A stretch of 64,000 nt of DNA from the NCBI GenBank assembly GCA_944474755.1, contig OX104112.1, forward strand, positions 51,596,774 to 51,660,773. Reading direction: 5' to 3'. The stretch comes from Limnoperna fortunei (lineage: Eukaryota; Mollusca; Bivalvia; Mytilida; Modiolidae). The translations under genes and the position numbers were made by a program. The notes below the pieces were generated by a model. That model searched no databases. It had not been told where the DNA came from and saw nothing but the letters and a program-made list of their open reading frames with translations. Position 1 is the stretch's first letter; every line of letters starts with the position of its first letter. Shown piece after piece: positions 1 through 64,000 of the stretch.

Positions 1-98
1 TTTTCTCTACTCACTAGTTTATATTTTGTAATAATACTATAATAATATTATAAATATTAGTCACATTCGGTATTGAAACATTTTTTCTTTTGTTTTAG

Positions 99-3000
99 TA
101 ACTCCAGTAAAGCAAGCTCCATCAAAAACAGGTATACATTCAGCTCTTAAGTTGTTTGTTTGTTTGTTTAAATGAGGTTTAACATAGTCCACTTTCAGCA
201 TTTGTGTTTAGTTATGTCCTGATGTCCAGTTTAGTTCGGAAAAAGCTCAATTGTACACGTAAACTTTATTGTACCACACTATGTAAGCACTGTACGTTAA
301 ATGGCTAAGTATTTCATGTTAACACAATACCGTTGCCTCATGTTGAAATTTATGTACAATTTAGAGAAGACTTGGATAGCACTTATTACTTACGTTTCTA
401 TCGTATAACTGTTGTTTTATTTCTGTACTAGTTATGTAGATATACATTGGCTAGCTATACAACCTTTACTCTACTCACTAGTTTAAATTTTATAATAGTA
501 CTTTTATAATATTATAAATATTAGTCACATTCGGTATTGAAACATTTTTTCTTTTGTTTTAGTCACTCCAGTAAAGCAAGCTCCATCAAAAACAGGTATA
601 CATTTAGCTCTTAAGTTGTTTGTTTGTTTTTTTAAATGAGGTTTAACATAGTCCACTTTCAGCATTTGTGTTTAGTTATGTCCTGATGTCTAGTTTAGTT
701 CGGAAAAAGCGCAATTGTACACGTTAACTTTATTGTACCACACTATGTAAACACTGTACGTTATATGGCTAAGTATTTCATGTTAACATGGTACTGTTGC
801 CTCATTTTGAAATTTACGTACAATTTAGAGAAGACTTGGAGAGCACTTATTACTTAAGTTTCTATCTTATAACTGTTGGTTTATTTCTGTACAATTTCTG
901 TGATATACATTGGATAGCTATACAACCTGTACTCTACTCAATCGTTTAAATTTTGTAATAGTACTATAATAATATTGTAAATATTAGTCACATTCGGTAT
1001 TGAAACATTTTTTCTTTTGTTTTTATTGACTCCAGAAAAGCAAGCTCCATTAAAAACGGGTAAACATTAAGCGTTTAGTTGTGTGTTTGTTTGTTTAAAT
1101 GATTGTTAATGTTGGCCATTTTCATCGATTTTTAGTTATATCATGATGTCCAGTTTAATGTGGGAACAAAACCTCAACCGTACATATAAGATTTGTTACA
1201 TAGTAGGTATTTATTACATTTGTAAAAGCCATGTAACATTTGTTACATGTCTTCTTCGTATGTAATATTTGTTTTTTTTTCCTATAGCATTTTAAATAGT
1301 CATAAATGTTATATAAGGTAGCAGTACTATGATAATTATCATATATAAAAAAAGTTTGTACATGTAAAAGCGGGCATAATTTGTAAAATCGTATTTCCTT
1401 AACAATATTTGTTCTAGTTTCTCCTATAACTTAAAACAATACGTAGTTAATTGACATAGTCTGGCTATACAACCTTTACTCTACTCTCTATTGTATGTTT
1501 TGTAATAGTATCATAATAATTGTATAAATATTAGTCACATTTGGTATTGAAACATTTTATCTTTTATTGACTCCGTAAAGCATTTTCCAAAAAAAACGGA
1601 TATACATTTAGCACTTAAGTTGTTTGTTTGTTTGTTTGCTTAAATGAGGTTTAACATAGTCCACTTTCAGCATTTGTGTTTAGTTATGTCCTGATGTCCA
1701 GTTTAGTTCGGAAAAAGCGCAATTGTACACGTAAACTTTATTGTACCACACTATGTAAATACTGTACGTTATATGGCTAAGTATTTCATGTTAACATGGT
1801 ACTGTTGCCTCATGTTGAAAATTACATACAATTTAGAGAAGACTTGGAGAGCACTTATTACTTAAGTTTCTATCTTATAACTGTTGTTTTATTTCTGTAC
1901 TATTTAAGTAGATATACATTGGCTAGCTATACAACCTTTACTCTACTCACTAGTTTAAATTTTATAATAGTACTTTAATAATATTATAAATATTAGTCAC
2001 ATTCGGTATTGAAACATTTTTTCTTTTGTTTTTGTAACTCCAGTAAAGCAAGCTCCATCAAAAACAGGTATACATTTAGCTCTTAAGTTGTTTGTTTGTT
2101 TGTTTGTTTAAATGAGGTTTAATATAGTCCACTTTCAGCATTTGTGTTTAGTTATGTCCTGCTGTCCAGTTTAGTTCAGAAAAAGCGCAATTGTACACGT
2201 AAACTTTATTGTACCACACTATGTAAACACTGTACGTTATATGGCTAAGTATTTCATCTTAACATGGTACTGTTGCCTCATGTTGAAAATTACGTACAAT
2301 TTAGAGAAGACTTGGAGAGCAATATTACTTAAGTTTCGATCTTATAACTGTTGTTTTATTTCTGTACTATTTATGTAGATATACATTGGCTAGCTATACA
2401 ACCTTTACTCTACTCACTAGTTTAAATTTTATAATAGTACTATAATAATATTATAAATATTAGTCACATTATGAATTGAAACATGTTTTCTTTTGTTTTA
2501 GTAACTCCAGGAAAGCAAGCTCCATCAAAAACAGGTATACATTTAGCTCTTAAGTTGTTTGTTTGTTTGTTTGTTTAAATGAGGTTTAACATAGTCCACT
2601 TTCAGCATTTGTGTTTAGTTATGTCCTGATGTCCAGTTTAGTTCGGAAAAAGCGCAATTGTACACTTGAACTTTATTGTACCACACTATGTAAACGCTGT
2701 ACGTTATATGGTTAAGTATTTCATGTTAACATGGTACTGTTGCCTCATGTTGAAAATTACGTACAATTTAGAGAAGACTTGGAGAGCAATATTACTTAAT
2801 AAGTTTCGATCTTATAACTGTTGTTTTATTTCTGTACTATTTATGTAGATACACATTGGCTAGCTATACAACCTTTACCCTACTCATTAGTTTTAATTTG
2901 ATAATAGTACTATAATAATATTATAAATATTAGTCACATTCGGTATTGAAACATGTTTTCTTTTGTTTTAGTCACTCCAGTAAGGCAAGCTCCATCAAAA

Positions 3001-6000
3001 ACAGGTATACATTTAGCTCTTAAGTTGTTTGTTTGTTTGTTTGTTTAAATGAGGTTTAACATAGTCCACTTTCAGCATTTGTGTTTAGTTATGTCCTACT
3101 GTCCAGTTTAGTTCGGAAAAAGCGGAATTGTACACGTAAACTTTATTGTACCACACTATGTAAACACTGTACGTTATATGGCTAAGTATTTCATGTTAAC
3201 ATGGTACTGTTGCCTCATGTTGAAAATTACGTACAATTTAGAGAAGACTTGGAGAGCACTTATTACTTAAGTTTCTATCTTATAACTGTTGTTTTATTTC
3301 TGTACTATTTATGTAGATATACATTGGGCTAGCTATACAACCTTTACTCTACTCACTAGTTTAAATTTTATAATAGTACAATAATAATATTATAAATGTT
3401 AGTCACATACGGTATTGAAACATTTTTTCTTTTGTTTTAGTCACTCCAGTAAAGCAAGCTCCATCAAAAACAGGTATACATTTAGCTCTTAAGTTGTTTG
3501 TTTGTTTGTTTGCTTAAATGAGGTTTGACATAGTCCACTTTCGGCATTTGTGTTTAGTTATGTCCTGATGTCCAGTTTAGTTCGGAAAAAGCGCAATTGT
3601 ACACGTTAACTTTATTGTACCACTCTATGTAAATGCTGTACGTTATATGGTTAAGTATTTCATGTTAACATGGTACTGTTGCCTCATGTTGAAAATTACG
3701 TACAATTTAGAGAAGACTTGGAGAGCAATATTACTTAAGTTTCGATCTTATAACTGTTGTTTTATTTCTGTACTATTTATGTAGATATACATTGGCTAGC
3801 TATACAACCTTTACTCTACTCACTAGTTTAAATTTATAATAGTACTATAATAATATTATAAATATTAGTCACATTCGGTATTGAAACATGTTTTCTTTTG
3901 TTTTAGTCACTGCAGTAAAGCAAGCTCCATCAAAAACAGGTATACATTTAGCTCTTAAGTTGTTTGTTTGTTTGTTTGTTTGTTTAAATGAGGTTTAACA
4001 TAGTCCAATTTCAGCATTTGTGTTTAGTTATGTCTTACTGTCCAGTTTAGTTCGGAAAAAGCGCAATTGTACACGTAAACTTTATTGTACCACACTATGT
4101 AAACACTGTACGTTATATGGCTAAGTATTTCATGTTAACATGGTACTGTTGCCTCATGTTGAAAATTACGTACAATTTAGAGAAGACTTGGAGAGCACTT
4201 ATTACTTAAGTTTCTATCTTATAACTGTTGTTTTATTTCTGTACTATTTATGTAGATATACATTGGCTAGCTATACAACCTTTACTCTACTCACTAGTTT
4301 AAAATTATAATAGTACTATAATAATATTATAAATATTAGTCACATTCGGTATTGAAACATTTCTTCTTTTGTTTTAGCTACTCCAGTAAAGCAAGCTCCA
4401 TCAAAAACAGGTATACATTTAGCTGTTAAGTTGTTTGTTTGTTTGTTTGTTTAAATGAGGTTTAACATAGTCCACTTTCAGCATTTGTGTTTAGTTATGT
4501 CCTGATGTCCAGTTTAGTTCGGAAAAAGCGCAATTGTACACGTAAACTTATTGTACCACACTATGTAAATACTGTACGTTATATGGCTAAGTTTTTCATG
4601 TTAACATGGTACTGTTGCCTCATGTTGAAAATTACGTACAATTTAGAGAAGACTTGGAGAGCACTTATTACTTAAGTTTCTATCTTATAACTGTTGTTTT
4701 ATTTCTGTACTATTTATGTAGATATACATTGGCTAGCTATACAACCTTTACTCTACTCACTAGTTTAAATTTTATAATAGTACTATAATAATATTATAAA
4801 TATTAGTCACATTCGGTATTGAAACATTTTTTCTTTTGTTTTAGTAACTCCAGTAAAGCAAGCTCCATCAAAAACAGGTATACATTTAGCTCTTAAGTTG
4901 TTTGTTTGTTTGTTTGCTTAAATGAGGTTTAACATAGTCCACTTTCAGCATTTGTGTTTAGTTATGTCCTGATGTCCAGTTTAGTTCGGAAAAAGCGCAA
5001 TTGTACACGTAAACTTTATTGTACCACACTATGTAAATACTGTACGTTATATGGCTAAGTTTTTCATGTTAACATGGTACTGTTGCCTCATGTTGAAAAT
5101 TACGTACAATTTAGAGAAGACTTGGAGAGCACTTATTACTTAAGTTTCTATCTTATAACTGTTGTTTTATTTCTGTACTATTTATGTAGATATACATTGG
5201 CTAGCTATACAACCTTTACTCTACTCACTAGTTTAAATTTTATAACAGTACTATAATAATATTATAAATATTAGTCACATTCTGTATTGAAACATTTTTT
5301 CTTTTGTTTTAGTCACTCCAGTAAAGCAAGCTCCATCAAAAACAGGTATACATTTAGCTGTTAAGTTGTTTGTTTGTTTGTTTCTTTTAATGAGGTTTAA
5401 CATAGTCCACTTTCAGCATTTGTGTTTAGTTATGTGCTGATGTCCAGTTTAGTTCGGAAAAAGCGCAATTGTACACGTAAACTTTATTGTACCACACTAT
5501 GTAAACACTGTACGTTATATGGTTAAGTATTCATGTTAACATGGTACTGTTGCCTCATGTTGAAAATTACGTACAATTTAGAGAAGACTTGGAGAGCACT
5601 TATTACTTAAGTTTATATCTTATAACTGTTGTTTTATTTCTGTACTATTTATGTAGATATACATTGGCTAGCTATACAACCTTTACTCTACTCACTAGTT
5701 TAAATTTTATAATAGTACTATAATTATAATATTATAAATATTAGTCATATTCGGTATTGAAACATTTTTTCTTTTGTTTTTGTAACTCCAGTAAAGCAAG
5801 CTCCATCAAAAACAGGTATACTTTTAGCTCTTAAGTTGTTTGTTTGTTTGTTTGTTTAAATGAGGTTTAACATAGTCCACTTTCAGCATTTGTGTTTAGT
5901 TATGTCCTGATGTCTAATTTAGTTCGGAAAAAGCGCAATTGTACACGTTAACTTTATTGTACCACACTATGTAAACACTACGTTATATGGCTAAGTATTT

Positions 6001-9000
6001 CATGTTAACATGGTACTGTTGCCTCATGTTGAAAATTACGTACAATTTAGAGAAGACTTGGAGAGCACTTATTACTTAAGTTTCCATCTTATAACTGTTG
6101 TTTTATTTCTGTACTATTTATGTAGATATACATTGGCTAGCTATACAACCTTTACTCTACTCACTGGTTTAAATTTTATAATAGTACTATAATATTATAA
6201 ATATTAGTCACATTCGGTATTGAAACATTTTTTTCTTTTGTTTTAGTCACTCCAGTAAAGCAAGCTCCATCAAAAACAGGTATACATTTAGCTCTTACGT
6301 TGTTTGTTTGTTTAAATGAGGTTTAACATAGTCCACTTTCAGCATTTGTGTTTAGTTATGTCCTGATGTCCAGTTTAGTTCGGAAAAAGCGCAATTGTAC
6401 ACTTGAACTTTATTGTACCACACTATGTAAACACTGTACATTATATGGTTAAGTATTTCATGTTAACATGGTACTGTTGCCTCATGTTGAAAATTACGTA
6501 CAATTTAGAGAAGACTTGGAGAGCAATATTACTTAAGTTTCGATCTTATAACTGTTGTTTTATTTCTGTACTATTTATGTAGATATACATTGGCTAGCTA
6601 TACAACGTTTACCCTACTCACTAGTTTAAATTTGATAATAGTACTATAATAATATTATAAATATTAGTCACATTCGGTATTGAAACATTTTTTCTTTTGT
6701 TTTAGTCACTCCAGTAAAGCAAGCTCCATCAAAAACAGGTATACATTTAGCTCTTAAGTTGTTTGTTTGTTTGTTTGCTTAAATGAGGTTTAACATAGTC
6801 CACTTTCAGCATTTGTGTTTAGTTATGTCCTGATGTCCAGTTTAGTTCGGAAAAAGCGCAATTGTACACGTTAACTGTATTGTACCACTCTATGTAAACG
6901 CTGTACGTTATATGGTTAAGTATTTCATGTTAACATGGTACTGTTGCCTCATGTTGAAAATTACGTACAATTTAGAGAAGACTTGGAGAGCAATATTACT
7001 TAAGTTTCGATCTTATAACTGTTGTTTTATTTCTGTACTATTTATGTAGATATACATTGGCTAGCTATACAACCTTTACTCTACTCACTAGTTTAAATTT
7101 GATAATAGTACTATAATAATATTATAAATATTAGTCACATTCGGTATTGAAACATTTTTTCTTTTGTTTTAGTCACTCCAGTAAAGCAAGCTCCATCAAA
7201 AACAGGTATACATTTAGCTCTTAAGTTGTTTGTTTGTTTGTTTGCTTAAATGACGTTTAACATAGTCCACTTTCAGCATTTGTGTTTAGTTATGTCCTGA
7301 TGTCCAGTTTAGTTCGGAAAAAGCGCAATTGTACACGTAAACTTTATTGTACCACACTATGTAAATACTGTACGTTATATGGCTAAGTATTTCATGTTAA
7401 CATGGTACTGTTGCCTCATGTTGAAAATTACGTACAATTTAGAGAAGACTTGGAGAGCACTTATTACTTAAGTTTCTATCTTATAACTGTTGTTTTATTT
7501 CTGTACTATTTATGTAGATATACATTGGCTAGCTATACAACCTTTACTCTACTCACTAGTTTAAATTTTATAACAGTACTATAATAATATTATAAATATT
7601 AGTCACATTCGGTATTGAAACATTTTTTCTTTTGTTTTAGTCACTCCAGTAAAGCAAGCTCCATCAAAAACAGGTATACATTTAGCTGTTAAGTTGTTTG
7701 TTTGTTTGTTTCTTTTAATGAGGTTTAACATAGTCCACTTTCAGCATTTGTGTTTAGTTATGTCCTGATGTCCAGTTTAGTTCGGAAAAAGCGCAATTGT
7801 ACACGTAAACTTTATTGTACCACACTATGTAAACACTGTACGTTATATGGTTAAGTATTCATGTTAACATGGTACTGTTGCCTCATGTTGAAAATTACGT
7901 ACAATTTAGAGAAGACTTGGAGAGCACTTATTACTTAAGTTTCTATCTTATAACTGTTGTTTTATTTCTGTACTATTTATGTAGATATACATTGGCTAGC
8001 TATACAACCTTTACTCTACTCACTAGTTTAAATTTTATAATAGTACTTTAATAATATTATAAATATTAGTCACATTCGGTATTGAAACATTTTTTCTTTT
8101 ATTTTTGTAACTCCAGTAAAGCAAGCTCCATCAAAAATAGGTATACTTTTAGCTCTTAAGTTGTTTGTTTGTTTGTTTGTTTGTTTAAATGAGGTTTAAC
8201 ATAGTCCACTTTCAGCATTTGTGTTTAGTTATGTCCTGATGTCTAATTTAGTTCGGAAAAAGCGCAATTGTACACGTTAACTTTATTGTACCACACTATG
8301 TAAACACTACGTTATATGGCTAAGTATTTAATGTTAACATGGTACTGTTGCCTCATGTTGAAAATTACGTACAATTTAGAGAAGACTTGGAGAGCACTTA
8401 TTACTTAAGTTTCTATCTTATAACTGTTGTTTTATTTCTGTACTATTTATGTAGATATACATTGGCTAGCTATACAACCTTTACTCTACTCACTGGTTTA
8501 AATTTTATAATAGTACTATAATATTATAAATATTAGTCACATTCGGTATTGAAACATTTTTTTCTTTTGTTTTAGTCACTCCAGTAAAGCAAGCTCCATC
8601 AAAAACAGGTATACATTTAGCTCTTACGTTGTTTGTTTGTTTAAATGAGGTTTAACATAGTCCACTTTCAGCATTTGTGTTTAGTTATGTCCTGATGTCC
8701 ATTTTAGTTCGGAAAAAGCGCAATTGTACACGTTAACTTTATTGTACCACTCTATGTAAACGCTGTACGTTAAATGGTTAAGTATTTCATGTTAACATGG
8801 TACTGTTGCCTCATGTTGAAAATTACGTACAATTTAGAGAAGACTTGGAGAGCAATATTACTTAAGTTTCGATCTTATAACTGTTGTTTTATTTCTGTAC
8901 TATTTATGTAGATATACATTGGCTAGCTATACAACCTTTACTCTACTCACTAGTTTAAATTTTATAATAGTACTAATAATATTATAAATATTAGTCACAT

Positions 9001-12000
9001 TCGGTATTGAAACATGTTTTCTTTTGTTTTAGTCACTCCAGTAAAGCAAGCTCCATCAAAAACATGTATACATTTAGCTCTTAAGTTGTTTGTTTGTTTG
9101 CTTGTTTAAATGAGGTTTAACATAGTCCACTTTCAGCATTTGTGTTTAGTTATGTCCTACTGTCCAGTTTAGTTCGGAAAAAGCACAATTGTACACGTAA
9201 ACTTTATTGTACCACACTATGTAAACACTGTACGTTATATGGCTAAGTATTTCATGTTAACATGGTACTGTTGCCTCATGTTGAAAATTACGTACAATTT
9301 AGAGAAGACTTGGAGAGCACTTATTACTTAAGTTTCTATCTTATAACTGTTGTTTTATTTCTGTACTATTTATGTAGATATACATTGGCTAGCTATACAG
9401 CCTTTACTCTACTCACTAGTTTAAATTTTATAATAGTACTATAATAATATTATAAATATTAGTCACATTCGGTATTGAAACATTTTTTCTTTTGTTTTAG
9501 TTACTCCAGTAAAGCAAGCTCCATCAAAAACAGGTATACATTTAGCTCTTAAGTTGTTTGTTTGTTTGTTTAAATGAGGTTTAACATAGTCCACTTTCAG
9601 CATTTGTGTTTAGTTATGTCCTGATGTCTAGTTTAGTTCGGAAAAAGCGCAATTGTACACGTAAACTTTATTGTACCACACTATGTAAACACTGTACGTT
9701 ATATGGCTAAGTATTTCATGTTAACATGGTACTGTTGCCTCATGTTGAAAATTACGTACAATTTAGAGAAGACTTGGAGAGCACTTATTACTTAAGTTTC
9801 TATCTTATAACTGTTTTTTTTTATTTCTGTACTATTTATGTAGATATAAATTGGCTAGCTATACAACCATTACTCTACTCACTGGTTTAAATTTTATAAT
9901 AGTACTATAATATTATAAATATTAGTCACATTCGGTATTGAAACATTTTTTTCTTTTGTTTTAGTCACTCCAGTAAAGCAAGCTCCATCAAAAACAGGTA
10001 TACATTTAGCTCTTACGTTGTTTGTTTGTTTAAATGAGGTTTAACATAGTCCACTTTCAGCATTTGTGTTTAGTTATGTCCTGATGTCCAGTTTAGTTCG
10101 GAAAAAGCGCAATTGTACACTTGAACTTTATTGTACCACACTATGTAAACACTGTACATTATATGGTTAAGTATTTCATGTTAACATGGTACTGTTGCCT
10201 CATGTTGAAAATTACGTACAATTTAGAGAAGACTTGGAGAGCAATATTACTTAAGTTTCGATCTTATAACTGTTGTTTTATTTCTGTACTATTTATGTAG
10301 ATATACATTGGCTAGCTATACAACGTTTACCCTACTCACTAGTTTAAATTTGATAATAGTACTATAATAATATTATAAATATTAGTCACATTCGGTATTG
10401 AAACATTTTTTCTTTTGTTTTAGTCACTCCAGTAAAGCAAGCTCCATCAAAAACAGGTATACATTTAGCTCTTAAGTTGTTTGTTTGTTTGTTTGCTTAA
10501 ATGAGGTTTAACATAGTCCACTTTCAGCATTTGTGTTTAGTTATGTCCTGATGTCCAGTTTAGTTCGGAAAAAGCGCAATTGTACACGTTAACTGTATTG
10601 TACCACTCTATGTAAACGCTGTACGTTATATGGTTAAGTATTTCATGTTAACATGGTACTGTTGCCTCATGTTGAAAATTACGTACAATTTAGAGAAGAC
10701 TTGGAGAGCAATATTACTTAAGTTTCGATCTTATAACTGTTGTTTTATTTCTGTACTATTTATGTAGATATACATTGGCTAGCTATACAACCTTTACTCT
10801 ACTCACTAGTTTAAATTTGATAATAGTACTATAATAATATTATAAATATTAGTCACATTCGGTATTGAAACATTTTTTCTTTTGTTTTAGTCACTCCAGT
10901 AAAGCAAGCTCCATCAAAAACAGGTATACATTTAGCTCTTAAGTTGTTTGTTTGTTTGTTTGCTTAAATGACGTTTAACATAGTCCACTTTCAGCATTTG
11001 TGTTTAGTTATGTCCTGATGTCCAGTTTAGTTCGGAAAAAGCGCAATTGTACACGTAAACTTTATTGTACCACACTATGTAAATACTGTACGTTATATGG
11101 CTAAGTATTTCATGTTAACATGGTACTGTTGCCTCATGTTGAAAATTACGTACAATTTAGAGAAGACTTGGAGAGCACTTATTACTTAAGTTTCTATCTT
11201 ATAACTGTTGTTTTATTTCTGTACTATTTATGTAGATATACATTGGCTAGCTATACAACCTTTACTCTACTCACTAGTTTAAATTTTATGACAGTACTAT
11301 AATAATATTATAAATATTAGTCACATTCGGTATTGAAACATTTTTTCTTTTGTTTTAGTCACTCCAGTAAAGCAAGCTCCATCAAAAACAGGTATACATT
11401 TAGCTGTTAAGTTGTTTGTTTGTTTGTTTCTTTTAATGAGGTTTAACATAGTCCACTTTCAGCATTTGTGTTTAGTTATGTCCTGATGTCCAGTTTAGTT
11501 CGGAAAAAGCGCAATTGTACACGTAAACTTTATTGTACCACACTATGTAAACACTGTACGTTATATGGTTAAGTATTCATGTTAACATGGTACTGTTGCC
11601 TCATGTTGAAAATTACGTACAATTTAGAGAAGACTTGGAGAGCACTTATTACTTAAGTTTCTATCTTATAACTGTTGTTTTATTTCTGTACTATTTATGT
11701 AGATATACATTGGCTAGCTATACAACCTTTACTCTACTCACTAGTTTAAATTTTATAATAGTACTTTAATAATATTATAAATATTAGTCACATTCGGTAT
11801 TGAAACATTTTTTCTTTTATTTTTGTAACTCCAGTAAAGCAAGCTCCATCAAAAATAGGTATACTTTTAGCTCTTAAGTTGTTTGTTTGTTTGTTTGTTT
11901 GTTTAAATGAGGTTTAACATAGTCCACTTTCAGCATTTGTGTTTAGTTATGTCCTGATGTCTAATTTAGTTCGGAAAAAGCGCAATTGTACACGTTAACT

Positions 12001-15000
12001 TTATTGTACCACACTATGTAAACACTACGTTATATGGCTAAGTATTTAATGTTAACATGGTACTGTTGCCTCATGTTGAAAATTACGTACAATTTAGAGA
12101 AGACTTGGAGAGCACTTATTACTTAAGTTTCTATCTTATAACTGTTGTTTTATTTCTGTACTATTTATGTAGATATACATTGGCTAGCTATACAACCTTT
12201 ACTCTACTCACTGGTTTAAATTTTATAATAGTACTATAATATTATAAATATTAGTCACATTCGGTATTGAAACATTTTTTTCTTTTGTTTTAGTCACTCC
12301 AGTAAAGCAAGCTCCATCAAAAACAGGTATACATTTAGCTCTTACGTTGTTTGTTTGTTTAAATGAGGTTTAACATAGTCCACTTTCAGCATTTGTGTTT
12401 AGTTATGTCCTGATGTCCATTTTAGTTCGGAAAAAGCGCAATTGTACACGTTAACTTTATTGTACCACTCTATGTAAACGCTGTACGTTAAATGGTTAAG
12501 TATTTCATGTTAACATGGTACTGTTGCCTCATGTTGAAAATTACGTACAATTTAGAGAAGACTTGGAGAGCAATATTACTTAAGTTTCGATCTTATAACT
12601 GTTGTTTTATTTCTGTACTATTTATGTAGATATACATTGGCTAGCTATACAACCTTTACTCTACTCACTAGTTTAAATTTTATAATAGTACTAATAATAT
12701 TATAAATATTAGTCACATTCGGTATTGAAACATGTTTTCTTTTGTTTTAGTCACTCCAGTAAAGCAAGCTCCATCAAAAACATGTATACATTTAGCTCTT
12801 AAGTTGTTTGTTTGTTTGCTTGTTTAAATGAGGTTTAACATAGTCCACTTTCAGCATTTGTGTTTAGTTATGTCCTACTGTCCAGTTTAGTTCGGAAAAA
12901 GCACAATTGTACACGTAAACTTTATTGTACCACACTATGTAAACACTGTACGTTATATGGCTAAGTATTTCATGTTAACATGGTACTGTTGCCTCATGTT
13001 GAAAATTACGTACAATTTAGAGAAGACTTGGAGAGCACTTATTACTTAAGTTTCTATCTTATAACTGTTGTTTTATTTCTGTACTATTTATGTAGATATA
13101 CATTGGCTAGCTATACAGCCTTTACTCTACTCACTAGTTTAAATTTTATAATAGTACTATAATAATATTATAAATATTAGTCACATTCGGTATTGAAACA
13201 TTTTTTCTTTTGTTTTAGTTACTCCAGTAAAGCAAGCTCCATCAAAAACAGGTATACATTTAGCTCTTAAGTTGTTTGTTTGTTTGTTTAAATGAGGTTT
13301 AACATAGTCCACTTTCAGCATTTGTGTTTAGTTATGTCCTGATGTCTAGTTTAGTTCGGAAAAAGCGCAATTGTACACGTAAACTTTATTGTACCACACT
13401 ATGTAAACACTGTACGTTATATGGCTAAGTATTTCATGTTAACATGGTACTGTTGCCTCATGTTGAAAATTACGTACAATTTAGAGAAGACTTGGAGAGC
13501 ACTTATTACTTAAGTTTCTATCTTATAACTGTTTTTTTTATTTCTGTACTATTTATGTAGATATAAATTGGCTAGCTATACAACCATTACTCTACTCACT
13601 GGTTTAAATTTTATAATAGTACTATAATATTATAAATATTAGTCACATTCGGTATTGAAACATTTTTTTCTTTTGTTTTAGTCACTCCAGTAAAGCAAGC
13701 TCCATCAAAAACAGGTATACATTTAGCTCTTACGTTGTTTGTTTGTTTAAATGAGGTTTAACATAGTCCACTTTCAGCATTTGTGTTTAGTTATGTCCTG
13801 ATGTCCAGTTTAGTTCGGAAAAATCGCAATTGTAGACGTAAACTTTATTGTACCACACTATGTAAACACTGTACGTTATATGGCTAAGTATTTAATGTTA
13901 ACATGGTACTGTTGCCTCATGTTGAAAATTACGTACAATTTAGAGAAGACTTTGAGAGAAATATTACTTAAGTTTCGATCTTATAACTGTTATTTTATTT
14001 CTGTACTATTTATGTAGATATACATTGGCTAGCTATACAACCCTTACTCTACTCACTAGTTTAAATTTTATAATAGTACTATAATAATATTATAAATATT
14101 AGTCACATTCGGTATTGAAACATTTTTTTCTTTTGTTTTAGTCACTCCAGTAAAGCAAGCTCCATCAAAAACAGATGTCCTACTGTCCAGTTTAGTTCGG
14201 AAAAAGCGCAATTGTACACTTGAACTTTATTGTACCACACTAGTTTAAATTTTATAATAGTACTATAATAATATTATAAATATTAGTCACATTCGGTATT
14301 GAAGCATTTTTTCTTTTGTTTTAGTTACTCCAGTAAAGCAAGCTCCATCAAAAACAGGTATACATTTAGCTCTTAAATTGTTTGTTTGTTTGTTTAAATG
14401 AGGTTTAACATAGTCCACTTTCAGCATTTGTGTTTAGTTATGTCCTGATGTCTAGTTTAGTTCGGAAAAAGCGCAATTGTACACGTAAACTTTATTGTAC
14501 CACACTATGTAAACACTGTACGTTATATGTATTTCATGTTAACATGGTACTGTTGCCTCATGTTGAAAATTACGTACAATTTAGAGAAGACTTGGAGAGC
14601 ACTTATTACTTAAGTTTCTATCTTATAACTGTTGTTTTATTTCTGTACTATTTATGTAGATGTACCACACTATGTAAACACTGTACGTTATATGTATTTC
14701 ATGTTAACATGGTACTGTTGCCTCATGTTGAAAATTACGTACAATTTAGAGAAGACTTGGAGAGCACTTATTACTTAAGTTTCTATCTTATAACTGTTGT
14801 TTTATTTCTGTACTATTTATGTAGATATATATTGGCTAGCTATACAACCTTTACTCTACTCACTAGTTTAAATTTTGTAATAGTACTATAATAATATTAT
14901 AAATATTAGTCACATTCGGTATTTAAAAATTATTTCTTTTGTTTTAGTAACTCCAGTAAAGCAAGCTCCATCAAAAACATGTATACATTTAGCTCTTAAG

Positions 15001-18000
15001 TTGTTTGTTTGTTTGTTTAAATGAGGTTTAAAATAGTCCCCTTTCAGCATTTGTGTTTAGTTATGTCCTGATGTCAATTTTAGTTCGGAAAAATCGCAAT
15101 TGTAGACGTACACTTTATTGTACCACACTATGTAAACACTGTACGTTATATGGCTAAGTATTTAATGTTAACATGGTACTGTTGCCTCATGTTGAAAATT
15201 ACGTACAATTTAGAGAAGACTTTGAGAGAAATATTACTTAAGTTTCGATCTTATAACTGTTGTTTTATTTCTGTACTATTTATGTAGATATACATTGGCT
15301 AGCTATACAACCTTTACTCTACTCACTAGTTTAAATTTTATAATAGTACTATAATAATATTATAAATATTAGTCACATTCGGTATTGAAACATGTTTTCT
15401 TTTGTTTTAGTAACTCCAGTAAAGCAAGCTCCATCAAAAACAGGTATACATTTAGCTCTTAAGTTGTTTGTTTGTTTGTTTGTTTAAATGAGGTTTAACA
15501 TAGTCCACTTTCAGCATTTGCGTTTAGTTATGTCCTACTGTCCAGTTTAGTTCGGAAAAAGCGCAATTGTACACGTAAACTTTATTGTACCACACTATGT
15601 AAACACTGTACGTTATATGGTTAAGTATTTCATGTTAACATGGTACTGTTGCCTCATGTTGAAAATTACGTACAATTTAGAGAAGACTTGGAGAGCACTT
15701 ATTACTTAAGTTTCTATCTTATAACTGTTGTTTTATTTCTGTACTATTTATGTAGATATATATTGGCTAGCTATACAACCTTTACTCTACTCACTAGTTT
15801 AAATTTTGTAATAGTACTATAATAATATTATAAATATTAGTCACATTCGGTATTTAAAAATTATTTCTTTTGTTTTAGTAACTCCAGTAAAGCAAGCTCC
15901 ATCAAAAACAGGTATACATTTAGCTCTTAAGTTGTTTGTTTGTTTGTTTAAATGAGGTTTAACATAGTCCCCTTTCAACATTTGTGTTTAGTTATGTCCT
16001 GATGTCAATTTTAGTTCGGAAAAAGAGCAATTGTAGACGTAAACTTTATTGTACCACACTATGTAAACACTGTACGTTATATGGCTAAGTATTTAATGTT
16101 AACATGGTACTGTTGCCTCATGTTGAAAATTACGTACAATTTAGAGAAGACTTTGAGAGCAATATTACTTAAGTTTCGATCTTATAACTGTTGTTTTATT
16201 TCTGTACTATTTATGTAGATATACATTGGCTAGCTATACAACCTTTACTCTACTCACTAGTTTAAATTTTATAATAGTACTATAATAATATTATAAATAT
16301 TAGTCACATTCGGTATTGAAACATTTTTTCTTTTGTTTTAGTCACTCCAGTAAAGCAAGCTCCATCAAAAACAGGTATACATTTAGCTCTTAAGTTGTTT
16401 GTTTGTTTAAATGAGGTTTGACAGAGTCCACTTTCAGCATTTGTGTTAAGTTATGTCCTGATGTCCAGTTTAGTTCGGAAAAAGCGCAATTGTACATGTA
16501 AACTTTATTGTACTACACTATGTAAGCACTGTACGTTATATGGCTAAGTATTTCATGTTAACATGGTACTGTTGCCTCATGTTGAAAACTCCGTACAATT
16601 TAGAGAAGACTTGGAGAGCACTTATTACTGAAGTTTCTATCTTATAACTGATGTTTTATTTCTGTAATATTTATGTAGATATAAATTGGCTAGCTATACA
16701 ACCTTTACTCTACTCACTAGTTTAAATGTTATAACAGTACTATAATAATATTATAAATATTAGTCACATTCGGTATTGAAACATTTTTTCTTTTGTTTTA
16801 GTCACTCCAGTAAAGCAAGCTCCATCAAAAACAGGTATACATTTAGCTCTTAAGTTGTTTGTTTGTTTGTTTGTTTAAATGAGGTTTAACATAGTCCACT
16901 TTCAGCATTTGTGTTTAGTTATGTCCTGATGTCCAGTTTAGTTCGGAAAAAGCGCAATTGTACACGTAAACTGTATTGTACCACACTATGTAAACACTGT
17001 ACGTTATATGTCTAAGTATTGCATGTTAACATGGTACTGTTGCCTAATGTTGAAAATTACGTACAATTTAGAGAAGACTTGGAGAGCACTTATTACTTAA
17101 GTTTCTATCTTATAACTGTTGTTTTATTTCTGTACTATTTTTGTAGATATACATTGGCTAGCTATACAACCTTTACTCTACTCACTTGTTTAAATTTTAT
17201 AATAGTACTATAATAATATTATAAATATTAGTCACATTCGGTATTGAAACATTTTTTCTTTTGTTTTAGTCACTCCAGTAAAGCAAGCTCCATCAAAAAC
17301 AGGTATACATTTAGCTCTTAAGTTGTTTGTTTGTTTGTTTGTTTAAATGAGGTTTAACATAGTCCACTTTCAGCATTTGTGTTTAGTTATGTCCTGATGT
17401 CCAGTTTAGTTCGGAAAAAGCGCAATTGTACACGTAAACTGTATTGTACCAAACTATGTAAACACTGTACGTTATTTGGCTAAGTATTTCATGTTAACAT
17501 GGTACTGTTGCCTCATGTTGAAAATTACGTACAATTTAGAGAAGACTTGTAGAGCACTTATTTCTTAAGTTTCTATCTTCTAACTGTTGTTTTTATTTCT
17601 GTACTATTTATGTAGATATACATTGGCTAGCTATACAACCTTTACTCTACTCACTAGTTTAAATTTTATAATAGTACTATAATAATATTATAAATATTAG
17701 TCACATTCGGTATTGAAACATTTTTTCTTTTGTTTTAGTCACTCCAGTAAAGCAAGCTCCATCAAAAACAGGTATACATTTAGCTCTTAAGTTGTTTGTT
17801 TGTTTGTTTGTTTAAATGACGTTTAACATAGTCCACTTTCAGCATTTGTGTTTAGTTATGTCCTACTGTCCAGTTTAGTTCGGAAAAAGCGCAATTGTAC
17901 ACGTAAACTTTATTGTACCACACTATGTAAACACTGTACGTTATATGGCTAAGTATTTCATGTTAACATGGTACTGTTGCCTTATGTTGAAAATTACGTA

Positions 18001-21000
18001 CAATTTAGAGAAGACTTGGAGAGCACTTATTACTTAAGTTTCTATCTTATAACTGTTGTTTTTATTTCTGTACTATTTATGTAGATATACATTGGCTAGC
18101 TATACAACCTTTACTCTACTCACTAGTTTAAATTTTATAATAGTACTATAATAATATTATAAATATTAGTCACATTCGGTATTGAAACATTTTTTCTTTT
18201 GTTTTAGTAACTCCAGTAAAGCAAGCTCCATCAAAAACAGGTATACATTTAGCTCTTAAGTTGTTTGTTTGTTTGTTTGTTTAAATGAGGTTTAACATAG
18301 TCCACTTTCAGCATTTGCGTTTAGTTATGTCCTACTGTCCAGTTTAGTTCGGAAAAAGCGCAATTGTACACGTAAACTTTATTGTACCACACTATGTAAA
18401 CACTGTACGTTATATGGTTAAGTATTTCATGTTAACATGGTACTGTTGCCTCATGTTGAAAATTACGTACAATTTAGAGAAGACTTGGAGAGCACTTATT
18501 ACTTAAATTTCTATCTTATAACTGTTGTTTTATTTCTGTACTATTTATGTAGATATATATTGGCTAGCTATACAACCTTTACTCTACTCACTAGTTTAAA
18601 TTTTGTAATAGTACTATAATAATATTATAAATATTAGTCACATTCGGTATTTAAAAATTATTTCTTTTGTTTTAGTAACTCCAGTAAAGCAAGCTCCATC
18701 AAAAACAGGTATACATTTAGCTCTTAAGTTGTTTGTTTGTTTGTTTAAATGAGGTTTAACATAGTCCCCTTTCAACATTTGTGTTAAGTTATGTCCTGAT
18801 GTCAATTTTAGTTCGGAAAAAGAGCAATTGTAGACGTAAACTTTATTGTACCACACTATGTAAACACTGTACGTTATATGGCTAAGTATTTAATGTTAAC
18901 ATGGTACTGTTGCCTCATGTTGAAAATTACGTACAATTTAGAGAAGACTTTGAGAGAAATATTACTTAAGTTTCGATCTTATAACTGTTGTTTTATTTCT
19001 GTACTATTTATGTAGATATACATTGGCTAGCTATACAACCTTTACTCTACTCACTAGTTTAAATTTTATAATAGTACTATAATAATATTATAAATATTAG
19101 TCACATTCGGTATTGAAACATTTTTTCTTTTGTTTTAGTCACTCCAGTAAAGCAAGCTCCATCAAAAACAGGTATACATTTAGCTCTTAAGTTGTTTGTT
19201 TGTTTAAATGAGGTTTGACAGAGTCCACTTTCAGCATTTGTGTTAAGTTATGTCCTGATGTCCAGTTTAGTTCGGAAAAAGCGCAATTGTACATGTAAAC
19301 TTTATTGTACTACACTATGTAAGCACTGTACGTTATATGGCTAAGTATTTCATGTTAACATGGTACTGTTGCCTCATGTTGAAAACTCCGTACAATTTAG
19401 AGAAGACTTGGAGAGCACTTATTACTGAAGTTTCTATCTTATAACTGATGTTTTATTTCTGTAATATTTATGTAGATATAAATTGGCTAGCTTTACAACC
19501 TTTACTCTACTCACTAGTTTAAATTTTATAATAGTACAATAATAATATTATAAATATTAGTCACATTCGGTATTGAAACATTTTTTCTTTTGTTTTAGTC
19601 ACTCCAGTAAAGCAAGCTCCATCAAAAACAAGTATTCATTTAGCTCTTAAGTTGTTTGTTTGTTTGTTTGTTTAAATGAGGTTTAACATAGTCCACTTTC
19701 AGCATTTGTGTTTAGTTATGTCCTGATGTCCAGTTTAGTTCGGAAAAAGCGCAATTGTACACGTAAACTTTATTGTACCACACTTTGTAAACACTGTACG
19801 TTATATGGCTAAGTTTTTCATGTTAACATGGTACTGTTGCCTCATGTTGAAAATTACGTACAATTTAGAGAAGAGTTGGAGAGCACTTATTACTTAAGTT
19901 TCTATCTTATAACTTTTGTTTTATTTCTGTACTATTTATGTCGATATACATTGGCTAGCTATACAACCTTTACTCTACTCACTAGTTTAAATGTTATAAC
20001 AGTACTATAATAATATTATAAATATTAGTCACATTCGGTATTGAAACATTTTTTCTTTTGTTTTAGTCACTCCAGTAAAGCAAGCTCCATCAAAAACAGG
20101 TATACATTTAGCTCTTAAGTTGTTTGTTTGTTTGTTTAAATGACGTTTAACATAGTCCACTTTCAGCATTTGTGTTTAGTTATGTCCTGATGTCCAGTTT
20201 AGTTCGGAAAAAGCGCAATTGTACACGTAAACTTTATTGTACCACACTATGTAAACATTGTACGTTATATGGCTAAGTATTGCATGTTAACATGGTACTG
20301 TTGCCTAATGTTGAAAATTACGTACAATTTAGAGAAGACTTGGAGAGCACTTATTACTTAAGTTTCTATCTTATAACTGTTGTTTTATTTCTGTACTATT
20401 TTTGTAGATATACATTGGCTAGCTATACAACCTTTACTCTACTCACTAGTTTAAATTTTATAATAGTACTATAATAATATTATAAATATTAGTCACATTC
20501 GGTATTGAAACATTTTTTCTTTTGTTTTAGTCACTCCAGTAAAGCAAGCTCCATCAAAAACAGGTATACATTTAGCTCTTAAGTTGTTTGTTTGTTTGTT
20601 TGTTTAAATGAGGTTTAACATAGTCCACTTTCAGCATTTGTGTTTAGTTATGTCCTGATGTCCAGTTTAGTTCGGAAAAAGCGCAATTGTACACGTAAAC
20701 TGTATTGTACCACACTATGTAAACACTGTACGTTATATGGCTAAGTATTGCATGTTAACATGGTACTGTTGCCTAATGTTGAAAATTACGTACAATTTAG
20801 AGAAGACTTGGAGAGCACTTATTACTTAAGTTTCTATCTTATAACTGTTGTTTTATTTCTGTACTATTTTTGTAGATATACATTGGCTAGCTATACAACC
20901 TTTACTCTACTCACTTGTTTAAATTTTATAATAGTACTATAATAATATTATAAATATTAGTCACATTCGGTATTGAAACATTTTTTCTTTTGTTTTAGTC

Positions 21001-24000
21001 ACTCCAGTAAAGCAAGCTCCATCAAAAACAGGTATACATTTAGCTCTTAAGTTGTTTGTTTGTTTGTTTGTTTAAATGAGGTTTAACATAGTCCACTTTC
21101 AGCATTTGTGTTTAGTTATGTCCTGATGTCCAGTTTAGTTCGGCAAAAGCGCAATTGTACACGTAAACTGTATTGTACCAAACTATGTAAACACTGTACG
21201 TTATATGGCTAAGTATTTCATGTTAACATGGTACTGTTGCCTCATGTTGAAAATTACGTACAATTTAGAGAAGACTTGTAGAGCACTTATTTCTTAAGTT
21301 TCTATCTTCTAACTGTTGTTTTTATTTCTGTACTATTTATGTAGATATACATTGGCTAGCTATACAACCTTTACTCTACTCACTAATAATATTATAAATA
21401 TTAGTCACATTCGGTATTGAAACATTTTTTCTTTTGTTTTAGTCACTCCAGTAAAGCAAGCTCCATCAAAAACAGGTATACATTTAGCTCTTAAGTTGTT
21501 TGTTTGTTTGTTTGTTTAAATGACGTTTAACATAGTCCACTTTCAGCATTTGTGTTTAGTTATGTCCTACTGTCCAGTTTAGTTCGGAAAAAGCGCAATT
21601 GTACACGTAAACTTTATTGTACCACACTATGTAAACACTGTACGTTATATGGCTAAGTATTTCATATTAACATGGTACTGTTGCCTCATGTTGAAAATTA
21701 CGTACAATTTAGAGAAGACTTGGAGAGCACTTATTACTTAAGTTTCTATCTTATAACTGTTGTTTTTATTTCTGTACTATTTATGTAGATATACATTGGC
21801 TAGCTATACAACCTTTACTCTACTCACTAGTTTAAATTTTATAATAGTACTATAATAATATTATAAATATTAGTCACATTCGGTATTGAAACATTTTTTC
21901 TTTTGTTTTAGTCACTCCAGTAAAGCAAGCTCCATCAAAAACAGGTATACATTTAGCTCTTAAGTTGTTTGTTTGTTTGTTTGTTTAAATGAGGTTTAAC
22001 ATAGTCCACTTTCAGCATTTGTGTTTAGTTATGTCCTGATGTCTAGTTTAGTTCGGAAAAAGCGCAATTGTACACGTTAACTTTTTTGTACCACACTATG
22101 TAAACACTGTACGTTATATGGCTAAGTATTTAATGGTAACATGGTACTGTTGCCTCATGTTGAAAATTACTACAATTTAGAGAAGACTTTGAGAGCAATA
22201 TTACTTAAGTTTCGATCTTATAACTGTTGTTTTATTTCTGTACTATTTATGTAGATATACATTGGCTAGCTATACAATCTTTACTCTACTCACTAGTTTA
22301 AATTTTATAATAGTACTATAATAATATTATAAATATTAGTCACATTCGGTATTGAAACATGTTTTCTTTTGTTTTAGTAACTCCAGTAAAGCAAGCTCCA
22401 TCAAAAACAGGTATACAATTATCTCTTAAGTTGTTTGTTTGTTTGTTTGTTTAAATGAGGTTTAACATAGTCCACTTTCAGCATTTGTGTTTAGTTGTGT
22501 CCTGATGTCCAGTTTAGTTCGGAAAAAGCGCAATTGTACATGTAAACTTTATTGTACCACACTATGTAAGCACTGTACGTTATATGGCTAAGTATTTCAT
22601 GTTAACATGGTACTGTTGCCTCATGTTGAAATTTACGTACAATTTAGAGAAGACTTTTAGAGCACTTATTAAGTTTCTATCTTATAACTGTTGGTTTATT
22701 TCTGTACTATTTATGTAGATATACATTGGCTAGCTATACAACCTTTACTCTACTCACTAGTTTAAATTTCATAATAGTACTATAATATTATAAATATTAG
22801 TGACATTCGGTATTGAAACATTTTTTTCTTTTGTTTTAGTCACTCCAGTAAAGCAAGCTCCATCAAAAACATTTATACATTTAGCTCTTAACACTTTCAT
22901 TACTGAATTGTTTTTTTTTCGCGAGTTTTCGTGGCCGATGTTTGATTCCCGCGCGCATTTTCGGTGTACTGAATTAATTAGCCATGTGCTCGACGTGACA
23001 TGAGGCTCCGTGAAAAAACGTAAGTATCTTCGTAGTTTGGTAACATATCGTGATAAAAATTATCACACACGTTCTTTATATAAAGTTTTTTCCGTTCTTA
23101 ACATCTTTGTACTATTTTGTGTTGTTTATTGTGCCGAATGAAGCTATAAGAAGTGTGGACAGCAAGATCGTGAATATAAATAAGTGTGCTCGATTCAAGT
23201 TAACACTCAAATTTTTTCTAAACACATTTTTTTACCGCTTAAACTTAAAAATGCATTTTCAAATAGTCCATTTCGATAAATAACCATTTTAACAGATACA
23301 ATGTTGGCTAGTTTTATCGAGATCAGTGAAAATTGTAACGAGTTTAGTTTACGGCAGCCATACGCATTTGTTTACATTTGCCAAGTAAGAGTTGTCTTTC
23401 TTTATCCGTGTGCATTCGATAATATTTTCAATGTTAACTATCCCCGATTGCATAAGTTTGATCTTATATGGTCATGCTGTTTGAAATATTTATTATTGTT
23501 AAGTGTGTTAGAAACACCCATTGCATTTATAGAATGTATATTTTATAACTGACAATACAAAAAGCTAAGGAATATTTAGTCTAAAAATATGTCAGAAAAC
23601 ACCTTACAAAAATTATTTTGAGATAAAAAAGTAATTAATAATATAAACAAATGTCCAATTACTGCTGTCTACTAACTGTTAGTATTTTTTGCTTGACCAG
23701 AAAATGATTTAGTTTTGATGGTCATCAAATTCTTCTGATATTACTATTACAATTTTTATCCTTTTTTTAATTTTAGTTGAAGTATTTTTTTTTTATTTTA
23801 AATATATATATATATATATTTTTATTTTATTAATATCATATAGGTCTCAAATTTTAATTATGTACATTATGTTATTTTTAGTTCAGCTGTATACAGTTAT
23901 ATTGGTATTTAGAGATCAGATGAGCAGAAAAACATTTAACCAATGAAGACAGGATTTTCCTATGTGCACTTACCAACAAGTAGAAGATATCCAGTGTTGT

Positions 24001-27000
24001 TCCTGCCTGAATGATATGTGCATTAGGATTCTAATTAAAGTCTTAAATTTCTATTATTAAAATTTCATGTGTAAAAAGAATCATCAGCAGAAGGATTTCA
24101 ATATAATTTAACTAAAAAAAATCAACAAACAGTAACAAGAAATTGTGAAAACTAATTGTCATAAAATGATGAGGAACTTTACAATAATATTTAATTGTAG
24201 CAATTTCACTTTATGGAACCTTGTAAAGCATTTAGGCAGACACAGGTGCTTGACACGGACAGAACACCCATATCTTGTTGTCTGCCAAAGCCAAAGTTTT
24301 GCCTACCATATCTGGGTCGGACATAACACAGATGACACATGTACTTTTAATTAACAGGACAGGAATGTGTCTCTGTATAAGTCACGATTCATTAGGAACT
24401 GCAGATGGTCTTCCTTTGCGATTATTTGTGCATTAATCGGCAACAAGTCCTTTGGCAACAGCCAATGAGAACTCTATGAAAGTGGTAGATGGATGGTCGC
24501 TAAAGAAGTCAAATCGGAAAGCATTTAACTTTGCCATCTCTAACACAGAAAAAAAATTCTCTGAATACTCGAGAGTCATATAATTGTAACAGAGTAATAC
24601 TGGATGTATTGATCAGCATTGTAAACCCCAGGCATGTTGAATATATAGTCAACTTTAGGGCAGTCAAATGCAGCCTACTGAGCCAACTTTCAACATCAAC
24701 TTCATGCTCAACCTGTGTTACATGTATAAATCATGTATAGTAGATAGTACATAGGCTGACTTCTTGTCCTTCCATGTAGTAGCAATAAGACACCACATAC
24801 TAGTACAGCTGTTCCAAAGTTCTCCCACAGATCTAGTTAGTTCTGGGGTTGTGAAAAATTTGTCAGTACAAATGTGGAATCCTCTAACAGCTAAATTGGA
24901 ACCCTCAATACACCTTTGTACTATACTTGTTACTAAATGTGTTTGAGGAGAATCATTTTTGACTGGATTATGGATAGATTTCATTGTAATAAATGTTTCC
25001 ACTTTCTTACTAGTTTAATCGAGGCATGTACTGTCTAAACTAATCGAACCCCTTTAAAGGAATCATGGATTCATCAAATGTAAGATTGCATCAATATTAT
25101 TTTCACATTGAAAAGTGTTGTTCAAATGATCAACTAATGATGGCTTTACTTTATACAATGGATCAAAGTTGGGTTGACTGGGAAGTTGTTCCAGTGTGTG
25201 CTGAATTGGAGAAATGCAAATACCTTAAAATTTGTATGAATTGATCACATGCCCTTGTTTTAAAGAGTATTGGTGTGTTTAGAAAGGAATCTGTTGACCA
25301 GTACATGTCGGTGGAAGCTTTCCTGTCAAAATCTATATTTGGAAGCAATGAATTATAAAAACACTCATTAGCGAAGACCTATAAAAACATTCATAAGCAA
25401 AGACCTATAAAACATTTAGTAGGCCTTGTCCATAGCATCTTTTTTTTTTGTCAAGGTGTTTTCATATATTTGGAGGCTTGTATATCAGTTTCTTTAATAA
25501 TATTTTCAATAAAAATGTCATTGAGAATGAGTTTAATAAAATCAACTGCTGGTTTTTTGTCATTTGTCATTTATCTTCTGGCACCTGTTATGCCAATACA
25601 TATTGGTTCAAATAAATGGGGTAGTCCTCTATCTGCATAACTGAAACTCTTATGCCAACCACGATTTTTAGTAAAAGACAAGACATTTATATATTTTATT
25701 TTGTTGTATATCGATTCCTTTGATAATGGTTAAAACTCGAGAATACCGAAATATGATTTCCGCCATATTGTTTACTGTGTTTACTGTTTACATAGCGACG
25801 GTAATATCCAGTTCTATTAATAATTTTAATACATTTCAGTCGAAATAAGAGAATAATGAAACAGGGTTATTTTGGGATTTTTTTTAAATTACGTATATTT
25901 ATCATAGATTAAGTGAAAGCCAATATAACATCTTATAATATTCGAGGACAACGGGCACCGGGCACCTGACTAACAATTTTCTTCTCGAAACACTACCCAT
26001 GGCATAAATGTCTCTGTAGCTCATCAAATTCGGTAGTTTATCCAATTCGGTATTAAGTTGTTTGAAAATTTGTTATTTAACACAGAAACGCTCGCGAAAA
26101 TGCAATAATTCCAGTACATTCCACGATGCCAATCGCCGCCATTTTCCTAATCGATAGTGTAGACGTCCGCTTGATATTTAATTATTATTATTCATGTTTT
26201 TTGCTTAAATTCGGCTCAAAATTCACTTTAAACAATAAAATATATATACTTTTCGCTTCACTTGAAATTAAAATTGTATTGCACGTGTAAAATGTTGATA
26301 AAATGGTTGGAAGTTTACTACGCCAAAAATCAATACTTGGGTATCCTTAAGGATACATTCGGTCGGAACACCGTGGTGCCTAAAGGATACATCCGGTATA
26401 CGTACGAGGGTGCCTAAAGGATACACGAGGTGTGAATGGGTTAAGTTGTTTGTTTGTTTAAATGAGGTTTAACATAGTCCACTTTCAGCATTTGTGTTTA
26501 GTTATGTCCTGATGTCCAGTTTAATTCGGAAAAAGCGCAATTGTACACGTGAACTTTATTGTACCACACTATGTAAACACTGTACGTTATATGGCTAAGT
26601 ATTTCATGTTAACATGGTACTGTTGCCTCATGTTGAAAATTGCGTACAATTTAGAGAAGACTTGGAGAGCACTTATTACTTAAGTTTCTATCTTATAACT
26701 GTTGTTTTATTTCTGTACTATTTATGTAGATATATATTGGCTAGCTATACAACCTTTACTCTACTCACTAGTTTAAATTTTGTAATAGTACTATAATAAT
26801 ATAATTATAAATATTAGTCACATTCGGTATTGAAAACTTTTTGTTTTTGTTTTAGTAACTCCAGTAAAGCAAGCTCCATCAAAAACAGGTATACATTTAG
26901 CTCTTAAGTTGTTTGTTTGTTTGTTTAAATGAGGTTTAACATAGTCCACTTTCAGCATTTGTGTTTAGTTATGTCCTGATGTCCATTTTAGTTCGGAAAA

Positions 27001-30000
27001 AGCGCAATTGTAGACGTTAACTTTATTGTACCACACTATGTAAACACTGTACGTTATATGGCTAAGTATTTCATGTTAACATGGTACTGTTGCCTCATGT
27101 TGAAAATTACGTACAATTTAGAGAAGACTTGGAGAGCAATATTACTTAAGTTTCGATCTTATAACTGTTGTTTTATTTCTGTACTATTTATGTAGATATA
27201 CATTGGCTAGCTATACAACCTTTACTCTACTCACTAGTTTAAATTTTATAATAGTACTATAATAATATTATAAATATTAGTCACATTCGGTATTGAAACA
27301 TGTTTTCTTTTGTTTTAGTAACTCCAGTAAAGCAAGCTCCATCAAAAACAGGTATACATTTATCTCTTACGTTGTTTGTTTGTTTAAATGAGGTTTAACA
27401 TAGTCCACTTTCAGCATTTGTGTTTAGTTATGTCCTGATGTCCAGTTTAGTTCGGAAAAAGCGCAATTGTACATGTAAACTTTATTGTACCACACTATGT
27501 AAGCACTGTACGTTATATGGCTAAGTATTTCATGTTAACATGGTACTGTTGCCTCATGTTGAAAATTACGTACAATTTAGAGAAGACTTGGAGAGCACTT
27601 ATTACTTAAGTTTCTATCTGATAACTGTTGTTTTATTTCTGTAATATTTATGTAGATATAAATTGGCTAGCTATACAACCTTTACTCTACTCACTAGTTT
27701 AAATTTTATAATAGTACTATAATAATATTATAAATATTAGTCACATTCGGTATTGAAACATTTTTTCTTTTGTTTTAGTCACTCCAGTAAAGCAAGCTCC
27801 ATCAAAAACAGGTATACAATTATCTCTTAAGTTGTTTGTTTGTTTGTTTGTTTAAATGAGGTTTAACATAGTCCACTTTCAGCATTTGTGTTTAGTTATG
27901 TCCTGATGTCCAGTTTAGTTCGGAAAAAGCGCAATTGTACACGTAAACTTTATTGTACTACACTATGTAAACACTGTACGTTATATGGCTAAGTATTTCA
28001 TGTTGACATGGTACTGTTGCCTCATGTTGAAAATTACGTACAATTTAGAGAAGACTTGGAGAGCACTTATTACTTAAGTTTCTATCTTATAAATGTTGTT
28101 TTATTTCTGTAATATTTATGTAGATATACATTGGCTAGCTATACAACCTTTACTCTACTCACTACTTTATAATAGTACTATAATAATATAAATATTAGTC
28201 ACATTCGGTATTGAAACATTTTTTCTTTTGTTTTAGTCACTCCAGTAAAGCAAGCTCCATCAAAAATAGGTATACAATTATCTCTTAAGTTGTTTGTTTG
28301 TTTGTTTGTTTAAATGAGGTTTAACATAGTCCACTTTCAGCATTTGTGTTTAGTTATGTCCTGATGTCAAGTTTAGTTCGGAAAAAGCGCAATTGTACAC
28401 GTAAACTTTAATGTACCACACTAAGTAAACACTGTACGTTATATGTCTAAGTTTTTCATGTTAACATGGTACTGTTGCCTCATGTTGAAAATTACGTACG
28501 ATTTAGAGAAGACTTGGAGAGCACTTATTACTTAAATTTCTATCTTATAACTGTTGTTTTATTTCTGTACTATTTATGTAGATATACATTGGCTAGATAT
28601 ACAACCTTTACTCTACTCACTAGTTTAAATTTTATAATAGTACTATAATTATAATATTATAAATATTAGTCATATTCGGTATTGAAACATTTTTTCTTTT
28701 GTTTTAGTCACTCCAGTAAAGCAAGCTCCATCAAAAACAGGTATACATTTAGCTCTTAAGTTGTTTGTTTGTTTGTTTGTTTAAATGAGGTTTAACATAG
28801 TCCACTTTCAGCATTTGTGTTTAGTTATGTCCTGATGTCCATTTTAGTTCGGAAAAAGCGCAATTGTAGACGTAAACTTTATTGTACCATACTATGTAAA
28901 CACTGTACGTTATATGGCTAAGTATTTCATGTTAACATGGTACTGTTGCCTCATGTTGAAAATTACGTACAATTTAGAGAAGACTTGGAGAGCAATATTA
29001 CTTAAGTTTCGATCTTATAACTGTTGTTTTATTTCTGTACTATTTATGTAGATATACATTGGCTAGCTATACAACCTTTACTCTACTCACTAGTTTAAAT
29101 TTTATAATAGTACTATAATAATATTATAAATATTAGTCACATTCGGTATTGAAACATGTTTTCTTTTGTTTTAGTAACTCCAGTAAAGCAAGCTCCATCA
29201 AAGACAGGTATACATTTAGCTCTTAAGTTGTTTGTTTTTTTGTTTAAATGAGGTTTAACATAGTCCACTTTCAGCATTTGTGTTTAGTTATGTCCTGATG
29301 TCTAGTTTAGTTCGGAAAAAGCGCAATTGTACACGTTAACTTTATTGTACCACACTATGTAAATACTGTACGTTATATGTCTAAGTTTTTCATGTTAACA
29401 TGGTACTGTTGCCTCATGTTGAAAATTACGTACGATTTAGAGAAGACTTGGAGAGCACTTATTACTTAAATTTCTATCTTATAACTGTTGTTTTATTTCT
29501 GTACTATTTCTGTAGATATACATTGGCTAGCTATACAACCTTTACTCTACTCACTAGTTTAAATTTTATAATAGTACTATAATTATAATATTATAAATAT
29601 TAGTCATATTCGGTATTGAAACATTTTTTCTTTTGTTTTAGTCACTCCACTAAAGCAAGCTCCATCAAAAACAGGTATACATTTAGCTCTTAAGTTGTTT
29701 GTTTGTTTGTTTGTTTAAATGAGGTTTAACATAGTCCACTTTCAGCATTTGTGTTTAGTTATGTCCTGATGTCCAGTTTAGTTCGGAAAAAGCGCAATTG
29801 TACATGTAAACTTTATTGTACCACACTATGTAAGCACTGTACGTTATATGGCTAAGTATTTCATGTTAACATGGTACTGTTGCCCCATGTTGAAAATTAC
29901 GTACAATTTAGAGAAGACTTGGAGAGCACTTATTACTTAAGTTTCTATCTGATAACTGTTGTTTTATTTCTGTAATATTTATGTAGATATAAATTGGCTA

Positions 30001-33000
30001 GCTATACAACCTTTACTCTACTCACTAGTTTAAATTTTATAATAGTACTATAATAATATTATAAATATTAGTCACATTCGGTATTGAAACATTTTTTCTT
30101 TTGTTTTAGTCACTCCAGTAAAGCAAGCTCCATCAAAAACAGGTATACAATTATCTCTTAAGTTGTTTGTTTGTTTGTTTGTTTAAATGAGGTTTAACAT
30201 AGTCCACTTTCAGCATTTGTGTTTAGTTATGTCCTGATGTCAAGTTTAGTTCGGAAAAAGCGCAATTGTACACGTAAACTTTAATGTACCACACTAAGTA
30301 AACACTGTACGTTATATGTCTAAGTTTTTCATGTTAACATGGTACTGTTGCCTCATGTTGAAAATTACGTACGATTTAGAGAAGACTTGGAGAGCACTTA
30401 TTACTTAAATTTCTATCTTATAACTGTTGTTTTATTTCTGTACTATTTATGTAGATATACATTGGCTAGATATACAACCTTTACTCTACTCACTAGTTTA
30501 AATTTTATAATAGTACTATAATTATAATATTATAAATATTAGTCATATTCGGTATTGAAACATTTTTTCTTTTGTTTTAGTCACTCCAGTAAAGCAAGCT
30601 CCATCAAAAACAGGTATACATTTAGCTCTTAAGTTGTTTGTTTGTTTGTTTGTTTAAATGAGGTTTAACATAGTCCACTTTCAGCATTTGTGTTTAGTTA
30701 TGTCCTGATGTCCATTTTAGTTCGGAAAAAGCGCAATTGTAGACGTAAACTTTATTGTACCATACTATGTAAACACTGTACGTTATATGGCTAAGTATTT
30801 CATGTTAACATGGTACTGTTGCCTCATGTTGAAAATTACGTACAATTTAGAGAAGACTTGGAGAGCAATATTACTTAAGTTTCGATCTTATAACTGTTGT
30901 TTTATTTCTGTACTATTTATGTAGATATACATTGGCTAGCTATACAACCTTTACTCTACTCACTAATTTAAATTTTATAATAGAACTATAATAATATTAT
31001 AAATATTAGTCACATTCGGTATTGAAACATGTTTTCTTTTGTTTTAGTAACTCCAGTAAAGCAAGCTCCATCAAAGACAGGTATACATTTAGCTCTTAAG
31101 TTGTTTGTTTGTTTGTTTAAATGAGGTTTAACATAGTCCACTTTCAGCATTTGTGTTTAGTTATGTCCTGATGTCTAGTTTAGTTCGGAAAAAGCGCAAT
31201 TGTACACGTTAACTTTATTGTACCACACTATGTAAATACTGTACGTTATATGTCTAAGTTTTTCATGTTAACATGGTACTGTTGCCTCATGTTGAAAATT
31301 ACGTACGATTTAGAGAAGACTTGGAGAGCACTTATTAGTTAAATTTCTATCTTATAACTGTTGTTTTATTTCTGTACTATTTCTGTAGATATACATTGGC
31401 TAGCTATACAACCTTTACTCTACTCACTAGTTTAAATTTTATAATAGTACTATAATTATAATATTATAAATATTAGTCATATTCGGTATTGAAACATTTT
31501 TTCTTTTGTTTTAGTCACTCCACTAAAGCAAGCTCCATCAAAAACAGGTATACATTTAGCTCTTAAGTTGTTTGTTTGTTTGTTTGTTTAAATGAGGTTT
31601 AACATAGTCCACTTTCAGCATTTGTGTTTAGTTATGTCCTGATGTCCAGTTTAGTTCGGAAAAAGCGCAATTGTACATGTAAACTTTATTGTACCACACT
31701 ATGTAAGCACTGTACGTTATATGGCTAAGTATTTCATGTTAACATGGTACTGTTGCCCCATGTTGAAAATTACGTACAATTTAGAGAAGACTTGGAGAGC
31801 ACTTATTACTTAAGTTTCTATCTGATAACTGTTGTTTTATTTCTGTAATATTTATGTAGATATAAATTGGCTAGCTATACAACCTTTACTCTACTCACTA
31901 GTTTAAATTTTATAATAGTACTATAATAATATTATAAATATTAGTCACATTCGGTATTGAAACATTTTTTCTTTTGTTTTAGTCACTCCAGTAAAGCAAG
32001 CTCCATCAAAAACAGGTATACAATTATCTCTTAAGTTGTTTGTTTGTTTGTTTGTTTAAATGAGGTTTAACATAGTCCACTTTCAGCATTTGTGTTTAGT
32101 TATGTGCTGATGTCCAGTTTAGTTCGGAAAAAGCGCAATTGTACACGTAAACTTTATTGTACTTCACTATGTAAACACTGTACGTTATATGGCTAAGTAT
32201 TTCATGTTGACATGGTACTGTTGCCTCATGTTGAAAATTACGTACAATTTAGAGAAGACTTGGAAAGCACTTATTACTTAAGTTTCTATCTTATAAATGT
32301 TGTTTTATTTCTGTAATATTTATGTAGATATACATTGGCTAGCTATACAACCTTTACTCTACTCACTAGTTTATAATAGTACTATAATAATATTATAAAT
32401 ATTAGTCACATTCGGTATTGAAACATTTTTTCTTTTGTTTTAGTCACTCCAGTAAAGCAAGCTCCATCAAAAACAGGTATACAATTATCTCTTAAGTTGT
32501 TTGTTTGTTTGTTTGTTTAAATGAGGTTTAACATAGTCCACTTTCAGCATTTGTGTTTAGTTATGTCCTGATGTCAAGTTTAGTTCGGAAAAAGCGCAAT
32601 TGTACACGTAAACTTTAATGTACCACACTAAGTAAACACTGTACGTTATATGTCTAAGTTTTTCATGTTAACATGGTACTGTTGCCTCATGTTGAAAATT
32701 ACGTACGATTTAGAGAAGACTTGGAGAGCACTTATTACTTAAATTTCTATCTTATAACTGTTGTTTTATTTCTGTACTATTTATGTAGATATACATTGGC
32801 TAGCTATACAACTTTTACTCTACTCACTAGTTTAAATTTTATAATAGTACTATAATTATAATATTATAAATATTAGTCATATTCGGTATTGAAACATTTT
32901 TTCTTTTGTTTTAGTAACTCCAGTAAAGCAAGCTCCATCAAAAACAGGTATACATTTAGCTCTTAAGTTGTTTGTTTGTTTGTTTGTTTGTTTAAATGAG

Positions 33001-36000
33001 GTTTAACATAGTCCACTTTCAGCATTTGTGTTTAGTTATGTCCTGATGTCCATTTTAGTTCGGAAAAAGCGCAATTGTAGACGTAAACTTTATTGTACCA
33101 TACTATGTAAACACTGTACGTTATATGGCTAAGTATTTCATGTTAACATGGTACTGTTGCCTCATGTTGAAAATTACGTACAATTTAGAGAAGACTTGGA
33201 GAGCAATATTACTTAAGTTTCGATCTTATAACTGTTGTTTTATTTCTGTACTATTTATGTAGATATACATTGGCTAGCTATACAACCTTTACTCTACTCA
33301 CTAGTTTATAATAGTACTATAATAATATTATAAATATTAGTCACATTCGGTATTGAAACATTTTTTCTTTTGTTTTAGTCACTCCAGTAAAGCAAGCTCC
33401 ATCAAAAACAGGTATACAGTTATCTTTTAAGTTGTTTGTTTGTTTGTTTGTTTAAATGAGGTTTAACATAGTCCACTTTCAGCATTTGTGTTTAGTTATG
33501 TCCTGATGTCAAGTTTAGTTCGGAAAAAGCGCAATTGTACACGTAAACTTTAATGTACCACACTAAGTAAACACTGTACGTTATATGTCTAAGTTTTTCA
33601 TGTTAACATGGTACTGTTGCCTCATGTTGAAAATTACGTACGATTTAGAGAAGACTTGGAGAGCACTTATTACTTAAATTTCTATCTTATAACTGTTGTT
33701 TTATTTCTGTACTATTTATGTAGATATACATTGGCTAGCTATACAACCTTTACTCTACTCACTAGTTTAAATTTTATAATAGTACTATAATTATAATATT
33801 ATAAATATTAGTCATATTCGGTATTGAAACATTTTTTCTTTTGTTTTAGTCACTCCAGTAAAGCAAGCTCCATCAAAAACAGGTATACATTTAGCTCTTA
33901 AGTTGTTTGTTTGTTTGTTTGTTTGTTTGTTTAAATGAGGTTTAACATAGTCCACTTTCAGCATTTGTGTTTAGTTATGTCCTGATGTCCATTTTAGTTC
34001 GGAAAAAGCGCAATTGTAGACGTTAACTTTATTGTACCACACTATGTAAACACTGTACGTTATATGGCTAAGTATTTCATGTTAACATGGTACTGTTGCC
34101 TCATGTTGAAAATTACGTACAATTTAGAGAAGACTTGGAGAGCAATATTACTTAAGTTTCGATCTTATAACTGTTGTTTTATTTCTGTACTATTTATGTA
34201 GATATACATTGGCTAGCTATACAACCTTTACTCTACTCACTAGTTTAAATTTTATAATAGTACTATAATAATATTATAAATATTAGTCACATTCGGTATT
34301 GAAACATGTTTTCTTTTGTTTTAGTCACTCCAGTAAAGCAAGCTCCATCAAAAACAGGTATACATTTATCTCTTACGTTGTTTGTTTGTTTAAATGAGGT
34401 TTAACATAGTCCACTTTCAGCATTTGTGTTTAGTTATGTCCTGATGTCTAGTTTAGTTCGGAAAAAGCGCAATTGTACACGTTAACTTTATTGTACCACA
34501 CTATGTAAACACTGTACGTTATATGGCTAAGTATTTCATGTTAACATGGTACTGTTGCCTCATGTTGAAAATTACGTACAATTTAGAGAAGACTTGGCGA
34601 GCAATATTACTTAAGTTTCTATCTTATAACTGTTGTTTTATTTCTGTACTATTTATGTAGATATGCATTGGCTAGCTATACAACCTTTACTCTACTCACT
34701 AGTTTAAATTTTATAATAGTACTATAATAATATTATAAATGTTAGTCACATTCGATATTGAAACATTTTTTCTTTTGTTTTAGTCACTCCACTAAAGCAA
34801 GCTCCATCAAAAACAGGTATACATTTAGCTCTTAAGTTGTTTGTTTGTTTGTTTGTTTAAATGATGTTTAACATAGTCCACTTTCAGCATTTGTGTTTAG
34901 TTATGTCCTGATGTCCAGTTTAGTTCGGAAAAAGCGCAATTGTACATGTAAACTTTATTGTACCACACTATGTAAGCACTGTACGTTATATGGCTAAGTA
35001 TTTCATGTTAACATGGTACTGTTGCCTCATGTTGAAAATTACGTACAATTTAGAGAAGACTTGGAGAGCACTTATTACTTAAGTTTCTATCTGATAACTG
35101 TTGTTTTATTTCTGTAATATTTATGTAGATATAAATTGGCTAGCTATACAACCTTTACTCTGCTCACTAGTTTAAATTTTATAATAGTACTATAATAATA
35201 TTATAAATATTAGTCACATTCGGTATTGAAACATTTTTTCTTTTGTTTTAGTCACTCCAGTAAAGCAAGCTCCATCAAAAACAGGTATACAATTATCTCT
35301 TAAGTTGTTTGTTTGTTTGTTTGTTTAAATGAGGTTTAACATAGTCCACTTGCAGCATTTGTGTTTAGTTATGTCCTGATGTCCAGTTTAGTTCGGAAAA
35401 AGCGCAATTGTACACGTAAACTTTATTGTACTACACTATGTAAACACTGTACGTTATATGGCTAAGTATTTCATGTTGACATGGTACTGTTGCCTCATGT
35501 GGAAAATTACGTACAATTTAGAGAAGACTTGGAGAGCACTTATTACTTAAGTTTCTATCTTATAAATGTTGTTTTATTTCTGTAATATTTATGTAGATAT
35601 ACATTGGCTAGCTATACAACCTTTACTCTACTCACTACTTTATAATAGTACTATAATAATATAAATATTAGTCACATTCGGTATTGAAACATTTTTTCTT
35701 TTGTTTTAGTCACTCCAGTAAAGCAAGCTCCATCAAAAATAGGTATACAATTATCTCTTAAGTTGTTTGTTTGTTTGTTTGTTTAAATGAGGTTTAACAT
35801 AGTCCACTTTCAGCATTTGTGTTTAGTTATGTCCTGATGTCAAGTTTAGTTCGGAAAAAGCGCAATTGTACACGTAAACTTTAATGTACCACACTAAGTA
35901 AACACTGTACGTTATATGTCTAAGTTTTTCATGTTAACATGGTACTGTTGCCTCATGTTGAAAATTACGTACGATTTAGAGAAGACTTGGAGAGCACTTA

Positions 36001-39000
36001 TTACTTAAATTTCTATCTTATAACTGTTGTTTTATTTCTGTACTATTTATGTAGATATACATTGGCTAGCTATACAACCTTTACTCTACTCACTAGTTTA
36101 AATTTTATAATAGTACTATAATTATAATATTATAAATATTAGTCATATTCGGTATTGAAACATTTTTTCTTTTGTTTTAGTCACTCCAGTAAAGCAAGCT
36201 CCATCAAAAACAGGTATACATTTAGCTCTTAAGTTGTTTGTTTGTTTGTTTGTTTGTTTGTTTAAATGAGGTTTAACATAGTCCACTTTCAGCATTTGTG
36301 TTTAGTTATGTCCTGATGTCCATTTTAGTTCGGAAAAAGCGCAATTGTAGACGTTAACTTTATTGTACCACACTATGTAAACACTGTACGTTATATGGCT
36401 AAGTATTTCATGTTAACATGGTACTGTTGCCTCATGTTGAAAATTACGTACAATTTAGAGAAGACTTGGAGAGCAATATTACTTAAGTTTCGATCTTATA
36501 ACTGTTGTTTTATTTCTGTACTATTTATGTAGATATACATTGGCTAGCTATACAACCTTTACTCTACTCACTAGTTTAAATTTTATAATAGTACTATAAT
36601 AATATTATAAATATTAGTCACATTCGGTATTGAAACATGTTTTCTTTTGTTTTAGTAACTCCAGTAAAGCAAGCTCCATCAAAAACAGGTATACATTTAT
36701 CTCTTACGTTGTTTGTTTGTTTAAATGAGGTTTAACATAGTCCACTTTCAGCATTTGTGTTTAGTTATGTCCTGATGTCTAGTTTAGTTCGGAAAAAGCG
36801 CAATTGTACACGTTAACTTTATTGTACCACACTATGTAAACACTGTACGTTATATGGCTAAGTATTTCATGTTAACATGGTACTGTTGCCTCATGTTGAA
36901 AATTACGTACAATTTAGAGAAGACTTGGCGAGCAATATTACTTAAGTTTCTATCTTATAACTGTTGTTTTATTTCTGTACTATTTATGTAGATATGCATT
37001 GGCTAGCTATACAACCTTTACTCTACTCACTAGTTTAAATTTTATAATAGTACTATAATAATATTATAAATGTTAGTCACATTCGATATTGAAACATTTT
37101 TTCTTTTGTTTTAGTCACTCCACTAAAGCAAGCTCCATCAAAAACAGGTATACATTTAGCTCTTAAGTTGTTTGTTTGTTTGTTTGTTTAAATGATGTTT
37201 AACATAGTCCACTTTCAGCATTTGTGTTTAGTTATGTCCTGATGTCCAGTTTAGTTCGGAAAAAGCGCAATTGTACATGTAAACTTTATTGTACCACACT
37301 ATGTAAGCACTGTACGTTATATGGCTAAGTATTTCATGTTAACATGGTACTGTTGCCTCATGTTGAAAATTACGTACAATTTAGAGAAGACTTGGAGAGC
37401 ACTTATTACTTAAGTTTCTATCTGATAACTGTTGTTTTATTTCTGTAATATTTATGTAGATATAAATTGGCTAGCTATACAACCTTTACTCTACTCACTA
37501 GTTTAAATTTTATAATAGTACTATAATAATATTATAAATATTAGTCACATTCGGTATTGAAACATTTTTTCTTTTGTTTTAGTCACTCCAGTAAAGCAAG
37601 CTCCATCAAAAACAGGTATACAATTATCTCTTAAGTTGTTTGTTTGTTTGTTTGTTTAAATGAGGTTTAACATAGTCCACTTTCAGCATTTGTGTTTAGT
37701 TATGTCCTGATGTCCAGTTTAGTTCGGAAAAAGCGCAATTGTACACGTAAACTTTATTGTACTACACTATGTAAACACTGTACGTTATATGGCTAAGTAT
37801 TTCATGTTGACATGGTACTGTTGCCTCATGTTGAAAATTACGTACAATTTAGAGAAGACTTGGAGAGCACTTATTACTTAAGTTTCTATCTTATAAATGT
37901 TGTTTTATTTCTGTAATATTTATGTAGATATACATTGGCTAGCTATACAACCTTTACTCTACTCACTACTTTATAATAGTACTATAATAATATAAATATT
38001 AGTCACATTCGGTATTGAAACATTTTTTCTTTTGTTTTAGTCACTCCAGTAAAGCAAGCTCCATCAAAAATAGGTATACAATTATCTCTTAAGTTGTTTG
38101 TTTGTTTGTTTGTTTAAATGAGGTTTAACATAGTCCACTTTCAGCATTTGTGTTTAGTTATGTCCTGATGTCCATTTTAGTTCGGAAAAAGCGCAATTGT
38201 AGACGTAAACTTTATTGTACCATACTATGTAAACACTGTACGTTATATGGCTAAGTATTTCATGTTAACATGGTACTGTTGCCTCATGTTGAAATTTACG
38301 TACAATTTAGAGAAGACTTGGAGAGCAATATTACTTAAGTTTCGATCTTATAACTGTTGTTTTATTTCTGTACTATTTATGTAGATATACATTGGCTAGC
38401 TATACAACCTTTACTCTACTCACTAGTTTATAATAGTACTATAATAATATTATAAATATTAGTCACATTCGGTATTGAAACATTTTTTCTTTTGTTTTAG
38501 TCACTCCAGTAAAGCAAGCTCCATCAAAAACAGGTATACAATTATCTTTTAAGTTGTTTGTTTGTTTGTTTGTTTAAATGAGGTTTAACATAGTCCACTT
38601 TCAGCATTTGTGTTTAGTTATGTCCTGATGTCAAGTTTAGTTCGGAAAAAGCGCAATTGTACACGTAAACTTTAATGTACCACACTAAGTAAACACTGTA
38701 CGTTATATGTCTAAGTTTTTCATGTTAACATGGTACTGTTGCCTCATGTTGAAAATTACGTACGATTTAGAGAAGACTTGGAGAGCACTTATTACTTAAA
38801 TTTCTATCTTATAACTGTTGTTTTATTTCTGTACTATTTATGTAGATATACATTGGCTAGCTATACAACCTTTACTCTACTCACTAGTTTAAATTTTATA
38901 ATAGTACTATAATTATAATATTATAAATATTAGTCATATTCGGTATTGAAACATTTTTTCTTTTGTTTTAGTCACTCCAGTAAAGCAAGCTCCATCAAAA

Positions 39001-42000
39001 ACAGGTATACATTTAGCTCTTAAGTTGTTTGTTTGTTTGTTTGTTTGTTTAAATGAGGTTTAACATAGTCCACTTTCAGCATTTGTGTTTAGTTATGTCC
39101 TGATGTCCATTTTAGTTCGGAAAAAGCGCAATTGTAGACGTAAACTTTATTGTACCATACTATGTAAACACTGTACGTTATATGGCTAAGTATTTCATGT
39201 TAACATGGTACTGTTGCCTCATGTTGAAAATTACGTACAATTTAGAGAAGACTTGGAGAGCAATATTACTTAAGTTTCGATCTTATAACTGTTGTTTTAT
39301 TTCTGTACTATTTATGTAGATATACATTGGCTAGCTATACAACCTTTACTCTACTCACTAGTTTAAATTTTATAATAGTACTATAATAATATTATAAATA
39401 TTAGACACATTCGGTATTGAAACATGTTTTCTTTTGTTTTAGTAACTCCAGTAAAGCAAGCTCCATCAAAAACAGGTATACATTTAGCTCTTAAGTTGTT
39501 TGTTTGTTTGTTTAAATGAGGTTTAACATAGTCCACTTTCAGCATTTGTGTTTAGTTATGTCCTGATGTCTAGTTTACTTCGGAAAAAGCGCAATTGTAC
39601 ACGTTAACTTTATTGTACCACACTACATGTATGTAAATACTGTACGTTATATGTCTAAGTTTTTCATGTTAACATGGTACTGTTGCCTCATGTTGAAAAT
39701 TACGTACGATTTAGAGAAGACTTGGAGAGCACTTATTACTTAAATTTCTATCTTATAACTGTTGTTTTATTTCTGTACTATTTATGTAGATATACATTGG
39801 CTAGCTATACAACCTTTACTCTACTCACTAGTTTAAATTTTATAATAGTACTATAATTATAATATTATAAATATTAGTCATATTCGGTATTGAAACATTT
39901 TTTCTTTTATTATAGTCACTCCAGTAAGGCAAGCTCCATCAAAAACAGGTATACTATTAGCTCTTAAGTTGTTTGTTTGTTTGTTTGTTTAAATGAGGTT
40001 TAACATAGTCCACTTTCAGCATTTGTGTTTAGTTATGTCCTGATGTCCAGTTTAGTTCGGAAAAAGCGCAATTGTACACGTAAACTTTATTGTACTACAC
40101 TATGTAAACACTGTACGTTATATGGCTAAGTATTTCATGTTGACATGGTACTGTTGCCTCATGTTGAAAACTACGTACAATTTAGAGAAGACTTGGAGAG
40201 CACTTATTACTTAAGTTTCTATCTTATAAAAGTTGTTTCATTTCTGTAATATTTATGTAGATATACATTGGCTAGCTATACAACCTTTACTCTACTCACT
40301 AGCTTATAATAGTACTATAATAATATTATAAATATTAGTCACATTCGGTATTGAAACATTTTTTCTTTTGTTTTAGTCACTCCAGTAAAGCAAGCTCCAT
40401 CAAAAACGGGTATACAATTATCTCTTAAGTTGTTTGTTTGTTTGTTTGTTTGTTTAAATGAGGTTTAACATAGTCCACTTTCAGCATTTGTGTTTAGTTA
40501 TGTCCTGATGTCAAGTTTAGTTCGGAAAAAGCGCAATTGTACACGTAAACTTTAATGTACCACACTAAGTAAACACTGTACGTTATATGTCTAAGTTTTT
40601 CATGTTAACATGGTACTGTTGCCTCATGTTGAAAATTACGTACGATTTAGAGAAGACTTGGAGAGCACTTATTACTTAAATTTCTATCTTATAACTATTG
40701 TTTTATTTCTGTACTATTTATATAGATATGCATTGGCTAGCTATACAACCTTTACTCTACTCACTAGTTTAAATTTTATAATAGTACTATAATAATATTA
40801 TAAATGTTAGTCACATTCGATATTGAAACATTTTTTCTTTTGTTTTAGTCACTCCAGTAAAGCAAGCTCCATCAAAAACAGGTATACATTTAGCTCTTAA
40901 GTTGTTTGTTTGTTTGTTTGTTTAAATGATGTTTAACATAGTCCACTTTCAGCATTTGTGTTTAGTTATGTCCTGATGTCCAGTTTAGTTCGGAAAAAGC
41001 GCAATTGTACATGTAAACTTTATTGTACCACACTATGTAAGCACTGTACGTTATATGGCCAAGTATTTCATGTTAACATGGTACTGTTGCCTCATGTTGA
41101 AAATTACGTACAATTTAGAGAAGACTTGGAGAGCACTTATTACTTAAGTTTCTATCTGATAACTGTTGTTTTATTTCTGTAATATTTATGTAGATATAAA
41201 TTGGCTAGCTATACAACCTTTACTCACTAGTTTAAATTTTATAATAGTACTATAATAATATTATAAATATTAGTCACATTCGGTATTGAAACATTTTTTC
41301 TTTTGTTTTAGTCACTCCAGTAAAGCAAGCTCCATCAAAAACAGGGATACAATTATCTCTTAAGTTGTTTGTTTGTTTGTTTGTTTAAATGAGGTTTAAC
41401 ATAGTCCACTTTCAGCATTTGTGTTTAGTTATGTCCTGATGTCCAGTTTAGTTCGGAAAAAGCGCAATTGTACACGTAAACTTTATTGTACTACACTATG
41501 TAAACACTGTACGTTATATGGCTAAGTATTTCATGTTGACATGGTACTGTTGCCTCATGTTGAAAATTACGTACAATTTAGAGAAGACTTGGAGAGCACT
41601 TATTACTTAAGTTTCTATCTTATAAAAGTTGTTTTATTTCTGTAATATTTATGTAGATATACATTGGCTAGCTATACAACCTTTACTCTACTCACTAGTT
41701 TATAATAGTACTATAATAATATTATAAATATTAGTCACATTCGGTATTGAAACATTTTTTCTTTTGTTTTAGTCACTCCAGTAAAGCAAGCTCCATCAAA
41801 AACAGGTATACAATTATCTCTTAAGTTGTTTGTTTGTTTGTTTGTTTAAATGAGGTTTAACATAGTCCACTTTCAGCATTTGTGTTTAGTTATGTCCTGA
41901 TGTCAAGTTTTGTTCGGAAAAAGCGCAATTGTACACGTAAACTTTAATGTACCACACTAAGTAATAATGTACGTTATATGTCTAAGTTTTTCATGTTAAC

Positions 42001-45000
42001 ATGGTACTGTTGCCTCATGTTGAAAATTACGTACGATTTAGAGAAGACTTGGAGAGCACTTATTACTTAAATTTCTATCTTATAACTGTTGTTTTATTTC
42101 TGTACTATTTATGTAGATATACATTGGCTAGCTATACAACCTTTACTCTACTCACTAGTTTAAATTTTATAATAGTACTATAATTATAATATTATAAATA
42201 TTAGTCATATTCGGTATTGAAACATTTTTTCTTTTATTATAGTCACTCCAGTAAGGCAAGCTCCATCAAAAACAGGTATACTATTAGCTCTTAAGTTGTT
42301 TGTTTGTTTGTTTGTTTAAATGAGGTTTAACATAGTCCACTTTCAGCATTTGTGTTTAGTTATGTCCTGATGTCCAGTTTAGTTCGGAAAAAGCGCAATT
42401 GTACACGTAAACTTTATTGTACTACACTATGTAAACACTGTACGTTATATGGCTAAGTATTTCATGTTGACATGGTACTGTTGCCTCATGTTGAAAACTA
42501 CGTACAATTTAGAGAAGACTTGGAGAGCACTTATTACTTAAGTTTCTATCTTATAAAAGTTGTTTCATTTCTGTAATATTTATGTAGATATACATTGGCT
42601 AGCTATACAACCTTTACTCTACTCACTAGCTTATAATAGTACTATAATAATATTATAAATATTAGTCACATTCGGTATTGAAACATTTTTTCTTTTGTTT
42701 TAGTCACTCCAGTAAAGCAAGCTCCATCAAAAACGGGTATACAATTATCTCTTAAGTTGTTTGTTTGTTTGTTTGTTTGTTTAAATGAGGTTTAACATAG
42801 TCCACTTTCAGCATTTGTGTTTAGTTATGTCCTGATGTCAAGTTTAGTTCGGAAAAAGCGCAATTGTACACGTAAACTTTATTGTACCACACTAAGTAAA
42901 CACTGTACGTTATATGTCTAAGTTTTTCATGTTAACATGGTACTGTTGCCTCATGTTGAAAATTACGTACGATTTAGAGAAGACTTGGAGAGCACTTATT
43001 ACTTAAATTTCTATCTTATAACTATTGTTTTATTTCTGTACTATTTATATAGATATGCATTGGCTAGCTATACAACCTTTACTCTACTCACTAGTTTAAA
43101 TTTTATAATAGTACTATAATAATATTATAAATGTTAGTCACATTCGATATTGAAACATTTTTTCTTTTGTTTTAGTCACTCCAGTAAAGCAAGCTCCATC
43201 AAAAACAGGTATACATTTAGCTCTTAAGTTGTTTGTTTGTTTGTTTGTTTAAATGATGTTTAACATAGTCCACTTTCAGCATTTGTGTTTAGTTATGTCC
43301 TGATGTCCAGTTTAGTTCGGAAAAAGCGCAATTGTACATGTAAACTTTATTGTACCACACTATGTAAGCACTGTACGTTATATGGCCAAGTATTTCATGT
43401 TAACATGGTACTGTTGCCTCATGTTGAAAATTACGTACAATTTAGAGAAGACTTGGAGAGCACTTATTACTTAAGTTTCTATCTGATAACTGTTGTTTTA
43501 TTTCTGTAATATTTATGTAGATATAAATTGGCTAGCTATACAACCTTTACTCACTAGTTTAAATTTTATAATAGTACTATAATAATATTATAAATATTAG
43601 TCACATTCGGTATTGAAACATTTTTTCTTTTGTTTTAGTCACTCCAGTAAAGCAAGCTCCATCAAAAACAGGGATACAATTATCTCTTAAGTTGTTTGTT
43701 TGTTTGTTTGTTTAAATGAGGTTTAACATAGTCCACTTTCAGCATTTGTGTTTAGTTATGTCCTGATGTCCAGTTTAGTTCGGAAAAAGCGCAATTGTAC
43801 ACGTAAACTTTATTGTACTACACTATGTAAACACTGTACGTTATATGGCTAAGTATTTCATGTTGACATGGTACTGTTGCCTCATGTTGAAAATTACGTA
43901 CAATTTAGAGAAGACTTGGAGAGCACTTATTACTTAAGTTTCTATCTTATAAAAGTTGTTTTATTTCTGTAATATTTATGTAGATATACATTGGCTAGCT
44001 ATACAACCTTTACTCTACTCACTAGTTTATAATAGTACTATAATAATATTATAAATATTAGTCACATTCGGTATTGAAACATTTTTTCTTTTGTTTTAGT
44101 CACTCCAGTAAAGCAAGCTCCATCAAAAACAGGTATACAATTATCTCTTAAGTTGTTTGTTTGTTTGTTTGTTTAAATGAGGTTTAACATAGTCCACTTT
44201 CAGCATTTGTGTTTAGTTATGTCCTGATGTCAAGTTTTGTTCGGAAAAAGCGCAATTGTACACGTAAACTTTAATGTACCACACTAAGTAATAATGTACG
44301 TTATATGTCTAAGTTTTTCATGTTAACATGGTACTGTTGCCTCATGTTGAAAATTACGTACGATTTAGAGAAGACTTGGAGAGCACTTATTACTTAAATT
44401 TCTATCTTATAACTGTTGTTTTATTTCTGTACTATTTATGTAGATATACATTGGCTAGCTATACAACCTTTACTCTACTCACTAGTTTAAATTTTATAAT
44501 AGTACTATAATTATAATATTATAAATATTAGTCATATTCGGTATTGAAACATTTTTTCTTTTGTTTTAGTCACTCCAGTAAAGCAAGCTCCATCAAAAAC
44601 AGGTATACATTTAGCTCTTAAGTTGTTTGTTTGTTTGTTTGTTTAAATGAGGTTTAACATAGTCCACTTTCAGCATTTGTGTTTAGTTATGTCCTGATGT
44701 CCAGTTTAGTTCGGAAAAAGCGCAATTGTACATGTAAACTTTATTGTACCACACTATGTAAGCACTGTACGTTATATGGCTAAGTATTTCATGTTAACAT
44801 GGTACTGTTGCCTCATGTTGAAAATTACGTACAATTTAGAGAAGACTTGGAGAGCACTTATTACTTAAGTTTCTATCTTATAACTGTTGTTTTATTTCTG
44901 TAATATTTCTGTAGATATAAATTGGCTAGCTATACAACCTTTACTCTACTCACTAGTTTAAATTTTATATAAATATTAGTCACATTCGGTATTGAAACAT

Positions 45001-48000
45001 TTTTTCTTTTGTTTTAGTCACTCCATCAAAAACAGGTATACAATTATCTCTTAAGTTGTTTGTTTGTTTGTTTGTTTAAATGAGGTTTAACATAGTCCAC
45101 TTTCAGCATTTGTGTTTAGTTATGTCCTGATGTCCAGTTTAGTTCGGAAAAAGCGCAATTGTACACGTAAACTTTATTGTACTACACTATGTAAACACTG
45201 TACGTTAAATGGCTAAGTATTTCATGTTGACATGGTACTGTTGCCTCATGTTGAAAATTACGTACAATTTAGAGAAGACTTGGAGAGCACTTATTACTTA
45301 AGTTTCTATCTTATAAATGTTGTTTTATTTCTGTAATATTTATGTAGATTAAATTGGCTAGCTATGCAACCTTTACTCGACTCACTAGTTTATAATAGTA
45401 CTATAATAATATTATAAATATTAGTCACATTCGGTATTGAAACATTTTTTCTTTTGCTTTAGTCACTCCAGTAAAGCAAGCTCCATCAAAAACAGGTATA
45501 CAATTATCTCTTAACCCTTTCCAGGCGAACGATGCCTGGAGGCATCGCCTGTCACGCGCCGGACGATGCCTTGAGGCATCGCCTGTCATGCGCCGGACGA
45601 TGCCTCCAGGCATCGTGACAATGTAAAAACTACGTGACGACTTCGAGGTTACAAAAGTATTTCTTTGCAGCAGAATCGTGATCTTTATCACAACTGGTGA
45701 TGTCCTTGTGTGCTCTTTTTTAGTTGTGATTTGTTTTAATGGGTTTCCGATCAGTTAGCGGACCGTAATGGTCAACTTTCTTCAACTTTCACTTTCGCGA
45801 GTTATTGTGCCGCCATTTTGTAACATGTGTAAAACAAAGATATAAATAAATCTTAAATTATAAACGAAAAATAATCGGAATAAAAAATAATAACTTTTAG
45901 ATACACTGTTTTTGACACATACATTTTAATAAAATTAATCTGTTTAAATATTTTAATGTAATTGCGAATTTCCTATTATCTTTTCATTCGTTTTTCTTCG
46001 TGAGTGTTTATTGATTACTTTTGAAATTCTCCGCAACGAGACCGCCAGTCAACGAAGAAAAATTTTCCCATGAACTCTAGGGTCAACTTCCTAAAAAGGT
46101 GTAGTTAAATTTAGACCACCAATAAAATTCATCCCCGCTTTAACTGGGTTAGTAGTAAAATAGTAAAATGTCGTTTGTCAATTTGTGAAATGTCCGAAAG
46201 TTCTGACGATGAATTTGAAGGGTTTTCAATAGATGAAGTTAATCAAGCTAGTGAACGGTATCGCCAAATATTAGCCCAAAATGGTATAGGTGACGATTTT
46301 GAGACCAGCGATGTATAAATTGAACTTTCAAATGAAAATATTGACGATCCCAATGTAAACAATCCCGGCCACGCCCCCAACAACGATGGGTGGCACGAAC
46401 ATTTTAATTACTTCGAGAGAGGTCTCCCCCATATCTTTTCACCTAGGCAAAATACTGGACCACAAACAATTATTGCTCCAGAGAAAGAACCTGTTGACTT
46501 TTTTCAGCTCTATCTAACAGACAATTTATTACAATACATAATAGATCAAACAGACAGTTATGCTCAAAAACAAATCAGGGATTATCCTGATAAGAACAAA
46601 TCTGCTTGGTCATGTCCTACTGTGGTAGAAATTAAGGCATTTCTTGGACTGACATTCTTGATGGGAATTGATATTAAGCCTGACATAAAGTCATACTGGT
46701 CTACTGATTGCCTTGCTACCCCATATTTTGCAACTGTAATGACAAGGGATCGTTTCCAACAAATAATTTTACACTTTTCTGACCCTAACCGACATATTCC
46801 ACAACCAGGAGAACCTAACTATGACTGTCTGTATAAAGTAAGACACATAATGAGTGCTTTTAATGACAAAATGTGTACAGAATTTATTCCTAAACGCCAA
46901 GTTTGTGTTGCAAATCAATAATGCCAGCCAAACCATCCAAATGGGGTATTAAGCTGTGGGCTTTGGCTGAATCAGACAGTGGGTATATTTCTTTTTGTGA
47001 AATTTATAGTGGAAAGAAGGACCGCCCAGTGCAAGGACTTGCTAGCACTGGAGTATCATGTATTGAAGGTGCAAATTTGATTGGTCAGGGCTATCATGTC
47101 TACATGGATAACTTTTTCACCAGCCCTACATTATTTGATGACTTATTTAAAAATTTTGCAACAGGTGCATGTGGAACGGTTCGCATGAACAGACATGGTC
47201 TTCCAAAAGATATAATGAAAAAAAAAAACCCATTGGTATAAATGACAGAGGTGATAGCATTTTCCGTCAAAAAGGGGCAAATTGTGCTGTGGTGTGGAAA
47301 GATAAAAAAATTGTCTCAGTTATATCGACTAGTTCAAGTGGAAGGTCAATTTGTGCGTCAACCAATACCCTGTCCCCAAATGGTATCCGATTACACCTCA
47401 AACATGGGAGGAGCAGATAAATGTGACCAGTATACACAGTACTATGTATTTAATCACAAAACATTAAAATGGCCTAAACGAGTCTTCTTCAAAATGCTTG
47501 AAATTGTTAAATTCAATGCATTCAGACTATTTCTATTGTCTCCAAATCATAAACCTGGTCCTTCTGAGTCACCACTTACATTTCTCCAATTTTCCAAGAG
47601 CGTTTCTACAGGTCTTATTGCTGGATACACCACTAGGGACATCCGTAGGGGGAGACCATCAATTCTTCCTGTAGAATTTAGACTGACTCAGAGACATCTC
47701 CCTGCAGACTTACAGAATAAGACATGGTGTCACGTCTGCTGGGCACGTGTTGCTAAGGGGACACAAGAGAAAAGGTCTCAAACCAGATATGGCTGCATGG
47801 ACTGTGCCAAGCATTTGTGTTTGCCAAAATGCTTCACTATTTATCATTCAGTCAAGAATTATAGTGCATAACTGTTTTTCTAGTTCGCTGTTCTTTTATA
47901 TAGTTGACAAAAGTATTTTCATCGTTGTTTTATACAAACACTATTTAAGTGATCTAACATTCAGTTACAAACATGGATTGATACGAGCATTTGGATACAA

Positions 48001-51000
48001 GTCATGGATGATTATTTATTGTGTCTATAAGTTTTCACAATCTGCTAAGTTAATTATTGAAGCTTTATTTTAAAGCATCTATTTGGTTTTAAAATTGTCC
48101 ATATAATATTTATTTGAATTAAGAAAGAACCAAAAAAATATATACATTAAATATGTCATTATCATAGTTAGCTTACATGTTTATAATTTATTTTAACCTT
48201 AAAAAAGAATTTCGAATTCTTAGCTTACATGTTTATAATTTATTTGAATCTTAAAAATAGAATTTTTAATTCTTAACTTTTTAAAAATCCATTCTTCATA
48301 TTATTTGATGCAACAATTTCAGTTTGCCAATTTAAAACTTTTTAAAATAATTTTATCACCCATTTAAATTTTTCCAATTGTTTTTACTCGCATAATGCAT
48401 AATTATCAATTTTTTAATGGTGCGGATCCATTGAATGAATGTGTGTAGTACTAAGAAAGACAACTCTAACATCAATTGAGCGTCAACAATAACAATGGCG
48501 GCAACGATATCGTCTGTGTCATTTTTGATACGAAAATTGCTTATTCTCATAAGAAAATTGACTCTACATAATTTTTGTTCGTTACATTTGATATTAAAGA
48601 GCTCTCGATGACAGATTAAACACCTGTGAACGGCAAATTATAATACACAACGGCGTAAATGCACATGGGTCACAACGATCGTAATGATAGTTTAAAAACA
48701 TTGCGAAAAAACGTAAGAAATTGACAATTTCTTCCAGTTTTATCACCCAGTTCATTAAATAAAGTATGCCGATTTAAAACTTGAAATGAAACTCACATTT
48801 CTGTAAAATTTGAGACCAATATCTGCATAAACTATCGAGATACGGACGTTTGTTTACAAACTTGATTTTTTTTTCGCGCACATGTCAAATTAATTCAGGT
48901 CAGGCAAACAGCGCGTGGAAATTTAAACCGGCGCTGTAAAGTCGCGGCAAAAAAAATCCAGTAATGAAAGTGTTAAGTTGTGTGTTTGTTTGTTTAAATG
49001 AGGTTTAACATAGTCCACTTTCAGCATTTGTGTTTAGTTATGTCCTGATGTCCAGTTTAGTTCGGAAAAAGCGCAAATGTACACGTAAACTTTATTGTAC
49101 CACACTATGTAAACACTGTACGTTATATGGCTAAGTATTTCATGTTAACATGGTACTGTTGCCTCATGTTGAAAATTACGTACAATTTAGAGAAGACTTG
49201 GAGAGCACTTATTACTTAAGTTTCTATCTTATAACTGTTGTTTTATTTCTGTACTATTTATGTAGATATACATTGGCTAGCTATACAACCTTTACTCTAC
49301 TCACTAGTTTAAATTTTATAATAGTACTATAAAAATATTATAAATATTAGTCACATTCGGTATTGAAACATGTTTTCTTTTGTTTTAGTCACTCCAGTAA
49401 AGCAAGCTCCATCAAAAACAGGTATACATTTAGCTCTTAAGTTGTTTGTTTGTTTGTTTGTTTAAATAAGGTTTAACATAGTCCACTATACATTTAGCTC
49501 TTAAGTTGTTTGTTTGTTTAAATGAGGTTTAACATAGTCCACTTTCAGCATTTGTGTTTAGTTATGTCCTGATGTCCAGTTTAGTTCGGAAAAAGCGCAA
49601 ATGTACACGTAAACTTTATTGTACCACACTATGTAAACACTGTACGTTATATGGCTAAGTATTTCATGTTAACATGGTACTGTTGCCTCATGTTGAAAAT
49701 TACGTACAATTTAGAGAAGACTTGTAGAGCAATATTACTTAAGTTTCTATCTTATAAAAGTTGTTTTATTTCTGTAATATTTATGTAGATATACATTGGC
49801 TAGCTATACAACCTTTACTCTACTCACTAGCTTATAATAGTACTATAATAAATAATATTATAAATATTAGTCACATTCGGTATTGAAACATTTTTTCTTT
49901 TGTTTTAGTCACTCCAGTAAAGCAAGCTCCATCAAAAACAGGTATACAATTATCTCTTAAGTTGTTTGTTTGTTTGTTTGTTTAAATGAGGTTTAACATA
50001 GTCCACTTTCAGCATTTGTGTTTAGTTATGTCCTGATGTCAAGTTTAGTTCGGAAAAAGAAAAGCGCAATTGTACACGTAAACTTTAATGTACCACACTA
50101 AGTAAACACTGTACGTTATATGTCTAAGTTTTTCATGTTAACATGGTACTGTTGCCTCATGTTGAAAATTACGTACAATTTAGAGAAGACTTGTAGAGCA
50201 CTTATTACTTAAGTTTCTATCTTATAACTGTTGGTTTATTTCTGTACTATTTCTGTGATATACATGGGCTAGCTATACAACCTGTACTCTACTCACTAGT
50301 TTAAATTTAATAATGACTTACTTGACTTATTTCCGTCTCTCCTTGAGGAGAATCGGGCCGTTAACAAGTCCTCTCCATTTTTCTCTCTCAGATGCCGCTC
50401 TTGTTGCTTCTGTCCAGGTACTGAAGCCAAGTTCTTTCCTTTCCTTTTCTATGGTCCTCCTCCAGGTCTCTTTTGGACGTCCTCTCTTTCTTTTACCATC
50501 TGGAGTCCATGTGAGTGCTATTTTTGCGTGTCTGCTGTTATCCAACCTGAGCACATGTCCAAGCCATTTCCACCTTCTTCTTCTGATAGTGTCACTGATC
50601 TTTTCACAACTAGCTTGTTTTCTTACTTCTTCATTTGTAACTTTTTGAGGCCAATATATTTTTAAAATTCTTCTTAAGCTCTTGTGTAGGAAGGTGTCCA
50701 GCATGTTTTCATCATTTTTAGTCATTTTCCAGGTTTCGCTTCCGTATAGAAGGACAGATATGACATTTGAGTTGAGCAGGCGGAACTTTGTTCTCTTTGA
50801 TAGTTGGCTGTTGTTCCAAATAGGTGCAAGTTTGTTGTACGTCATTTTTGCAAGGCCTAATCGTCTTCTGATATCTTCGTTTGTTCCGCCATTGGTTGTT
50901 ATCATAGCACCAAGATAGATGAAGGATTTGACGTCTTCGATTTCATTTCCATTGGTGCTGGTAATCGGTTGGTTGGTATTTGTGTTCAGTCTCATAACTT

Positions 51001-54000
51001 TTGTTTTTGATGCATTAATCTTGAGGCCGGTGGAATGGGCAAGATTGCTAACGTTATTAAACTTTCTTTGTAGTTGGTCTTTTGTGCTGGACAGGAGAGC
51101 TATGTCATCAGCGTAGTCTAGATCATCTAATTTGGTGGTAAAGTTCCATCGGATTCCTGTGTTGTTATCTGTTGTTGCCTTTCTCATGATCCAATTGATA
51201 ATCATGAGGAAGAGGAACCCAGACATGTTGCAGCCTTGTTTCACGCCTGATTTGATCTTAAACCAGTCTGATGTTCCACTGCTTGTTATGACTGCACATT
51301 CATTATCTTGGTACATACATCTTACTAGGTTGAGCAGTTTGCCAGGGATACCATATTGTTTCATTATCTTCCATAATGACTCTTGATGTACACTGTCAAA
51401 TGCTTTTTCAAAATCAATGAAACATAGATATAGGTTGGAATTCCATTCGACAGTTTGCTCAATGATGTTCCTGAGAGTAAAGATCTGTTCTGTTGTACCT
51501 CGTCCTTCTCGGAAAACTGCCTGTTCTTCTCTTAGATGTTTATTTACCTCATCTGCTATTCTCTTAATAATAATTTTGCCTAATATTTTGGATGTAGTTG
51601 GAATCAGTGTAATACCCCTCCAGTTTCCACAGCATGTCAGGTCCCCTTTCTTAGGCAATTTGACAATGAGTCCTCTTTTCCAATCAGATGGTATCTTTTC
51701 CTCAATCCATGCTCTTGTTAGAATTTTATGGATCTGTTTTGTGGCAGTTTCTTGATCAGCTCTAAGTAGTTCGCTGGTAATGTTGTCTATTCCAGGTGAT
51801 TTACCATTCTTAAGTTCTCTTATTATAGTTCTTATTTCGTTAAATGTTGGACATTCTATATTGATGGGCAATGTTTCATTTCCAGCAGTGATGATCTCTG
51901 CTGGTTCTGGTGGTTCTGGTCTGTTAAGAACCTCGTTAAAATGCTCTTGCCATCTTGCTTTAACTTCACATTCCATTGTCAGTAGTGTACCGTTTTTATC
52001 TTTTATGTGTTCTATCTGTTTTGGTCTTTCCTTACAAAGTGTTCTTGTTATGTCATACACTGCTTTCATGTTTCCCTTACTGGCCGCTGTTTCGGCTTCA
52101 GTTGCGATATCTTCATACCATTTTTTCTTGTCCTTTTTCATGTTCTTTTTCACTTCTTTGTCTTTAGTGCTATATTGTTGTCTTAGTTTTTCTTTTACCC
52201 TTTCAGATCTTGTTCCGTCTATTTTATTTTTCATTGATCTTCTTTCCTCAACCAGTTTCCAGCTGTTAACACTTATCCATTCTTGGTTAGCCTTCTTTCT
52301 AGGACCAATGATGTTTTGAGCTGTTTCGTTGTATATGTTTTTGAATTGCATCCATTGGCCGTCTATGTCTAGTTCTTCTGTATCAGTAAGGACGCTAAAT
52401 CTATTTCTTAGTTCTAAAGAAAATGTTTCTTTTATTTCAGGAATTTTAAGTTTGCATGATTCATATCTTTTTGATGTTACTTCCTTTTTTTGCACTCTGT
52501 GAAGCTTGAGTTTTAGTTTGGCCACTAGCAAATTATGGTCGCTTCCTACATCAGCTCCTCTCATGGCTCTCACGTCGTATACAGATCTTTTAAATTTTCC
52601 ATTAATTGCCATGTGGTCTATTTGGTTATTATGTTGGTTGTTAGGTGACGTCCATGTTTGGAGATGTATGTCTTTGTGTGGAAACATGGTTGTTGTAATG
52701 GCTAAGTTGTTCAGGCCACAAAAGGATACAAACTTCTCCCCGTTGTCATTTCTTTCACATTTAAGTCCAAACCTTCCTACTATCCCCACTTCGCCTTCTA
52801 GTTTGGTTCCAACTTTTGCATTGATGTCACCCATGAGGAGGATTATGTCGTGACGTGGTGTTTTGTCAATGGCTTTTTGTAGCTGTTCATAAAAACTTTC
52901 TTTGTCTTCCTCCTCTGCCTCATTTGTGGGTGCGTATACCTGTATGACTGTTGTTTTAATGTACCTTGACCAGAATCTGGCTGTTATAATGCGCTCACTG
53001 ATTGGGGTCCATTCATAAAGTGACTTGGTTGCTTCTTTAGTCAGCAATGACGGTTATCTGCTCTTCCAGAATAAATGATGGTTTCACCGGTTTGAGTGAT
53101 GATCTTTCCTGAACCTATCCATCTACACTCACTTATTCCTAAGATGTCCAGTCTATACTTTCTCATTTCATTCATTACCTGTGCAGTTTTGCCAGTGGCA
53201 TACATGGTTCGGACGTTCCATGTCCCTATTCTCCTGATGATCTTAGGGTTGGCAAGTGTATCCTTCGGCATGTGGACTTCAGTTAAGCTTTCATCCCCAT
53301 GCGTCATAGTAACATCGCTCAAAGGTGTTGAGGCTTGTTGGATACCTGGCCTTCCCTTTCTTTTATCTTTCGACTTGTTATTTATGGTTTCCGTAATCAT
53401 ATTTTTTTTCAAGGTGAGGTGATTAGTCTAACGCTCAACCTAGTACCTCCAGGTTCGTGTTTTCTTTTAGGGTTTTCTTTCCCTTAGACGACTGCAATGC
53501 CATTGCTAACGAACTCCATCTGTCCGGATTTTCTTTCTGGGTTGTCTCCCATAGCCTTTGACCTGCCATGGTCATCCACAAGGCAGTGGAGCTATTTAAC
53601 CCATAGTTGGGGCAGGTTGGTGAGAACCAGGGCATATCCACACACCGGTGGGCCTGCACTCTGCACCTCTGGGGTCCTTGCTACTCCGAGATCCCCTTCA
53701 ATTCAGCCTTGAGTATAGACCCAAGTTACCGTGTGTTGCCACGAGGAGGCGATTGAAGGAGTCTTGATAGTGTAGAGGCTATGTACTGACAGGGAAAGAT
53801 TTACGCACTCGACTCTCCTTTTCACCTACAAGTAGGCTAGTCAGCGACAACAGAGATCTAGAGACGTTCGAACTCTGCCATACTAGACGCATATCACTAC
53901 CCTGTGGTATTTCTACCACTAACACACAAAATTTAATAATAGTACTATAATAATATTGTAAATATTAGTCACATTCGGTATTGAAACATTTTTTCTTTTG

Positions 54001-57000
54001 TTTTAGTCACTCCAGTAAAGCAAGCTCCATCAAAAACATGTATACATTTATCTCTTAAGTTGTTTGTTTGTTTAAATGAGGTTTAACATAGTCCACTTTC
54101 AGCATTTGTGTTTAGTTATGTCCTGATGTCCAGTTTAGTTCGGAAAAAGCGCAATTGTACACGTAAACTTTATTGTACCACACTATGTAAACACTGTACG
54201 TTATATGGCTAAGTTTTTCATGTTAACATGGTACTGTTGCCTCATGTTGAAAATTACGTACAATTTAGAGGAAACTTGGAGAGCACTTATTACTTAAGTT
54301 TCTATCTTATAACTGTTTTTTTATTTCTGTATTATTTCTGTGATATACATTGGCTAGCTATACAACCTGTACTCTACCTACTAGCTTAAATTTAATAATA
54401 TTACTATAATAATATTGTAAATATTAGTCACATTCGGTATTGAAACATTTTTTCTTTTGTTTTTATTGACTCCAGAAAAGCAAGCTCCATCAAAAACGGG
54501 TAAACATTAAGCGTTTAGTCGTGTGTTTGTTTGTTTAAATGATTGTAAATGTGGGCCATTTTCATCGATTTTTAGTTATATTATGATGTCCAGTTTAATG
54601 TGGGAAACAAAATCTCAACCATACATATAAGATTTGTTACATTGTAGGTAATTATTACATTTGTAAAAGCCATGTAACATGTCTTCTTGATATATAATAT
54701 TTTGGTTTTTTTTGTTTCCTATAGCATTTAAAATAGTCATAAGTGTTATGTATGATAGCACTTCTATAATAATTATCATATATAAAATAAGTTTGTATAT
54801 GTAAAAGCCAGGCATAATTTGTAAAATCGTATTTACATAACAATATTTGTTCTAGTTTCTCCTATAATTTAAAACAATAGGTAGTTAATTGACAGCGTCT
54901 GGCTATACAACCTTTACTCTACTCTCTATTGTATGTTTTGTAATAGTATCATAATAATTGTATAAATATTAGTCACATCTGGTATTGAAACATTTTATCT
55001 TTTGCTTTTAGTGACTCCTGTAAAGCATTATCCAGAAAAAACGGGTATACATTGAGCTCTTAAGTTGTTTCTTTGTTTGTTTGTTTAAATGAGGTTTAAC
55101 ATAGTCCACGTCTAGCATTTTTGTTTAGTTATGTCATGATGTCCAGTTTAGTTCGGAAAAAGCTCAATTGTACACGTAAACTTTATTGTACCACACTATG
55201 TAAACACTGTACGTTATATGGCTAAGTATTTCATGTTAACATGGTACTGTTGCCTCATGTTAAAAATTACGTACAATTTAGAGAAGACTTAGAGACTTAA
55301 GTTTCTATCTTATAACTGTTGGTTTATTTCTGTACTATTTCTGTGATATACATTGGCTAGCTATACAACCTGTACTCTACTCACTAGTTTAAATTTAATA
55401 ATAGTACTGTAATAATATTGTAAATATTAGTCACATTCGGTATTGAAACATTTTTTTTTGGTTTTTAGTGACTCCAGTAAAGCAAGCTCCATCAAAAACG
55501 GGTTAACATTAAGCGTTTAGTTGTATGTTTGTTTGTTTAAATGATTGTAAACGTGGACCGTTTTCATCGATTTTTAGTTATATCATGATGTCCAATTGAA
55601 TGTGGGAAACAAAACCTCAACCGTACATATAAGATTTGTGACAGTGTAGGTAATTATTACATTTGTGAAAGCCATGCAACATTTGTTATATGTCTTCTTG
55701 ATATATAATATTTGTTTTTTTGTTTCCTATAGCATTTAAAATAGTCATAAATGTTATGTAAGGTAGCATTACTATGATAATTATTATATATAAAAAATTT
55801 GTACACCTATGTAAAAGTCAGGCTGATTTGTAAAATCATATTTGCTTCACAATATAGGTTCTAGTTTCTCCTATAGCTTAAAACAATAGGTCATTAATTG
55901 ACATAGTCTGGCTAAACAACCTGTATTCTACTCTCTATTGTAAGTTTTGTAATAGTATCATAATAATTGTATAAATATAAGTCACATTCGGTATTGAAAC
56001 ATTTTTTCTTTTGTTTTTAGTGATTCCAGCAGAGCAAGCTGTATCAAAAACGGGTAAACATAAAGCGCTTTAGTTGTGTGTTTGTTTGTTAAAATGGTGT
56101 TTTAACGTGGGCTATTTTCATAATTTTTTCAGTTATATCATGATGTCCAGTTTAATACGAGAAACAAAATCCTCAACTGTACATATAAAAATTTATGTTA
56201 TAGTGTAGGTAATTGTTACATTTGTAAAAATCCATGCAACATGTGTTACATAGTGTTTCCTATAGCATTAAAAATAGTCATTAATTTTATGTAAGTAACA
56301 TTTCTATGATAATCAAAAGCATAATTTGTAAAATCGTATTTGCTTTACAAATTTGTTCTACTTTCTCCTATAGCTTAAAACAAATAAGTCGTTAATTGTA
56401 TGTAAAGTAACTTTAGTATAATAATCAAGCTACTTTATAATGTATGTAACTTTATTTGTGTGAAATGATATAAAGCATGACATTGTCAAGCTATACAATC
56501 TTAAATCTTCTCTCTAGTTTAATTTTGTAATAGTACCAGAATAATATTATAAATAAATTATAGTCAAATTCCGTGTTTATTTATTTTTATTTTTTTTTTT
56601 GCTTTTAGCGACTCCCGTAAAGCAATATCCAGCAAAAAAGGGTATATATTAAGCTCTTAAGTTGTTTGTTTGTTTAAATGAAGTTTAACGTAGTCCGCTT
56701 TCAGCATTTGTGTTCAGTTATGTCATGATTTCAGGTTTAGTTCGGGAAAAGTCCAATTGTACATGTAAACTTTATTATACCACACTAAGTAGACACTGTA
56801 CTTTATATGGCTAAGTATTTCATGTTAACATGGTACTGGTGCCTCATGTTGAAAGTCCCATACAATTTAGAGAAGACGTGGAGAGCACTTATTACTTAAG
56901 ATTCTATCTTATAACACTAACTGTTGGTTTATTTCTGTTCTATTTATGTAGATATAAATTGGCCAGCTATACAATCTTTACTCACTAGATTAAATTTTAT

Positions 57001-58425
57001 AATAGTACTATAATAATATTAAAAATATTAGTTACATTCGCTATTGAAACATCTTTACTTTTTCTTTTAATGACTCCGGTAAAGCAAGCTCCATCAAAAA
57101 CGGGTAACCATTAAGGGCTTTAGTTGTGTGTTTATTTATTTAAATGAGTTTAAACGTGGGCCATTTTCATCGATTTTTAGTTATATCATGATGTCCAGTT
57201 TAATGCGAAAAGCAAAAATCCCCAACTGTACATGTAAAATTTATGTTACAGTGTAGTTAGTTATTAAATTTGTAAAAGTCAAGACAAATTTGGTACATAA
57301 CTTTTTTTAATTAAAAAATTTTGTTTTAGTTTTTTCTATAGGATAAACAAATATTCATACATTTTATGTAGAATAACATTACTACTATAATTCTCCGATT
57401 CCAATGTATGTTACGCTCTTAATGTGTGAAAGCCAGGGATAATACGTAAATCTTGTTTTCTATATACTATTTGTTCTTATTTCTCCTATCACTTACATAA
57501 ATAAGTCGTTAATTGTTTGGAAAGATACTAAGTATCATAATGAAGCTACTTTCAACGTATGTAACTGTATTTGTTTAGAATGACAGTTTCTTATCGATTC
57601 TTACCAACGTAAAAATCGCAGAAGTCCGCAATGGGCGGGTTGCACACCAAGCGCCGTAATAAATAAGTAAGGGGATGGTTTACAATTGTTAGATAAAGGT
57701 TGGGTCTGTGTAAAAAAATGTAGGAGTTGGTTACACAAAATAGGTACCGTTATGCAAATACATGTATTCTAAAAAAACGAATAAGTTCCCGCGAGAGGAA
57801 ACACTTGTGAAATGTCAAATCTCTGCGTTTTTCTTCAATAGTAATAGTTTTAACTCGGAGGATATATACTGTACATTTTGGGTTTGTGAAATTTTCTTTT
57901 ATCATCGACACAATGAATTTGGCAATATGCCTATCTTTACAATTTATATGAACAGTATTTGGGGATTAAATTTTGTTTGTTTTTCTGTAAGGAGAAGCCG
58001 TTAGGAAAGTGACAGCAAAGACAGGTGAGAATTTAGTACTTTACAAATTTTACATAATGTACGTTTTTAGATGATAAAGTGGTTTTAACTAATGGTTTTT
58101 TTCGTTCATTTTCTAGAAAAATTAATCCATTTTTTGTCTGCTTTCACTCTTTCATATAATAAAGCACAGATGGTTAGATACGAATTAATCACAAATAGAA
58201 CTGTCACATCAAGTTTGATTTTGTTATATAAGGCAAGTGCTATATTCCTTATGCATCATAAATGAACTCTTTACATATTTGCTCGGCCTCTTAAAATAGA
58301 TTTCCAATTTCTTGATTTGAAAGTGCAGTAAACTATAGAATTTTGCAATATTCCTGTATAGGAATTAAAGCTATATCAACTTTTCATTTTAGAACAAGTT
58401 GTAACGAAAGTTTTAGCAAAAACAG
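99..58425 (+). CDS. Partial gene built from about 100 tandem 33-nt micro-exons, 11-residue repeat VTPVKQAPSKT
   Basis: Each array unit has one 33-nt block after a polypyrimidine tract ending in TTTTAG and before a GTATAC donor. Read as phase-1 exons (last base G plus the next exon's first two bases), the blocks join into VTPVKQAPSKT repeats. One other frame is also open in the core exons, but it meets TAG inside exon 57992; the third frame has TAA in nearly every exon. Most differences fall on third codon positions (GTC/GTA/GTT, CCA/CCT/CCC/CCG, ACA/ACG, AAA/AAG). I count 102 exon sites, of which 90 keep AG and GT. Introns are about 430 bp. The first and last exons of the gene, a promoter and a poly(A) site are not in the window. 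The repeat is basic, rich in P, V, K and T, with no Cys or aromatic residues, so probably extended or disordered. A PEVK-like elastic segment or an extracellular repeat protein is possible, but that is speculation. A satellite without coding function is the main alternative. Confidence 0.7.
1027..1059 (+). pseudogene. Micro-exon with lost acceptor, long-intron type
   Basis: Thirty-three nt ending in ACGG before GTAAAC, reading VTPEKQAPLKT in the array's phase. The expected TTTTAG is TTTTAT, so the exon is probably skipped. Its following intron (about 510 bp) contains sequence absent from the core units, including GTAAACATTAAGCG and a CCTATAG region, and matches the intron after 54467. It is therefore a copy of the older long unit type. 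Confidence 0.75.
1568..1599 (+). pseudogene. Broken micro-exon, 32 nt, no acceptor or donor
   Basis: Relative to 55012 this copy has lost one base (CTCC-GTAAAG), its acceptor is AT, and the donor GGTATAC has become GGATATAC. All three lesions would prevent in-frame splicing. It is the counterpart of the intact 55012 exon, following a long-type unit just as 55012 does. Confidence 0.75.
6165..13600 (+). repeat. Two 8-unit, 3,718-bp blocks in tandem within the micro-exon array
   Basis: Exon starts 6247, 6706, 7173, 7641, 8108, 8576, 9033 and 9501 recur 3,718 bp later at 9965, 10424, 10891, 11359, 11826, 12294, 12751 and 13219. The two blocks share rare private variants: a TG acceptor plus an ATA (Ile) codon in 8108 and 11826, ACAT at the exon end in 9033 and 12751, and a TCTTTTAATG change after the GTTT tract. 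Only a few bases differ, so the duplication is recent. Block edges are approximate, near 6165, 9883 and 13600. Confidence 0.9.
14496..14825 (+). repeat. 165-bp tandem duplication inside one array intron
   Basis: The segment starting TGTACCACACTATG at 14496 is repeated in tandem at 14661. The duplication lies wholly within the intron after exon 14325. Because 165 is a multiple of three it fuses two chance open frames into a 153-codon frame, which I do not regard as a gene. Confidence 0.85.
22840..22872 (+). pseudogene. Micro-exon with lost donor beside piggyBac element A
   Basis: Acceptor TTTTAG is intact and the body reads VTPVKQAPSKT, but the junction is AACATTTATAC where others have AACAGGTATAC, so no GT donor remains. 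Element A is inserted 15 bp further on. Either the mutation came first or the interrupted exon was released from constraint; the sequence cannot say which. Confidence 0.75.
22892..22999 (-). repeat. 3' terminal region of piggyBac-like element A
   Basis: Starts CACTTTCATTACTGAATT, then a T run and CGCG, and further in has CTGAATTAATTAG and CATGTGC. The inverted right end of element B (48972 leftward) has the same order: CACTTTCATTACTGG, T run, CGCG, CTGAATTAATTTG, CATGTGC. The two elements thus share a 3' end although their 5' ends differ. Confidence 0.7.
23802..23819. repeat. AT dinucleotide microsatellite
   Basis: An uninterrupted run of about nine AT dinucleotides inside element A, flanked by T-rich sequence. 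Confidence 0.9.
24190..25348 (-). pseudogene. Decayed piggyBac-type transposase (element A)
   Basis: Reading the - strand from 25348: a YWSTDSFLNTP segment followed by ILRYLHFSN, typical of the piggyBac DDE domain; then DESMIPLKG (about 25050-25078), the first catalytic Asp motif, with a stop soon after; then HICTDKFFTTP, with the second catalytic Asp at 24862-24864; then TTWKDKKSAYVLST; then NMPGVYNADQYIQYY, where the expected third Asp of GVD is Tyr (codon 24621-24623); finally HLCLPKCF, part of the C-terminal Cys-rich domain. Several frameshifts and stops separate these pieces and the N-terminal part is not recognisable. The enzyme would have cut and pasted DNA at TTAA; this copy cannot. 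Family knowledge supplies the motif roles; the breaks are seen directly. Confidence 0.85.
26341..26424. promoter_or_regulatory. Three 16-bp sites at 34-bp spacing near the 5' end of element A
   Basis: GTATCCTTAAGGATAC at 26341-26356 is a perfect palindrome. GGTGCCTAAAGGATAC occurs at 26375-26390 and again at 26409-26424, each exactly 34 bp on, keeping one half of the palindrome. By position these are likely transposase-binding sites; that role is inference. Confidence 0.6.
41312..41344 (+). pseudogene. Micro-exon with GG donor
   Basis: The body is standard but the exon is followed by GGATAC instead of GTATAC. The same lesion occurs in exon 43639-43671, which is its copy in the 2,327-bp duplication, so the defect predates that duplication. 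Confidence 0.75.
43639..43671 (+). pseudogene. Micro-exon with GG donor, duplicate copy
   Basis: Same GGATAC donor defect as exon 41312, found at the matching place of the next 5-unit block. Confidence 0.75.
45018..45035 (+). CDS. Shortened 18-nt micro-exon
   Basis: Acceptor TTTTAG and donor GTATAC are intact, but 15 nt in the middle are missing, leaving coding for VTPSKT. The deletion is a multiple of three, so phase is kept and the exon could still be spliced in frame. Such a short exon may be recognised poorly. Confidence 0.65.
45531..45614. promoter_or_regulatory. Three 16-bp palindromes at 34-bp spacing near the 5' end of element B
   Basis: GATGCCTGGAGGCATC (45531), GATGCCTTGAGGCATC (45565) and GATGCCTCCAGGCATC (45599) are separated by CGCCTGTCACGCGCCGGAC-type spacers. 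Arms are identical and only the four central bases vary. The same array is at 60854, 60888 and 60922 in the related fragment. A role as transposase-binding sites is inferred. Confidence 0.75.
46190..47871 (+). pseudogene. Broken piggyBac-type transposase (element B)
   Basis: The start at 46190 gives MSESSDDEFEGFSIDEV, the usual acidic N-terminus. A stop at 46316-46318 interrupts it; the same frame continues to 46921 with YWSTDCLATPYF and RDRFQQIILHFSD. After FIPKRQVCV the expected segment with the first catalytic Asp (DE-x-M-x-x-FKGR) is missing and the reading resumes in another frame at MPAKPSKWGIKLWAL, so a deletion of roughly 30-50 nt removed it. The second Asp (YMDNFFTSP, 47107-47109) and third Asp (NMGGADKCDQY, 47416-47418) remain. 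Frameshifts lie at the A run 47219-47228 and near 47325-47345. The C-terminus has a Cys-rich zinc-binding-like domain (CHVC, CMDC, HLCLPKC). Length matches the family at about 560 codons. It should be inactive. Confidence 0.9.
48880..48972 (+). repeat. 3' terminal region of piggyBac-like element B
   Basis: Read from 48972 inward it has CACTTTCATTACTGG, a T run, CGCG, CTGAATTAATTTG and CATGTGC, in the same order as the left end of element A. It is GC-richer than the surrounding AT-rich element. Confidence 0.7.
48973..50314 (+). repeat. Micro-exon array between element B and the LINE (2 exons)
   Basis: Exons start at 49389 and 49909, both 33 nt with AG and GT and reading VTPVKQAPSKT. Near 49485-49550 about 60 bp of intron (ACATTTAGCTCTTAAG to TAGTCCACT) are repeated in tandem. 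The intron after 49909 is interrupted by the LINE at 50315. Confidence 0.88.
50327..53047 (-). pseudogene. LINE endonuclease (C-terminal part) and reverse transcriptase
   Basis: An open frame of about 906 codons ending at TAA (50327-50329). It has no natural ATG at its 5' end because it is the downstream part of a frame broken near 53045. Endonuclease motifs are GDINAKVG (about residues 73-80) and SDHNLL (169-174). Reverse transcriptase motifs are NWRGITLIP (475-483), FIDFEKAFDS (543-552), GVKQGCNMSG (601-610) and the catalytic YADD (645-648). The C-terminus has RRRRWKWLGHVLRLD and a KRKRGRPKETW basic stretch common in this LINE group. It would nick target DNA and copy the element's RNA at the nick. 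The long intact frame points to recent activity of the family, though this copy is disabled by the upstream frameshift. Confidence 0.9.
53041..53412 (-). pseudogene. LINE endonuclease, N-terminal part
   Basis: Begins MKKNMITETINNKSKD at 53412 and carries GTWNVRTMYATGKTAQV and LDILGISECRW, the first endonuclease motifs (catalytic N and E). It ends with SGRADNRHC and a stop at 53041-53043, just where the next frame begins with LLTKEATKSLYEW. Related elements usually have a few Gly/Val/Ala/Leu residues at this joint, so a deletion of about 16 nt is the likely cause of the frameshift. Together with the following frame it makes one protein of about 1,030 residues. Confidence 0.85.
53413..53928 (-). 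other. LINE 5' region with a small open frame
   Basis: About 516 bases upstream of the endonuclease start. A 74-codon frame (53659-53435, MQAHRCVDMPWFSPTCPNYG...) ends 22 bases before the main start, in a different frame. It could be a remnant of a first open frame or chance; no known domain is visible. The rest looks like 5' untranslated sequence. Confidence 0.4.
54007..54039 (+). CDS. Micro-exon with T at its last base
   Basis: A standard VTPVKQAPSKT body, but the exon ends ACAT before GTATAC where others end ACAG. Exons 9033, 12751 and 14948 share this. If spliced, the next repeat would begin with Leu or Phe in place of Val. Confidence 0.6.
54467..54499 (+). pseudogene. Long-type micro-exon with AT acceptor
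   Basis: Reads VTPEKQAPSKT in phase and ends ACGG before GTAAAC. The acceptor is TTTTAT, the same defect as in exon 1027, which shares its long intron; the two are copies of one ancestral defective unit. Confidence 0.75.
55012..55044 (+). CDS. Diverged micro-exon VTPVKHYPEKT
   Basis: Thirty-three nt between GCTTTTAG and GTATAC. Relative to the consensus the middle reads KHYPEK; frame, length and both splice sites are kept. Confidence 0.75.
55469..55501 (+). CDS. Micro-exon VTPVKQAPSKT, long-intron type
   Basis: Thirty-three nt between GTTTTTAG and GTTAAC. The AG acceptor is intact, unlike the related exons 1027 and 54467. Confidence 0.75.
56021..56053 (+). CDS. Diverged micro-exon VIPAEQAVSKT
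   Basis: Thirty-three nt between GTTTTTAG and GTAAAC, with four amino-acid changes from the consensus but phase and splice sites kept. Confidence 0.72.
56609..56641 (+). CDS. Diverged micro-exon ATPVKQYPAKK
   Basis: Thirty-three nt between GCTTTTAG and GTATAT, with a long T run before the acceptor. Like 55012 it has Tyr-Pro in the middle, so the two form an older subtype. Confidence 0.75.
57071..57103 (+). pseudogene. Micro-exon with AA acceptor
   Basis: The body reads VTPVKQAPSKT and the donor is GTAACC, but the acceptor is TTTTAA. Probably skipped unless another AG is used. Confidence 0.65.
57104..57991 (+). other. Intron, first part related to the array, remainder unique
   Basis: The first 400 bases still resemble long-type array introns (GTTTAAACGTGGGCC, ATCATGATGTCCAG). 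From about 57580 no array similarity is visible. No convincing gene or RNA is seen; an 80-codon open frame here runs through the acceptor of exon 57992 and looks accidental. Confidence 0.6.
57992..58024 (+). CDS. Diverged micro-exon GEAVRKVTAKT
   Basis: Thirty-three nt between TTTTCTGTAAG and a strong donor GTGAGA. Flanking introns share nothing with the array units, yet length and phase match, and the end AKT plus G matches the repeat end. In this exon only the array's coding phase is open: the alternative frame contains TAG. It is therefore the key exon for fixing the reading frame. Confidence 0.72.
58025..58392 (+). other. Unique intron
   Basis: About 370 bases between exons 57992 and 58393, AT-rich, starting GTGAGA and ending TTCATTTTAG. 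No other feature seen. Confidence 0.6.
58393..58425 (+). CDS. Diverged micro-exon EQVVTKVLAKT, last one seen
   Basis: Thirty-three nt between TTCATTTTAG and a consensus donor GTAAGA. It resembles exon 57992 (V-x-K-V-x-AKT) more than the core repeat. The strong donor means the gene should go on, but I find no further exon of this type before the window end. Confidence 0.72.
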
Positions 58426-58886
58426 GTAAGAATTTAGCATAATATTAATTGTACATGTATAATTTTTTTCGAAGGTGACAGTTTTTTCATGATATATTGC
58501 TAGGTACAATGTAATTTCTTTATCTAAGGGTAGTTTTAACATTGCGTGCTTGCTCTACATCCAATATATTTAAATTTTACCTTTTAACGTTTAGAAATTT
58601 CCAGTAATGCCTGATAGAACAATGCACGTTAGAAATTGTGCATAACGTTCTTAGAGAAAAAGGTTTTTTTCTTTAACTACTGCCGAGTATTTTTTAATTC
58701 TCTCGCCAAAGTACATTACTTAGTTGCCGGGTTTTTATACTTTATATAGTTTTTTTTCGTTATTTGACGTAGCAAATTGCAATAGTAATCTAATTATTTC
58801 ATTATTTTACCACTAAAGAGCAATCACGTATTATCACCATAAACATGTAAAATTTGATGTTTCTGTAAGACGATTTTAATCAAAAG
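58426..58886. other. Non-coding DNA, nothing recognised
   Basis: AT-rich sequence after the donor of exon 58393, probably intron. No open frame, repeat or RNA motif stood out. Confidence 0.5.
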
Positions 58887-58993
58887 ATCAAAATTACCAA
58901 AATTAATCATTTAGAGTTAAACGCCACTGATGAGTCTTAAGTAGACGAAACGCGCGTCTGGCGTAATGAATTTGTCACCTTGGTAATTTTGAT
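58887..58993 (+). repeat. 14-bp inverted repeat enclosing a hammerhead ribozyme
   Basis: ATCAAAATTACCAA at 58887-58900 is exactly complementary to TTGGTAATTTTGAT at 58980-58993. The arms enclose 79 bases with the ribozyme in the middle, so the whole may be one small element or a fold that presents the ribozyme. Confidence 0.75.
58921..58964 (+). ncRNA. Minimal hammerhead ribozyme
   Basis: All core parts are present in order. Stem I is ACGCCA (58921-58926) with TGGCGT (58959-58964). Then comes CTGATGA (58927-58933); stem II GTCT/AGAC with loop TAAGT (58934-58946); GAAA (58947-58950); a stem III of self-complementary CGCGCG with no real loop; and the GTC cleavage site ending at 58958. Short hammerheads with such a tiny stem III are known in animal retroelement repeats and can act as dimers, pairing stem III between two molecules. 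Bivalve genomes are known to carry many. The core is seen directly; activity is not shown. Confidence 0.82.
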
Positions 58994-59499
58994 TACATCT
59001 TGTTGGAATATTTGAGCAAAGCCAAGTAACAGCACGGCACGTCCGCGGCTGGCGGACTTGGGAAGCAACTATTTTGGGTTAAGTTGGAAATGAGAAGGTT
59101 TAAGATCAATATGTTATGACTTGTTTATGTTACGTTAATAACACGCTACGGGCTTAATGTTGGTTTGTAATATTATATTGGCAACTTCAAGACTTACATT
59201 TCTAAGAACAACTAAACAATAGCATTGGTTAAAAAAATGGTACTCGTCTTCCGTGTTATTTGTGTAAATCCATCATTTTGAAAAACAGTTCCTTGAAAAT
59301 GTACAAGACTCCAGCAATGACTAAAACTGTTTATATTATGAAGAAATATAACAATATTGTATCAAAAATAGATAAATAAGCTGGGAATTAAATATTAGCC
59401 ATTTTTTTTAATCCTTTCTATTTGTTAGATGAGAGATATATATCACAAGATTAAATAGAGATTAGTACTAGTAACATATTACATGTACGTTTAGATGTG
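58994..59499. other. Non-coding DNA, nothing recognised
   Basis: Mixed AT-rich sequence with a small GC-richer patch near 59035-59060. No gene, RNA or repeat seen. Confidence 0.5.
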
Positions 59500-59673
59500 T
59501 GACATTCGGCGTACTTAAAAGTAGAACTGATTAACAAAATCAACAAAAGGGATTTAGGTACTAAACACGATATGCATAATAACAAATATTAACACAAATC
59601 TTTTTTGGTTTGACATTCGGTGTACTTATAAGTAGAACTGATTAACAAAATAAACAAAAGGGATTTAGGTACT
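59500..59673 (+). repeat. Pair of 63-bp direct repeats, 111 bp apart
   Basis: The segment from TGACATTCGG through AGTAGAACTGATTAACAAAA to GGTACT at 59500-59562 recurs with few changes at 59611-59673, with unrelated AT-rich bases between. Confidence 0.85.
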
Positions 59674-59761
59674 ACAGTACTTGATATTGAAAACGCAACA
59701 CTTTTAGCAGTCTGTCACCGAACCCTCAGCGTTCCAAAATCCGTCAACAATCAGTTATCAA

Positions 59762-59841
59762 TCAGTCAGATCAGTCAAATCGTTTCCAATTCATCCATCC
59801 GTCAATTGACGGATTTGGAACGATTTGACTGATCTGACTGA
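59762..59841. repeat. Long hairpin with a central palindrome
   Basis: TCAGTCAGATCAGTCAAATC... at 59762-59789 pairs with 59815-59841 over about 27 bp with one bulged base. Between the arms lies a perfect 16-bp palindrome, TCCGTCAATTGACGGA (59798-59813). In the second copy (about 62908-62978) part of the right arm is deleted. Confidence 0.85.
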
Positions 59842-59849
59842 TCATAGAA

Positions 59850-60252
59850 GGACATGACCAAGCAGATTTGTTCTGATCAGAATAATCCCTGATTTGTTTT
59901 TGAGCATAACTGTCTGTTTGATCTATGATGTATTGTAATGAATTGTCTGTTAGAAAGAGCTGAAAAAAGTCAACAGGTTCTTTTTCTGGAGCAATAATTG
60001 TTTGTGGTCCAGTATTTTGCCTAGGTGTAAAGATATGGGGGAAACCTCTCTCGAAGTAATTAAAATGTTCGTGCCACCCATCGTTGTTGGGGGCGTCGCC
60101 GGCATTGTTTACATTAAAAGTTCACTTTCTACATCGCTGATCTCAAAATCGTCACCTATGACATTTTGGGCTAATATTTGGCGATACCGTTCACTAGCTT
60201 AATTAACTTCTATTGAAAACCCTTCAAATTCATCGTCAGAACTTTCGGACAT
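59850..60252 (-). pseudogene. N-terminal fragment of piggyBac-type transposase (copy 1)
   Basis: The - strand from 60252 reads MSESSDDEFEGFSIEVN, then a TAA stop where element B has CAA (Gln), then ASERYRQILAQN and an acidic stretch, GWHEHFNYFERG and EKEPVDFFQL, ending after NKSAWSC. A 22-bp deletion, relative to copy 2, lies after the GDAPNNDGW-encoding region's upstream neighbour near 60117. The catalytic domain is absent. Confidence 0.8.
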
Positions 60253-60953
60253 TTTACAAATTGACAGACGACATTTTACTATTTTACTACAACTGACGTA
60301 AGTAACCCAGTTAAAGCGGGGATGAATTTTATTGGTGGTCCAAATTTAACTACACCTTTTAAGGAAGTTGACACTAGAGTTCATGGGAAAATTTTTCTTC
60401 GTTGACTGCCAGTCTCGTTGCGGAGAATTACGTAAGCAATCAATAAACACCCACAAAAGATAAACGAATGAAAAGATAATAGGAAATTCGCAATAACATT
60501 AAAATATTTAAACAGATTATATTTATTAAAAATGTATGTGTCAAAAACCGTGTATCTTAAAGTTATTATTTTTTATTCCGATACTGATAGTAATTATTTT
60601 TCGTTTATTATTTAAGATTTATTTATATCTTCGTTTTACACATGTTACAAAATGGCGGCACGATAACTCGCGAAAGTGAAAGTTGAAGAAAGTTGCCCAT
60701 TACGGTCCGCTAACTGATCAGAAACCCATTAAAACAAATCACAACTAAAAAAGAGCACACAAGGGCATCACCAGTTGTGACAAAGATCACGATTCTGCTG
60801 CAAAGAAGTACTTTTGTAACCTCGAAGTCGTCACGTAGCTTTTACATCATCACGATGCCTGGAGGCATCGTCCGGCGCATGACAGGCGATGCCTCAAGGC
60901 ATCGCCTGGGGCGTGACAGGCGATGCCTCCAGGCATCGTTAACCTGGAAAGGC

Positions 60954-61356
60954 TAAATGGCTCGTTTTACCTAAAAATAAGTCTAAAACTGGTCTAACAT
61001 TCAACCAATCTATAACTAATGCATCTGTGACAGAATATAAACATCACATAGTGTCATTTTATTAACAAAATAATTAAAACAACATAAATTAAAAACAAAA
61101 ACACACCATGACTTAAAAAATATTATATATTTTATTCACTATTTCATTGTATTACATGAATTACACAGAATTAAATCTCTAATAAAGAATACTAAATATG
61201 CTTCCGTATAGATACTTCTGAGTTAAAGATGCGAACATGTAAGCGTACGATGAAAATTAATTCCTCTTGTCGCATTTTAACCGTCACAATTGTTTTTTTT
61301 TTTTAATTTTTACGATGTCTGTTATAGGCGTTCGATATTTTATGATACATGTGTAT
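60954..61356. other. Non-coding DNA, nothing recognised
   Basis: AT-rich sequence between the piggyBac fragment and the next TTAA terminus. No gene or repeat recognised. Confidence 0.5.
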
Positions 61357-61590
61357 TTAACACTTTCGGAACGAATGTATGCTTTATGAAACACAATGCG
61401 CAGGGCGAATGTATCTGTAAAGATACACTCTGCGCAGGGCGAATGTATCTTTAAAGATACACTGTGTTCAGGGCAAATGATACATGAAACTCGTGGTTTG
61501 ATTAGGCCTGTTTTGAAGCCAAAACCGCCGAACAAAAATGTAAGTGACGAGGATTTCGATGGATTTTTACACATCACAATTGAGAAATGA
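61357..61590 (+). mobile_element. 5' terminus of another piggyBac-like family
   Basis: TTAA at 61357-61360 is followed by CACTTTCGGAACGAATG. Then GTATCTGTAAAGATAC (61411-61426) and the perfect palindrome GTATCTTTAAAGATAC (61445-61460) lie 34 bp apart within repeats of GCGCAGGGCGAATGTATCT. At about 61541 an ATG-like start leads to SDEDFDGF, close to the SDDEFEGF start of element B, with a stop at 61588. So this looks like a terminus, leader and first codons of a third family, cut short. The far end is not identified. Confidence 0.55.
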
Positions 61591-61954
61591 TCAGCTAAAA
61601 GCTAACAGCGCTAAGGAAAATCTTTTGTCTGGTTTTGAATGATGAAATGATTCTCGGATTGAGTAATATTGAAAAATAGGGTCTCGAAACTGAGCGTTCG
61701 GCCGGTGAGGGTAGCGGTTCACCGATTGGTGACAAACAAATACATTGTTTTATTAATGCTAGTAGGTTTGACCCAAATATTTACATCAGGGGCTATTACG
61801 GGCACACATAAAACATCTGTGTGAACTACAAAACTACAGAATAGTTTTTCAAACAATCTATGAAAAAACCTATCAATTCAACATTTTATTTCAGAAACAG
61901 ACCATGAATTATAAGCCAGAGAACCACTGCGTCATGAGTTTGTGTCTGAACCAG
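61591..61954. other. Non-coding DNA, nothing firm
   Basis: Possibly the decayed interior of the 61357 element. A TTTTATTTCAG acceptor-like sequence at about 61885-61895 is followed by an open stretch, but no clear donor follows before the TTAA at 61955, so I do not call an exon. Confidence 0.45.
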
Positions 61955-62026
61955 TTAACCCTTTCCTCCATAATGACGCCTTTTGACGCCTACCCCTTTA
62001 CTCCATAATGACGCCTTTTGACGCCT
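61955..62026 (+). mobile_element. 5' terminus of a fourth piggyBac-like family
   Basis: TTAA (61955-61958) is followed by CCCTTTCCTCCATAATGACG, like the CCCTTTCC end of element B. GACGCCTTTTGACGCC occurs at 61975-61990 and again at 62010-62025, 35 bp apart, within a duplicated CTCCATAATGACGCC block. No transposase is recognised downstream and the other end was not found. Confidence 0.5.
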
Positions 62027-62889
62027 CTCGGTAATACCCCAATTGTATCACTTCTCACTTGCGAGCAGACCCATCTTTTGAACTCATTTAATGTGATTCA
62101 AGAAAACTGTATTGTCGGGCATTAGCCGGTGAATATTTTTTTTCATAATATGGATTTTTCGTGGAGAAATTGAACGTTTTCTTACAAACAAAAGCCGAAA
62201 CATTTGGTCGTGGCCATTTTTTCTGTCGCTGCACTTCTGTTGCTTCAAATCATAATAATATTTCGTTTTGGAAATAATCAGAATCATAAAGAGCTTAAAT
62301 GGGTGTTTCCCTTAAATTTGTACGATTTTGTTTATCATGACAGTGACCTCTAAGTTAAAAAAAATTTGATTGAAATCGACAACCCGAAAGTTAGGAACCC
62401 AGCGATGTCAAGTACCACTTTTCAATTCACAAAAACGTTCAAAAGTAAATAATAACTACCGTTTCTGTTGCCAAGTAAATAAATATTTATAAATTGATTT
62501 GATTTGATTTTCCCTTAGTAAATCTTTAGTAAATAAACAGAAGAAAATGCTAATAAAACACAGTTTTGGCGAAACCCCTCTATCACTTCCGGTTTATAGC
62601 GCATCGTGGGCGGGAATTATGAAACGAAAATTGTAACTAGCATAAACATAAAGATATTTCTCTAATCACTCTTGATTTGTTATAAACCGCTAATAGCCAA
62701 AATCATATTAAGTCAATAATACCTTGGAAATTATTTATTTTTAGAGTTAATAATTGTATAAAATATGTACATTCATAAGTTTTTACCATTAGCGCAACAC
62801 ACAGGAAGGTAACCACGCCCACTTTTTACAAACGATGTACGTGCGTATTTTAATAATTAATTACTACAAAACGAAAATGTTTGAGATTT
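62027..62889. other. Non-coding DNA, nothing recognised
   Basis: AT-rich sequence, perhaps the remains of the element beginning at 61955. A 67-codon - strand frame at 62084-62287 has no recognisable features and is likely chance. Confidence 0.45.
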
Positions 62890-64000
62890 TCAACAATCAG
62901 TTATCAATCAGTCAGATCAGTCAAATCGTTTCCAATCCATCCATCCGTCAATTGACGGATTTGGAACTGACTGATCATAGGAGGACATGACCAAGCAGAT
63001 TTGTTCTGATCAGAATAATCCCTGATTAGTTTTTGAGCATAACTGTCTGTTTGATCTATGATGTATTGTAATGAATTGTCTGTTAGAAAGAGCTGAAAAA
63101 GTCAACAGGTTCTTTTTCTGGAGCAATAATTGTTTGTGGTCCAGTATTTTGCCTAGGTGTAAAGATATGGGGGAGACCTCTCTCGAAGTAATTAAAATGT
63201 TCGTGCCACCCATCGTTGTTGGGGGCGTCGCCGGCATTGTTTACATTGGGATCGTCAATATTTTCATTTAAAAGTTCACTTTCTACATCGCTGATCTCAA
63301 AATCGTCACCTATGACATTTTGGGCTAATATTTGGCGATACCGTTCACTAGCTTAATTAACTTCATCTATTGAAAACCCTTCAAATTCATCGTCAGAACT
63401 TTCGGACATTTTACAAATTGACAGACGACATTTTACTATTTTACTACAACTGACGTAAGTAACCCAGTTAAAGCGGGGATGAATTTTATTGGTGGTCCAA
63501 ATTTAACTACACCTTTTAAGGAAGTTGACACTAGAGTTCATGGGAAAATTTTTCTTCGTTGACTGCCAGTCTCGTTGCGGAGAATTACGTAAGCAATCAA
63601 TAAACACCCACAAAAGATAAACGAATGAAAAGATAATAGGAAATTCGCAATAACATTAAAATATTTAAACAGATTATATTTATTAAAAATGTATGTGTCA
63701 AAAACAGTGTATCTTAAAGTTATTATTTTTTATTCCGATACTGATAGTAATTATTTTTCGTTTATTATTTAAGATTTATTTATATCTTCGTTTTACACAT
63801 GTTACAAAATGGCGGCACGATAACTCGCGAAAGTGAAAGTTGAAGAAAGTTGCCCATTACGGTCCGCTAACTGATCAGAAACCCATTAAAACAAATCACA
63901 ACTAAAAAAGAGCACACAAGGACATCACCTGTTGTGACAAAGATCACGATTCTGCTGCAAAGAAGTACTTTTGTAACCTCGAAGTCGTCACGTAGTTTTT
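62890..64000 (-). mobile_element. Second 5' fragment of an element-B-type piggyBac, cut by the window end
   Basis: Same orientation and same hairpin joint as 59744-60953, offset by 3,133-3,146 bp. It runs off the window at CACGTAGTTTTT, about 115 bases before the terminal repeat would be reached. It keeps 22 bp after the region near 63248 that copy 1 lacks, but lacks about 13 bp of the hairpin. Flanking sequences differ, so this is either an old segmental copy or an independent insertion of the same rearranged element. Confidence 0.82.
62983..63409 (-). pseudogene. N-terminal fragment of piggyBac-type transposase (copy 2)
   Basis: From 63409 on the - strand it reads MSESSDDEFEGFSIDEVN, then the same TAA stop as copy 1, then ASERYRQILAQN, ENIDDPNVNNAGDAPNNDGW and EKEPVDFFQLFL, ending after NKSAWSC. 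The shared stop shows both copies descend from one defective parent. Confidence 0.82.

Follow-up and report, generated by a model that had tools for sequence, protein, structure and literature searches.

Among the closest described systems is titin, whose exons are on the whole longer than the 33-nt blocks considered here and have diverged from one another. In the portion of the titin literature drawn on here, the PEVK region comprises 113 annotated exons in human and 99 in mouse, blocks of these exons are tandemly duplicated with LINE elements helping, and the PEVK_Finder tool uses a ratio threshold of 0.54 (PMC6469411). The locus described below lies in a 64,000-nucleotide stretch of the Limnoperna fortunei genome (hereafter the window; contig OX104112.1, positions 51,596,774 to 51,660,773 of the forward strand), and it resembles titin PEVK, as outlined in that portion, in its row of about 100 short exon-shaped blocks and its tandem duplication, and perhaps in its Pro/Val/Lys make-up. 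The P+V+K content of the mussel repeat VTPVKQAPSKT is 6/11 (0.545), just above the PEVK_Finder threshold, and the PEVK fraction is 6/11 for EQVVTKVLAKT and 5/11 for GEAVRKVTAKT, the peptides of two single-copy blocks. The mussel locus differs from titin PEVK in the near-identity of block and intron from copy to copy, in the 33-nt block length, and in the scarcity of Glu, which makes up 0.4% of the predicted chain.

The exons of schistosome micro-exon genes (MEGs) are symmetric, about 6–36 bp in length, and mostly differ from each other. Tandemly repeated exons coding for an 81-base repeat were reportedly found in Schistosoma mansoni by Davis in 1988 (antigen 10-3, MEG-4). Short repeat peptides, small repeated exons and differences in copy number are also known from frog skin genes (the caerulein precursors and integumentary mucins), which have fewer copies and other sequences than the mussel array. 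As far as the accessible text of the schistosome reports goes, MEGs carry many very small exons per gene and give rise to splice variants by exon skipping (PMC4015677), and small repeated exons are a feature common to the MEGs and the 81-base tandem exons (PMC4015677, PMC3723592). The mussel blocks are likewise small and symmetric, a likeness that implies no homology; unlike MEG exons, they are near-identical and present in about 90 copies. With the satellite DNA of bivalves, as portrayed in the literature excerpts at hand, the array shares head-to-tail homogenised units found alongside transposons, yet its unit carries an exon-shaped block, and older relatives of that block occur as single copies with matching orientation and frame. 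No comparable array in a bivalve was found among the matches listed in the open-licence literature, as represented by titles and the beginnings of abstracts. The initial annotation knew of no array this regular with exons this small; this holds in part, in view of the 113 exons of titin PEVK and the 81-base Schistosoma exons, as far as the excerpts of those sources reach, and it is right in that near-identity of exon and intron together at 33 nt is unusual. The locus, known here from the array sequence, is assigned to neither the titin PEVK nor the schistosome MEG class, and what appears to be new is a matter of degree: about 90 copies in which a putative exon of 33 nt and its intron are both near-identical from copy to copy.

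The window is AT-rich and dominated by a 467-bp unit repeated head to tail, with a GC content of about 0.30 in the array. Each unit contains one 33-nt exon-shaped block on the plus strand, preceded by a T-rich tract ending in TTTTAG and followed by GT. TRF reported arrays of this unit at 1464–14174, 14661–22891 and 26446–45514, and further copies are spread between the left edge and 57.2 kb. TRF, nhmmer and the block list together delimit a first stretch at 1–14178 (blocks 99 to 14142), with diverged copies lying at 1027 and about 1567, and a second at 14236–22891 (blocks 14325 to 22840), within which lies a local 165-bp duplication (14496–14826). A third stretch at 26442–45514 (TRF and nhmmer; blocks 26856 to 45463) contains an 18-nt block (45018–45035), and further array units were located by pattern scan and nhmmer at 48971–50314 (blocks 49389 and 49909); all four stretches read on the plus strand. 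The first unit is truncated by the left edge of the window, and so the array probably extends leftward beyond it, as had been proposed.

Between 99 and 58425, a consensus scan followed by inspection gave 101 exon-shaped blocks: 98 of 33 nt from the ungapped consensus scan, the 18-nt block at 45018, and the diverged blocks at 57992 and 58393. The degenerate block near 1567, which has lost both AG and GT, is outside this count. Both dinucleotides are intact in 90 of the 101 blocks, the AG being broken in seven (1027, 2035, 5783, 8108, 11826, 54467 and 57071) and the GT in four (14142, 22840, 41312 and 43639). The initial annotation had counted 102 sites, 90 of them with both dinucleotides; the recount upholds the second figure and lowers the first by one. 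The strict pattern TTTTAG-N33-GT has 87 matches on the plus strand of the window, two of which (22661 and 58071) are chance matches in other sequence, and none on the minus strand. A minus-strand reading was rejected, since that strand has no such match and its open reading frames are scattered.

When the 90 intact blocks are joined, they form 2955 nt or 985 codons of a VTPVKQAPSKT-type repeat without a stop in phase 1, in agreement with the approximately 985 residues announced earlier. The claimed symmetric phase 1 also holds, for the 33-nt blocks and for the 18-nt variant, an in-frame 15-nt deletion that keeps the frame. The second frame of the same chain contains one stop and the third 110; an open phase 1 is by itself little proof, because the second frame is nearly as free of stops. 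The array presents at once what is expected of tandem exons, i.e., repeated blocks with AG and GT (90/101) and one phase free of stops, and what is expected of a satellite, i.e., homogenised head-to-tail units (467 bp, mean distance 0.0345, n=85).

The explanation we favour is that an old series of 33-nt exons existed at this locus, that one of these exons was recently amplified together with its intron, and that many of the copies are joined in the mRNA; we hold it to be evenly poised between right and wrong. The main reasons for seeing a real gene here lie outside the array, in two old single-copy blocks and in the conservation of older copies. The two blocks, at 57992–58024 and 58393–58425 on the plus strand, are exactly 33 nt long, in phase 1, provided with good splice sites, and both end in AKT. 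The first is a candidate exon for GEAVRKVTAKT with the donor CAG/GTGAGA, and the second, the last block found in the window, a candidate exon for EQVVTKVLAKT with the donor CAG/GTAAGA; the acceptor of the first reads TGTAAG rather than TTTTAG. Three non-array stretches (13.9 kb, plus strand) were scanned for exon candidates of 24–99 nt in steps of 3, and these two were the sole sequences to pass the splice-site and frame limits. A set of 300 dinucleotide shuffles averaged 1.21 candidates per shuffle across all lengths and 0.05 at 33 nt; none of the shuffles had two or more 33-nt candidates, and no 33-nt candidate ended in KT. The limits were set after the two blocks had been seen, which makes this chance estimate somewhat generous. 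A control of 20.8 kb, composed of minus strands and the retrotransposon, yielded three candidates of 93, 45 and 39 nt, none of them 33 nt.

The flanks of the two blocks mostly no longer match the array, although the sequence at 57.31–57.58 kb still matches the second of two kinds of intron present in the older units. The best match between the blocks themselves, 72% identical over 76 bases, begins about 12 bases ahead of the block and ends about 31 bases past it. The older, diverged units were delimited at 53803–57249 (plus strand) by nhmmer, a pairwise table and the aligned copies, and contain blocks at 54007, 54467, 55012, 55469, 56021, 56609 and 57071, the AG being broken in 54467 and 57071. 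Blocks 54467 to 57071 sit between the two intron kinds, which are about 60–65% alike without gaps and occur in a roughly 1-kb pattern. From this pattern it may be supposed that an exon-plus-intron unit doubled before the recent amplification.

Conservation among older copies was assessed with eight of 11 aligned sequences, leaving aside 1027 and 54467 as near-copies and 54007 as cut by the retrotransposon; the degenerate copy near 1567 lies outside this 11-sequence alignment. The block is free of gaps in all eight copies (seven older and one from the array) and has an identity of 0.683 vs. a mean of 0.548 outside it, a value reached by five of 379 block-free windows. Among the five most diverged copies, seven of 371 windows match the identity of the block, among three copies six of 375, and between the two oldest one of 402. 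In the eight-copy alignment, conservation over 33 columns peaks in a window that begins eight columns inside the block. Single pairs can show none of this: between the array unit and 56021, 160 of 538 windows do as well as the block, and between 56021 and 56609, 214 of 538 do. Of the three frames, phase 1 alone lacks stops throughout the nine blocks tested. The initial annotation spoke of a gene region, and the two old single-copy blocks and the older copies support this. A separate stretch of the intron, 19–50 nt upstream of the block (e.g., 3857–3888; array consensus TATAAATATTAGTCACATTCGGTATTGAAACA), is conserved well from one intron kind to the other, more weakly at 56609, and not in the two oldest copies; it could contain the branch point or a splicing enhancer.

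Within the young array, conservation of the block and of its splice sites does not exceed that of the intron, and there is no sign of constraint. This was assessed in 85 of 108 nhmmer hits, in which the unit model was covered from position 5 or lower to at least 460, regardless of their splice sites. Per site, the block has a substitution rate of 0.0160 and the windows average 0.0198, 178 of the 435 windows being no higher than the block; one unit has an indel in the block, and 145 of 435 windows are as low in this respect. The AG is retained in 81 of the 85 units, the GT in 83 and both in 79, and arbitrary intron dinucleotides, conserved at a mean of 0.952 each, match this retention. The suggestion that about 100 micro-exons are in use thus finds no backing in the array, whose block substitution and indel rates fall within the range of intron windows. 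Purifying selection was not detected in nine blocks (pN/pS 0.89; no third-position excess, permutation p 0.60), in a test whose power, like that of the array comparison, is low (33 sites, young copies), and another frame gives a ratio of 0.89 as well. The array donor CAG/GTATAC has a six-base match to U1 (−7.2 kcal/mol), and four other older copies pair with −4.9 to −7.6 kcal/mol, whereas the two oldest blocks have eight-base matches of −11.0 and −11.1 kcal/mol. Given this weaker pairing of the array donors, inclusion of the array blocks may be partial.

In a second explanation, the 467-bp unit spread as an intronic satellite bearing an exon, within an ordinary gene that has a few 33-nt exons, and most copies are skipped or rarely included on account of weak donors and are tolerated as frame-neutral. 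The intron-like evolution of block and splice sites within the array, the weaker array donor, the lack of detectable codon-level constraint, the absence of a matching protein in the length ranges searched (see below), and the satellite-like duplication of multi-unit blocks all argue for it. On the other side, both dinucleotides are present in 79 of the 85 full units, and the 84 blocks in these units that measure 33 nt are without exception open in phase 1; the latter weighs little, because just five of 96 single changes in the block would yield a stop. A block that combines AG, a T-rich tract and pairing with U1 over six bases should, in addition, see at least partial use. We regard such a satellite as a serious possibility, somewhat short of an even one. 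The evidence for use of the whole array is weak, and the chances that most blocks enter the mRNA are about even.

Seventy of the 85 full units are distinct, and the mean pairwise distance is 0.0345. The closest relative is most often found eight units off (22 units) or five units off (20 units; 42 of 85 together). A 3.7-kb stretch recurs 3718 bases (eight units) further on with one mismatch, and a 2.6-kb stretch recurs 2327 bases (five units) further on, again with one mismatch, a pattern suggestive of unequal exchange or duplication of blocks in the recent past. Three insertions split array units, and those units therefore predate them. The first (22892–26441, no strand assigned) lies inside the intron of a unit, where the nhmmer match ends at position 270 of the model and picks up again at 268, and has TTAA at both ends. 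The second (45515–48970, plus strand) is a piggyBac-type transposon at a TTAA of the unit's intron, with TTAA ends and matches to DDE_Tnp_1_7 in the open reading frames 46319–46921 and 47242–47871. Both insertions (ends at 22888–22891 and 45511–45514) are at the same TTAA in two copies of the unit, the array thereby multiplying the target site. The third (50315–53802, minus strand, antisense to the blocks) carries a non-LTR-type reverse transcriptase frame at 50327–53053 (RVT_1, E 5.5e-36); a tRNA call inside this retrotransposon was taken as spurious.

For the frame 46319–46921, the first part of a transposase, the database contains 17 relatives with E no higher than 1e-5 (eight named Mytilus, one Pecten, one beetle and seven without an organism name), the best being from Mytilus coruscus with 66% identity, which points to a mytilid mussel as host. 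Frame pieces resembling it occur on the minus strand at 59771–60121 and 63083–63352. Palindromic 34-base repeats are found near 45529 and 60853, and other short tandem repeats with 34- and 35-base units at 61372–61479 and 61959–62026, the first of which holds the palindrome ATCTTTAAAGAT. Just 3′ of the last 33-nt block, at 58921–58964 on the plus strand, there is a type I hammerhead ribozyme (39 bits vs. a gathering score of 34). It fits a mytilid host, since in the available part of one study the Mytilus galloprovincialis genome is reported to contain about 5000 such ribozymes, and the one seen here is perhaps part of a retrozyme like those of mussels (PMC7229834).

The three large insertions, together with a broken splice site in 11 of the 101 blocks (including the three diverged ones at 1027, 54467 and 57071), would also suit a dead gene, i.e., a whole region in decay whose old and new exons are no longer transcribed. 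The two oldest blocks have nevertheless kept strong donors and open frames, although their introns have mostly lost similarity, and we consider this explanation improbable. Still less credible is an assembly artefact in which wrongly duplicated contig pieces inflate the copy number, since the 3.7-kb and 2.6-kb stretches repeated with one mismatch each would fit it, yet 70 of 85 full units are distinct at a mean pairwise distance of 0.0345 and three large insertions interrupt the array, so that some copies would be affected at most.

The predicted chain of 985 residues contains 18% each of Lys, Thr and Pro, 17% Val and 0.4% Glu, with a net charge of about +176, and its composition suggests that the product is probably an extended, basic, unstructured tract that would act as a spacer or spring. 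No relative was found in two protein searches covering about 212–674 aa and 578–1839 aa, in each of which about 8000 candidates were scored; the database includes Mytilus proteins, and a titin-like protein longer than 1839 aa would lie outside these length ranges. The search at about 212–674 aa returned 24 proteins at E up to 1, whose match was taken, by judgement, as convergence of low-complexity repeats. Three of these (P0001–P0003) are bacterial-looking and have an 11-residue repeat of their own, of the KTVANGWQNPS type and apparently independent, and P0004 is a named Parasutterella protein. The search at 578–1839 aa gave one hit, at E 0.88 and with 42% of residues identical across 10% of the query. 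Of the four proteins compared with Pfam, a joined piece of 99 residues had three matches, all below the cut-off and set aside, the best being Mucin-like PF16058 with 21.9 vs. 28.7 bits. An exact scan for 35 block bases had no match in viral contigs and none in genome contigs, in collections that are not meant for animals.

Returning to the old exon series with one recently amplified member, we infer a plus-strand gene of a mytilid mussel of which the window would cover only a middle part. Its history would have begun with a series of 33-nt phase-1 exons, each contributing a single 11-residue repeat. An exon, together with its intron, would then have doubled, giving rise to the two intron types about 1 kb apart, of which one kind subsequently spread. 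A single 467-bp exon-plus-intron unit would have multiplied until about 90 copies existed, in part through duplication of blocks of four to eight units. Splicing of the pre-mRNA would join many of the 33-nt exons in frame, and the product would contain a long, unstructured, strongly basic Pro/Lys/Val/Thr segment serving as a spacer or spring. The length of this segment would be set by copy number and by exon choice, in steps of 11 residues and with the frame intact. In its boldest form, every one of the near-identical 33-nt exons, about 90 here and probably others beyond the left edge, would be spliced in to give a tract of about 1000 residues or more, which would differ in length between individuals through satellite-type unequal exchange and between tissues through exon skipping, in effect a protein spring adjusted by an exon-plus-intron satellite; this is somewhat less likely than not.

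Exon definition is strained when an exon measures just 33 nt, and if about 90 near-identical ones, separated by near-identical introns, were joined in order, the locus would be a natural test of splice-site pairing. Were the copies skipped instead, it would be a clean case of a satellite with a silent exon. If the favoured reading is true, satellite-type exchange would alter a mussel protein in exact 11-residue steps, leaving its reading frame undamaged.
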